From contig BDDD01000117.1 of assembly GCA_001972305.1 (NCBI GenBank), positions 620,001-684,000 of the forward strand: a stretch of DNA of 64,000 nucleotides, written 5' to 3'. The stretch is from Cephalotus follicularis (lineage: Eukaryota; Streptophyta; Magnoliopsida; Oxalidales; Cephalotaceae). A model generated the notes under the pieces. It was not told where the DNA came from. It ran no database searches and was given only the letters and a program-made list of their open reading frames with translations. Positions 1 through 64,000 of the stretch are shown piece by piece; the first letter of the stretch is position 1, and every line of letters starts with the position of its first letter. Made by a program: the position numbers and the translations under genes.

Positions 1-777
1 CAATCCAGAAATTAAGCTATAGAGGCATGTTGACGGCAGGCATATATAACGAATCAGTGGCTATATACTACTGTTTAACTATAACATCTATAATAATCCA
101 GAATGGGAAGCTTACCAGGAAGAATCAAAGCTTCAACTACCTTGAACCCTCTAACCTCAACATGCAAGCTCCAATAATTTCTCCAACACAATATCTCTCT
201 CTCCTAGTGTTTTCTAACACTCAGAATCCACTCATACGGCCTCTGTTATAAGGGAAATTGTATTCACAAATCCGTTTCAGTCATTAACTCATGTTTTCAG
301 CCTTTTCATGTCTCTCTCTTACATGCACTCCTTCCCTCCCTTTCTTTTCTGTTTTGCAGGTATAGTCACCCAAGAAACGCACTGAACACTCATGCATCAG
401 GGTTAGCAGCTGGTGACAAGTTTGTGTCACCTTTCCTTGTCATTTCTCCAACCAACACCTGTCCTAAATGAGGACACGCTGCTGCTCTGTTTCACATGCC
501 ATGCAGGACACCTGTCCGAGCATGATCAGTCGACTGTTACCCTGTAACAGTCGACTGTCCTTCCATGAATCAACCAGTCGACTGTTACCTAGGGCCAGTC
601 GGCTGTTAGGTGCTGATTCTGGTTCCTTAAGTTTATTTAAGGAATCCTCAATTTCATTCAATTCTAAACCCATCAACGTATATATCAATCATAATAATTG
701 GACACTAAAACTCAATATAATGTATATTTTATTCAACATTGTACAATATACATTAATTGAAAATTACGGTTATTACA
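1..777 (-). repeat. G1 3' LTR, partial
   Basis: This stretch is nearly identical to the end of the G1 5' LTR (about 8245-8980). It ends in TTATTACA next to the polypurine tract, so on the minus strand the LTR begins TGTAATAACC. The rest lies left of the window. It contains an array of CAGTCGACTG palindromes at 526-610. Short ORFs here are non-coding by context. Confidence 0.92.
526..610. repeat. TCGA-palindrome array in G1 3' LTR
   Basis: Three exact AGTCGACTGT cores and one AGTCGGCTGT variant lie within 85 bases. The same array is present in the other G1 LTR at 8726-8815. Function unknown; a protein-binding or silencing signal is possible. Confidence 0.85.
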
Positions 778-791
778 TTCTCCCCTCCTTC
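778..791 (-). other. G1 polypurine tract
   Basis: On the minus strand this reads GAAGGAGGGGAGAA and abuts the 3' LTR start TGTAATAACC. It would prime plus-strand DNA synthesis. The flanking sequence (AATTCGGGGACGAATTT) is shared with G2, confirming family identity. Confidence 0.9.
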
Positions 792-824
792 AAAAAAATT
801 CGTCCCCGAATTTAGCTTTTACAG

Positions 825-2309
825 TCATAACAAGTAAGGAAATGTCTCAATCATCTCAAATTCACATTCCCAGGTTGCTTCTTCGACCCCGTGAAACCGC
901 CACAATACCTTTACCATAGGAATAGTCTTATTCCTTAGTACATTCTCCATCCGATCCACAATCCTCGTCGGCCTCTATTCATATGACAAATTATCACCGA
1001 TGAATCCAAGGTCGTTGTTCAATATGTGAGATGGGTCGGGTATGTATTTTCGTAGCATGGAAACATGAAATACGTTATGCACATTCGACAAGTTGGGCGG
1101 TAGTGCAATCTGATATGCCACTTCCTCAACTCTCTCCAGTATCTCATAAGGTCCAATGTACCTTGGAGCTAACTTCCCCTTGAGGCCAAAACGGTGTATC
1201 CCCTTCGAAGGCGAGATCTTTAGAAAAACATGATCTCCATTCTCGAATTCTAGCTTCCTCCTCTTTATGTTAGCATAACTTGTTTGCCGACTCTGTGCAG
1301 CGAGTAACCTTTTCTTGATCACCTCTACTTTATCAGTAGTCTCTTGCAGAAGGTCTGGTCCCAGCACTTGTTTCTCACCCACCTCATCCCAGCAAATAGG
1401 AGATCTACACTTCCTCCCGTACAAGGCTTCATAGGGAGCGATTCCAATGCTGGCATGATAGCTATTATTGTACGAGAACTCAATCAGGGAAAGATGATCC
1501 TCCCAACTCCTAGCAAAATCAATCATACAAGCCCGCAGCATATCTTCAAGAGTCTAAATGGTACGCTCGGACTGTCAATCGATCTGTGGGTGAAACGTAG
1601 TACTGAAATTCAAAGTTGTTCCCATCGCAGCTTGAAACCTCTTCCAGAACCTCGCATCATGGTAAAAAATGATACTGACCGACACTCCATGCAATCTCAC
1701 TATCTCCTGGATATACAATCGAGCTAAGTTGTCGATGGAATAGGTCATGTTCATCAGAAGAAAGTGTGCAGACTTGGTGAGTCTGTCCACTACAACCTAT
1801 ACTACCTCATGATGATTATGTGACCTCGGTAATCCCAACACGAAGTCCATGGTCACATGCGCCCATTTCCACTCAACCACTGGTAACCATTGTAGCAGTC
1901 CTGAAGGTTTCTGATGTTCAGCCTTCACTCTATGACAGGTCAAACATCTAGCTACATATTCAGCAATCTCTCTCTTCATACCACTCCACCAGTAGTTCTT
2001 CTTCATGTCATGCCACATCTTAGAGCTTCCCGAATGAACACTCTAATTTGACTTATGGGCTTGCTGCAGTAGCTCACCTCTGATACTCTCGTCATCCAGA
2101 ACACATACCCTTCCTCAGAACCTCAATATACCATCAGTATGGATGGAGAATTCAGAATCAATGTCTAGATTCTCATGAATACTCCATAACTTGGTGTCAC
2201 TGAACTGAGCTGTCAGAATATGATCCAGAAGTTTCGGTTGTGCTCTAAGATTCGCCACAATAACTCCTCGGGAAACCATGAATGGATTCCATCTCTGAAA
2301 TTCCTCCAA
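825..2309 (-). pseudogene. G1 integrase with chromodomain-like C-terminus
   Basis: Integrase pastes the element's cDNA into chromatin. The HHCC region is recognisable (YWWSGMKREI, then CLTC), followed by the core: DFVLGLP keeps the first catalytic Asp, but the second is lost (FYHDARF where relatives have SDRDPRF). The block QSERTI carrying the Glu follows an in-frame stop. The C-terminal part has the [12 protein letters not shown] and [12 protein letters not shown] motifs typical of Tekay-type integrases. A stop follows LSYE, and the tail beyond it (EEATWE, FPYLL) is the CR-type chromodomain that directs chromovirus integration. Several stops and frame changes make this a pseudogene. Confidence 0.9.
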
Positions 2310-2315
2310 TAGCTT

Positions 2316-2822
2316 TCACTGTGAAACCATTGTGCCAGTAATCATTGCCTTTTGACTCAGTGCATCCGCCACTACATTCGCCTTCCCTAGGTGGTATTGA
2401 ATGTTACTACTATAATCGTTAAAGAACTCCACCCACCTTCGCTGCCTCATGTTCAGCTCCTTCTGGGAAAATAAGTATCTTAAACTTTTGTGGTCCGTGA
2501 AGATCTCAAATTGAGCACCATAGAGATAGTGTCTCCATTTTTGTAAAGAGAACACTATGGCCACCAACTCGAGATCGTGTACGGGATAATTTTCTTCGCA
2601 AGGCTTCAACTTCCTCGATGTGTATGCAATCACCCTACCATGTTGCATAAGGACACATCCCAAGCCCTTCCCAGAAGCATAACTATAAACAATAAAACCC
2701 TCATTACCCTCCGGTAATGCCAACACTGGAGCCGAAATCAACCGACTCTTCAACTCATGGAAACTTGCTTCACATGAATCATCCCACACAAAACTTGACT
2801 TCTTTTGAGTCAACCGTGTCAA
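2316..2822 (-). pseudogene. G1 RNase H domain
   Basis: RNase H degrades the RNA template during reverse transcription. The block starts after the RT thumb and includes [31 protein letters not shown] and [14 protein letters not shown], the canonical Ty3/gypsy RNase H landmarks. The first catalytic Asp is replaced by Tyr (YSYASGKG instead of YSDASGKG), so it would be inactive even without the neighbouring stops. A stop separates it from integrase. Confidence 0.92.
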
Positions 2823-2858
2823 TGGTGTAGCAAGCTTCGAAAACCCTTTGATGAACCT

Positions 2859-3857
2859 TCAGTAGTAGCTAGCCAATCCCAAGAAGCTACGAACCTCAGT
2901 AACGGTCTTCGGTTGGGGCCAATCAACAATACTCTCAATCTTCGAAGGATCCACCGACAATTCTTCACTCGACACAATGTGACCAAGGAAGGTCACATGA
3001 TCCAACCAAAACTCACACTTACTGAATTTGGCGAATAACTGTTCCCTCCGCAATGTTTGCAACACAATCCTCAAATGCTGCATGTGCTCCTCAATACTCC
3101 TCGAATAAATTAGGATGACGTCTAAGAATATAACGACAAACTGATCAAGATAGGGCTGAAATACTCTGTTCATCAAACACATAAAGGTTGTAGGAGCATT
3201 CATCAAACCAAACGACAGTATTAGAAATTCATAGTGCCCATATCTGGTTCGAAATGCAGTCTTCTCCACATCACCTTCTCGGATCCTCAATTGATGATAA
3301 CCTGTCCACAGGTCAAGTTTGGAGAACACAGTTGAGCCTTGCAATTGGTCGAACAACTCCTCAATGTGTGGCAGAGGATACTTGTTCTTCACAATCACTT
3401 GATTCAGCAGTCTATAGTCAATACATAGCCGCAGCGATCCATCCTTCTTTTTCACAAATAAGAACGGTGCCCCCCACGGTGACACACTCGGTCTGATGAA
3501 GCCCTTATCAAGATAATCCTGTAATTGACTATTCAACTCCTTCAATTCCGCACGAGCCATTCGGTATGGAGCTTTAGAGATAGGATCTGTTCCCGGTAGC
3601 AATTCAATAGCAAACTCCATATCTCTCTCCGGTGGCAGTGAAACAAGATCATCTGGAAACACATCAGGAAATTGACAAGCAATAGGAACCTGATCCAGAC
3701 TATGCGTACCTTTGGTCTTGTCTACCACATAAGCAAGATATCGGTCACACCATTTCTCGAGGTACTTCCGTGCTCGAGTATAAGAAATGATCGGAGCAGA
3801 AACATTCTTCTCTCTGATGAACTTGAATACAGTTCCATCTGAAAGATGGAAAGCCAC
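2859..3857 (-). pseudogene. G1 reverse transcriptase
   Basis: A 332-codon open stretch covers the end of the protease linker and most of the Ty3/gypsy reverse transcriptase: [71 protein letters not shown] and FLGHIVS. The catalytic motif, normally F/YIDD, reads FLDV, which removes the second of its paired aspartates and should abolish polymerase activity. The frame then breaks before RNase H. Length and motif order match Tekay/Del. Confidence 0.94.
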
Positions 3858-3864
3858 CTCCTTG

Positions 3865-4336
3865 TTATAATAGTCAACGAACGCTCGATGAATATAGAGT
3901 CAGTCCATCCCCAAGATTACATCAAAATCTTGGATCAGAAGTACAATCATATTAGCACACAACTGGACCCCAGCTATCGTGATCTCACAATTATTCATTA
4001 TAGTCTCGGACAGTAAGCAAACACCAGCTAGAGGACTCACCTCCAGCATATAAGGTAAACAAGTAGTCACACCATGCAAGTTGCAAGCAAAATCGGATGC
4101 AATGAATGAATGTGTAGCACAAGGATCAATCAATACATGAGCTAATATGCCAGATTTGAAAATGGTACCTCCCACAACAGAAGTAGATTCTGGAACATCA
4201 TCTTTAGATAAGGTATAGACCATCCTTTAACAATCCCCTTTCCGGTATCCCTTCTCTGTTGAGCAGCCGCAACACTTGCACTAGCACCAACACTTCCCTG
4301 TTGGCCGCGTGCTTGATCCCTAATCATTGGACAACG
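3865..4336 (-). pseudogene. G1 aspartic protease
   Basis: The protease matures Gag-Pol. The block includes GGTIFKSGILAHVLID, then CATHSFIASDFA, and ends with DFDVILGMD, as in other Tekay-type proteases. The catalytic D-S/T-G triad is replaced by D-P-C, so activity is lost. It follows the two zinc knuckles of gag and is separated from RT by stops. Confidence 0.88.
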
Positions 4337-4339
4337 ATT

Positions 4340-5422
4340 CATTAGATGCTCTTGTGAGCCACATCTCAAGCATTTACCCATCTTTTTCCAGCAATCGTTT
4401 TCCTCATGGTTCTGGCGACCACATAAAGTACATCCTCCAGAATTCTGTTGGCTGCTTCGATTAGGAGTTCTTGATCATGAATTACTGCGTCGAGAACCTC
4501 CTTGACCCTGGTTGCCAAAGCTTGACGATTTCACAAGATTATTACTCCCCTGTCCCCGTGATTGTGCAGGCCTCGACTGATTAGCACTAGACCGCTCCAC
4601 CCTTCTTTCATTTTCATCGACCTCCATAATTCTCGCCCTTTCAGCAATATCTACAAAAGAAGTTAGCTACAACATTAACAATTTAGACCTGATGTCAGGT
4701 CCAAGGACTTTCAAAAACCTTTTGATCTTCCTCGATTCACCCTCCACAAGATAGGGTGTATGCCTTGCCAACTCCACAAATCGAGTCTGGTACTGAGCGA
4801 GCATGATGTCTACTTGACGTAACTCCATCAATTCGGTTTCCCTCCGGTCATGCTCCATCTGTGGAATATAAGCTACAAAGAACTCGGACTGGAATCTGTC
4901 CCAAGTCCTATCGAGATCACAAGATTCCCACTTTGCTTCAACCATCTCCCATAAATGAGTAGCTTCACCCCATAAGCGGTATACAGAAAAATTGAGCTTC
5001 TGTTCATCAGTACACCCCAAAGCAGCAAATATTTTTTCCATGTCTGTTATCCATTGTTCTACTACAGTAGCATCCAGTTCCCCCTTGAATAGTGGTGGAT
5101 TTTGTCTCATGAATCGCTCCAGATCTCTGCCAAATCCATCAGCATGATAAACCTCTGGAGCACGCTGATAGGCTTGGTTAGCCTCATACATCTGTCGTAT
5201 CTGTTGCATGTTTGCCGCATTGGCCTGTATGTGTTGTTGAAAGAAATCGGCCATACGATCAAAATTACTCCTTTCATCATGCACGTGCGGGACATTTACT
5301 CCTTCATTCATCTGTGGAATATCCCCTCCTTCATTCATTTGTGGAACATTTTCGTGCACTGGCGAGGCATTGACTTCTTCGTCTGCTCTACACCTTCCCC
5401 ATCAACCTCTTGGTAGATTCAT
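4340..5422 (-). pseudogene. G1 gag (capsid/nucleocapsid)
   Basis: Gag forms the virus-like particle and packages RNA. The capsid part is recognisable in a 230-codon frame (ERFMRQNPPLFKGELD, LWEMVEAKWES, QYQTRFVELARHTPYL). It is followed by a basic Ser/Gln-rich region and two CCHC zinc knuckles (CTLCGRQNHEENDC and CLRCGSQEHLMNRC). The N-terminus is degenerate: a possible ATG at 5420-5422 runs into a stop after a few codons. A short repeat gives two copies of PQMNEG near the N-terminus. Confidence 0.9.
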
Positions 5423-5549
5423 TCTGTTTCCTATAATGAAATATTATTAGTCATTAGGAAACAATCTTTAACTGTCAAGAACTTTCCTTATCGGAAACAA
5501 CTTAGTTAGTTGCTAAGGAACTTGTCCTAGCCAAGCATATATGGAATAT

Positions 5550-5561
5550 GCTCGGATACCA
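5550..5561 (-). other. G1 primer-binding site (tRNA-iMet type)
   Basis: On the minus strand TGGTATCCGAGC follows the 5' LTR end (TATGACA) after three bases. It differs by one base from TGGTATCAGAGC, the usual complement of initiator tRNA-Met used by many plant gypsy elements and found intact in G2. Confidence 0.9.
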
Positions 5562-6902
5562 TGTTGTCATACCCCATTATTGCAGACATTGACAACATAT
5601 AGATATGGTAAACAGTTAATAATCCAGCATTCATCAATCATCAACACTTTAATCAATTGCGGAAGCATTCCATAACCGGATTATAATAATTATTCGCACG
5701 CAGCCCATACTACGTGCTTACAAGTACAACATACGTTATAAATTACATGTCTGAATGTAAATATAACAAACGGAGTATGATCGTTATTACAATACAAATT
5801 GACATAGTAAATAACAACCTTACACAAAGCAGAAGCTCTCCTAAGCTTCAGCAGCTCTTGCCCAAGACCTTCATCAATATGAAATTGTAGGGGGTTAGCC
5901 TTTGTCCTCACACGGCTAAGTAGGAATAAAGCACGAGAATGAATATATAAATTAACATGCATGACCGTTTATTTTGAAAACTACATGTATATATATGTAT
6001 TCAATTATATATGATCAATCATGCCAAGTTGCCATAAATAGTACAATTCAAGAATACCGCACAAGGGTAAAATCAATCAATCAATCAATCAATGGGTGGG
6101 TGTCACATGTAGCTAACTCCTAGAACCAACAGCGCACCACCTAACTATCACCCTACACTCCGAGGATGATAGGTCAGGTAACAATTCTGACGGCATTTAG
6201 CGAGCAAGTAACAATGAAGATCTGCATTGCAGATAAGTTTGGTGGAAGCTCTAGTCAACTCCTGGCACATAGGACCACCCCCGTAGCCAGTGATGTCTCC
6301 TATCACTCAACTACCGGTAATAATCTTGGAAAAGCAATTCAATCAAGTCAATAACAATATTACATATATCTACATTATGCAATATAGTAGTATTTTTCTT
6401 TTAGAAACTTTTAACAATTCCTTGACCATACCTCTCTTTTGGAGGAAATGGTATCAATACAATAGTGGTTCTCTTGTGGAGAAGAAAACAATAGTGGTAC
6501 CGCTCATGGGAGGAAAAACAGTAAATCATTAACTGTAGGTTTCCATTTCGAAAACCATAACTTAAATCCTTATTTGTGCATATAGCACTTAGTCGGTTAA
6601 AATCCTTGAAAATAAGTGAAACATAGTATTTATGAACACTTGACAGATATACAATATCTATAACAGCAGCATCATACAACAGCATCACAATATAGACAAT
6701 AGCAATTCAAGGGTTCAAACAAAGGATCAAAAGCACAACCATAGTCAGTTATACACAATTCTCACAAGGAATGCAGAAGTCATTTAATTCCCAAAATGTA
6801 ACTACATATGGCAAGGATTGAGTGTTAGAATCATCCCATATGGTGGGCAATATGATTACATACAATTGAAGCCTAAACAGTACCTATTATCAACAAAGTA
6901 TC

Positions 6903-7025
6903 TCTTAACAGTCGGCTGTTCATAAGAATAGCCGGCTGTTTACATAAAGCAGTCGACTGGTTGTCCTTAACAGTCGTCTGTTTACATTGAGTAGTCGACT
7001 GTTAGGCTCAACAGTCAACTTTTTT
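6903..7025. repeat. TCGA-palindrome array, second cluster of G1 5' LTR
   Basis: About six units of the AGTCGACT type lie in 120 bases, including AGTCGGCTGT, AGCCGGCTGT, AGTCGTCTGT and AGTCAACT variants. Counted from the LTR start, and excluding S3, the offset is about 1.0-1.1 kb, close to the second cluster in LTRs B, D and G2. Confidence 0.82.
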
Positions 7026-7521
7026 GCCAAGAAAATCGACAGGCAATAACTAACAGGAACAGAGTATGCATGTTCACAATCCAATTCAAACCAATTAATA
7101 GCTTGTAATCATATAGCAACAATACATACATGATATACATACTATATCTTCAAAAACATGTCAATACCCCTACCTCAAATGCTATCCCAGAATCAAATTG
7201 AATTGCTTCCTCTCTTTAAGTTCCAACTTCAACTCAATCACCAACAATCCAGAAATTAAGCTATAGAGGCATGTTGACGGTAGGTAATGAAAGTGAATGT
7301 ATGTATGGCAACCTTTTAAACTAACAAACTATGTATGCGGAAAATACAAATTAAGCAATGAACATAAATAATCACACAAGAACAATTGAATAAAGAGTTA
7401 AGGGATAGAAGGAGTGCAAACAAATTTATAGTGGTTCGGCAAATCCGTGCCTACGTCCACTTTCTCAAGACCTCTTGAGTTTCCACTAGAATCCTCTAGC
7501 CACCTTTGATTTTCGGCTTAC

Positions 7522-7650
7522 GGGTGCAAATCAAACAAACCACCTTACAATTGATTTTGGGTTCCGGGTGCAAATCAAACAAACCACCTTACAATTGATT
7601 TTGGGTTCCGGGTGCAAATCAATCAAACACCTTATGAGGGTTCATTCCCC
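7522..7650. repeat. 44-bp tandem repeat in S3
   Basis: Units starting GGGTGCAAATCAAACAAACC begin at 7522, 7566 and 7610, the last one partial and diverged. This is a local duplication in the LTR. Confidence 0.85.
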
Positions 7651-7702
7651 TCTTTTACAATGAATGAGTTGTAAAGATAATGTGTGTTTACAAGTAACCT
7701 CT

Positions 7703-8115
7703 CAAATGAAAGGCGTCGATGTCTTTTCTGGGAAATCTCCAGGTGCAGAGGCTTTGAGTGTCACGTCGATATCTTTCCTTGGAGTCGATGCTTTTTCTGG
7801 AAATAATGAAAATGGCGTCGATCTCTATTAAAAGGCGTCGATGTCTTTTACTTGGACGTCGATGTCTTTGTCTGAGGATCGATGTCTTTGAGTGCAATTC
7901 CATACAGTAGCTTCTGTCTTGAAAAGTGACTAAACGCGTCGATGTGTTCACTGAAGTAGTCGATGTCTTCTTGAATGTAGTCGACGTCTTCTGGAAGTAG
8001 TCGACTTTATTTGGTACGGACGTCGATGCCAATTGCTGGGAGGACGATGTCTTCCTTGCAGTTAATCCTGTACAAAAGACGTCGATGCTATTTGGAAGTA
8101 GTCGACTTCTTTTTC
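7703..8115. repeat. TCGA-palindrome array in S3
   Basis: About fifteen units of the GCGTCGATGTCTT / AGTCGACTTC type are spread over 410 bases, in the same relative place as the arrays of the S1 LTRs. Confidence 0.85.
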
Positions 8116-8725
8116 TGCAGATTGGTTTTAGGCTTGATATTCAACTTGTAATTCTTTGCACATCAAGTAAACAAGTTAAATGCAATTTGTAATCATTAAA
8201 ACATATGATTGAGACTTATCATCAATAAAGTCCCAACAGGTAAATAGAACGAATAAGTGGCCATATACTACTGTTTAACTATAACATCTACAATAATTCA
8301 GAATGGGAAGCTTACTAGAAAGAATCAAAGCTTCAACTACCTTGAACCCTCTAACCTCAACATGCAAGCTCCAATAATTTCTCCAGCACAATATCTCTCT
8401 CTCCTAGTGTTTTCTAACACTCAGAATCCACTCATACAGCCACTGTTATAAGGGAAATCGTATTCACAAATCCATTTTAGTCATTAACTCCTCTTTTCAG
8501 CCTTTTCCTGTCTCTCTCTTACATGCACTCCTTCTTCCCTCATTTTCTTTTCTATTTTACAGGTGTAGTCACCACAGAAATGCACTGAACACTCATGCAT
8601 CAGGGTTAGCAGTTGGTGACACGTGTGTGTCACCTTTCCTTGTCATTTCACCAACCAACACCTGTCATAAATGAGGACACGCCACTGCTCTGTTTCACAT
8701 GCCATGCAGGACACCTGTCCGAGCA

Positions 8726-8815
8726 CGACCAGTCGACTGTTACCCTGTGACAGTCGACTGTCCTTCCATGAATCAACCAGTCGACTGTTACCCAGGGACA
8801 GTCGACTGTTACGTG
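8726..8815. repeat. TCGA-palindrome array, first cluster of G1 5' LTR
   Basis: Four AGTCGACTGT units lie in 90 bases, matching 526-610 of the other LTR. It sits about 165-255 bases from the LTR start. Confidence 0.85.
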
Positions 8816-8980
8816 CATATTCTGGGTCCTTAAGTTTATTTAAGGAATCCTTAATTTCATTCAATTCTAAACCTATCAACGTACACATTACTCATAATAA
8901 TTGGACACTAAAACTCAATATAATGTATATTTTATTCAACATTGTACAATATACATTAATTGAAAATTACGGTTATTACA

Positions 8981-10070
8981 GCCTTTGCTTTAGCATGACA
9001 AACCACAACACCCAAGATAGGTAGGCTCACCTGCCAATTTACACAGCTCGAGATCTAATCCCACATGCTCATGTAAGATCCAATCATAGCTTCGGGCTAC
9101 CAGCTCAATATTATCTCAGCTTTAGCATGACAAACCATTAGAGCCAGTATAAGTCTACACCCACAATCCTCAAAGTAATACACATGTTTTGACACCCACA
9201 TGTTTACGTGTCCAAGTGTAAAACATTATGATTTCCTTGCAGTATCTAATACTGACGTTGACATGACACTAAACAGATCGCAGACCTTAGCTTTAGCTAA
9301 CCACCCACAACCTGTCAATGCCACTCAACGAGACCTATGGAAGGCCATGTCGGGTCACTCTTAGTGTCCCTGGCGTTAAGACTTATTATTTCATCCTTGG
9401 AGGGATTTTAGGTCTCACATTTTAATTAAGCTGATCCATTAATTAATTCATTGGTTATCTTAGCCAAATCCAATTAATTATGGCTTACATACAATGACGT
9501 TATTAGACAAATTGTCCAACACATGCATTCGAAGTACAACATAAAACATGGTTAGGCTAGGGACAACTCTATAGTGATTCAGACGAGCCAATGTGATCAC
9601 CGGGTTTCCTAGGTGAACTATTTAATTCTACTTTATGACAAAGAATACCATGCATCCATGGCCTTCATCTTGGTCTTACAACTTTCTTTATCTTCCTTTC
9701 ATCGATTCTCCTCCTTTTTCTTACAAAGCTATATAATAAAATTTACATTTAAATTTTAAAGAAAAGAATCTATCCTTGAGAGGAATCAGAAATAAGAAAT
9801 TAAGGTGCTCGCAGGCCACCAAATTACAAACCAAATAAAATAATAAAGTAGATTAAACATCCACGAAAGAAACAGAAAATCTTGGTCATGTCCCATTGCC
9901 TTACCATCATGCATATCACATCCAAAATAATTTCTAATATAAAATTTAAATAAAAACTTAACAATTTTAATTTTCGATGGCTAATCGAATCAAATTTGGC
10001 ATTTCTCAAAATAACTCCCACTAGATCAATGAAAATCCAGTACCACAGGGATTACATACCAAGATTTTAA
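8981..10070 (-). other. X' noncoding leader, homologous to X2 54100-55270
   Basis: No convincing ORF. On the minus strand it aligns along its length with the X2 leader, for example around ATAGTTCACCTAGGA, GATCACATTGGCT, GAAATAATAAGTC and TGAGGATTGTGGGT. The motif CTTTAGCATGACAAACCA occurs twice on the plus strand (8988-9005 and 9120-9137), with a weaker copy near 9290. A long conserved untranslated region may hold packaging or translation signals, but this is inference. Confidence 0.75.
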
Positions 10071-10084
10071 AAATTCCGTACTTG

Positions 10085-10450
10085 TTACGTTGAAAGCGGC
10101 GACGCTCTGCCTTAAGCGTCGGAGGTTATTGGCTAAGAGTCGATGCGCCGACACTTAGGCATAACCTTCCGCGCTTTAAGCGAATCTTCGTTCGCGTATG
10201 TCGCTATCATTTCAGCAACGCTTTATCTTAAGCATTGGCATTTACTGGCTAAGTGTTCACGCCACTGTCGATCCTTTGTGTAAACGTACTTCGCTTTAGA
10301 CAAAGCGCCATCGTCCAAATTACGAAGCGTCGTTGCCCACATCCTTAAGCGTCGATGCCTTACCTTAACCGCTGGCGCTTAACGCAAAAACCGTCAACGC
10401 TTAATCTCCAACAATCGACGCTTTACGCGAAACAGTAGACTGTTAGACAG
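10085..10450. repeat. TCGA-palindrome array inside X' leader
   Basis: About a dozen GCGTCGACGCTT-like units, many decayed (AAGCGTCGATGCC, ATCGACGCTTTACGC), fill 365 bases just downstream of the primer site. The X2 leader lacks this segment while matching on both sides, so the array is a presence/absence module outside an LTR. Confidence 0.8.
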
Positions 10451-10532
10451 TACAGGACATGACAGAGTTCCAAAATAATCCAAAATAGCTACCAAAAACT
10501 AAAAACAAAGTTTAACTGGTGTTGATTAACCT

Positions 10533-10545
10533 GGCTATGATACCA
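10533..10545 (-). other. X' primer-binding site
   Basis: On the minus strand TGGTATCATAGCC lies two bases after the LTR end (TTCTTTCA). It is one base from the tRNA-Met-type TGGTATCAGAGCC seen intact in X2. Confidence 0.85.
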
Positions 10546-11030
10546 ATTGAAAGAACAAAACTGAGTTTATAGTCATTTTAGGCATTAGGTAGACAGTCTG
10601 CTCAACTTTGATTTTCATCAAAGTGGTTCAAACACAATGAACATTCCATAATCTAACACCATAAACGATTATAAACATCGTAGGATCGCTAATCAACAAT
10701 CCAGATAAACAAACAGTTATATACATATATAGAAGAGGATAGAGTTTTATACCAAGCAACCAATTCCTTCCTTCAAGTATCCGTTTTGAGACTTGAAGCT
10801 TTCACTCAAGAACGAACAGCAGCGGAATAACAAACCAGCCAAAACCTATATTTCTTATCCTAGACTAGGATCAATATAGGGAATGTAATGCTCAATGAAA
10901 GCAGTACACCACCTATAGAAATCAAGCAGTGGTGTGTTTTGGTATATTTTCTCTTCTCTCTATTTTTCTCCTCTCTGAGAAGCAAAAATAGTAGACACGC
11001 ACTCTCTGTAAAAAGTGTCCAGGTTCTCCT

Positions 11031-11038
11031 CTTTATAA
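11031..11038 (-). promoter_or_regulatory. Putative TATA box of X' LTR
   Basis: On the minus strand TTATAAAG lies in the LTR about 490 bases before its end and is followed by a CT/GA-rich stretch. Position and sequence suit an LTR core promoter. No other evidence. Confidence 0.45.
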
Positions 11039-13895
11039 CCCAGCCTCTCCTCACACACGTTTTTAACTTCCCTCTCCTTATCCCTAGAGTTTGTTCCTAA
11101 ATTATAGGATGATAACAACAGCCAAACGTGTTATCAGGATTTCATTCCATTTGAATGCAAATCCCTTTTCCATTTTGTCACCATGACATGTGGAATGGAT
11201 AAGAGAGGACATATGTTTAACGTGTTATATTTATTTTGCTGCTTATCATATTAATTGTCTAACAACCAACACGTTGAACACATGCATCAATCAATAAGGA
11301 GAGAGATCAATAATATTCCAATTGTTATTTATTACTTAATAACAGAATTCATAATCTAATTATTAATTAATACCAAAAACATATTAGTATATTATGTCAA
11401 CCAATCAGTCACATAACATCACTAATACACCACAATATAACATGTGCCATCACACGTTATAAAACAATACGATATATGTATTGGATATATATACTCGTGA
11501 GGCGGGACCCAAAAGTCCAGAATAAATCAGTAACGACGGTGTGTTACTAAGACGCCTTGCTCTTAACTGAACTTACCATAAATAGTTCTTGACTACTTTT
11601 AAGACCCTGAACCTATGACTATCATATTCCAGGTCTGTAAATTAATCCCTTGATTAATTTTAACAATTAAGTCCGTTTCTGATACATCCGATACTTTAGC
11701 CTGACAACAGTTACTGTGTACTATAATCCCTCATCATCATCGGCTCCGATCATGGCCTAGGGTAAGGATACTTGTCAACCCTAGATATGCCGGTATCTAT
11801 AAATCCGTATTTTACCATCATGACTATCGACAAGCCTTTCCGGAAACCCTTGGTTCCAGCTCACCGTTGTTAGATTAGGGTGCCCCTGCAAGCCACGAGG
11901 AGGCTGCAGACATATGTTCTCAGCATATGATACACTATTGAATCGTACATTCTTAGTTCCATTCGTGTTCTATTGTGCATATTAAGAAAACATTGGCATC
12001 TTGCTATTTGTAGAATCCCAAAATCGTCTCAACGGATCAGTTGATCACCATGTCAATTGAATACACATATAGCGCCCTGTCCAAAAAGGGTTGGATCTTG
12101 TGACTGAGAGGTTATGAGAATGAGATCCTTACTCCCTTGTGACAAAAGTTCCAAGTCATAGGTTCACTTTCTTAGGGCAATTTATGAATCAAAGAGACTT
12201 GCCGTGTTACGCTTGCTCCGAATGGTAAATGAGGATGGATTATCTCATTGCCATTTGGGTTTTACCCTAAAGTTGATACGGGGTGCATACAGAGGCATGA
12301 CACTGAACCGATCCACCATAGGTTAACTATTTCGAGAGTCAACACCATTGTCAATAGAGTTCCTATTGTCGCGGTAGTTCTTAGTCAAAGGTGACCAGTA
12401 GATCATACGTGATTTACGTTGTATTGTTAGACCTGAGCAGTTGACATACGTTGTGTAGTAACTGTCTGGCTTTGATTTCTGCCTTCCCCAACACTAGCCA
12501 CATGCTGGCAAAAGGGTTGTCTTTGGGCCTTGTGGGAGCTGCATTAAGATGTATGGATGAGTGCGCAAAATGGGATCATCACACCCGTGTTGAGGGTTAT
12601 AGGCTCTATAACATCTTTGACTGTTGAAGAGTTAAAGTCCCGGCCGGGCACTGGGAGATAGGGAAAGAGAGGTTTTTGAGGATTTCTCCCATAGTCTCAC
12701 TGCGTTCATAGAATTATAGTTATATCGGTTTTACCTAGGGGTGACATTTATCCAAACCCTAGTCCGCGGTCGGAGCCGAGATGATGAAGGATACGCGGCA
12801 TACAAACTGATGACAGTGATAAAGCACTGGGGAACCGGCTAACGAATGATAGACGTGGTACTTTGTGGTCCACGGATCCGGGGGTGATTATAGATCACGC
12901 AGGGGCTATCAACTAGATAGTCGTATCAGAACTTTGGGATGGTCTGAGAAATTTATCATTGTACCAGAAATCCACTGGGCTTTTGGGTCCCGCCTGATTA
13001 TTGGAAAAGTGACGAATGCTGCACACATGCTCACTTGGTGGTAAATCTAATTTTTAACTACTATATATTAATTTGACATTTGTGGATTGTTTCACTCTCC
13101 ACAATTTGCCTTTTTAATATATAAAGTGATTTTAAAGCCAGAGTATGATTTAATTTTCATAAAATTAATTAAAGAGAAAGTCTGTAATTATTTAAAGTGA
13201 GAGACTTTAATTAAATCATAAAAGATAGAAAGAGAGAATTTTAATTAATTAAAGAGAGAGTATTTAATTAATAAAGGGAGAAACAAATTTTAAATTTAAA
13301 GAGATTTTTTAAAAGGAGAAAAGAGAAATATAAGAGAGAGAGAGAGAGAGACTTAATTTTAATTAAGTCAAAATATTTTTTTAAAGTCAATTTTTAACTC
13401 TCTCTCACACTCTCTCCCATTTCTTTTCTCTCCTACACGACTCATGCATTTTGGGCAGTAGAGACGCTTTAACGCGTAGAGGTGCGATTCAGCCAGGGAA
13501 GACGACCGGCGCTTCGAGTCGATGATCGGGAGAAGGCGGGCGTCCTTCTATAGTGAGTCTCCTTCCCTTCTGTCTCCCGATTTCTCCATCTTTCTCCCTC
13601 TTTCTCTCCGTGGTGGCAGAATCGGTTTTTGCCGTCCGCTTGCTACGGTCTCTCTTTCCACCGCCGATCATCACTGGTAGGTAGAGCCAACCTTTGCCTC
13701 TACCTATCTTGACCTTAGTTTAGGCGTTTCCCGGCGTTTTCTTGCCGGTTTTTGGTTGGAGAGTTGACTCTGCCGAATCAACTCGCTGTGAGCTGTGACT
13801 TGGTGTTCCGCGTTGAGTCACGGCGAGTCTGTGGTGTGGGTGTGCCAGTCTGAAGACGCTGAGGCATTTTTGGGTCTTGGCCGCCGCTGATGGTG

Positions 13896-13925
13896 AACGG
13901 TGAGTCAACTCAGTGACTCACCGTT
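13896..13925. promoter_or_regulatory. Inverted repeat with TGAGTCA/TGACTCA boxes in X1
   Basis: Perfect 12-base arms AACGGTGAGTCA and TGACTCACCGTT flank a 6-base spacer. TGAGTCA is the GCN4-like box bound by plant bZIP factors, so a binding site is plausible. The X2 counterpart (near 53414) keeps both boxes but has a decayed outer arm. Confidence 0.6.
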
Positions 13926-14035
13926 GGCCATTCTTAGCGCTCCAGGCCGAGTCTCGCCAAGAATCGGCCACCGGTGTGTAGATCATGATTTTTGCATCCA
14001 TATATGTCATGGTTGGTCAATGGCGAGTTGACCGA

Positions 14036-14063
14036 GACTCACTGAGTCCGAACTCAGTGAGTC
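14036..14063. promoter_or_regulatory. Second inverted repeat in X1 (GACTCACTGAGT)
   Basis: Perfect 12-base arms GACTCACTGAGT and ACTCAGTGAGTC lie around the spacer CCGA. The X2 copy near 53554 keeps one arm and has one change in the other. Several further AGTCAACTC and TGAGTCAC elements lie between 13750 and 13990. Confidence 0.55.
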
Positions 14064-15245
14064 GCCGCCTCTATTCGCTGTGTTTTAACGTGATTCCCAG
14101 CGAGTCTCCACCCGAAACGGGTAGAGCAGGTTTTTTGGAGTCCGTTGGTGTCAAGATTGGACCTCAAGTGAACTGTCCAAAATTTGGCGTTGGCACCGGT
14201 GACCGGCAATGGTTGCTGCAAGCGTGTAGCGAAAAACTGGTGGAGCCTCCAACGGCGGTATGGTCGCTTCCCTTTTGTATTAATGTTTTCTGCTGTGTTT
14301 ACGCTTTATGGTTTTGCGTGCATGCTTGATTTCATAATTGTTCGATTGAACATGAAACGGAGATCCTTGGCGCATTGATTTTGGTAGTAAGATGTTAGTG
14401 CAAACCTTGATTTGCTGTCTTAGTGTCTTTTGAGAAATCAAAATTATACACACTAGCATCCTAGACCCAGAATCGACCGGGAACAATAGCCTTAACCTGG
14501 CGAGGTATTTCAAAGTCCACAATGAATACATATATTATAGAGCCAATCACCCTCATATCAGGTGTGACGATCCCTTGTTACGCACTCACTTACATTCACA
14601 TAAATCCCGCAAGACCCAAATGCTGCCTGTTTGCCAGTCCTGCGAAAGAACTGGGTAGGGCAGAAATCAAAGTCAGACAGTCTCTATGCAATGCACAGTA
14701 GCCGCTCAGGTCTAAGGATCAGACAAGTCCATCAAGAACTTGCTAGACTCATAGAGTCTATACACTACTGTCTCAAATGGGAAACTCTACTGACACGGAT
14801 ATGTGACCATCCAAATAGAATTCCCATGGTGAGTCAAGTTCAGTGTATGTGCTCCCAGCACGCACCCCGCATTAGCTTTAAGGTTCCACCCAAGTGGCAA
14901 TGAGACACTCCACGCTCTCATTTGCAAGATCAAGCACGATACAGCAAGTCTGTCCGGTTCATGAATGCCCAAAATAAGTGAACATATGACTTGGAACAGT
15001 TTAGTCACAGGGAATAAGGAAGTCTCTCTCATAGCGCTTGGCTCGATAACCAACCCTTTGATGTGACAGGGCACATATATGTAAGTAGTGTCATGCTTCA
15101 ATTATGTGATAAAACATATACGGTTATGCCAATAATAAAATACGATTTGCACAATGTAACATGAATAGAACAAGACTGTATATTTGAGTAGAGTACAAGT
15201 ACATCGAACCACCTAGTGGCTTGATGGGTCACACTCTCTCTAACA

Positions 15246-15748
15246 ATGCATTCATACATGACATTCATTATTATTGCCCCCAAAATTTATTTATAATTTC
15301 TCTACTTAGCCGAGTGAGGACAAAGGCTAACCCCCTACTATTACAGATTGATGCAGTGGGACCCTGATGGGCAAGCATAGACAAGTTAAAGTTATCATAA
15401 TGTTGTATTTCTTGTTGAGACTTGTTAAACCGTTTTGTAACTAGTGGAATAATGTTTAACGTATTTGATGGATAATTGTTAAGTATGGATTTCTATATTG
15501 AATGAGATATGTGATGGATGATGTTTGATCATGCTCCGCTTTGAGGGCAATTAACAATGGAAATGTTGTATTTTTGTAACATGTAGTATGGGATGAATGT
15601 TACGTCATTTAATTCGGCTTATAATGGAATGCTTCCGCAAGATATAAACTGTTTGAAAAGTTTTATTTTCCCGTAAAAATTGTGTAAGCTGAATATATAT
15701 ATGTTAATTGCTACCACCTAAGTGTTGTTATAGAATCGGGGTGTGACA
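15246..15748 (+). repeat. G2 5' LTR, 3' part
   Basis: Matches 31543-32046 of the G2 3' LTR nearly base for base, starting ATGCATTCATACATG and ending GGGGTGTGACA. The upstream part is separated by the X' insertion. Confidence 0.92.
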
Positions 15749-15752
15749 ACAG

Positions 15753-15764
15753 TGGTATCAGAGC
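15753..15764 (+). other. G2 primer-binding site (tRNA-iMet)
   Basis: TGGTATCAGAGC lies four bases after the LTR end TGTGACA, the standard initiator-tRNA-Met complement. Confidence 0.95.
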
Positions 15765-15862
15765 ATATTCCATATATGCTTAGCTTGGATAAGTTCCTTG
15801 GAAATTTACGAATTATTTCTTTGAGATGATTACTAATGACATCTTTCCTTATAGGAACAAGA

Positions 15863-16971
15863 ATGGACAAAAGAATGACACGTGCGAGAGCTAGAGGTGC
15901 GGAGGGGAATGCCCCGTAAGAGGCAAACGTCTCTCAAGAAACAAATGATACGAGGGAACCATTAGATCGCATTGCCTATTACTTTTAGTAGTAAATGGCT
16001 GTTAATGCGACTCATGCGGAAGAGATGCGCCGTTATTATGCTCAAGCTCGGCCTCAACACAGGGTTCCTGATCATTGTCCACGTGAGGATGGGAATTCGT
16101 TTGGGATAAATCTAGAGAGATTTATGAGACAGAATCCTCCTAGTTTCAAGGGAGAGCTTGATGCTACTATTGCTGAAAGGTGGCTACAAGGCCTTGAGAA
16201 AATCTTCGAAGTGATGGACTGCATAGATGACTGAAAATTAAAGTTTGCTGTATATCATTTATCGAGAGAGGCCACTCACTGGTGGGAGATGGTCAAGGCA
16301 AAGCGGGAGTCGGCTGGACTCAACAGTACATGGGAGAGGTTCCGAAGGGAGTTCCTTGAAACTTATGTACCCTAGATTGAGCAAGAACGGAGGGAGATGG
16401 AGCTCTTGGTGTTGCGTCAAGGGGAGATGACTGTGGCCGAATATTAAGCCAGATTTATGGAGCTAGCTAGACACTCAGCCTCTCTGGTGACAGATGAAGA
16501 GAAGAAAATTTGAAGGTTCTTGAGAGGGCTACGACCAGATCTTCGGTCAAGGATTAGAGCCATGGAGTTGGGAACTTTTGTACAGGTCGCTCAGAAAGTG
16601 AGACTGTTGGAGAGCATATCAAACGAAGACCGTGCTGAGAGGGCTCGCGCACAGAAGAGCAAGCAAATCCCTACATATTCTAGGCCAGCTTCGTCAAAGT
16701 GGCAAGGCAACGGTTCTCCAACGAAATCATCAAGGAAAAAATCTCGACAGACGGCTTCTCAGGGTACTCCTAGCCAAGGGAGTAATGCAAGATTGGGAGT
16801 TTGTTTTCACTGTGGCCATGCAGGCCATCAGCAAAAAGATTGTTGGATGAAGAATGGGTTACGCCTGAGGTGTGGGACAGTGGGTCATTTAGCAAAGGAC
16901 TTCCCAAGGGGTCAGGCGACAGTGCCTACTGGACCTACGAGTAGTAGTGGTACTGCAGCGGGATCGTCATA
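15863..16971 (+). pseudogene. G2 gag
   Basis: Start chosen at the ATG of GAATGGACAAAAG, as in related elements. The capsid region reads ERFMRQNPPSFKGELD, then THWWEMVKAK and RFMELARHSASL. It is followed by RGLRPDLRSRIRA and two zinc knuckles (CFHCGHAGHQQKDC, and LRCGTVGHLAKDF, whose last Cys is replaced by Phe). At least seven in-frame stops occur, mostly TAG/TAA/TGA where relatives have Gln, Trp or Arg, consistent with C-to-T decay. Gag would form particles and bind RNA; this copy cannot. Confidence 0.92.
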
Positions 16972-16975
16972 GTGA

Positions 16976-17395
16976 ATGGATACAGGCAAGGGTATCATGA
17001 AAGGTAGAGTTTTCACCCTTACACAGACAGAAGTTCTTGAGTCTACTTCTATTGTTGGAGGTACACTGTATGTTTATGGTTTTTCTTCTAGAGTATTGAT
17101 GGACCTTGGGGCATCGTATTCATTTATTGCCTTACATTTTGCATCATGCATAGATGTGGCGGCTGATTGTATGCCATATGTGCTTGATGTGAGTACACTT
17201 GCTTGAGATTCCATGTGTACATATTCAGTGTACAGGAGCTGCGAGATTTCTATGGAGAGTGTTTCGCTATATGCGGATCTGATTGTATTGCCCATTCGTG
17301 ACTTTGACGTCATCTTGGGAATGGATTGGCTATCAGCCCATCGTGCTCACATGGACTGTTACAGCAAGACAGTGGATTTTTGTCTGCCCGACGAT
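16976..17395 (+). pseudogene. G2 aspartic protease
   Basis: Homologous to the G1 protease: GGTLYVYGFSSRVLMD, then LGASYSFIALHF, later PIRDFDVILGMDWL. The D-S/T-G triad is D-L-G, so it is probably inactive. One stop lies in the middle (after DVSTLA). Confidence 0.88.
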
Positions 17396-18470
17396 ACTGT
17401 TTTCCAGTTTAACGGGGACAAAGGATTTTCTAGGATGATTATATCCTTCATTTGCGTATTGAGGTATCTTGAGAAGGGATGCGAGGGATATCTGGCATAT
17501 GTGATTGACCAGAGGAAAGAGAAAGGAATGAGCCTTGAGGAAATTCCTATTGTAAATGAATTTCCTGATGTATTTCCTGCATATTTGGTGTCTTTACCAC
17601 CGAAGAGGAGTATGCCGTTTGTCATTGACCTTGTGCCTGGTACAACGCCTATTTCTAAGGCACCGTATAGAATGGTTCCTGCAGAACTGAGAGAGTTGAA
17701 ACTGCAATTGCAAGATTTGATCGACAAGGGCTGTGTTTGACCTAGTGTTTCCCCTTGGGGCGCACCAATTTTGTTTGTGAAAATGAAGGATGGGTCGATG
17801 AGGCTATGCATCGATTATTGAATGTTGAATAAGGCGATAATCAAGAACAAGTATCCTCTTCTGCACATCAAGGAATTGTTCGATCAATTACAAGGGTTGA
17901 GAGTATTTTCTAAACTTGACTTGAGGTCGAGTTATCATCAGTTGAGGGTAAGGGAAGGAGACGTTGAGAAGACTGCCTTCCTAACACGGTATGGTCATTA
18001 TGAGTTTATGGTAATGTTGTTTGGTGTCACCAATGCACCGATAGCATTTATTTCATTGATGAATGACATGTTCTGACCATACTTGGACCAGTTTGTGGTA
18101 GTGTTCATCGATGATATATTGATATATTCAAGGAATGAGGAAGAGCACGCGTACCACCTGAGAATAGTTTTACAGATTCTCAGAGAACAGCAGCTGTATG
18201 CCAAATTCGGCAAGTGAAAATTTTGGCTTGACCATGTGATCTTTCTTGGTCACATAGTATCCGAAGAGGGTTTGGCGGTGGATCCATCAAAGACAGAGGT
18301 TGTGCGGGCCACAACCAAGGAATGTGACCGAGGTACATAGTTTCCTCATATTGGCAGGGTATTATCGGAGGTTCATTCAGAATTTTTTGAGGATAGCCAT
18401 GCCGTTGACACAGTTGACCCAGAAGAAGATTTTGTTTGTCTGGATGGGGATTGTGAAGCTGGCTTTCGGG
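17396..18470 (+). pseudogene. G2 reverse transcriptase
   Basis: Contains [71 protein letters not shown] and FLGHIVS. The catalytic motif FIDDILIYS is intact, unlike G1. Several in-frame stops (after KGCV, after CIDY, before PYLDQF, after KFGK) and a frame change near 18310 inactivate it. Confidence 0.93.
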
Positions 18471-18823
18471 ATTTGAGGGACCGGTTGATTTCTGCTCCTA
18501 TCTTGTCATTACCTGATGGTAATAAGGACTTTGCAGTGCATAGTGATGCTTCGGGTAGAGGTTTGGGTTGCTTGTTGATGCAACATGGTAGAGTGATTGC
18601 TTATGCTTCGCGGAAGCTAAAGCATATCAAGAGAATTACTCGATGCATAATCTCGAACTGACTGCTATTGTGTTTGCTCTTCAAAAAGTGAGACATTGTT
18701 TGTATGGAGCCCAATTCGAGATATTCACAGATCATAAGAGTTTGAAGTACTTGTTATGCAAAGATGAACTAAACATGAGGCAGCGAAGATGCGTAGAGTT
18801 CTTCAATGTTTATGATTGTAGCA
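18471..18823 (+). pseudogene. G2 RNase H, part 1
   Basis: [20 protein letters not shown] keeps the first catalytic Asp, and FTDHKSLKYLL follows. A frame change lies near 18640. The domain is cut at the Y1 insertion and resumes at 21783. Confidence 0.92.
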
Positions 18824-18828
18824 TCAAG

Positions 18829-21782
18829 TGACACGCCCCATTCCCGAGCACCCCCGCCCGAGGACGGTCGTGCCAGGTGGAAGGATCCTTCACTTGGATC
18901 CCTAACCAAACCCCAACAACAACAAAGTCTAACGCTAAGGCCAGGGCAGGCTTTAAAAACGCGCTGCCAAGGAGAGCCGCGCTCCCCAGGCCAAACGTAC
19001 CTAAGGCATACAGACAAGTATATGCCCAGCAGGAAGAAAGAAAGAAGGAAGGGTGAAACAACAAAACGAATCCTTACTTAAACTATCCCCAAAGCTCACC
19101 GTTTAACTAAAGGAAACGTATACAACACCCACTTAGCAAACACACCGTTTAACTAAAGGGAATGCGCACCACAAACTAGGCCTACGCCCCATCCTAAGAC
19201 ATGCCTTCGCCGGATAACCATCCTCGGGCATGTCCTCATTGGACGACAACACTTAACAAAAGGCTAAGCCTGGGATCAACACAAGGGCCCGGAGACAAAC
19301 GCCAAGCCTATGGGACAACTACCCGAGGTCCCACCAACACTCGAACTATACAACGGAGATGAAATCTCACCCCGGCCAAGCACCCAGGGGATCCACCAGG
19401 GCTCGTCCACCAAAACATCTCCAGGGACCGAGCTGGTCCAAGGTCGAGAGGACGGGCAAAACTAAGAAAAACTGCTAACTCCCACTTAACGCCTATGGCA
19501 TGCCCGGGGACAACACCTGGGGACGCCACCAGACTTCAGCTTAGGGTTTACCATCCCGATCTGCGAAGTCAACCTAGGGTTTGACCAACCAACAACGTAG
19601 CCACCCCTCCCCCGGCATCTCAGCAGAGGTGCCACGCACAAAAGGGGCCCGGGGAGAAACACTAAAGTTTCACCAAGGCCAGGGCTAGGGAGACCTGCTT
19701 CTTTGCCCAGGGTCAAAAAAGCCCCGAACTCATACATCATCCCTGCACACCCAAACACTTAAGCAAAAACAGCGCCAGGGCTGGGAAAACAGCACAAACA
19801 ACATGAATATAAAACAAGAAATGAATTATATACACGATTCCAGGCAAACTGCCAAGGGCACATAACATCCAAAAGTATATACATGTTTACAAGAAGAAGG
19901 TTTTACAAGGCATAGATATTAATAAAATCTATACAAAAACCCCATGAATGTCCCCAAATGCATGAAGGTGTTCGTGGCCTAGGAGCCATCCTAAGGTGCT
20001 GCGTTCAATGTCTACCTCTCTCAACAAGTTGTCCTTAGTGGATCTCAAGAACACTGTTGCCTCGCTCCCTCTGCACACAACACTGAGAGGGGATTAGTCC
20101 AACTGACTAGTGAGTAAGATCAAGGAATATCCTGGGCGACCCACTTCCACCGTGGTGCCAAGAGTCAAGGTGAACGTGCCCTGCCCCAACTGGGCCAAAG
20201 GACAACCCATAACCACTGCCCAACAAAACAAGGCAGGGGTGAAAATATACAAGGATATCAATAACAAAGAAAAGCCCGAGCAGACGTCAGAGCTACCAAC
20301 TCAATGACTGACCTCAAGGAAAGAAGATAAACAATAGTTTATATGTCAGAACATGCCAGGGATCCAAGGATCAACAAAAGATCAACTCTAAGGATCAAAA
20401 ATTCTCAAGGGGACTACTGGTACTATATCAATCACAAGCACATTCCACACACGCACATGCACAAACAAACTCATACACTTCCATAGCCGGAACCACCTCG
20501 GCAGCATAAATAACAACTCCGCTGACGTTCTATCAACGCGGTCATGGGCTACAGGACTGAACACATCCCTCATATACTCAATATAGATACCCACTTCAAG
20601 AGCATCGCATGAACATCGGTAGAAGGGCTACGCAAGCTCTCCTCCCCTGACAAATCATAAGTTAGCGCACCTCACTACATGAACCTCGATCGAGGGGCTA
20701 GGCCAGTCGACCCCCAACGATAATCACGAGCTCAGCACTACACTAGGTGAACCTCGATCGAGAAGCTACCTCGTCGGCAATAACATAGCGTTAATATCAT
20801 CCAAGGGGCCCACGAATCACCGCTCAGCTCCACCCTTGATGAGATAACAGGGGAGAACCTTCGCTCAGAGGTAAGTGTATCACCACTTAAACCATCTCCA
20901 CCGGCAATCTCATACATAACCAAGTAACCAGCACCCAGTAACCAGTATCCGAGGACAACAACACATGATATCAAATAAAGCATGAATACTTAAACAGAAG
21001 GGGAAACAATAAGTTCAACCCATGCGTTGAGCCATCAGCTCGAAAACAATAGTATTCACATGCAATATAAACAAGATGATAGGAGAAGAAATGCTAGTCA
21101 AAGATAATATCATGGAAGGGCATAAAAACAACAAACTCTAAGTTATCAATTGATAGAAAGAAGATCGTCCCACTCACTAGTATCAGTAGCTTCCTTGTTG
21201 CATGGGCTCCGAGCCTAGATCTTCATCTGCAAGACCAACACACAGCAACGCTTAGCTACCATGAACAACATCTCTGAAGCTATGCAAGAACCACATACAA
21301 CCATGAAAACCAAGGCGAAGCTCTTCCTCAGCCTCTAAGGTCGTGCCTACACCAACGATGTGATGCACCAAAATGTACTGAGGAGGACACTCACCTGCTA
21401 GACGCGTCGACGGGTGAAAGAAAGTTCAAACCTCAAACAGTGCTCAAAGCTTCAGAAGAAAGATGAAAAGAAAGATGAAGAGGAAAGATGAAAGATGAAA
21501 GCTCACTCTCCCAAAACACTTCTTCAGGCGTAAGGTGATGGATATGATATCTGCTGAAGTCAACTATCAAGCTTCCTAAACAAGCTTTGCACATAACCCA
21601 ACACCATCTAAACAACTCTTACCTTTTAACCGCATACAACCCTTTGGGCCTCCACCAAGACCAAACCAAACCAACACTTGCCCAAGGAAAAGAAGAGCCC
21701 AAACCATCCACAACCAAGGAGGAAAATTTTTTTCCCAAAGGCCCAAACATCCATTTATCCAAAATTAATGAGGGTCGTTACA
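18829..21782 (-). mobile_element. Y1: solo LTR in G2 RNase H
   Basis: A 2954-base insertion starts TGACACGCCCC and ends GTCGTTACA, flanked by TCAAG (18824-18828) and TCCAG (21783-21787), one mismatch. On the minus strand the LTR starts TGTAACGACCC and ends GGGGCGTGTCA, ends typical of Tekay-like LTRs. There is no internal sequence, so it is a solo LTR. A related, 3'-cut copy (Y2) is at 49007-51544. It is more GC-rich than its neighbours and holds imperfect repeats of about 70 bases at 20605-20790. Its small ORFs show no recognisable domains. Confidence 0.92.
20605..20790. repeat. Imperfect ~70-bp tandem repeats with TCGATCGA in Y1
   Basis: Three units start GAACATCGGTAGAAGGGCTA, GAACCTCGATCGAGGGGCTA and GAACCTCGATCGAGAAGCTA. 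The same three-unit layout is in Y2 near 50600-50780. CTCGATCGAG is a perfect palindrome. Confidence 0.75.
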
Positions 21783-22010
21783 TCCAGTACCACCTTGGGA
21801 AGGCGAATGTTGTTTTTCATGCATTGAGTCATAAATCTATGATAGCTAGTACGATGGTGTCTCAGTGGAGGATCCTAGAGGATTTCCAGAAATGGACTCC
21901 GTTTACATGATCACTTGGAGTCTTTGTTGCTAGCATTCGAGCATAGCCAGTGTTGCTTGACGAGATAAAGAGTGCTCAAGCGTATGATCCTGAATTGCAG
22001 GAAATCCTAG
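21783..22010 (+). pseudogene. G2 RNase H, part 2, and linker to integrase
   Basis: Resumes with [19 protein letters not shown] (relatives have ADALS), then WRILEDFQKW and DEIKSAQAYDPELQEIL, collinear with G1. Stops are present. It is cut by S1 at 22011 and continues at 28012. Confidence 0.92.
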
Positions 22011-22708
22011 TGTTGACGATTTAGTCTCAATCCTAGTTTTGATGATAACATATTTGCATTTAACAAGTTTACTTGATGTGCAAGATGTTACAAAGTTGTA
22101 CAAAAGTCAAAAAGTCATCTGCAGGGCAAAGACATCGACCTTCCAGAAATGACATCGACGTCCGTACAAAAAGACATCGATCCCTTCCAAGAAGACATCG
22201 ATGTCTTTAGTGCCAGAAGTTACAGGTCAAATTTTAATGAAGACATCGATCCCTACAAGCAAAGACATCGACGTCCGTACAAAAGACATCGATCCCTATC
22301 AGGAAGACATCGACGTCTTAAGGTGCCAACGTTACATGACAATTTCGAGTGATGACATCGATGCTTGTTCATGAAGACATCACGTCCATGAAAAGAAGTC
22401 GATCCCTTTCCATAGACGTCGATGCCTTTCTAGAGCTATCTGCAATTCCCAGAAAAGACATCGACCCCTACAGTAGAAGTCGATGTGATGCTCAAAGATT
22501 CAAATGCCTGGAGATTTCCCAGAAATGACATCGACGTGTTTTTAAAAGGATTGACCCGGGAAACATGGAACGGCTAGTAAACGCACTTCCAACGGCTAAC
22601 AACTATCAAAGACATCGATGCCTTTCTAAAGACATCGACGTATTTATATCAGCAGAGACAAAAGTCAAAGGTGCATCAACACATTTTTAAATCAAAAGCT
22701 TCCATGAA
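22011..22708 (+). repeat. S1 5' LTR, truncated
   Basis: Begins TGTTGACGATTTAG and matches the 3' LTR up to AAGCTTCCATGAA, where pol sequence begins. The lost part includes the TATA box found in the 3' LTR, so this LTR has no visible promoter. It lacks one array unit present in the 3' LTR. Confidence 0.92.
22120..22660. repeat. TCGA-palindrome array in S1 5' LTR
   Basis: About twenty units of the AAGACATCGATGTCTT type fill 540 bases; a perfect 16-base palindrome is at 22192-22207. Many units have one good half (GACATCGATCCCT, GACATCGACGTCC). Confidence 0.88.
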
Positions 22709-23066
22709 GCAAAATTCAGTTGCTTTATCTACCACCGAAGCTAAATATATTGCTGTAGGTAGTTGTTGTGCACAAATCCTTTGGCAAAAGCAACAATTAG
22801 TTGTTTATGGTATATGTGTAAAGGATGTCTCCATTAAATGTGATAATACTAGTAGCATTTGTCTAGCTAAGAACCCAGTTCATCATTCTAGGACAAAGCA
22901 CATTGACATTAGATACCACTTCTTAAGAGAACATGTAGAAACTGGTGACATTGTTTTAGAGTATATTCCCACCGAAAAACAAGTGGCGGATATTTTCACA
23001 AAACCCTTAGATGAAAATTATTTTTCTAAGTTTAGAAGAGAATTAGGTTTATGTGAGCTTGAATGA
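22704..23066 (+). pseudogene. S1 RNase H, C-terminal end of copia pol
   Basis: An intact reading frame of about 120 codons from the fusion point: MKQNSVALSTTEAKYIAVGS, CDNTSSICLAKNP, HSRTKHIDIRYHFLREHV, EKQVADIFTKPLDENYF, all standard Ty1/copia RNase H landmarks. EAKY stands where the family usually has EAEY. The rest of pol is missing upstream, so this is a gene remnant. The stop is followed by a spacer with a palindrome array. Confidence 0.93.
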
Positions 23067-23169
23067 TGTTTATCTGTTTGGATGATATGATTGATTGTAT
23101 GTTTATTTGATGTAATATTTGAATTTTGGTTATTGTTCTGTTTTTGCTTGTTTTTATGTTCTGCTTTAC

Positions 23170-23410
23170 AAAAACACGTCGACTTCTTTTCTGCAAAATT
23201 CTATGTTTTATGAAATCACATCGATCTCTTTCACAAAACATCGATTTCTTTAAAACACGTCGACTTCTTTTCAAAAGCGTCGATGCTTTTCAAAATGCAG
23301 GGTTTTCTGAATCGATTTCTTTCGTTCTTTTAAAGAACGCGTTGACGTCTTTAGAATAACGTCGATGTCTTTAACCCAGAAATCGACTTCTTCATAAAAA
23401 CGTCGATCTC
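23170..23410. repeat. TCGA-palindrome array in the S1 spacer between pol and second coding region
   Basis: About ten units (ACACGTCGACTTCTTTT, GCGTCGATGCTTTTC, ATCGATTTCTTT, ACGTCGATGTCTTTA) fill 240 bases outside the LTRs, directly after the pol stop. Confidence 0.83.
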
Positions 23411-24333
23411 ATGCTCATTTCACACTTTAACCCTATTCTGAGCATTTCAAAAAAATTTCTACTCTCTCCATTTTTCTTCAAAAATCGTTCTATTAGTTCA
23501 AAAACAATCTTCCGAATCCTTCCTCAACATCAAAAACCTTTTTCATCTCCTCCAATCAAACTATTTTTGTCATTCTCAGTATCTTTCTATTGTGCTCACC
23601 AAGTGTTTGATAATATGGTTAGGTCAAAACAAGTTGCCCATAAAAAGGCTGCATCATCTTCCCAGCCTAAGAAATTTGCTAAAAGGCAGAGGCTTGACAT
23701 TAGGGAGCCTTCCCCTGACCCTGCTCTACAATCGGACTCCGAATCCGAAGAGCAAATTCCACTATGAAATGTAGTTTTTGTAGATAAACGGGTTATGGGT
23801 GGTAGGAACATCGATTTGGATTTCTGTTCCTCTGAGTTTTCATTTGTTTCTTGGTTGGATGATCTTCACCTTCTTCCTCTTGTACAAATCCAGGACCCTT
23901 TTTATATAAATTTGGTCAAGGAGTTCTATACAAATCTTAGGATTGTATCCAGCCCTAATGAGGAGTTTGCTCCCTCCTCTACTGTCAAAGGGCAACGTAT
24001 CTATCTAGATGTAGGATTCTAGCCTCTATCCTCCATATTCCACACACCGGCTTATACATTTTTGAGCATAAAAAATGGCCGAAGGTTGAGGGTTTTCACC
24101 CTAATCAAATTTTGTCTATTCTATACCCAAATGATCCAAACATACATCCTAATATGGCACTGAGTACAAACAGATTGTCAGTTGACCATAGGCTACTCCA
24201 CCATCTCATTGTGCATCAATTTCTTCCCACCGGTGGTGGGTATGCCAAGCTATCCCGAATGCAAGCATTCCTTATGTGGTGCATTCTATCTAAGATCGAA
24301 TTTTGTTTTCCCCTTCTCATGCTCAAAACTATG

Positions 24334-25453
24334 TGATGGAATCGGATAAACCGACTCCGGTGCCAAAATGGACATAGGGTGTAAAAGTGTATAATAAAAT
24401 TTTTAACAATCAAACATGCAGCGGAATAAAACCCTATATAACAAAATCAAGTCCATACAGGCACGTCCACAGATCCCATGGATCACCACAACATCAACAT
24501 AATTGAATAAGTGTCACCATTGCATCCAATGGTGACACATAAACATGGCAAGAAGAAGAGGGGGCCAAAAGGTTATACCAGTGGGTGTTGGCTCCTTCGT
24601 TCTTTGCCGCTACAAGCTTGAGTAGAATCCCTTTGGTCTTCTCCAAGCTTTAGGTACAACAGAGAATCCAACCAGCAAACTCCAAGAGCTTAGAACTCTC
24701 TCTCTCTCTCACTTAGCTTAGAAAAAGAGTATTGATTATGACCAATGAAGTCAGTAATCAATCCACACTAGATAAGCCTTGCTTGGTGTATATGAGTCAA
24801 GAGAACACACACTTGCAGAGAGAATTTCGTAGCCAGATTGCCCAGCAAAATTTCTCACAAAACCACACCCTTTCTCTCTTCTGCAGAAATGCTTATTATA
24901 CTAGCCACTAATCCTCTCTCTCAATCTCCCATTCACTTAGGATCATGGCCTTCACTCCCTAGGAATCCGAAGCCATGATTCCCACGTTTCCAAAACGTGC
25001 AAGAACGGGAGCTGGATACTGGAAAGGAGGGAGAGATCGTGCCCACGATTTGAGCTCGTGCACAGGTTGCACGTTCTGCTCAAAGACGTCGACTCCTTCA
25101 AAAAGACGTCGACTCCTTTAGATCGTGGCACAAAAGCGCATCGATGCTTTCTGAAAGACAACGATGCCTTTATCAAAGAAACACATCGACGTCTTTCTAA
25201 AAGACGTCGACGCCTTCTGGCCAGTCAAGCCCAGTCTCACAGCCTCCATGCCAGGCATCCAACCTTATGTCGGGGCATCACTAGTATAAGTAGGTAATAA
25301 AATAAACTACTTCAATTATGTGATAGAATACAAGTGATATAGCCATAACAAATTTAGCACACATCATATATACAAGGAATAAGATTGTTTTATACAAGAT
25401 AAGATACAATGTGACAACCCATCTAATGGCTTGTCGGGTCACTATATCTAACA
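24334..25453 (-). mobile_element. C3: solo LTR inside S1
   Basis: An 1120-base insertion is flanked by perfect CTATG duplications (24329-24333 and 25454-25458). It begins TGATGGAATCGG and ends ATATCTAACA. On the minus strand it begins TGTTAGATATAGTGACCCG, and the first 200 bases resemble the X' LTR start, so it is a shorter relative of the X family. It carries a small TCGA-palindrome array. Confidence 0.92.
25080..25220. repeat. TCGA-palindrome array in C3
   Basis: Six units (AAGACGTCGACTCCTT twice, GCATCGATGCTTTC, ACATCGACGTCTTTC, AAGACGTCGACGCCTT, and the variant ACAACGATGCCTTT) lie in 140 bases. Confidence 0.85.
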
Positions 25454-26049
25454 CTATGGTGAGAGCATTCACTCAAAAGAAGTCCGTGCTACCCTTCGGA
25501 TCAATCCTCACCAAAATTTTTCAACATCATCAAGTTTGGCTTGAAGGAGAAGTTGCACCGAAATTAAAGAAGGAGGACACATATAACAAAAGCACTATGA
25601 ATAGGATGGGTTGGAAGAAGAAGGTAGGCATTTGGACTTATTGCCCCATAGTTGATCAAGTTCAAAGGATTGAGCGAGAAGAACAAGAGGAGAACCTTCC
25701 ATGGGAAGCTCTCGAAGAAGCTCAACCGGCTCAAGCTCGAGGATCCTCATCCACCACTGATTATGATAGGATGATGGAGTTTATGCGCTCTAGATTTGAT
25801 TCTATGCAAGCTTCGCTTGATGAAAAATTTGAGCAAGTCAACTCGCGGCTCAAGAACTTGGAAAAAGATCATGTGATGATTCGGTCCGACTTCGATAACA
25901 TCGATGACACCATCTACTATGACCTAAAAGTCGTAAGGAGGCGTCTCAAAAGGATGGAACGAAAACTCGCGGCTTCCAAGACTATTGATGCTTGCGAAGC
26001 GACTTCGGGCGATGACTCCGATTTCGATGCCCCTCCTACTGCTTCCTGA

Positions 26050-26721
26050 TTACTTGTTGCTGCTGTTATTTATTAGTTGCTGTTTTGTGTCTTTGGTTGT
26101 AATGAACCTAGATGTTATGTTTTTATGAATTTTTGTAAGGACAAGTTTGTAAATGAAATTATGTGTTTTTATGATTGTGTTTATGAAATGGTGTTTATAC
26201 ATTTTATGAAAATGTGTTTATGTTATGATATGGTTTTATGATTGTGTTTATGAAATTTTGGTTAATGATAATATGTTTTCTCAATTATGTTTATTGCCGA
26301 TATTTTATTTTGTGCATTAATGCTTATGTTTATATTTTTTTTACCCTTGCGTTTATTAAGGGGGAGCTAATAATTTCTACCTTTTTGATGCTATACAAAA
26401 AAAGGGGAGAAGAGGCTCAAAATGTTAGAGTTTGACTCAAAATGTTATGGGAGAAATAGGCTCAAAAGCATATGAGAACTTAATAGCATTGCTACTTTTT
26501 TTTTTAAAAGAGGAGAAAGGGCTCAACAAGTTAGATTTTATAACTAATGGGGAGAAAGAGCTCTCAAAAGCAAAACTCATAGCTTATTGATATTGCACAC
26601 TCAAAATGAACATTGTTTACTTTATAAGATATCTCTATTTGTATCAGTTATGTTTTAATTGGTATTAATTATGTTTATGCCTTTTTGAGCAAATTTTTGT
26701 CATCATAAAAAAGGGGGAGAT
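26050..26721 (+). other. S1 3' untranslated stretch and polypurine tract
   Basis: T-rich, ORF-poor sequence follows the second coding region. Several GGGGAGA-type purine runs occur (26360-26580). AAAAAAGGGGGAGAT at 26707-26721 abuts the 3' LTR start TGTTGACG and is the plus-strand primer. Multiple GGGGAG runs before the LTR are also seen in S2. Confidence 0.8.
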
Positions 26722-26834
26722 TGTTGACGATTTAGTCTCAATCCTAGTTTTGATGATAACATATTTGCATTTAACAAGTTTACTTGATGTGCAAGATGTT
26801 ACAAAGTTGTACAAAAGGCAAAAAGTCATCTGCA

Positions 26835-27385
26835 GACCAAAGACATCGACCTTCCAGAAATGACATCGACGTCCGTACAAAAAGACATCGATCCCTTCCA
26901 AGAAGACATCGACGTCTTTAGTGCCAGAAGTTACAGGTCAAATTTTAATGAAGACATCGATCCCTACAAGCAAAGACATCGACGTCCATACAAAAGACAT
27001 CGATCCCTATCAGGAAGACATCGACGTCTTAAGGTGCCAAAGTTACAGGACAATTTCGAGTGATGACATCGATGCTTGTTCACGAAGACATCGACGTCCA
27101 TGCAAAGAAGTCGATCCCTTTCCATAGACATCGACGCCTTTCTAGAGCTATCTGTAATTCCCAGAAAAGACATCGACCCCTACAGTAGAAGTCGATGTGA
27201 TGCTCAAAGATTCAAATGCCTGGAGATTTCCCAGAAATGACATCGACGCCTTTAAAAAGACATCGACATCTTTTTAAAAGGATTGACCCGGGAAACATGG
27301 AACGGCTAGTAAACGCATTTCCAACGGCTAACAACTATCGAAGACATCGACGCCTTTCTAAAGACATCGACGTCTTTATATCAGC
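26835..27385. repeat. TCGA-palindrome array in S1 3' LTR
   Basis: More than twenty units of the AAGACATCGACGTCTT type. Compared with 22527-22550, the segment 27238-27282 has one extra unit of about 20 bases, so unit number has changed since the two LTRs were identical. Confidence 0.88.
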
Positions 27386-27469
27386 AGAGACAAAATTCAA
27401 AGGTGCATCAACACATTTTTAAATCAAAAGCTTCCATGAATTATGCAACGGCTACAAATCTTTTATGCC

Positions 27470-27477
27470 TATAAAAG
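27470..27477 (+). promoter_or_regulatory. TATA box of S1 3' LTR
   Basis: TATAAAAG lies about 85 bases after the palindrome array and 750 after the LTR start. It is the best core-promoter candidate. The array therefore lies immediately upstream of the promoter. Confidence 0.65.
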
Positions 27478-28011
27478 GAAGACTCAAACCTCAGAAGAAA
27501 ACACAGAACTACATCAATTCAACAAGAATTACACAACATCAAGAGAGATATCATATTCAAGCATTCTATTGCCAAAAAGCTCAAAGTGCTCTACAATGTT
27601 CTAAAAGGCTTCTAAGCTTTATCTTTTGAGTTTTCCTGAGTGTTTCACATTGTGATCTGTATTAGCCATATCAAACCTATTTGAGAGGTTATCTTGTAAA
27701 CACTTTCACAAAGTACTTGTAAAAGAGGAGAATCCTCTAAGGTCTTGAGGTCAAGGTCTTGTGATTGAGGTCAATCACGAAATAGTAAGGTGTAATGAAT
27801 TGCTGCCTTAATCAATTCGAGATAGTGGAAACTCAAGGAGCTCCCTTGGGAAAAGTGGACGTAGGCAAGAGTTAGCCGAACCACTCTAAATTCGGAGAAG
27901 TTTTTCTTTCCCTTCACTCTTTAAATTTAAAGTTTTTAAATTCCCGATATTTACATCAATATTCAATTCACCCCCCCTCTTGTGTATTGCAAGAATGTTT
28001 ATTTCACCTAG

Positions 28012-29375
28012 AGACTTCGGAGTCGAGACCTGATTTCCAGGTACATGCTGATGGTATATTGAGATTTCAGGGATGGGTGTTTCTCCCAGATGTTGAAGGA
28101 TTGAAGAGTGAGTTACTTTATGCGGCCCATAAATCTCAGTACAGTATCCAACCTGGTAGCACCAAAATGTATCAGGATATGAAAAGGAATTATTGGTGGT
28201 CCGGCATGAAGGGAGAAATTTCTGAGTATGTTACTAAGTGCTTGAGTTTCCAAAAGGTCAAGGCCGAACATCAGAGACCGGCAGGATTATTGCAACCATT
28301 ACCAATCGCGGAGTGGAAATGGGAACACATGACCATGTATTTTGTTTCTTGCTTTCCTCAAACTCAGAATCATCACAACGCAGTATGGGTTATCGTGGAT
28401 AGACTCACAAAGTCAGCTCGCTTTCTGCCTACACATGTCACTGATTCAGCGAGCAAGTTGGCTCGATTGTATATAAAGGAGATTGTGAGGCTACATGGTG
28501 TTCCTGTTAGTATTGTGTGTGATCGGGACTCGATCTTTACTTCCAACTTCTGGAAGAGATTTCAGATAGCCTTTGGGACAAAGCTGAACCTCAGCACAGC
28601 TTTTCACCCACAGATAGATGGTCAGTCAGATCGTACCATCCAAACCTTGGAGGATATGCTCCGAGCCTGTGTAATTGACTTCGTTGGTACTAGGGAAGAT
28701 CATATTCCCTTGATAGAGTTTTCGTACAATAACATCTCTCATTCGAGCATTGGTATGGCTCTATACAAAGCTCCTTAGAGACGAAAATGTAGATCTCCTA
28801 TCTGTTAGGATGAGGTTAGTGAACAACCGATGCTTGGGTCAGATCTGGTGGAGGAGACTTCTGAGAAGGCCAGGGTTATCAAGGAGAAGTTGCTTACAGC
28901 TCACTGTCTGCAGAAGAGCTATGTCGACAGTGTTAAAAGGAGACCTTTAACCTTCGATGTTGGAAATCATGTGTTTTTGAAAGTATCTCCTTGGAAAGGT
29001 GTGCAAAGATTTGGGAAGAAGGGCAAGTTAGCTCCACGCTATATCAGTCCTTTTGAGATTCTAGAGAGTGTTGGAGAGGTAGCTTATCAGGTCGCCTTAC
29101 CTACAGCACTGTCGAATGTACATGATGTCTTCCATGTATCCATGTTACAAGGTTATATCCGAGATTCATCACATATCTTGGATTATGACTCGGTTCCAGT
29201 GCGGGATGATCTGTCTTACGAAGAGTCACCTATGAGGATCATTGATTGGAAGACGCAGGTATTGAGGAACCAAACCATTCCGATGGTGAAGGTTCAGTGG
29301 CAGTTCCATCGACCTGACGAGGCGACCTGGGAACGCGAGGATGATATCCGTCAACGCTACCCTCACTTGTTCTAG
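28012..29375 (+). pseudogene. G2 integrase with chromodomain
   Basis: Continues G2 after S1. The zinc region is damaged: HIHPG is replaced by YSIQPG, and CLTC by CLSF. In the core the first catalytic Asp is replaced by Tyr ([10 protein letters not shown]), the second is kept ([10 protein letters not shown]), and the Glu position reads Asp ([10 protein letters not shown]). The C-terminal part shows LAPRYISPFEIL, VFHVSMLQGYI and a full CR-type chromodomain (MRIIDWKTQVLRN, PMVKVQWQFH, EATWEREDDIRQRYPHLF). Stops occur at ALYKAP and SPIC. In chromoviruses the chromodomain steers integration to heterochromatin; here the enzyme is dead. Confidence 0.94.
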
Positions 29376-29405
29376 AGATGATAAAATTCGGGGACGAATT
29401 TCTTT

Positions 29406-29419
29406 GAAGGAGGGAGGAT
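29406..29419 (+). other. G2 polypurine tract
   Basis: GAAGGAGGGAGGAT abuts the 3' LTR start TGTAATACC and is preceded by ATTCGGGGACGAATTT as in G1. Confidence 0.9.
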
Positions 29420-29559
29420 TGTAATACCTGGGATTTCCACCCATTGTATTTCTCATTGTAATTGAAATATGAGTTAATTAAATGGTGGAATTTCAAATTT
29501 TCTATGTTGAATTTTGAGTAAGAAATGTTAAGGGTACTGTATTGATGTAGAAATGCAAG

Positions 29560-29790
29560 AAACTGGCCTAAGCGTCAACGTCTAGAATCAAAGCATCGAC
29601 GCCAAGGGATGCATTTGCACGCGTAAAAGACATGCACAAAAAGCGTCGATGCCAAGCGATAGCGTCAACGTCAAGCGATAGCGTCAACGTCAAGCGATAG
29701 CGTCGACGCCAATGAGTGAAAATAGTATAGGTGCTGACGCTATAGCTAAGCGTCGACGCTTTAGCTAAGCGTCGACGCTTAATGGCGAAT
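29560..29790. repeat. TCGA-palindrome array 1 in G2 3' LTR, with 19-20 bp tandem repeats
   Basis: Perfect AAGCGTCGACGCTT palindromes are at 29748-29761 and 29767-29780. AAGCGATAGCGTCAACGTC-like units are repeated in tandem between about 29655 and 29710. Confidence 0.87.
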
Positions 29791-30539
29791 CTCAGTCACG
29801 TTTGAACACTGACATAAACATGTGCAAGGGGGCAGATAAAGGCCACCTTTCGGGCCCCTTAACATGCATTTTGAGACGTGTTATGCATGCACCATGATTC
29901 CTTGACTTTCCATGACTGAAATGAAAGAGAGAACAGGCCAGGTGTGTGCATGCAACAACAACTATAGGGAGAGAGACACCTGGTGCGCCATGCAACCAAG
30001 TGGGAAGAAAGGGTTAGGCCTGGACATGCATGTACGGGGGGAAAGGAAAAGAGCAGAGAAAATGTGCATAAAATGCATAGTTTCATCCTCATCAAAAGAG
30101 ACCTAAGAATGAAGAGAAAAGAGAATTAGAGAGAAACACTGTAAAAACTAGAGGGAAAAGAAGGAGATAAAGAGAGACTAAACCTCCATTTTTGGACCAA
30201 GCTTGGAGCTTGGAGTGAACTTGGATTGGAGCTACTGTCGCCGAACCTGGGAGCTCAAATTACTGGAAAAAAATCTTAAAGAGGTGGACTTTCAATTCCT
30301 AGCTTGGAATCAAAGGTAGGGGATTTATACATGCAAATTTGAGTTCAAAGTTAGTGTATGGCCATTAATGAAATGAATGAATTGCATAATTGTTATGGAT
30401 TGATTAGACTGTGTGATTTATGCCATGGTCACCTTGATATGTAAATTGTCCATGCATGTCATATTCTATGTGAATATCGAACTAGATTGCATGTATGATT
30501 GGTTGGATCCTACTGGTTTTGCGTTGAAACGAAGAAGAC

Positions 30540-30845
30540 GATGTTCTGAACTCTAGAACCGTCGACGCTCACAAAGGAAGCCTCGACGCTTTAACTGTCA
30601 TTCATAGAATTGATGCTAGTTTCATGATAAACGTCGACGTCTAAGGTTCCTACCTTAAAGCGTGGATGCCTGAAGTAAAAAGTTGGCGCTTAAGGTCCCA
30701 TGCCTTGAGCGTCGACGCCTAAAGAGTTGGATATCGACGCCTTAAGACTACTGTAAAGCACTGATGTTATGGAATTGAGCGTTGACTCTTACAGAACATA
30801 AGCGTCGATGCCTATAAGTTAAACGTCAATGCTTAAGGCATTGTT
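30540..30845. repeat. TCGA-palindrome array 2 in G2 3' LTR
   Basis: About ten units (ACCGTCGACGCTCAC, AACGTCGACGTCTAAG, GAGCGTCGACGCCTAA, AAGCGTCGATGCCTA), several decayed to GTTGAC or GTCAAT. Confidence 0.84.
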
Positions 30846-32046
30846 TGGACGATTTCGCCTAGATGGTGTATGATGACCCCGAAACGACTATAGATGCATT
30901 TGAGCATATGTTTGCATTGCATAATGAACAGTTAATTGGATTGTGGATTGATTTTTGGATCGTGGATTGGATTGTTATTACTTCTAAAATGTTTGATAAT
31001 TCTAGGAAGTTGCATTCATGATTTACTTTAAATCACTAATTTTACATAAACTTTTATGTTCAAAACTGAAATACATTTTCGAAGCATTGAGACATATTTG
31101 AGTAAATATATTGTGACAAGTATTTTATGATGCATAAACTACGTGAAAGAGGATTGTTATATATTTGAACTATGTTTCAAGTATGTTTTTTATATATAAA
31201 TTACTTGAATTGGATTGTGATTGGATTGTTGCCGTATGAGTCGCAATGGTGGAGATGCCATTGACGCTAATGGCAGGGTTGGGCTCTAGGGGCCAGGAGA
31301 TGGCTAGAGGAACCCATAATGTTGGTTACTTAGCCATAGTGTGAAAGTAACATTGGATTATTACCTGCTTCGATTCGTTTGGAGACGGTATTGGAGCGAC
31401 GAAGTTGTGTATTCGGGCCAGGAGATGGCAATGCCTTCGTGTATTGATGGATTGCTGGTTGTAGCCACTTGGCATGGTTGCTCGCCTTTTGATAGATATA
31501 CATATATATGTATATATTGTTATATACTATGTATTGCATCACCATGCATTCATACATGACATTCATTATCATTGCCCCCAAAATGTATTTCTAATTTCTC
31601 TACTTAGCCGAGTGAGGACAAAGGCTAACCCCCTTCAATTACCGATTGATGCAGTGGGACCATGATGGGCAAGCACAGAGAACTTGAAGTTGTAATAATG
31701 TTGTATTTCCTGTTGAGACTTGTTACACTGTTTTGTAACCAGTGGAATAATGTTTAACGTATTTGATTCATAATTGTTAAGTATGGATTTCTGTATTGAA
31801 TGAGATATTTGATGGATGATGTTTGATCATGCTCCGCTTTGAGGGAAATTAACAATGAAAATGTTGTATTTTTGTAACATGTAGTATGCGATGCATGTTG
31901 CGTCGTTTAGTTCGGCTTATAATGGAATGCTTCCGCAAGATATAAACTGTTTGAAAAGTTTTATTTTCCCGTAAAGATTGTATAAGCTGAATATGTATAT
32001 GTTAATTGCTACCACCTAAGTGTTATTATAGAATCGGGGTGTGACA

Positions 32047-34021
32047 TTTCCATTGTCCCTCTAATGGATAGTGACATTAGTGAATTTGGTAACATATCTT
32101 CTAACATCAACATAGCCAGTGTTCAGGCCACCCAAAGCCATTCAAGCTAGTTCCTCCAAGCTTGTCCAAAACCTTTCACATCCTCATATTGAGACACCCT
32201 CCTCATGCTCTCATCCCATTCGGAAAAGTCCATTTTGGCTTAATGTGGTCCTGACCCTATTAATCAACAACAAATCTACCCCACAAACCTTTAGGATAGC
32301 TTAGGTTCAAGCTTTGACGCCTCTACCGGTACCCCATCAACTCCGGCCTCTATTTCTTCTTCATTAAGAAGAAACAAAGACCCTTCCAACTACAAAAATC
32401 CCAAAAAATAAAGAGGCAAACTTCTATTAACAAAGGTAGTTTTCAATCTATCAACCAAGGTGCTACCACCCCCCATCCTCGATGATTAATTTCCTATGTA
32501 GAATTTGAAAGGAATGGGGTCCAAAGAGAAAATGGACTACATCAAATATGAGGTTAAAGCCTCTAGCCTCTCCTTTGTTTCTCTTCTCGAGCCTAAACAT
32601 GATGGATCTCAACTTTTGCCTACTGCTCTAGTGTTACATGTTCCTAACCACCTTCATTTTAACCCCCTCAATACTCACATTTTGCTTCTTCGGAAAAATG
32701 ATAATGATGTCCAAGTTGTGGCTCACTCCGATCAATACATCACTATCAATATTTCCAAAAGCCTCAAACCTTTCTTCCTCACTGTTTTTTTATGCTAGTT
32801 GTGATGTTAACTGTCGTCAGTCCCTCTGGCATGATTTGCTATCCTTTAATCTAGGTTCCCAACCATGGCTCATCAAGGGTGTCTTCAACATCATTGCCAA
32901 TCCCTCAAAAAAAAAAGTGGTGGAGGTCCTTACTCAAAAAAGTCCATTGAGCATTTCAATGATTTTTTGGCTAATGCTAGTCTTCTAGATGTCAGCCTTA
33001 TCAGACCGTCTCCTCACCAATATTGCTGGATCTCTAGCCTTTCCTAGTCTTAACCTTATCCATAAACCTTGTATTCTCTTGGACCACTGCCCTCTAGTGG
33101 CCCGTCTGGACATCCCCACCTTTTATCCCCGTTCTTTCAAGTTTCTTAGGCAATGGATCCTTGACAAAGACTTTTCTACCATTGTTTCCCAAGCTTGGGG
33201 CACTGCTCTCAATGGCTTTCCCTGGGTGAAATTGCCCAAGAAACTCCTTGGTTGCAAAACCTCCTTTTCAATCAGAAGTAAAGAGAAAAAACAAGCCCTC
33301 AATAATCAAATCTTAGATACCTCATATCAAATCTACCATCTTCATTATATTCTTCAATCCGACTTTAATGAGGAAGTCCATACTTCCCTCAGTCAAGCCC
33401 ATCAACTTCTTATTTCCCTTCTTACCAAAGAGGAAGGTATGTTGCGTGATAAAGCCCATGTGAAATGGCTTGTTGAAGGACACCAAAATTTGGCTTATTT
33501 TCATGCTTGCATCAAAGAGAAATGCCAACAACCTCACCTTAATATCTCTCTCCCTAATGGCTCTAACTCTCAAAATCTGGATATCCTGGGACCGATGGCT
33601 GTTGAGCACTTTTCAAAAGCCCTCACCTCTAATATTTCCAACAGATTCCTCCAGCCTCTTAGCTTCAATGAAGAGTCTAGAATCGACAACAATCTCCTTG
33701 ATTTTATTCCATCCAAAGTCACTAATTCCCAAAATGTCTTCTTATCTCACACCCTAGAATGTGATGAAATATGGTTGGCCATCAAAAACCTATATCCTGA
33801 TAGTTCTCCTAGCTCGGATGGGTTCTCTGATCATTTCTATGTGGCAGCCATAGATCACATCAAGGAAGACATTATCTCTGCTGTCAAAGACTTCTTCATG
33901 GGGCCACCTCCCCAAAAGTATTGCCTCTACCACTTTGGCCCTCATTCCAAAAATCCGAAATCCGAATTCTTTCTCAGATCTTAAACCCATAAGCCTATGC
34001 AATTTCAACTATTATGTCTAT
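32047..34021 (+). pseudogene. L1-like LINE fragment: endonuclease and N-terminal reverse transcriptase
   Basis: From about 32485 the translation follows a plant L1 ORF2: an AP-endonuclease region (QSLWHDLLSF, then PWLIKGVFNII, where the family has GDFN, and RLLTNIAGSL...LLDHCPLVARL, where SDH is usual). After that comes the linker WLVEGHQNLAYFHACIKEK, then LAIKNLYPDSS...SDGFSDHFY and PISLCNFNYY of RT block 0-2. The catalytic FADD part is absent because the Tat element begins at 34022. Frame changes near 32790, 32990 and 33955 and lost catalytic residues show it is dead. The upstream 400 bases have no recognised domain. G2 (left) and T (right) interrupt it. Confidence 0.87.
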
Positions 34022-34642
34022 TGAGGATAGCGAGGTTTCCATCTCCAAGGAAGGGATCTATAGCCCTAGCCGAGATATGGTCCTTCTGAGATCCGAGATC
34101 CGAGATCCGAGATCCAAGAATAGCACCTATTGGTTACATGTCATCCATTGACGGAGGTCATTCAGGCCGATATTGGAGGCTTGTTGAGAAGTCCTCTCAG
34201 CATAAAAGTAGTAGACTTGGACATAACACATTCAATGCTATGGAAGTTACTGGAATAACCTCGTTCAAGGGCAGCTGGTGGGGGTAAAGTTGACATTCAA
34301 ATGTAATTACTACCCCTATAAATACCCCCAACCACCGAATTTACGCATGTTAGACATTTCATTTCTCGATATCTCATTACAATCATCTTGGCGTACATCA
34401 CAGTTAATCTCGGCTAGAGCATAACAATATTGGCCAGGTCACCTTAAGCTTACCAACACATGCACCATGATAAACTCTGACTCAATAATCAGAGAGTGGT
34501 CCCTGAGACCACTCTAGAGCTACTTTCTGACAACTCTTGTTGTTTATTTCAGATTTCTTTCTTATGTAGTAGAGAAATCCAGAGTTCAACCTCAGGGAAG
34601 GGTTCATACAAATTCCTTGTTGACGAATCACCATGTCAACAT
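34022..34642 (+). repeat. T 5' LTR
   Basis: Begins TGAGGATAGCGAGG at the LINE junction and ends CCATGTCAACA before the primer site. GAGATCC is tandemly repeated near 34090-34120. A TATAAATA box lies 295 bases in. Confidence 0.8.
34317..34324 (+). promoter_or_regulatory. TATA box of T LTR
   Basis: TATAAATA in CCCCTATAAATACCCCC context, about 295 bases from the LTR start, a typical plant core promoter. Confidence 0.65.
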
Positions 34643-34644
34643 TT

Positions 34645-34661
34645 GGGGCCGTCTGTGAGAA
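34645..34661 (+). other. T primer-binding site
   Basis: TGGGGCCGTCTGTGAGA lies two bases after the LTR end. It resembles the TGGCGCCGTCTGTGGG site I associate with Tat/Retand elements, with a few changes. Confidence 0.75.
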
Positions 34662-34713
34662 TCCACAAAAAAAATCCAATAATCTCATCCTTGTTTCATC
34701 CTATCCCAACCTA

Positions 34714-35180
34714 ATGGCTAGACAACATAAAGGTTTGAGAAAGACAACATCAAATCTCCACTGGCTAATGGGATCTCACACTAGCTGAACACAAGAAACC
34801 ATCAGAGGGCTGACACTCAGGAAGATCATCCCGGCACCCAACAATGGCAAAGTGAGATCCCCGTGGTCAGTCGGGAGGTCGGGGATCTTCCAAACTTGGA
34901 TGGTCATCTACGAAGGAAAGAACCTGGAGATCAGCTAGCAATAAAGACTGACATGCAAAAGATATCCCAACAGATGCTACTTCTCACCTGAAGTTTTGGC
35001 TTGGACTTACCGAGGTAAAGGAAAAGCCTAGCCCGTAATGACACCAAATAACCCAGGCAACCGTTTGAAATGGTAGGTCTAGTTTGGCCTCCCAAGGGGA
35101 ACAAAAAAGTGGGGAAAGATAGAGACTGAGTAGTTCAACCATCTGTGGGTAACCCAGGTGAAGGTCCAATAGGGCAACCC
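34714..35180 (+). pseudogene. T gag, N-terminal part
   Basis: The first ATG after the primer site (ATGGCTAGACAAC) is the likely gag start. Stops appear after about 24 codons, and no domain is recognised in this variable N-terminal region. It runs to the S2 boundary. The call rests on position between primer site and the gag core at 41261 and 46926. Confidence 0.5.
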
Positions 35181-35318
35181 GAGAGGAGGAACAACAATAA
35201 CTCAAGATAACACTTGCTGATAACAACTATAAAGCTCTTGAAAGAATCTTGATATGAATGATTGTAGTGTTGGTTGTTGTATTCGTTGTTCTCTACTTTG
35301 TTGTTGATCCAAGCCTCC

Positions 35319-35326
35319 TATTTATA
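35319..35326 (-). promoter_or_regulatory. TATA box of S2 3' LTR
   Basis: On the minus strand TATAAATA followed by GGAGG. The other LTR has the same box at 40269-40276. Confidence 0.6.
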
Positions 35327-35434
35327 CTGTCTTGCAGGATATATCTATTGGAGACGTCACAGATCCGCTGGAATCACTTTGGAAAAGATTGCATTTAATT
35401 CAACGTTGATAAGATATGACATATTGAAATCCTT

Positions 35435-35660
35435 AGATCAAAGCGTCGACGAGATCTATCAAAGGGTCGCCGCTTAGATGTTACTGTTATGCCTTAATTT
35501 GAATTCTCCCATTTTGAGCTTTGATGGTTTGGCAATTTCAACTCTGAGATTTGTAAAGCGCTGACGGTCTTTTTGTAAGCATCGATGCTTTGAGCCTTTG
35601 AGCAACTTTCAAACTCTCTATATTATGGCGCTGACGTAGCCTTCTTAACCACTGGCGCCT
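35435..35660. repeat. Sparse TCGA-type array in S2 3' LTR
   Basis: Units such as AAGCGTCGACGAG, GCATCGATGCTTTG, GCGCTGACGTAGCC and CACTGGCGCC show a decayed GCGTCGACGC pattern. The other LTR has the counterpart at 40390-40625. Confidence 0.65.
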
Positions 35661-35689
35661 TTTGTCATCACTTTGCAAATTTGATTTGC

Positions 35690-36150
35690 CTCACAGGTCT
35701 GACATTTCATCTCCGATGCTTAGTACGTTTGCTTTGCCTTCAAGGTCTGCTCTGCAACATTTACCTCAGGTCTAATCTACAATAATCAACGCAGGTCTGC
35801 TCTGCAACAAATAACGCAGGTTTACTCTACAAGCTTTGATGTATGACTTTGAGCTTAGATCTCTGACCTCTACCATCTCTACCTCTGACCTCTATCTTTG
35901 AGGTCTGCCTTCAACTACCCAAGCTCTGCCTTAGCTTCTAAGGTCTTCCACAGAGGTTGGCCTTGACTTCGGAGCTCTGCCTTCACTTGTGAGGTCTGCA
36001 ACAGAGGTCTGCCTGGACGTCTGAGGTCTAGCTTTAATTTCTTGACATTTACCTTAATGTCTGAGGTCTGCTTTGGCCTCTGAGGTATGTACCTTAAATT
36101 CCTGAGGTCTGCACCTTAGGCCATCCTTTGCCTGAATGTCAACTTGCACG
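35690..36150. repeat. GAGGTCTGC-type interspersed repeats in S2 LTR
   Basis: The sequence GAGGTCTGCCTT and variants (CAGGTCTGCTCTGCAAC, GAGCTCTGCCTT, GAGGTCTGCACCTTA) recur every 20-40 bases, more than fifteen times. The 5' LTR has the same at 40645-41090 with different unit numbers. Confidence 0.8.
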
Positions 36151-36282
36151 ATGTACAATCAAGGAACTGAAGACCAGGTCCTTTGCCTGAATTTAAACTT
36201 TGTCAACTTGCACATAAACTGAAAATGATTAATCTAAAATATGTTATCGTCAAAATTTAGGACTGAGACAAAAATGTCAACA

Positions 36283-36300
36283 ATCTCTCCCTTTTTGATA
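36283..36300 (-). other. S2 polypurine tract
   Basis: On the minus strand a purine-rich run (AAAAAGGGAGAGAT at its end) directly precedes TGTTGACATT. Further GGGGGAGA runs near 36430-36480 echo S1. Confidence 0.8.
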
Positions 36301-36696
36301 ATGACAAAAATTTGTCATATATATGAGTATAAGAGCATAAGTTGAAAATGAGTATAAAAGATAATAATTTCCAAACTCAAACTATTAAAGATTAAGAAAT
36401 ACCGCTCTCACTATTAAAGATAAGGAAATACTGCTCTCCCCCTTAGCAGATATTCTCCCCCTTAACCTTTTCTCCCCCTTTTTTGTATAGTATCAAAAAG
36501 TTGAGAAGAACAATATAACTAACTCATTTAAGCGTTAAGTAAAACCATTCATTGAAACATGAACCTTTAACATAGAGTTATAAAATAAAAATTCATTCAA
36601 CATTAAGCATAAATATTCATAAAAGCATGAAAAAGGTTTTAAACGTTACATCAAAGTGCAAAATCAAAACACAAGCATGATGATGAATGCAAATGT

Positions 36697-37855
36697 TCAA
36701 TTATCCACCCTATCATCCTTATCTCCTCCATCTCTGACATCTTCAATGTCGGTATCTTGTTGTCTAGATTGAGGTGTTATATCTTTATCCCCAATTAGCA
36801 CTCTCTTAATGAGCTTTCTTTCAAGCCTTATTTGCCTAGTCTCAATGCTCTGGATAGCTCTCATAATCTCCTCAATAGAACTACGCTTAATTTCTGGAGC
36901 TCTCACTTCTTGCCCTTGTGCTTATTCTCTTTCATCTTCCTCTTCTTCTTCTTCTCCACTTACGCTTTCAAAATTTTCTTCCTTAGGGATCCAAGTTCCA
37001 AGCCTCTTATGCTTTTTTGAACCCGATCCTCCAAAGGGTTCCTTTTCCTAACTTGTCTGTAAATTGGAGTGCATGGTGCACCCCCCCCCCCCCATCTAAA
37101 TCAATATCGAAGTGCATAAGAATTTTTGTAACAATGTTTCCATAAGGGAGTCTTGCATTTTCCCTAGCTCTCATTGCATCCATGTGTCTCATGATGAGCA
37201 TGGGTATGGATATCCTCTTACCCGTGATAATGTGAAACATTGTGAATGCTTCCATATAAGTGGCCTCATCAAAACCACCAACCTTTGGCAAAATGTGAGT
37301 GGTAACTGCTCTATGCGGAAATCGATAGTCTAGTTTGAGATTCCAGGAGTACATTTTTTCAAAAATTTGTGCATTTTCTCCAAATAACAAATGCATACAT
37401 TCTTTTCTATTGAAGCCCTCATCTACTACCTAACCTCTATGTGACCACGCCAGGGTCCCATCATTTGGAATGTTCAGAATAGTCAACAAGGTGGATGAAT
37501 CCATCTCAATATTGTTATTCTTCACCGTAGTGATCATTCCATATACACTACCACTAATAATATTTGCATAGAATTCTTTCATTAAATCCAGGTAGTGTGG
37601 GAGGTTTATAGTGAATAGAGGTCCCAAATTAAGAGCATTAAGCCGGCCAACAATAGGAAAACCCTCCTTATTACAGAAATCAAAATCTAGGGATTTTCCT
37701 ATGAGGATTTTTCTTTGAAAATAGGCTTGTGGGTACCTTATTCCTTGTTGACCCACTACTTTTTTAGCCCTAGTTGTCCTCCCCCTTCTAGTTCTTGCTC
37801 CTATTTTTCTTGAACACTCTCCTTCCACAACATTGGGATGTTTGGTTCTTGCCAT
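36697..37855 (-). pseudogene. S2 second coding region (putative plant transposon protein)
   Basis: The ATG at 37855 opens a basic N-terminus (ARTRRGRTTRAKKVVGQQG), then YFQRKILIGKSLDFDF, LGPLFTINLPHYLDLMKEFY and LLTILNIPNDG. After a stop it continues MYSWNLKLDYRFPHRAVTTH, EAFTMFHIITGKRISIPMLI and LPYGNIVTKILMHF. A frame change near 37007 leads to an Arg/Glu-rich, heptad-like tail (EEIMRAIQSIETRQIRLERK). It is the same family as 23618-26049 in S1. A run of 13 C encodes a Gly stretch and is a slippage risk. Not an envelope glycoprotein by any visible feature. Confidence 0.8.
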
Positions 37856-37859
37856 TTGT

Positions 37860-38420
37860 AGAGATTTTTTGACTAGATAGGAGGATGTATAGATGTGAAA
37901 TGCTGTTTATGAGAAGTTTTAAACTAATTTTTGGCTTTATTTGTGCTTAAAATCGCCAGAGAGATCGAGTGAAAATCTTAGGGTTTGCGAAATGACTTAA
38001 CTGACGGCACTTTAAACTGATAAACACAATTAAACCATCGACTCTTTGTATTATGGTGTCGTCGCTTGGAGTGAAGCAATCCCCTAAAAATCGCAGTGTT
38101 AACCGCCGACGCTTTGTAATTAAGAGTCAGTCCTATTTTCTGCGTTTTCTCTTTTGAAAGTATACTAAAAATGATGCTCATGATGCATGAATGATCACAT
38201 TATCATAAAACAATCAAAATATCAGCCAAAATCACATAATCATACAGAATTATTCATTCAATATCACACAATCATAAAATCAATCAAAATATCAACCAAA
38301 ATAAGAAGAAAAAAACATAATTATATAATGCAATTTCATATAATAAAACCTCAATACTCAAGTGCTTGGAGCATTCATTACAACATTACCTGCTTTTGTA
38401 TTTTATCTTCAAGCACTCCT
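37860..38420 (-). other. S2 spacer where pol is missing
   Basis: AT-rich, no domain found in any frame. Some decayed TCGA units (ATCGACTCTTTG, CGTCGCTTGG, CGCCGACGCTTTG) lie at 38030-38130, in the same position as the S1 array at 23170-23410. Confidence 0.65.
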
Positions 38421-38424
38421 ACAA

Positions 38425-40013
38425 AACGAAAATATTTAACCTTTTGGTACCCAAGTGATCTTTGGTCCTTGCATGTTAGTAACTTTGGTTCCTTTGGGAA
38501 CCCAAATTTTCTTAATTCTAACAATTTTTTATTTATGTAATACATTTTTCTTGTAAAAACAGGTTGATGAAATATGTCCTTTTTTACCACAATAATTACA
38601 AGTGATTTTAGGCTCATTCTTCTTAACAAATAAATTGTTAAAGTGTTTGACATTGTTCATTTCGTCATAGCCCAAAACGGCCATATCAAACACACATCTC
38701 TGAATTCCTAGGACTTTATCCAATTTATCACTACTATCGGAGAATTTTGAAAAAGTCTTTTCCAAGGCATTAATTTCCAAGTCCTTTTCCAATTCAAGTA
38801 CATTAGTCTTTAATGCCTATATCTTGCAAGAGAGAGCATTATTCAATTTCTTTAGAGATGAATGTTTTAAGCTCAAATTTTCAGAGTATTCAACTAGTTC
38901 ATCATAAGAATCTTGTAGTTCATCAAAAGAGAAAGAAGTAGAAAGATGTATCTCATTTTATTCTTCATTCTCAATTGCCATAAAGGCAATGTTTGCAACC
39001 TCTCCATCACTCTCTTCATCGGAGCTTGAATCGTCACTGTCATTCCATGTAGCCATCATTGCTTTCTTCTTCTTGGAGTGTTCTTTGTTCTTCTCCAACT
39101 TGGGACAATCACTCTTGTAGTGTCCCAGTTTATTGCACTCATAGCAAATCACTTCTTCTTCCTTGCCTTATTCTCCCTTTTGAAGATCCTTCTTGAAAGG
39201 CCTCTTTCCTTGTTGTCTCTTGTTGGAGAGAAACTTCTTGAACTTTCTTGTGATTAGGGCCATCTATTCATCTTCATCACTCACATCCTCATTCTTCTCT
39301 TTTGAGGATCTAAATGCAATAGTTTTCTTCTTTTTGGTCTCCTTACTTTCATAGATCTGCATTGCGGTCTCATGTGTCATTAAAGACCCAAGGCGCTGCT
39401 CGAGTGGGAGAGTTGTGAGGTCCTTAGCTTCATTAATCGCCGTCACCTTTGGTGTCCAGATCTTTGGCAAACATCACAAAATCTTCCTAACAAGTTCTTG
39501 GTTAGGATAGCATCTTCCAAGATTTTTAAGAGAGTTAATGATAGAAGTAAAACGAGTAAACATATCACTAATACACTCATCATCATGCGTCATAAACGGT
39601 TCATATTGATGTACAAGCATGCTTATTTTTGACTCATTAACTTGGTTGGTACCTTCATAGGTAACCTCCAATAAGTTCTACATTACTTTTGCAGAGTCAC
39701 ATGAGGATATACGATTGAATTCAACCGCATTAACAGCACAAAACAGAACATGTTTGGCCTTTTAATTCAGTTGAAGCAATTTGAGATCATTGCCATCAAA
39801 CTCATTTTCAGATTTAGGGGTAACCACCCCTTCTACAGTTTTAGTGGGAAGTTTGGGACCATTAACTATAATGTTCCATAATTGGTAGTCTAGTCATTGC
39901 ATGAATATAGTCATTTTGGTTTTCCAAAAGCTATAATTGTTCATATCAAAGTAGGGAGGTCTAGTTATTGAAGAACCTTTAATCCCCATGTTGAGATTCA
40001 TTGAGGTTGCCAT
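38425..40013 (-). pseudogene. S2 gag (UBN2-type, CCHC)
   Basis: ATG at 40013 starts MATSMNLNMGIKG. The copia gag core follows (YFDMNNYSFWKTKM, LLEVTYEGTNQVNESKI, DMFTRFTSIINSLKNLG, YPNQELVRKIL, LPKIWTPKVTAINEAKDLTT). Then come a first zinc knuckle CYECNKLGHYKSDC, the acidic MATWNDSDDSSSDEESDGE typical of SIRE, a coiled-coil-like stretch and a second knuckle CNYCGKKGHISSTC before the gag-pol linker (IWVPKG). Stops and one frame change near 39475 break it. Gag would assemble particles; pol should follow but is absent. Confidence 0.9.
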
Positions 40014-40055
40014 GGATCTTTATATCTTTAACAACTAAGAATAACAAGATAACTT

Positions 40056-40068
40056 GCTTTGATACCAA
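40056..40068 (-). other. S2 primer-binding site
   Basis: On the minus strand TGGTATCAAAGCA, one change from the tRNA-Met type. The gap to the LTR end is unclear because the LTR boundary near 40083 is only inferred. Confidence 0.7.
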
Positions 40069-40082
40069 TCGAACAAATACAA

Positions 40083-41260
40083 TGTTGATTTGGTGATCTT
40101 GTGTAACCTTTATAAGGATGAATATAGAATGGATAAGCTCACAACAATAACTCAAGATAACACTTGCTGATAACAACTATAAAGCTCTTGAAAGAATCTT
40201 GATATGAATGATTGTAGTGTTGGTTGTTGTATTCGTTGTTCTCTACTTTGTTGTTGATCCAATCCTCCTATTTATACTGTCTTGTAGGATATATCAGTTG
40301 GAGACGTCACAGAGCCGTTGGAATCAATTTGGAAAAGATTGCCTTTAATTCAATGTTGATAAGATATGACAGATTGCAATCCTTAGATCAAAGCGTCGAT
40401 AGGTTCTATCAAAGCATCGCCGCTTAGATGTTACCATTATGCCTTAAATTGAATTTTCCCGTTTTGAGCTTCGATGGTTTGGCAATTTCAACCATGAGCT
40501 TTGTAAAGCGTTGATGGTCTTTTTGTAATCATCGATGCTTAGAGCCTTTGAGCAACTTCCAAACTCTTTGCATTAAGGCGCTGACATAGCCTTCTTAACC
40601 GCTGGCTCCTTTTGTCATCGCTTTTCACATTTGATTTGCCTCCGAGGTCTGACAATTCATCTATGATGCTTAGTACATTTGCTTTGCCTTCGAGGTCTGC
40701 TCTGCAACATTTACCTCAGGTCTGCTCTATAACATTTATAGCAGGTTTGCTCTGCAACAACTAACGGAGGTCTGCTCTGTATGCTTTGATGTATGACTTT
40801 GAGCTTAGAGCTCTGACCTCTGCCATCTCTACCTTTGACCTCTTTCTCTGAGGTCTGCCTTGACTTCGGAGCTCTGGCTTCAACTACCCAACCTTTGCCT
40901 TAGCTTCTGAGGTTTGCCACAGAGGTCTGCCTTGACTTTGGAGCTCTTCCTTCACTTGTGAGGTCTGCAACTGATGTATGCCTTGACGTCTGAGGTCTGG
41001 CTTTAATTTCCTGAGGTCTTCCTTAACGTCTGAGGTCTACACCTTAATTTTTTAAGGTTTGCCTTGGCATCTGAGGTCTGCACCTTAATACATCCTTTGC
41101 CTGAATGTCAACTTTGTCAACTTGCATGATGTACAATCAGTGAACTTGAGACCAGGTCCTTTGCCTGAATTTAAACTTTGTCAACTTTCACATTAACTAA
41201 AAATGATTAGTTGCAAATATGCTATCATCAAAATCTAGGACTGAGACAAAAATGTCAACA
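40083..41260 (-). repeat. S2 5' LTR
   Basis: On the minus strand starts TGTTGACATTTTTGTCTC, very close to the S1 LTR start. Contains the TATA box (40269-40276), a sparse TCGA array and the GAGGTCTGC repeats. The 3' end is set at the last CA before the primer site. Confidence 0.8.
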
Positions 41261-41550
41261 CCAAGGAAAGAAGAGGACAAGTCCAAAGTGATCCCCATGG
41301 AGGAAAGACTCCGAGGAAGAAAGCTCCTCCAACCGTAGTTGGATTTGAAGGAAGGAGCCCAATAAGCGATGAGGGAAGGCATAGGATTCCTCCAACACTA
41401 GAGAGGTTCCCGAGCAGAGAAAGATGACAAGTGCACTCCAGATATTGGGGCCTAGAGAATAGGCGGACAATCATAATCTCCACATAGAGGAGCAGCTCAG
41501 ATACGGTACTCATACTTTTACCAAAGAGATATCCGAAGAGCCTTTGCCGA
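41261..41550 (+). pseudogene. T gag, middle part
   Basis: Resumes T between S2 and Z. The end reads THTFTKEISEEPLP, the motif that in Tat-type gag precedes FKPP.FERYDG, which is found after Z at 46926. Stops are present. Confidence 0.75.
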
Positions 41551-42284
41551 TGTGAGCCCCATATATCTTTTTGTATACATATTGGCATGTATTTTGCTTG
41601 TATCTATATGGTATTGTACAGTATTGTACTTATGGATGGCATGAAACGCATATTATATATACTATTTTTAACTTTTATGCATGTTTATGAGTAGGGGAGG
41701 TTCAGTGGAACCTACTCGCTGTTTGTGAGATTTTCGCATGGAGGAGCCTATTATATATATAGAAGGCTCAGTTCATTCTCATTCGTCCTCATTTCCTTAG
41801 AGTGAGATAGAGAGAGAATGAGTTAGAGAGAGAGTGGGCGAAATCAAGCAAACAAGTAGACGTTGGAATCGTAGCAGCATATAGAACCTGAAGGGAGAAG
41901 CAGGATACGGATTCAAGCAACCTATTCTTCGTTCTCAACTAGTTAAGGTAGGTTATACTTATGCTCCGATATCCTTATATGGATGGATTTGTATGTTTTT
42001 ATTGTTATGGACAGTTGCATATATGCTAGATGGATGGACTAGGGTGATTGATATGGTTATAAATGGATTAAAAGGTGGATTTGAGGGAAATCAGAGGATT
42101 TGGAGATTTTTACCCAATTCCCATTTTTCTCTCAATCTAAGGGTTATAGACATGGTTTTAAAGGGTTTTAAAGCTGTTTTTGAGTTTCTATTGACGGTTG
42201 AAGCCTGTGGCTTCCTTTGTTTTGAATTAAAAACAGTTTTGATGGATTTTGGGGGATTTTTGGGCGATTTTTACAGTTGACAGT

Positions 42285-42600
42285 AGCCTAGGGCATCAAT
42301 GTGTTCTTCGTGCATGTTGATGTGTTCTTGAGTGCCAGGGCGTCGATGTTTTTGACTTAAGCGTTAACGCCTAGGTGTCTTTGCGTTGTGCGCCATTCTG
42401 TGCAGCACGTTAATGCCATAAAGGTAAGGGACATAAGCATCGACGCCTTTGGTAAGCATTGACGTCTTATGTGTTACCAGTAGTTGACACTTAGCGCATG
42501 CATTGACGCTCAAGGCCTAGTGATTTAAGCCTCGACGCCTAGTGCAAAGCGTTGACACACAGAATTTAGGCTCGACGCGTAAACCCTGCACGCCAATGCC
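42285..42600. repeat. TCGA-palindrome array in Z
   Basis: About twelve units (GGCGTCGATGTTTTTG, AAGCATCGACGCCTTTG, AAGCATTGACGTCTTATG, AGGCTCGACGCGTAA), many decayed to TTGAC. Confidence 0.78.
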
Positions 42601-43970
42601 TAAACCTACTTTCCACTTTAGCCAAATTTTACGTTTTTCAACCCAAATGATCTTCTCTTCAAGTGTATTCCATGGGAAACCTCCCTAAGGCCTTGTAACC
42701 TTTGGAAATCCTATTTTAGCACTTTTAAACTTCAAAAGTCAATCTTTAAAAGAGGATTTCATAAAGGAAAAAGGGATTTTTATATAAATGGTTTTCAAAA
42801 TGGTTAGGATAGCTTATTTGGGGTATCTGGATGTGGATATCCTAATTACACTTCCCCGCCATTGTTTTCAACTCCGATAGGGACCAACGAATGGAAATGG
42901 AAAGGGTTATGGCTATGGAAATTGTTTTTAACGGTTTTGACGGATGGATTATATGTGATCCTTTATGCTAGGTCCCCTATCTTTTAAATGGAATATGGTT
43001 ATGGTTCAAGGGTATGGTACGACTATGGCTATTGATTGTTATGGTTTGAGACCTTACGGGATAACCCATTCATAATCTTCATTTCCGTCATGAAACATTA
43101 TGGATGTAGGCCATATATTATAGTTGTTATCGGTGGATCTTGCAGGTTTCCTTCGTGGTAGATCGCACAGGTCCCCATCGGGGGCTAGTACCTTTGGGAC
43201 TAGTATTATAGTTGTTATCGGTGAATCCTACAGGTCTCCTTTGTGGCAGATCGTGCAGGTCCCCTAAGGAGCTACACCTTTGGATGCAAAGCATTATGGT
43301 ATGGACATGTGGCCAGTGTTATCCTATGCTCCACCTGGCTTCGTGGCACGGAGAGTGCATGGTCGGTGGAGGTACTACCCCGGTCGAAGAGGTGGGGAAG
43401 GTACTTGACCTTATGGATGATTGTTCCAATGGTATGGTTGTGGATTGTTTTATGGAGTGTCTATAGGCCTATGGCCTTGGATGTGATACTAGGACTAGCG
43501 AAGTATACCATTGCTTAGGGACGGTTGGTATACTGGAGCAGTCCACACTTGACTTTCATACATATGTCATGCCATGCATATATGGTTATTCTATTGCACA
43601 CACATCATACTATTATGCTGATGCATTTCATGGCATACCATTATATCTGTTGCATACCATTGCATAGCATATTGTATTACCTACACGACCTGTGGCGCTA
43701 ACCCATTCTCCTAATGGGTCAGGCTCAGGTTTAGGTAAAGCTCCGAGGTGATGGACCAGATGGAGGGCAGCACGGGATTCTTCTTTCAACATAGTTCCTG
43801 ATTTCTATCTTTGTATTTATGGATTGGACATGTATAAAACACAAGTATTATTCAGCTATTGACTTGCCGGTTTGTGGCAACGCATAAGATGTTTATATAG
43901 CATGATGTGTTTATGGATGGGCTTTTCTACATGGTTTTGATATTATCTTCCACATGCAATTGATGTTTGA

Positions 43971-46823
43971 TGTAACACCCCCGGACGGCGGGAGTCGTCA
44001 CAGGTCATAATACAGAACCTATCAAAACATATCATAACATATCTGAATATAAACATAACTTATCAGCCAAAACGTGGCGGTCATATCATAACTGAAACTT
44101 TAAAACTTAACAATTAAGCGTTTTCGGAAAGACTTAAACATAATCAAGTTCCAAATTTAAAACGTAAAAACATAAGCATCAATGTTTATGGTTGCTAGAC
44201 ATAAAAACACAAGGATCACACTCCTAGGGATCCAAAGACATAGGGTGGTCATCTCTCGTTCACACATTTTCCCGCTGCTCCCGATAACCTGCCGCATGGA
44301 AACAAAAACGCGGCTGAGCAAACCTCAGTACGGATAAGGGAAAATAAAACAGTAAATGATAAGTTTAAAAGCAGTAAGATTTCAATAAAATCCATAACAG
44401 AAATCTTAAGCAATTAAAACAATTTAATCATATTCAAAACCAATTTCATATCTTTCGAAACATTTACGAAACATTTTAAAATCATCATCCCATAATTCAT
44501 AGAATCATACTAAGCCACATACATATCACATTTCATATCATATATTGGCAAGGGAGGCGCTAATTCCACATGCCCACTAGAATTAAAGTGTACGGCACTA
44601 CACAAGTCAATTCTCACATATCACATATCAGATCATTCACCATATCACATATCATATGCTAGAATCGATTCATACGCCTCTACCATATATAGCGGATCCA
44701 TAAATCCACCTCATGGGATTTATTCATAACACTCAGAGGCGCTGTAGACTAATCACAACGCTACGGAAGTGTCATGTCCCCGTGCCAGGACTACGACATG
44801 CCTATGGTACGCCCCATAGGTGGGTACAATACTCAGTATCCAATCTTTTCGAAAATATTGATTTATCAAAATCAATTTAATATCACATAAATATGCTTTC
44901 ACAAAACATATTGGGAACCGCTCACAACGGTATCATAACATACATTTCATAACCAAATCATCAACTCATTTATACTTCGCTATAAAGAGGTGATCATAAC
45001 ATATCGTATCATTTCGTATCATATAAATAAAGTCGGAAGCATTTATAATGTCAAAACCAACTTCATTTTCGAAACACGTCCAAAACCATAAAATATTTCC
45101 AAATTCATAAACGAAGAAGCATAGCATAAAGCAAAACTGTTTTCAGTTCGAAAATCAGATAGCCAAGGAAACGATAGAAATCCGTACATTATTCATAAAG
45201 TAAAACAATCTTTTATTTACTACAGTAAAACCGATAGGAGGGTATCAAGGAACGAAGATCCGTACCTTATGCGTTCACAATGAACTTACGGATAGAAGGT
45301 TTAAAACAAACTCCTCCTTGAAGCACAACAATCTAAAAGACACCCAAAATCATTCATATAAGAGTCTAAGACACATCAGAAGCATTAAACAGACTCATTA
45401 CTGTGTTTGGAAAAGACTCGGATCGATTCGAGGAACAAACGAATCAAAACAGTTGAAAACAACACTTTCCTCGACAAAACAGTCGACTGTTACAGAGCAC
45501 CAGCCGACTGGGGAAGCTTGGCAGTCGACTAATCACAAAGTCCAGCCGACTACTCAAACCAGAATGCAGGCAGTCGACTATCACTTATATCCAGTTGACT
45601 ACACAACACAAAGCAGTCGACTGTCTTCATATGGCAGTTGACTACTCATCCAATCCAGCCGACTGTCCACAAGAACAGACGACTGTTCTGGAAGACAGAA
45701 CAACGGCAACATGACAATGTGATACAGAAATCGGTTAAAGTGAGTACAATATTATACTAGTGACACAAGGACATAATTGTATGACTATATATGACATTTA
45801 GGTGACATGAAAACACAAAATTGACATAGGAATATCTGGACAATGGCTTAACTTTCAAGGGAAAGCAAGAAGAACATGCATACATATTTGTCCATATTTC
45901 TGTCCATTATTATTTACAGATGTTATAACCAGATTACCATTTATGTGAGCGTCTAAAGACTGACCAATTGGTTTAGAACGATAATGCTAACATGGCCTGA
46001 ATTGACAGGAAACCAAATATCTTCTAACAACCTATTTAGTATGAATACAATGTGACCAAGTGAAATAAACCATCACAGCAGGATTCACTAACCTGTAATG
46101 GTGTTGGAAACACAGAAAACAGCAGAAGGAACACTACAACACAATCACAATCGGCTGCACACAGGGACAAAAGTAAACCAACAAGGAGATACATAATATG
46201 CTTAACAAAACAGAGGAATTCAACCCAAAAACCAAAGGAATTGAGATTACCTCTGTAACGATTTCACAAGGATTAAACAGACTCCAACAATGCAGATTCG
46301 GCAGTGGCACATAACAGAAAAAAAAAGGGAGACACATATAAGATGGTAATGTCACTCTCCAAAAGGGAAAGGAGAAGACAAAATATGCCCACATATGGAA
46401 GAAGAGGAGACAAGAATCGGCTGAATGAGGAAAGGGGAGATTGAAGACGTGTGGAATTTATGAGGGGAAGGAGTGAGTTCGGATGAAGAGAAGAGAAGAA
46501 AAGGAAACAAAGAAAGAAGGAAAGAAAGAAAGAAGGAAAGAAAAAGAAAAGAAATTTGGTAAAATAAATAAAATGAAATAGTAGGATTTTAAAAAAAATA
46601 AAAAGGAATTGTTTTCATAAAAATAAAATTTTGATTAAATAAAATAAACCCAACCCAACATTGCATTACATATCCAAAAATTCAGGCTGGTATCAGACAA
46701 CCCAAATCACATAGGCCCAAAACGAAAGGGCAACCGGACCTTAAAATTTAAAACAGAATTAAAAAGCCCGAAACCAAACACCTAAAAGTTCGTAAAACAC
46801 ATACGAACAAGCAGGGTATTACA
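43971..46823 (-). mobile_element. N: solo LTR inside Z
   Basis: A 2853-base insertion starts TGTAACACCCCCGG and ends GGGTATTACA, flanked by perfect TTTGA duplications (43966-43970 and 46824-46828). On the minus strand it begins TGTAATACCC, like the G2 LTR. No internal region. Contains a CAGTCGACTG array and simple AAAGAAAGG repeats near 46500-46560. Confidence 0.94.
45475..45695. repeat. TCGA-palindrome array in N
   Basis: About eleven AGTCGACT units in 220 bases, with a perfect AACAGTCGACTGTT at 45478-45491 and variants AGCCGACT and AGTTGACT. Confidence 0.87.
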
Positions 46824-46925
46824 TTTGAAGTTTAAAATTTTATGGTACTTTCATGGATGGTATAGATGGACCTGTCACGTGTTGAGCCTTGGGGTTTTCC
46901 TCGGGGTTTGGGGCGTGATAGCTGA

Positions 46926-47893
46926 GGTGATTCAAACCCCCTCAATTTGAAAGATATGATGGAACCGGAGACCCTGAAGACCACCTGATTATCTTTGAAG
47001 GCATCATAATTGTACATAGCGTGCGGGATACCATCAAATGCCGGTTATTCCAGGCCTTTCTCAGGGGACCTGCACGGTCATGGTTTTCAACTCTACCACC
47101 CTACTCAGTCTCCTCTTTCAAAGACTTGAGTAGGGTTTTTGTCACTTACTTCACCATTGGCAGAAGAAAGAGAAGCGACCAAAAATCTTTTTGAAACTAG
47201 GTAAAGGAAGGAAGAGCCCCTTTGAGTCTATATCAAGAGATTTTGATCGGATGCCATAGAGGTCCCAGATTTTGATCAAGTCGTGGCAATGACAGCAATC
47301 ACATACAGTCTAAAATCGGGTAAATTCTACTCCTCTTTAATAAAAAGGGAAGCAAAAACCCAGGCTGCGTTCTTGGCCATAGCGGAGGCTTATAAAAATT
47401 TGGAAAACACTATCTTGGCCATAAGAGATAATGCCAAGACACTAGGGAGAATAACAACCAATTTATAGAAGGGGGAAGAGGCCGAGATAGAGGGGGACCC
47501 AGAGACCAAAGAAGAGGTTGAGACTACGGGATCCCTAGAGAAGACAGAAGAGGTCAGGGATGAGACCAAAAATTGAACCCCGTGAGAAATTACACTCCAC
47601 TCAAGGCACCCAAGGAAGAAATCCTGATGGCAATCGGGAATGATCAATCTCTTCAATGGCTAGACAAGATGAAGGCTAATAATAACAAAAGAGATGGGAG
47701 TAAATGGTGCAAATTCCACAGCGACCACGGACACTCCACCAACGAATACAGGCTCCTCAAGGATGGGATAGAAAAGTTGATTAGATGGGGAAATCTCGGA
47801 AGGCTTGTTGACAACCGGGATAGTAAAACCTCAATGAATCAGAATCGTATTGAGGAGAAGAGGTCAGAAGGGGAAAGAACAGAGCCCTCTTAG
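46926..47893 (+). pseudogene. T gag, C-terminal core (Tat type)
   Basis: FKPPQFERYDGTGDPEDHL, DTIKCRLFQAFLRGPARSWF, TLPPYSVSSFKDLSRVFVTY are the standard Tat/Retand gag motifs. Near 47700 KWCKFHSDHGHSTNEYRLLK replaces the zinc knuckle seen in other gypsy lineages and is typical of Tat. Frame changes near 47190 and 47480 and stops break it. Confidence 0.88.
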
Positions 47894-47989
47894 GTCAATG
47901 ACAAAGGGAAGTGGGGTGGGAAAACTATATGTGATAGCGGGAGGACTGGCCTCGGGCGGAGCCAGCAGCTCATCATGAAGAATGTATGC

Positions 47990-48340
47990 CAAGGAGAATT
48001 TAACATTAGAGCTACCTCCTAAAAGGTCAAAATCCGAGATGACACTCTCATTCTCGGATGAAGATCTTCTAGGGATTAAGACTCCTCATGAAGACACGCT
48101 GATAATAACTATGTAGATCGCCAACCACTCAATGAAGAGGGTTCTAGTACATAATGGAAGTTTGATTAACGTCCTATCTTTAGATGCTTTTACATTAATG
48201 GGACTTCCCCGCGAGGTGTTGAGGCCAATACAATCACCCCTGGCCGGTTTCACAAGGGACACATTAAGCCTAGAAGGATAAATCAGTTTACCCATGACAA
48301 TAGGGGAGGATCCATGCCAAACAACCATCTTTGTGGCCTT
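47990..48340 (+). pseudogene. T protease region
   Basis: SDEDLLGIKTPHEDTLIIT, then IANHSMKRVLVHNGSLINVL: the Tat protease start, where VLIDNGSS carries the catalytic Asp. Here it is His (VLVHNGS). MGLPREVL and SPLAGFTRDTLSLEG follow. A stop interrupts it after IIT. Confidence 0.83.
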
Positions 48341-48659
48341 CTTGGTCGTCATGATGCCACCAATTGGCAATGTGATTCTCGAATGACCTTCCCAGACTAT
48401 ATTAAAACCTGTAATATCAATCCCATATCTCAAAATGAAGTTCTCCACCCCGAAAGGAGTTGGTGAAGCCCGGGGGGATCAGTTAGCAGCCAGGGAGTGC
48501 TACTTCATATCCTTAAGAATTCCAAGGAAGGTCATCCCCATAGAAACCCAATTTTATGAGAAGGATTCAGAGCATTGAGGAAGACCTATGGAGGAGTTAT
48601 AGGTGGAATTTCTTGATAGAGGAGGGAGTGGAAAATCAGTCAAGATAGGAACCAATCTC

Positions 48660-49006
48660 TAGACCAGAATCAGAGAGAGTTGATACAATTCCTAGAACAG
48701 AACCAGGATGCTTTTTGCCTGGTCTACGCGTGGCGCCCTCGGGATTGATCCCGGAAGAATGGTTCATAAACTTGGTGTCCTTCCAAAGGCCTGACTTGTG
48801 AGACAAAAGAAAAGGTCTTTTTACCGAGAGTGGTAAGATGTTATTAAGGTTGAGGTGAAAAAGCTAGTCAAGGTCGGGCACATAAGGAAGGTTGGTTACT
48901 CGGGTTGGCTCTCAAATGTTGTATTGATTATGAAGTCAAACAGCAAGTGGAGAATGTGCATTGGCTTCATCGACTTGAACAACGTGTGCCCAAAGGACAA
49001 CTATCC
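48660..49006 (+). pseudogene. T reverse transcriptase, N-terminal part
   Basis: Scattered over two frames: MPGIDPGRMVHKLGV-like sequence, VEVKKLVKVGHIRKVGYSGW, LSNVVLIMKSNSKWRMCIGF, IDLNNVCPKDNYP. These are RT blocks 1-2 of the Tat lineage. Cut by LTR Y2 exactly after the CPKD.YP motif, so the catalytic DD is not present. Confidence 0.88.
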
Positions 49007-51544
49007 TGACATGCCCCGTTCCTGACCACCCCCGCCGGGGGATGGCCATTCCAGGTGGAAGGATCCTCCGCCTGGATCCCTAACCTCATACACCAACAAC
49101 AAAAGCCTAACACTCAAGGCCTAAAGGGCAGACGTGAAAACACGCTGCGGGGGAGAACCACACTCTCCAAACGTCCACACACCTTAAGGCATTAAAACAT
49201 GGAAATTCCCGGGCACAGGAAACGACATCGTATAACTTAAACCTTAAGTGTGGGATCAACGTAAAAGCCCGAGGACAAACGCCTTGCAGAGGACAGCCAC
49301 CCGAGGTCCCCCAAACACTCAAATTACACCAAGGAGATGGAATCTCACCACTGCTGAGTACACAAAATATCCACCAGGGTTCACATTTGAAAACACCTCA
49401 AGGAACCTTATTGATAAGAGGTCGGGAGGTCAGGCAAAACTATGGAAAAACCTTAACTCTTACTTGACATCTGCGAGCTTCATCGGAGGACAACACATGG
49501 GAACGCCACCGGACTTCAACTCTAAGGTCAAACTAACACGAGCTAGAAAATCAACCTAGGGTCTGCCTAACCTATGAACCTCACCCTCCTTTCCCTGGCA
49601 TATCATCAGAGGTGTCGTTAGCTCCTAAGGCCCCGAGGAGGATCTTCTAAGAAACCACCTAAGGCCTAGGCTGAGGAGACCTGTTCCTCTACCAAAAGTC
49701 AGACGACTCCAAAACACGCTCCTCATCTCCGCATCCTAAAACACTTAGCGAAAAACAACAAGATTCCCAAGGTAAGATCTCATAACAACATAAAACGAAG
49801 TATATAAAACATCAAGCGAATTATCTACACGATCCTCTGACAAAATGCCGAGGACATACAACATCCAGTATTCATATACAAGTTTTCAAAAAAGGTTACA
49901 GATCTTATCAATGAAAGAATCTATACAAAAAACCCCCAAGAATTACCCAAAATGCATGAAGGTTGCGCTTGGCCGAGGAGCCATCCTAAGGTGCTGCGTT
50001 GAGCGTCTACCTCAGTTAACAGGCTTTCTCTTAGTGGATCTCAAGAACTCTGCAACCCTACTTCCTCTGCACACAAAACTGAGAGGGGATTAGTCCAACT
50101 GACTAGTGAGTAAGATCAAGGAACTTCCCGAGCAACCCACCACCACTGGGTGCTAAGAAAAAGGTAACCGTGCCCTGCCCCAACAGGGTCGAGGACACCC
50201 CATATCCACTGCTCAACAAAACAAGACAGGGGTGAATATGTACGATGATATCAACAATAAAAGAAAAGTCTAAGGAGATTTCAGAGCTACCAAACTCAAT
50301 GACTGGCTTCAAAGAATGAAGATAACAAGTTATATCAACTATGCCAAGGATTCGAGGATCAACAAAATGATCAGACTATAAGGATCAACAATTATCAAGA
50401 GGACTACTGGTACTGCATCAATCACAAGCACTTTTCCACATACACACATGCACACATCATACTCACACATTTCCATAGCCGGAACCACCTTGGCAAACAC
50501 AAGTAACAGCTCCGCTGAGTTCATCAACGTGGTCATGGGCTACACGACAGTACACATCGCTTATATACGCATATAGATACCCACTTCCAGAGCACCGTAT
50601 GAACATCGATAGAAGGGCTACGCAAGCACTCCTTCCTCGATAATCACATGTTTGGCGCACCCCAATATGTGAGCATCGATCGAAGGGCTACACAAGCACT
50701 CCTTCCTTGGCAATCGCGAGCTTAGTACTACACCATATGAATATCGATCGAGGAGCTACCTCATTGGTAATCACATAGCGCTAATATCATCCAAGGGGCA
50801 CGTGAATCACCACTTAGATCTACCCGTGACGAGATGACAGAGGAGAACTTCGGCTTAGAGGTAAGTGTATCAGCACTTAGGCCATCTCGGTCGGCAAGCT
50901 CATGTCTGAGGACTCCATCATGGCTTGACTAAGAAAGTAGTGGATCATCGGCCACCTTCACACATCATTCCGTCATACACCAATGAAATGAGCAGATCCG
51001 GGTATGGAACCCAGGCATAGTCACATCCAACAGTTAATCATAGACAATGGAACTACTGAATGGAATTGGGATCGAACGCCCACTCCTCTACCCCCCATAA
51101 CAAGCCTCATACATATCCAAGTACCAGTAACTAGTATCCAAGGAAAACAACACATGATATCAAGAAAGCATGAAATACATAATCAAGAAAAGGGAAAACA
51201 ACAAGTTTAACCCAACATCGAGTCTTCTGCTCGAAAAACAGTATTTCAAACATACTATAAACAACACGACCACAGGAAAAGAAATCATGGTCAGACGATA
51301 TCAAATAAATAGGAATATTAAGCAATAACTCTCAGTATCAATTGATAGAAAGGAAACATCCCACTCACTAGTATCAGTAGCTTCCTCAGGCTAGCTTCCT
51401 TATTGTGCGAACTCCACGCCTGGACCCTCTTTTGCAAGATCAACACACAACAACACTTAGCTACCATCACCAAACGTTCTGAGGTCATGCATGATCCACA
51501 CACATGCATAAGAACCATAACGAAGCTCTTCCCCGGCGTCACAG
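49007..51544 (-). mobile_element. Y2: LTR of the Y family, cut by X2
   Basis: Starts TGACATGCCCCG and is collinear with Y1 (18829 to about 21340) but lacks the last 440 bases because X2 begins at 51545. The rest may lie right of the window. It shares the three-unit TCGATCGA repeat (about 50600-50780). Whether it is a solo LTR cannot be told here. ORFs in it are not supported. Confidence 0.85.
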
Positions 51545-54018
51545 TTTTGGAATTGGGTGTCCCTGCAAGTCACGAGAGGCTACATGTACACTCTGATTCA
51601 ACGTTCTTAGTTCCAGTTATGTTCTATGTGCAAATTTATTTATATTGGCAAAAATATATGGCTCATCCAAACCAACCAAAAGGAACAAAATAATTATTCT
51701 TAATTAACTGTATGCCATATATTGCCCTGTCACATCACAAGGTTGGATCTCTAGCCAGGGAGGCCATGAGATTGAGATCCTTATTCCCTGTGACTAAACG
51801 TGTTCCGAGTTATAGGTTCACAATCTTTGGGCCATTGTAGAACCGTGATAAAGACTTGCCACATTACGCTTGCTCCTAAGGAGGGAGAATGGATCATCTC
51901 ATGGACCATTCGGTATTATCCTAAAGCTAATGTGGGGTGCGTGCACTGTTGCATGATGCTGAACAGACCCACCAATAGGATCCTTATTCGGATACTCTAT
52001 ACCCATGTCAATAGGGGTTCCGATGGTCTCGGTAGTGTATAGTCTATGGTGACTAGTAGGTCCACACCTACGATGTTCCTTTGACCTGAGCGGCTAGCAT
52101 GCATTGTGTGGGGACTACTTGACTTTGATTTTTGCCTTCCCCATCACTAGCTACGTGCTGGCAAAAGGGTTGTCTTTGGATCTTGTGGAAGCTGCATTGA
52201 GATGTATGAGCGAGCGCGCACCAAGGAATTGTCACACCCGGGCAGAGGGTAAGAAGCTCTATTTATCTATGTGCGTTGCAGACTTAAAATCCTGATCAGG
52301 TTATAGACGGATCGGAGATGGGGTAGTTTCCATGGGAGGTCTGTCATAGTCTCAATGCGATCATAGAAATTTAGTATGATGGCTAAATCTATGGGTGACA
52401 TTCGTCCAAACCCTAGACCGTTTATTGGAGCTAGGTATGACGAGGGAACACCACACATATGCTGATGACTGGATAAAGCAACTGGCTTGATTGATAGCGT
52501 GGTAATACACGGATCTGGGGGGTGACTGGAAATCACATCGAGGCTATTCTAGGCGTACCAGATGATGGGGTTGCTCTGGGAATTTCTCATCATATTGGAG
52601 ATACACAGGCTTTTGGGTCCAGCCCAATTATTGGAAAAGTGGGGCATGCTGCACACATGCTCGCTTGGTGGTAAATCTAGTTTTTAACAAGTATATATTA
52701 ATTAGACATTTGTGGTTTGTTCCTCTCTCCATAATTTGCCTTATTGATATATTAAGAGATTTAATGCCGGAGCATGATTTAATTTTATTAAATCAAATTA
52801 ATTGAAGAGAGAGTCTTTAATTAATTGGGAGAGAAAAAAATTAAATTAAAAGAGATTTAAATTATATACAGAAAATTAGAAAGTGCAATTGGGTTATATA
52901 TATTGTTTTTTGACTTAAGCCAATTTTTACTAAGTCTTTAATATGCCATAACATGCCAAAACGCAGCACTCATGCGTTTTTTGAGAGAGAGAGCGCACAC
53001 GGAGTGCGCAGCGCACAGGGAGCGCGTTTGACCAGAGAAGACCCCGACGCTTCGTGCCGATAGCCGGGATGAGGCGTCCATTCGTCCCTGGTAAGTCTTT
53101 CCTCCTCTCTCTCCCGTTTTCTCCTCTTCTTTCTCCCCATTTTCTCCCTGGCGACAATGACGCGTTTTTGCCTTCACGCTGGCCTCGGCGTCTCTTCCAC
53201 CACCGATGATCGCACTGGGTGGGGCCAAATCGTTGGTTCTATCCATTTTTATCTTCCCTTTGCGTTTTCCAGTCATTTGGCCGGTGCTTGCTTTCTGTGA
53301 GTCAACTCTGCCGAGTTTATGCGTCAGCTACTGTGACTTGGCATTCTGGCCCGAGTCACGACGAGTTTGTGGTGCAGGTTGAGGCATTTGGTGGCTTGGC
53401 GGCCGTTGATGGTGAACGGTGAGTCAACTCAGTGACTCATCGCCGACCATTCTTTGCGTTCCAAGCTGAGTCTCGCCGAGTCTCGACCACCGGTGTGTAG
53501 ATCGGGTGTTAGGCGTCCACACATGTCAAGGTCGGTCAATGGAGAGTTGTCTGAGACTCACTGAGTCCGAACACAGTGAGTCACTACCGCTGTTCATCGT
53601 GTTCCAGCGCGATTCCCGGAGAGTCTCCACCAGCAATGGGTAGAGCAGATTTTTTGGAGTCCGCTGGTGTCAAGATCAGGCCTAACGTGGAGTGTCCGAA
53701 ATCCGGTGATGGTACTGGTGATCGGCTGTTGCTACTGAAAGAGTGTAAAGGCAAAGTGGTGGAGCCTCCAATGTTGGTATGGTCGCTTCCCTTTTATTTT
53801 ATGTTTTCCGCTGTGCTTACGTTTTATGTTTTTACGTGCATGCTTGATTTGGTAATTGTTCGATTGAACACTAAATGGAGATCTTCGAATTTTCTATTTG
53901 GTACTAAGATGTCAGTGTGAACCTTGCCTTCCTGTCTAGGTGTTTTTGAAAAACTAAAAGTATACACACTAGCGTCCTAGGACCAAATCGATCAGGAACC
54001 CTTGCCAGGTTTCCAACA
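51545..54018 (+). repeat. X2 5' LTR
   Basis: 2474 bases aligned with X1. The start has decayed from TGTTAGATTAGGG to TTTTGGAATTGGG; the end is TTTCCAACA. Contains GCN4-like TGAGTCA boxes near 53290-53580 as in X1. Confidence 0.82.
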
Positions 54019-54020
54019 AG

Positions 54021-54033
54021 TGGTATCAGAGCC
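54021..54033 (+). other. X2 primer-binding site (tRNA-Met)
   Basis: TGGTATCAGAGCC lies two bases after the LTR end, a perfect match to the common plant copia primer site. Confidence 0.92.
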
Positions 54034-55480
54034 ATCCGTTTAATTTCCATTGGACTTTAATTTTGATTTTGGTGACTGTTTTGGAATAATTAAAGTACCT
54101 AAAATTCTAGTTTAGTTCCCATCCCAATGTTGTTTTTTAAATAAAATATTATTTTTCGGGAAACTAGGTTTTAAATATTCTAGTGGGAGGTTTACTGGAA
54201 TATCGGTGGACTTGTGGAATTATTTCGATTGGTCATCGGAAATTGAAATTACTTGTGTTTATTTAAAGTCTATAGTGGATGTAGAATTTAAATGTCGTAT
54301 GCATGATGGTAGGCTATGGGACTGGACCTAACTTTTGATTTCTTTTGTGGATGGTTTAATTTGCTTTATTAACTTATGATTTATTTGGTCTGTAATATGG
54401 TTGCCTGCGTTCACCATTTGTTCCTCATTGCTTTTATTCTCTCTCCCTCCATTTGTATTCTATTCTTCATTTTTAAATGTATTTGGTAATTTCATTTTTG
54501 TAAACAAAGAAGAGAAGAATCGCAAAGGAGCGAGAAGAGGAAGATCAAGGAATTTGCAAGACCAAGTGAAGGTCATGTATGAGTGGTGCATTTTGTAATA
54601 AAGTAGATTTAAATAGTTCACCTAGGAGGTCGAGTGATCACATTGGCTTGTGTGATCACTCATAGATTTAGTCCCTGGTCAGACCATATTTATTTCTAAG
54701 AGGGAATAGGTTGCATGAGATGGATGTTTTCTTTCTGCAAACAATCCAAACACGTCAGGCATGCTCAGCCGTCCAAATGGATTGGAAGATAATTAAATTT
54801 ATCTCAAGCGGCTTTGGTAAATATATAAAATTTGTTGAGACCAAATTCCTCCAACTTATGAAATAATAAGTCCATAAGCGGTGGGACATAAGGTTGTCCC
54901 GTCGTTGGCCTTCCATAATTTTCGTTAAATGGTGTGGATATATTGGGGATAGCACTGCCAAAGCAGAGGTCCCCCGTATGACCATTTCTATTCAATTTTA
55001 GTACTTGGGTAACACTGGAAGGAAATGACCATGTTTTTGATACTCTGACAGGCCAAAGCGTGTGGGTGTCAAAACGGGTTTATTTCTTTGAGGATTGTGG
55101 GTTTGACATATACCGGGTTCATACTATTGGCATAGCCAAAGCTGTGGATTGTATGGGTCGTGAGGCCAAATCTTGTATCGGATCTTACATTTTGAGGGAA
55201 GAGCCTTAGAATGTAAATTGGTACTCGTACCTACCTATTCAAGTATTATGGTTTGTTAGCCAAAGTTAAGGCTATAATATCTATGTAGATTCCGATCCCC
55301 ACTCGCAGGCAAGAGGCTTCCCAAGTTCCACATTGGAGGTGTGGGATACGATTAGAATAGTGGGAGGAGACATAATTACAAAAGACCAAGGATTATGGTA
55401 ATAACATAAATGGAATGATCTATTAATATTCTCTCTCTCTTTCCTCTTCTAGGTTGCTAGTTTTCACATACTCAATTTAA
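54034..55480 (+). other. X2 noncoding leader
   Basis: No supported ORF. Collinear with the minus strand of 10540-8981 except that the X' palindrome array is absent here. Motifs related to GCCAAAGC recur near 55052, 55135, 55165 and 55260. Confidence 0.75.
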
Positions 55481-56756
55481 TACTAAAATGGCAGATATCA
55501 CAAACAAATTCAAACACATTTGGAACTCCTAAACTTGAACATCCAATTTTCACTGAATGGAAACGCGTTTAGCGCAACATTCTCATAAGCATGAGAGGCG
55601 CTCATGTCATGACTGAGATAACCCTGAGCTAGGGAATGATGTATCCGACCATCACAAGGCCTTGGTGGTTAAGTGGTAGGACGACGATTATCAGGCTCGT
55701 AACCTTGCATTTGTTGGCAAGGAGCCATAATTTTTATGAAGGTTATGCACTCACAGGCCTTGTGTGTCATGCTTACACAACTTGAGGAGTTGTATGGCAC
55801 CCAATCGAGGATTGTAAAGGTAGATTTTGACCAAGAGAGGTCGAGATTGTCTGTGATGCCTCTATTTACTACTTGAATAATCTCAAGGGGAGATAGATCA
55901 AGTGAATCTAAGTTCCAAGGGTGAAAACCCAAGGAAGAGGCAGCTAGTGCAAAAGGGAATTCTATTCTAGAAAAACGATTAAAAGTTTTATATGGAGTTT
56001 TCCTACTTCCATCATGGGAAGCTAAGGCAATTGGAAGATATTGTAATACGTTCCTATAGTCCATAGCTAGAGATGCCTTGTGGTAAGGCACCTCCATATA
56101 CTTTATCTAGCTTACGATGTAAGTTGAGCTTGAGTAAGGAACTCAAGTTATGACACTAACATTAGTATCTCTATGCAAGGAGCTAAGAGAAGCTAGGCAG
56201 CAAGGAGCTGTTAAAGCTGTGGATATACGCCATAATGATGAGTCAAGGGATTCACACCTTTGTATAGGCATAATGAATTGTTTAAATATTGTGAATGGAT
56301 ATATACTAAAACTGGATCCGTAAATGTAAAGAATATTGTAAGAAACATTGTTTCGATTTGTATGAGATAATCAAGGAGCTTGAGTTGTGGTAAATTCTTT
56401 ATTCTCATACATAGCAATATTCTAGTTAGTGCAAGAGGCACATGGATACGAAAGGATCCAAGTTTTAACCATTGTATTAACAATTCAATAAGGAACAGAT
56501 AATAAAAGATTACTAAGGGATAATGGCACTTTCTCTCTAAATGGACATCTTCAAGGAAAAACCATGTGGATATGGTATATCCGTACAGAGTATATGGACT
56601 TTGTGGAAAGGGTCTAGTCCATTAAATCTTTTATACATCTTCCTATCTCCTTATGGGCTATGCATTGAACAGGGCAATACTTATCCAAATCTAGATTCCT
56701 TTGAAATCTGTCCCCTTCGATATCGAGAGGATATGATATGATCAAGCAGATCATAC
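55481..56756 (+). other. X2 decayed internal sequence
   Basis: An ATG at 55488 (ATGGCAGATATCACAAAC) lies where gag should begin but meets a stop after about 14 codons. Otherwise I recognise no gag, protease or integrase motif. A 142-codon minus-strand frame (55669-56097) has no known domain and is probably chance. A tRNA-like string near 55660-55730 was considered and rejected. Confidence 0.45.
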
Positions 56757-56899
56757 TGTAATAACCGCAAAATTCAACTAATGTATATTGTAACCAATGA
56801 TGAATAAAATATGCATTTTGACCTTTTATGAAGGGTTATCTTTTGAATAGAATGAATTTGGAATAAATTCTTAAACGAAAAGTAAAGGAATAAGTTTTG

Positions 56900-57030
56900 A
56901 TGCTAAACCGTCGACACCTAATGCCATACTGTCGACGCTTTGAGGTTGGACACGTGTGTAGGGCGTGCAGTTGAAGGCTGAGTTTTGATGCACAAACTGT
57001 CGACGCCAGAGAGAAACTGTCGATGCTTTG
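56900..57030. repeat. TCGA-palindrome array 1 in D
   Basis: Units AACCGTCGACACCTAA, TACTGTCGACGCTTTG, AACTGTCGACGCCAG and AACTGTCGATGCTTTG lie in 130 bases. Arms mix the CAGTCGAC and GCGTCGAC types. Confidence 0.84.
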
Positions 57031-57303
57031 AACGGTGTCAGGACTGTGATTCACGTCTGTTAGAACATGACAGTGGCGCTAGAATGGTTTCCTCGCAAGC
57101 CAAGTGTCCAGGGACGTGGCAGCCATGCAAAGGAAAGCCAGAATAAGTGCCTTGCATGTGCTCTCCATCACTGTACACCTGCAAACCTGCAATCACAGCA
57201 GAAACAGTGAGAAAGAAACAAAGAGTGGAGGCATGCATGAAAGAGAGAGAAAGGTCCACAATAATGTTAGACTAGCTGATGAATTAAAGACATGAATTGA
57301 GCC

Positions 57304-57310
57304 TTTATAT
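57304..57310 (+). promoter_or_regulatory. Putative TATA box of D
   Basis: CTTTATATCAGCTGAT lies about 550 bases into the LTR. The same CTTTATATCAGC string occurs on the minus strand in LTR A (63958-63970), supporting a conserved core promoter. Confidence 0.55.
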
Positions 57311-57964
57311 CAGCTGATACATGAGCTGATTGAGTGTTAGAAAACACTGAGAAATAGAGAGACAATCTGGGCAGTTGCTAGTGGAATGGCTAGAGGTTGC
57401 ATGTAGAAGGAACTTAAAGTTCAAAGGGGAACTTGGAGCATCACCTGGGAATTGGTAAGTCACTAGTGCGAAGTTCACTTGTTGTGGTTAAGTTGATGGT
57501 TATGTAAACATGTTGATGTCAATAATACGCCTACTGATTGAACATGCAAATCTGTAATTGGATTGTGGAAGTTATTTGAAAAATGGAGAATTGATTTAAA
57601 TGGGATTTGAGGCTTAGAAGTTCTAGTAATCCTTTTGATTCAAACCAGATAATGATTATAGTAACTGATTTGTATATACATACTGATTTCATTTATATAT
57701 CTTCTATTGAAAATGCAAAATATAGACTGAAAATTGCTGGGATTGAAAGATTGAAAGGAGGGTGAAGAACATTGGACATAGAGAGAGAAATCAATTCAAT
57801 TTGATTTCGGGATAGCGATTGAGGTAGAGGTTTTGACATGTTTTTGAACATATAACATGTATAATGTGTTGTGATGGTTGAGATTTGATAGCATGTTGAT
57901 TTGGACTGAGATTGAAATGAAGTTATGCATGCTCTACTTTGTTGTTGCTCTTGGAAGTTGGTAA

Positions 57965-58140
57965 GAACGCCAAAAGCACCGGCGCTTAGGTTCAAACTGT
58001 CGACTCTTTGGTGTGTAAATATCGCATTGTAAGGCTTAGAATGTCGACGCTTTATGCTTTGATAGTGTGTCCAGTGTCAACGCTTAATCTCCAACCATCG
58101 ACGCTTAAATTGAAACTGTCGACACTTTAGAGCAGTAATT
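57965..58140. repeat. TCGA-palindrome array 2 in D
   Basis: Units AACTGTCGACTCTTTG, AATGTCGACGCTTTATG, AGTGTCAACGCTTAA, ACCATCGACGCTTAAA and AACTGTCGACACTTTAG lie in 175 bases. Confidence 0.84.
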
Positions 58141-59274
58141 GTGGGAGTGCTTAATTGATTGATTGAATTGGTTATGGTTCTGAATATCCTTCAACTGTTA
58201 TACTGTTAAGAGATCTATATATTTTTGTCATTACTGTTAATTAAAGTAATTACTGCCGTTTTATATAAATTTCAAGGATCATACCAACTTAATGCTTTAA
58301 GCACAACGAAATTATTTTAACAACGAATTTCAAAAGGAAGATCTTATTGTTATACAAATTGCTATTTTCCTGTTATAAGAGGTATTGTTATCATTTAGTT
58401 CTCCAAGAGAACCACTGATTGAACCGTTATGTTTTCTAAAAATGAAAACTACTACTATATTGCCTATTAAAGATATATGTAATATTGTCACTGAACTGAT
58501 TGAATTGTTTGTCTATGTTATTGCCATTAGTCGAGTGATAGGAGACATCACTGGCTACGGGGTGGTCCTATGTGCCAGGAGTTGGCTAGAGCTCCCACCA
58601 CACTTATCTGCAATGCAGATCCTGATTGTTACCTGCCCGCTAATTGCCGGCAGAATTGACCCGATCTATCATCTTCGGAGTCTAGGGTGATAGTTAGGTG
58701 GTGCACAGTTGGTGCTAGGAGTTAGCGACATTTGACACCCAAACCACTTTATTGATGGATTGTACCCTTGTGCGGTATTCTTGAATTGTATTGTCTATGA
58801 CCACTTGGCATGATTGCTTATATATATTGAAACACATATATATATGTTTTATTTAAAAATAACTGTCATGCATGTTTACAATTATATATTCATTCTCATG
58901 CATTATTTTCCTACTTAGCCGAGTGAGGACAATGGATAACCCCCTACAATTTAAGATTAAGTGAAGACGTTCGGGGAGGTGCTACTGAAGCTTTTGGAGA
59001 GCTTCTATTTTGTTAAGGTTGTTATTCACTATGTTTTGTATTGTAATGAACGTTCACACTCCGTTGTTGTTTATTACTTTTCCGTATGTAAAAGGATAAT
59101 TGTTGGTACTGTATAAGCACGTAGTATGGGCTGCGTGCGGATAATTTTTTAATCCGGCAAATGGACTGGTTCCGCTTATTTTGAATATTGTTTAACGATT
59201 GAATGCTGGATTATTATTTATAACTGATATCACCATATATACATGTCATGTGGAAAACGGGGTGTGACACATAC

Positions 59275-59727
59275 ATGGAGGAAACCCAGCCTAAACCATC
59301 GGTTGGTTAAAGGCTGTCCAACTTATATAAGAAGGTGGACACCTTCTAAGCTTCAGGCACGATCGAGATGTTGTCGGTTGTGGGATATCTTAAGAAGTGC
59401 TTAGGATATTATTTCTACCGTCCCAGCGAACAAATATGGCTTTGTTTCGCATACTGCAAAATTCCTAAGAGAAGGAATACCTGATTGTAGGAAGCAGTGG
59501 GAGTTAGGTGAAACAAAGAGAGTTTCCACTAGGTAGAAACCTACAATACGATAAGGAACTAGAGGTTTACTTCTCTAAAGACATAGTTGGGAAAGGATCC
59601 CAATCTGAGCTGGAATCTCAGTTAGGCACTCCTCTAGCGAGGAGATCAGGCAAGGTTTTTGACAGCGCTTGAGAAATACGGTTTCCTCAATAAAGGCACT
59701 GACAAACCTATCGTCAGCGAGATGACT
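59275..59727 (+). pseudogene. X2 copia integrase C-terminal relic
   Basis: Read over shifting frames, the sequence gives TPSKLQARS, GYLKKCLGYYFYRPSEQ, KYGFVSHTAKFLREGIP and, near 59620-59690, a PLARRSGKVF...IRFPQ stretch. These correspond to the Angela/Tork integrase tail (GYPKET.GYYFY, FV.R.A.FLE.E, RRSGR...P.RYGFL). Frameshifts and stops show it is dead. It is cut by LTR A. Confidence 0.78.
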
Positions 59728-59880
59728 TGTCACACCCCACCTTACCATACCCAATAGGCACAAGTATATATGGTGATATCAAAAAATAAAACATAATATT
59801 CCAGCATTCCATACAACAATTCATCAACAGTATGCGGAAGCATTCAGTAAGCCAGAATATCAAATACAAGTCATCCGCAA

Positions 59881-62271
59881 TGTCACACCCCGTTGTTTCC
59901 AATCACGTACAATGGACAAGCATATGCGGTGATATCAGAAATAAGCATAAAATAATATTCCAGCAACAATTCTTAAATAAAATTTGCGGAAGCATTCGAT
60001 AAGGCGGAATATAATACTAGTCATCTGCACGTATCCCAAACGACGTGCAGGCATACCAACAATTATCCTTACATAAAAGGAAGTACAATACAAACACGGG
60101 ATGTGATCCGTTCGATTACAATACAATACGACATAAGAAAAAAAAACAACCTTAAATGACAAAAGAAGCTCTCGAAGCTTCAACGGCACTCTCCAAGGTC
60201 TTTGCTTAATCTGAAATTGTAGGGGTTAGCCGTTGTCCTCACTTGGCTAAGTAGGAAGATAATGCATGATAAGGAATATATGAAAGCAACATGTATGACA
60301 GTTTATATCAAAATAACATTTAAATGAGCCAATATATAAGCAATCATGCCGAATGGCCATAAACAATACATATGCAATAATACCACACAAGGGTACAATC
60401 AATTCATCCATCAATTGGGTGTCACATGTCGCTAACTCCTAGCACCAACTGTGCACACCTATCAATCACCCTATGCTCCGAGGATGAAAGATCAGGTAAC
60501 AATTACTACCGGCGTTGGCGGGTAGTTTAACAATAAAATCTGCAATGCAGACACAGTTAGGAGATGCTCTGGCCAACTCCTGGCACCCAGGATCAAATCC
60601 ATAGTCAGTGACGTCCTCCATCACTCGGCTACGGCAAGCATAGACAATCAATTCAATCAATTCAGTTCAATAATATTACATATATCAGCAATATGCAATA
60701 TAAAAGTTGTTTTCTGTAAAAACATATAACAATCATTTATCGTACATCTCTTCGGAGGAAAACGATCTCAATTCAATAGTGGTTTCCAGTTTGGGAAACA
60801 AAACAGTAGGTACCTCTCATTTAGGAGGAAAATTAGTAGTTCATTTGGCAATAATCATTTATTTGAAAATGATAGTTGGTATCATAAATTGAGTACATAA
60901 CTCATAGTTGGTTTCAATCATTGAAATACAAATGGTAGTGGTGTTAGAATACACCAAACAGTTTATTTTTAATATGACAGTAGCATATTCAGTAACAAGA
61001 TCACAAATCAGTAGTTCTTGTAATAATAGTGTTCATTTGAAAATGATGTTTAAAACCATGAGTTATGCATATGGCACATAGTTCGTTTGATCGTTGCAAT
61101 ATAAGTAGTAGCGATGTTAAATAACATCAATAAGTATATACTATATGGTGGCAGCATATACAATTCAATAACAGTACCAACAGTAACAATTCAATCAATA
61201 TTATGCAATTTCTGCCCAGAACAGTCGGCTGCCCTCAATATCAATCTATGTAAGCATGTTTATAGACTCATGCATTAGTACCAGTAGGTTTCAATAGTTA
61301 CTTGTAACAATTACAATTCCAATAGTAGCTTAATCATCAAGTGTTCTAAGTCTTAACTCCCCTTCTCAATTTCCTTTTGAATCTTATGTCAAGTATCATT
61401 AAATCTCGGATTCATGGACCTTTAACTTGTTTGACAGTAGGTATATACATACTTAGGAACCATTAAGCATATATCCTATCACTAACAACAATTAAAATCC
61501 ATTCTAGAGGTTATAATCACCAATTCCACTTGCTCCAATTCAGTACTTTCCATTTCGATTCTAAGAATTGTTGATTCAAATCCATTAACAGAAGATATTC
61601 TATATTCTCCTAGTCATTTTATCATCATAATTGCAGAGAATTTCGGATTGAGAACTTACCAAGTGACCAAAGCTTCAAAGGTTCCTTCTTTGAGTTCTCC
61701 AAATCCTACCAATGCAAGCTCCAATAATCCCTCTCTTCACTTAGTGTTTTTTCTAACTCTCTTACACCATTCAACATCTGATATAAGTCTCAAAGACTTA
61801 TGAATTCGTCAGATTCCTACCCTACTCACACGCACTCACACTTTACTCTCTTTTCTTTCCATCATATGCATTCCTCTCTTCACTTTTCTTTCATTAAATA
61901 TCAATTTGTAGGTTGTAGGTCTGCAGAGAACATGCAAACATTCACCTTTGCATGTTCTGGCAGATGGTGAAACGCATGTGCCCCCTACCCACCTGTCATT
62001 CTTGTCCCTGCACATGCCAGGAATCTGTCCTCGGCAATTCCAGTCGACTGCCTTCATCATGTGGCAAACAGTCGACTGTTGCCCTGTGACAGTCGACTGT
62101 TTGAGCTGGTTTAGGGTTTTCCAATCTTGATACTTCTCCAATTGCACATCCAATCATCCCAAGCAATTACGAGTCATAGAAATTAATATAATTGGACAAA
62201 TAACTCAATTAAAATGTATATTTTATTTCAAAATTTGATCAATATACATTAATTGAATTGCGGTTATTACA
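59881..62271 (-). mobile_element. B: solo LTR inside A, same superfamily
   Basis: A 2391-base insertion from TGTCACACCCCGTTG to CGGTTATTACA, flanked by CGCAA (59876-59880) and CGCAC (62272-62276). On the minus strand it begins TGTAATAACCG. No internal region. An array of three AGTCGACTG units lies at 62040-62100, and a single AGTCGGCTGC at 61223. Confidence 0.9.
62036..62105. repeat. TCGA-palindrome array in B
   Basis: Three units in 70 bases, with a perfect AACAGTCGACTGTT at 62067-62080. Offset from the LTR start is about 166-235. Confidence 0.85.
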
Positions 62272-63049
62272 CGCACGCAACCCATACTACGTGCAGGCAT
62301 AAACCAACAATTACCGTTACATAAGGAACGTACAACAGAGTACGGGGTATGAACCGTTCATTACAATATAGTACAACATCAAAAAATAACAACCTTAAAT
62401 CGAAAACAGAAGCTCTCCAAGCTTCAGCAGCAATCTCCCAGTCTTCGCTTAATCTGAAATTGTAGGGGTTAGCCGTTGTCCTCACTTGGCTAAGTAGGAA
62501 GATAATGCATGCTAAGGAATATATGGATGCAACATGTTTGACAGTTTATATTTCAAAATATCATTTAAGTATGCCAATATATAAGCAATCATGCCAAGTG
62601 GCCATAGACAATACAATGCAAGAATACCGCACAAGGGTACAATCAATTCATACTGTGGTTTGGGTGTCACATGTCCATATATATATATAATATGCAATAT
62701 TAAGGGTTTTCTTTAGAAACATATAACAATTCAGTGATCGTACATCCCATAAGAGGAAAACGATATCAATACAATAGTGGTTTCCAATTGGGAAATAAAA
62801 CAGTAGGTACCTCTCATAGGAGGAAAATCAGTAGTTCGTTTAGCAATAATCTTTCATTTGAAATGATAGTTAATATCATAAATTGTTCATATAGCACATA
62901 GTTTGTTCAATCTGTGTAAATATGAAATCAATAGGGTTTGTAACAGTCACTAGTATATACCAATTAACAGTAGCATATACAGAAACAATATCAAAACAGT
63001 AGCAATTCAAATTAAGGCCAAACAGGTCCTATATCAGAACTTTAACCCA

Positions 63050-63170
63050 GGACAGTCGGCTGTTCTCAAGAACAGTCGGCTGTTTTGGTTGAGCAGTCGA
63101 CTGTTTTCCCTTGACAGTCGACTGGATGCATTGAGTTGTCGACTGTCATGAAGAACAGTCGACTACTCCT
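63050..63170. repeat. TCGA-palindrome array in A
   Basis: Six units (AGTCGGCTGTT twice, AGTCGACTGTT, AGTCGACTGG, TGTCGACTGTC, AGTCGACTAC) lie in 120 bases. Confidence 0.85.
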
Positions 63171-64000
63171 GCCCAGAAATGCAGGCAGTAGCAGGTTGTA
63201 TATATTTCAATGTCCAATTTCTAACCAATCCAACACATGCAATCATACGGAAAATAAACATACATGATATGCATAAAATATCGTCCATAAACATGTCATT
63301 ACCCATACCTCAATTGCTTATCCCAAGATCAATTGGAGTTGATTTTTCTCTTTGAGTTTCCAAGCTTTTCACCAACAATCCTTTAATTCCAGTAGGATCA
63401 ATCTATGCATGCATGTTTACAGACACATGCATCAGTACCAGTAGGTTTCAGTAACTTATAATGATGACTACAATTTCAACAGTGGTTAATTACTAGTTCA
63501 TTAAGTCTTAAACTTCCCTTTTCAACTTCCCTTTTAACTCCTTGTCCATTATCTTTCAATTTCAGATTCTTTGGTATTAACGTGTTGACAGAAGGCGCAT
63601 ATATACGCTTAAGGAAATTAGTAAGCATATGTCATGACAACTAACAACAACTACAATTCGAACTAGAGTTGTTAAACCCTCTAAGCTTCATGTTCATATT
63701 TCTTCTCCCTTTCATTACCATCTCTAATTCTATTCTAGAGATTGTTAATTTTAACCATGTTAACTGAAGATATTAAACATCCTCCTAAATACACTATCAT
63801 CACAGTAGCAGTGGGTTCGGATTGAGGACTTACCAAGAAATCCAAAGCTTCGATTCTCTTCCTTTGAGCTCTCCAATTCCTCAAATGTAAGCCTTCACCA
63901 ATTTCAGCAACTCTCCTCAATTCACAGTGTTTTCTAACACACATTCAGCTCCTGGACAGCTGATATAAAGGCTTAGGAACCTTTGAATTCGCCAGATTAC

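Follow-up and report, generated by a model that had tools for sequence, protein, structure and literature searches.

The window analysed here, a stretch of 64,000 nucleotides from Cephalotus follicularis, carries arrays of short palindromes centred on TCGA, most of them in LTRs or other non-coding DNA of copia and gypsy retrotransposons. In this study, which covers one genome, we report the characterisation of these arrays in the window and at further loci (L numbers), and show that they are built from at least two motif classes, AARRCRTCGAYGYYTT (class 1) and ACAGYCGRCTGT (class 2). The arrays and associated features of the window are as follows, with strand in brackets (a dot where none is given).

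530..602 (-): class-2 array, 4 sites, in gypsy LTR 37-777; strand taken from the gypsy ORFs nearby, which are on the minus strand
6912..7018 (.): class-2 array, 6 sites; the second array of N is a homologue
7716..8105 (-): class-1 array, 11 sites, an inverted homologue of the S2-type LTR array
8733..8805 (-): class-2 array, 4 sites, in partner LTR 8237-8980, 93% identical to LTR 37-777
10352..10439 (.): weak mixed group in which the loose threshold gives 4 sites
22135..22638 (+): class-1 array, 15 sites, in S2-type LTR copy 22011-22708
23179..23406 (+): class-1 array, 9 sites; its L008 homologue is non-coding, shortly 3' of a copia RVT_2 ORF
25089..25210 (.): class-1 array, 6 sites; its homologue is the array of the L012 LTR
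26846..27370 (+): class-1 array, 17 sites, in a second S2-type LTR copy (alignment from 26722)
27469..27478 (+): TATA-like box CTATAAAAGG; the S2-type array lies about 95 bp 5' of it
29421..32046 (+): long LTR of gypsy element D, 3' of an integrase that matches SH3_Tf2-1 and, below threshold, a chromodomain
29575..29775 (+): D LTR array 1, class 1; 8 class-1 and 0 class-2 sites (loose threshold)
30538..30829 (+): D LTR array 2, class 1; 11 class-1 and 1 class-2 sites (loose threshold)
40396..40535 (.): class-1 array, 4 sites, in C3-type LTR copy 40141-41260
42277..42535 (.): degenerate array, mostly class 1, 6 sites
45483..45682 (.): class-2 array, 6 sites
56911..57023 (.): weak class-1 group in which the loose threshold gives 3 sites
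57979..58122 (.): mixed or degenerate array, 5 sites
62044..62096 (-): N LTR array 1, class 2, 3 sites
63056..63162 (-): N LTR array 2, class 2, 5 sites

The five palindromes quoted in an earlier sequence-only reading of this DNA were all found exactly in place (45478-45491, 62067-62080, 29748-29761, 29767-29780 and 22192-22207), and its observation of dense TCGA-centred palindrome arrays was confirmed. Perfect palindromes of at least 10 bp numbered 100 in the window, 27 of them centred on TCGA, against 2.67 expected and a maximum of 8 in 100 dinucleotide shuffles; the density was thus not equalled in shuffled sequence. For TCGA-centred palindromes of at least 14 bp the count was 7, with 0.24 expected and a maximum of 2. 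The remaining 15 palindrome centres lay at chance level or slightly above it in the same shuffles, the largest excesses being ATAT (14 vs 7.2, shuffle maximum 13) and AATT (16 vs 9.9). Raw counts, made without shuffling, in 20 arbitrary 10-kb stretches gave 44 TCGA-centred palindromes of at least 10 bp, outnumbered only by TATA (68) and ATAT (56), both of which include AT repeats. Genome-wide (1.58 Gb), the class-2 palindrome AACAGTCGACTGTT was present in 11,812 exact copies, compared with 25 copies of its letters reversed.

A single TCGA-centred design, as originally described, was not borne out. A motif-free survey returned 13 6-mers recurring at 18-23 bp in at least 10 places; apart from ATAAAA, all 12 are parts of the two motifs. 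The window and loci L005-L024 together contained 38 class-1 and 12 class-2 arrays, and none was found in 50 dinucleotide shuffles. The excess was repeated in L025-L029, retrieved only once the motifs had been fixed, with 50 class-1 sites (5.5 expected, maximum 13) and 18 class-2 sites (3.2 expected, maximum 9). Permuted motifs (200 permutations per class) averaged 0.26 and 0.30 arrays, yet three permutations reached 27, 14 and 11; the top two, ARRACRTC and GACAYC, also fit half-sites of class 1, AAGACATC for example.

Analysis of position relative to coding DNA revealed 2 class-1 and 2 class-2 sites in 21.4 kb of Pfam-matched ORFs (27 ORFs from 10 records, three scoring below the curated cut-off), compared with 243 and 67 in the other 128.6 kb of those records, in agreement with the claim that the arrays avoid coding blocks. 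Arrays were located in U3, in a 5' leader and in non-coding DNA after pol; their description as LTR arrays fails for some, those in a leader or after pol. The earlier count of nine distinct LTRs was too high, since several have LTR sequence in common. That copia and gypsy elements share the signal was upheld: class-1 arrays are hosted by copia elements at L005, L008 and L012 and by gypsy elements D and at L029; at L025 a copia host was not evident. A protein search with the reverse transcriptase scored 8000 relatives; among the 120 listed, the best was at most 68% identical, and those with a name come from plants. In the S2-type copies of the window, L004, L008 and L025, which represent one related LTR group, the array ends about 100 bp 5' of a TATA box, the CTATAAAAGG-type box following homologous arrays in L004, L008 and L025. 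At L014, a fifth locus with that box, the box is not 3' of an array, and at L005 and L012 an array was seen by eye 5' of a TATA box. Other arrays lie in a leader or after pol.

The symmetry of the sites was examined in 175 non-redundant TCGA contexts having a neighbour at 18-23 or 40-44 bp. Arm complementarity was 0.41-0.63 over seven positions and 0.25-0.32 elsewhere. Among 162 sites with class-1 arms the centre was TCGA in 93, the runner-up being TTGA with 10; the 114 class-2 cores comprised TCGA (43), CCGA (19), TCGG (16), CCGG (2) and others (34). Simple CpG decay was rejected as the source of variation at the outer CpG of class 1, because non-redundant changes keeping C(-2)/G(+5) outnumbered those losing it by 55:13, whereas control centres, not de-duplicated, gave a symmetric 36:34. 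CBF/DREB proteins bind the CRT/DRE site RYCGAC, which GTCGAC and GCCGAC fit. ATCGAT, which lacks RYCGAC, occupied 37 of 205 class-1 sites where independence predicts 37.6; RYCGAC is therefore not retained, and CBF/DREB was rejected as the class-1 reader. For class 2, such a reader would confine the cores to TCGA, CCGA and TCGG, to be compared with the counts given above. A CRT/DRE motif is mentioned for MCIRE in the available text of PMC5059998, and a CBF-binding domain for the U3 of Rider, which cold did not activate, in that of PMC6762207.

Class-1 sites follow a spacing rule. Their centre-to-centre distances showed a strongest period of 10.25 bp, and centres tend toward whole helical turns of about that length, including odd multiples (about 21, 31, 42 and 51 bp). 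Outside the 21-bp peak, 70 of 93 nearest-neighbour spacings fell within a quarter turn of an integer (z 5.3), and 54 of 78 did so after stricter de-duplication (z 4.4); before de-duplication, spacings of 29-33 bp numbered 24, those of 24-28 bp 6 and those of 34-38 bp 1. Class-1 arms are alike and the spacers dissimilar, with spacers of different arrays at background similarity. Integer-turn spacing together with dissimilar spacers suggests proteins arranged by rule along one DNA face rather than small-RNA targets. Class 2 retains the 21-bp step, with a best period of 7.0; its odd-turn phasing was not clear, reaching 12/21 and 12/19 at the strict threshold (z 2.2 and 2.6) and 13/28 and 13/25 at the loose one (z -0.1 and 0.4).

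A signal at the RNA level was also considered, with the palindromes serving in element RNA as hairpins or for dimerisation, or else as targets of small RNAs. The arrays do lie in regions expected within genomic RNA, and one S2 array piece folded better than 100 shuffles; this was so for the sense strand (z -4.6) and, against expectation for a signal in RNA, more strongly for the antisense strand (z -7.6). In 13 arrays whose orientation was inferred, the sense strand had 134 A.C and 55 G.U imperfect pairs (47 and 43 when the four S2-type rows were removed). These strand tests disfavour RNA hairpins. The small-RNA target proposed by the sequence-only reading is disfavoured, and so is a 21-nt phase, because odd helical turns are populated in addition to 21 bp, a spacing meaningless for 21-nt RNAs, and the spacers are without match. 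We consider an RNA-level signal highly improbable.

Comparison of related elements revealed a second regularity. In all nine gypsy LTRs with two recognised arrays, both arrays belong to the same class (4 class 1, 5 class 2). The sister elements D and L023/L030, whose integrases are 85% identical, differ in class at both arrays; the array segments are at shuffled-level identity, the flanks are 76-81% identical, and part of the LTR between the two arrays can still be aligned. Such a wholesale difference of words in all arrays of close relatives points to proteins that read these words, and the dimeric DNA-binding factor, one of several readers originally suggested, is the best reading, since phasing, arm complementarity and the class difference of the sister elements all fit it.

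Descent from one captured segment is disfavoured by the background-level similarity of spacers from different arrays and by the separate grouping of copia and gypsy arrays at the BLAST thresholds used, which bears out the statement that shared descent cannot easily explain the arrays. The convergence put forward in its place was upheld in part: the gypsy tree requires at least two class changes, their direction not fixed, while class 1 is compatible with a deep common ancestry, which is possible. The arrays might also have no function, being an old tandem-repeat segment inherited or exchanged among LTRs and then left to drift. True duplications inside some arrays (for example with a 112-bp period in S2) and a slight likeness between left spacers of neighbouring sites (0.351 vs 0.286) would be expected from such a history. 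It accounts poorly for arms that are similar where the spacers hardly are, for phasing at 10.25 bp that includes three-turn spacings at 18 places, for the non-random loss of the outer CpG, or for sister elements that differ in class at both arrays of a partly alignable LTR, and we regard it as quite unlikely.

Silencing by a host factor that recognises the palindromes would agree with the sites that several families have in common in non-coding DNA. Under silencing, loss of sites is expected, yet the sister elements carry full arrays of either class and one motif alone reaches 11,812 copies; this explanation appears very unlikely.

The sequence-only reading knew of no described system of this kind; two are similar. 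The targets of VANC proteins in Arabidopsis VANDAL transposons are, in the available text of PMC5735166 and PMC10398659, dense arrays of short motifs in non-coding parts, whose motif type varies between closely related elements with the units changing together. Both features recur here, the first with the few sites inside Pfam-matched ORFs given above, the second in one sister pair and the nine two-array LTRs. VANDALs, however, are DNA transposons that carry a VANC gene of their own, whereas the present hosts are copia and gypsy LTR elements; and the VANC21 motif has one orientation and is not termed palindromic in the main text of PMC5735166, while the present sites are palindromic and helically phased. 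An anti-silencing system of this type, in which a specific protein encoded by element or host would bind the non-coding arrays and strip methylation, and the class difference would reflect a change of partner, suits arrays in U3, leader and post-pol DNA and sister elements differing at both arrays. Described VANCs target particular VANDAL families and copies related to them, but one class here spans two superfamilies, and we hold this explanation to be unlikely.

The second similar system is ONSEN and other Brassicaceae COPIA elements, whose LTRs, according to the available text of PMC5059998, have gained clustered heat-responsive elements time and again in different families. There as here a short binding site, predicted in our case, is clustered within LTRs; the HSF motif nGAAn/nTTCn differs from the repeated units AARRCRTCGAYGYYTT and ACAGYCGRCTGT, and the present arrays have up to 17 sites and occur in gypsy as well as copia elements. 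In the Tnt1 superfamily of Solanaceae, the U3 region varies as a modular unit whereas RNase H remains similar (PMC1838419, available text); the main text of that paper contains neither "tandem" nor "palindrom", and, unlike U3 modules, two separated arrays differ jointly in class here. Literature searches with the exact sequences, and for comparable systems, were made with subscription papers outside their scope; among the matches listed, the former gave titles unrelated to retrotransposons and the latter none that resembled the arrays by title or start of abstract.

We propose that the arrays are docking platforms at the DNA level. Each palindrome would be bound by a symmetric protein dimer, and adjacent dimers, spaced for the most part by integer helical turns, would lie on the same DNA face and bind cooperatively. 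At least two putative trans-acting factors would be involved, one reading AARRCRTCGAYGYYTT and the other ACAGYCGRCTGT; they are most likely host-encoded, as class 1 recurs in copia and gypsy elements with non-aligning arrays, and they most likely activate LTR transcription, given that in S2-type copies the array ends some 100 bp upstream of a TATA box. Elements would keep and multiply sites for the gain in expression, and may switch factor by replacing arrays. We rate this proposal, in which two or more dimeric factors, probably of host origin and most likely activators, bind the arrays cooperatively, as slightly better than an even call. A wider proposal, which we offer tentatively and consider doubtful, is that two rival dimeric proteins serve a whole community of LTR retrotransposons, spanning two superfamilies, by way of one palindrome code that is shared and helically phased; elements would switch between the proteins by rebuilding every array. 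This would be an arms-race or market signal, of anti-silencing or activation, on a genome scale, comparable to VANC but common to many retrotransposon families.

The idea can be put to a direct test by means of the motif, the spacing rule and the matched sisters D and L023/L030. Should the factors exist, the arrays would explain how unrelated retrotransposons of one genome tap one regulator, and would offer a natural record of how regulators change from one close relative to another. The high copy number of a single class-2 palindrome further suggests that the factors may be titrated by the transposons.

The sequence-only reading had claimed that arrays of TCGA-centred palindromes are shared by unrelated LTRs, and the five palindromes quoted there are all exact in the window. 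TCGA was the centre of 27 of the 100 palindromes of at least 10 bp in the window, against 2.67 expected and a maximum of 8 in 100 dinucleotide shuffles. Genome-wide (1,577,397,061 bases), AACAGTCGACTGTT has 11,812 exact copies, as against 25 of its reversed letters. Among the 120 matches listed for the reverse transcriptase, those carrying a name come from plants. In an arbitrary sample of twenty 10-kb stretches of the same genome (L005-L024, including 5,774 N), TCGA ranked third among the centres of such palindromes by raw count (TATA 68, ATAT 56, TCGA 44), the commonest TCGA 10-mers being CAGTCGACTG (12), GCGTCGACGC (11) and ACATCGATGT (6).

Analysis of the palindrome arms revealed two classes, class 1 (AARRCRTCGAYGYYTT) and class 2 (ACAGYCGRCTGT). 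With one mismatch allowed, the centre between class-1 arms was TCGA in 93 of 162 cases, TTGA in 10 and TCAA in 4; between class-2 arms it was TCGA in 22 of 110, TCGG in 10 and CCGA in 8. A survey performed without a prior motif found 13 6-mers recurring at 18-23 bp in at least 10 places, 12 of which were pieces of the two motifs and the remaining one ATAAAA. In the window and L005-L024, class 1 was represented by 307 sites (38 arrays) and class 2 by 83 (12 arrays); 50 dinucleotide shuffles gave means of 28 and 16 sites, respectively, and no arrays. Permuted palindromes (200 per class) formed on average 0.26 (class 1) and 0.30 (class 2) arrays; three scored high (27, 14 and 11 arrays), and of these the top two are matches to class-1 half-sites as well. 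The excess was replicated in five stretches fetched afterwards (L025-L029; 100 shuffles), with 50 class-1 sites against 5.5 (maximum 13) and 18 class-2 sites against 3.2 (maximum 9); L028 carried two isolated sites of each class, and no site of either class was found in L027. Under a mixed-class rule, the 56 arrays of the window and L001-L024 fell into 19 homology groups.

Where a TCGA had a neighbour at 18-23 or 40-44 bp (175 non-redundant contexts), arm complementarity was 0.41-0.63 over seven positions, compared with 0.25-0.32 in other contexts. The sequence profile of the 175 contexts, which pools both strands and is hence symmetric by construction, held at most 0.13 bits per position outside the arms. 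Among 119 neighbouring pairs, arm similarity was 0.598 and 0.561, against 0.467 and 0.441 between arrays, and spacer similarity 0.351 and 0.282, against 0.286 and 0.271, the left spacer value (0.351) lying ~3.6 s.d. above its between-array counterpart. The arms are thus alike and the spacers hardly so: some duplication is present, but the motif is the part that persists. Positions -1 and +4 of class-1 sites varied independently. At the outer CpGs of CGTCGACG, changes keeping C(-2)/G(+5) outnumbered those losing it 55:13 in non-redundant contexts and 114:14 in all contexts, as against 36:34 in all contexts for five other centres used as control.

TCGA-to-TCGA distances in the window and L005-L024, homologous copies included, peaked at 19-22 bp (19-23 bp, 9.5 times expectation), with no case at 23 bp and additional maxima at 41-43 and 61-64 bp. 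This profile was not seen for any of the other 15 palindromic tetramers in the same sequences; the rare CGCG and GCGC exceeded expectation at several distances (maximum 13.4-fold at 15-18 bp, homologous copies included). After removal of homologous pairs, the strongest period of class-1 distances was 10.25 bp. With the period set at half of the main peak, 70 of the 93 class-1 nearest-neighbour spacings outside that peak lay no more than a quarter turn from a whole number of turns (z 5.3), and the three other settings gave 54/78, 86/118 and 73/102 (z 4.4, 5.9 and 4.8). With homologous copies included, class-1 spacings of three turns (29-33 bp) numbered 24 in 18 places, versus 6 at 24-28 and 1 at 34-38 bp, and those of five turns (49-53 bp) 19, versus 10 at 45-48, six of them 48s from arrays of S2-type LTRs (copia in the sequence-only reading), and 4 at 54-58 bp. 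The 21-bp step was also present in class 2, for which phasing was weak or absent (12/21, 12/19, 13/28 and 13/25; z 2.2, 2.6, -0.1 and 0.4) and the best period was 7.0.

Hosts of both superfamilies were identified. The copia hosts were L005, whose LTR pair flanks a copia gag ORF, L012, with arrays in the LTR and leader ahead of copia gag-pol ORFs, and L008, with an array closely 3' of a copia RVT_2 ORF; L025 was left out because its copia ORF lies on the opposite strand to the LTR, and no diagnostic ORF belongs to the S2 element of the window itself. The gypsy hosts were element D of the window (SH3_Tf2-1 plus a chromodomain match below threshold) and L029 (ORFs from gag to integrase). Arrays also lay outside LTRs:

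L012, 5101-5332: leader array, after a primer-binding-like site
L008, 9629-9775: post-pol array, after pol

In one LTR group, the S2-type (window, L004, L008 and L025), the arrays stop 95-102 bp upstream of CTATAAAAGG; this box is absent from 25 of 29 loci, and in L014 it is present, not downstream of an array. In ten records, Pfam-matched ORFs (27, three below cut-off) held two class-1 and two class-2 sites in 21.4 kb, and the sequence outside them 243 and 67 sites in 128.6 kb.

Other repeats were observed in or near these LTRs. An ACGGCT direct repeat inside the array region is common to S2-type LTRs (window 22568-22600, L005 6662-6697, L008 7045-7080), and ACGGCTA is repeated at a distance of 18-23 bp in four places. 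The C3-type copia LTR (window 35700-36100 and 40690-41090) has another short-period array, of AGGTCTG-like units with periods of 19-51 bp, not palindromic in the same way; additional kinds of motif may be in use in other LTRs. A 44-bp tandem repeat (window 7506-7634, 2.9 copies) resembles, by eye, the L005 LTR near 6240-6330. Near array-bearing LTRs lie ORFs with a match to PF20167 (putative plant transposon protein), which falls short of the curated cut-off in the window (23962-24336, 37007-37429) and exceeds it in L019 (728-1960); these possibly represent non-autonomous LTR elements.

D-type gypsy LTRs carry two arrays ~0.8-1.2 kb apart, or more in L023 owing to an insertion; the ~2.7-kb stretch between its arrays (L023 3224-5944) is missing in L030, the other LTR of the same element. 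Both arrays were class 1 in D, L015, L017 and L029, and class 2 in L023, L030 and L031 and in the N-type gypsy LTRs of the window and L001. Array class was thus concordant in 9 of 9 LTRs (8 elements) with both arrays recognised, a count that leaves out one-array LTRs (e.g. 37-777, 8237-8980 and L026) and in which L031 and L001 were assigned by short matches. At a loose threshold, each array of these LTRs held 0-2 sites of the other class. D and L030 form a sister pair (integrase identity 84.9%; bootstrap 91 for their separation from five other sequences), and the class-1 pair L029/L017 is farther from both (74-78%). When cut at the points where the BLAST alignment ended, the array segments of D and L023 scored 0.534 and 0.541, no better than shuffled sequence, and their flanks were 76-81% identical. 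Between the arrays, D 29861-30111 gave no alignment to L030, and D 30112-30508 still aligns to L030 6403-6796 (71%), so that a single conversion tract spanning both arrays would not readily account for the difference. Since the gypsy lineage G1 is also class 2, a minimum of two changes of class, in either direction, is required; the less certain class labels of L021 and L013 were set aside here.

The CBF site rule is RYCGAC. Taken together, the palindromy, the same-face phasing of class 1, the rarity in coding sequence, the occurrence in both superfamilies and the class difference that affects both arrays of sister elements point to two or more dimeric DNA-binding factors, acting in trans, as candidate readers of the arrays. 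Judged from sequence, activation would be their most likely role, because the arrays of one LTR group stand close to the TATA box; those in the leader and after pol leave room for a possible VANC-like role in anti-silencing.
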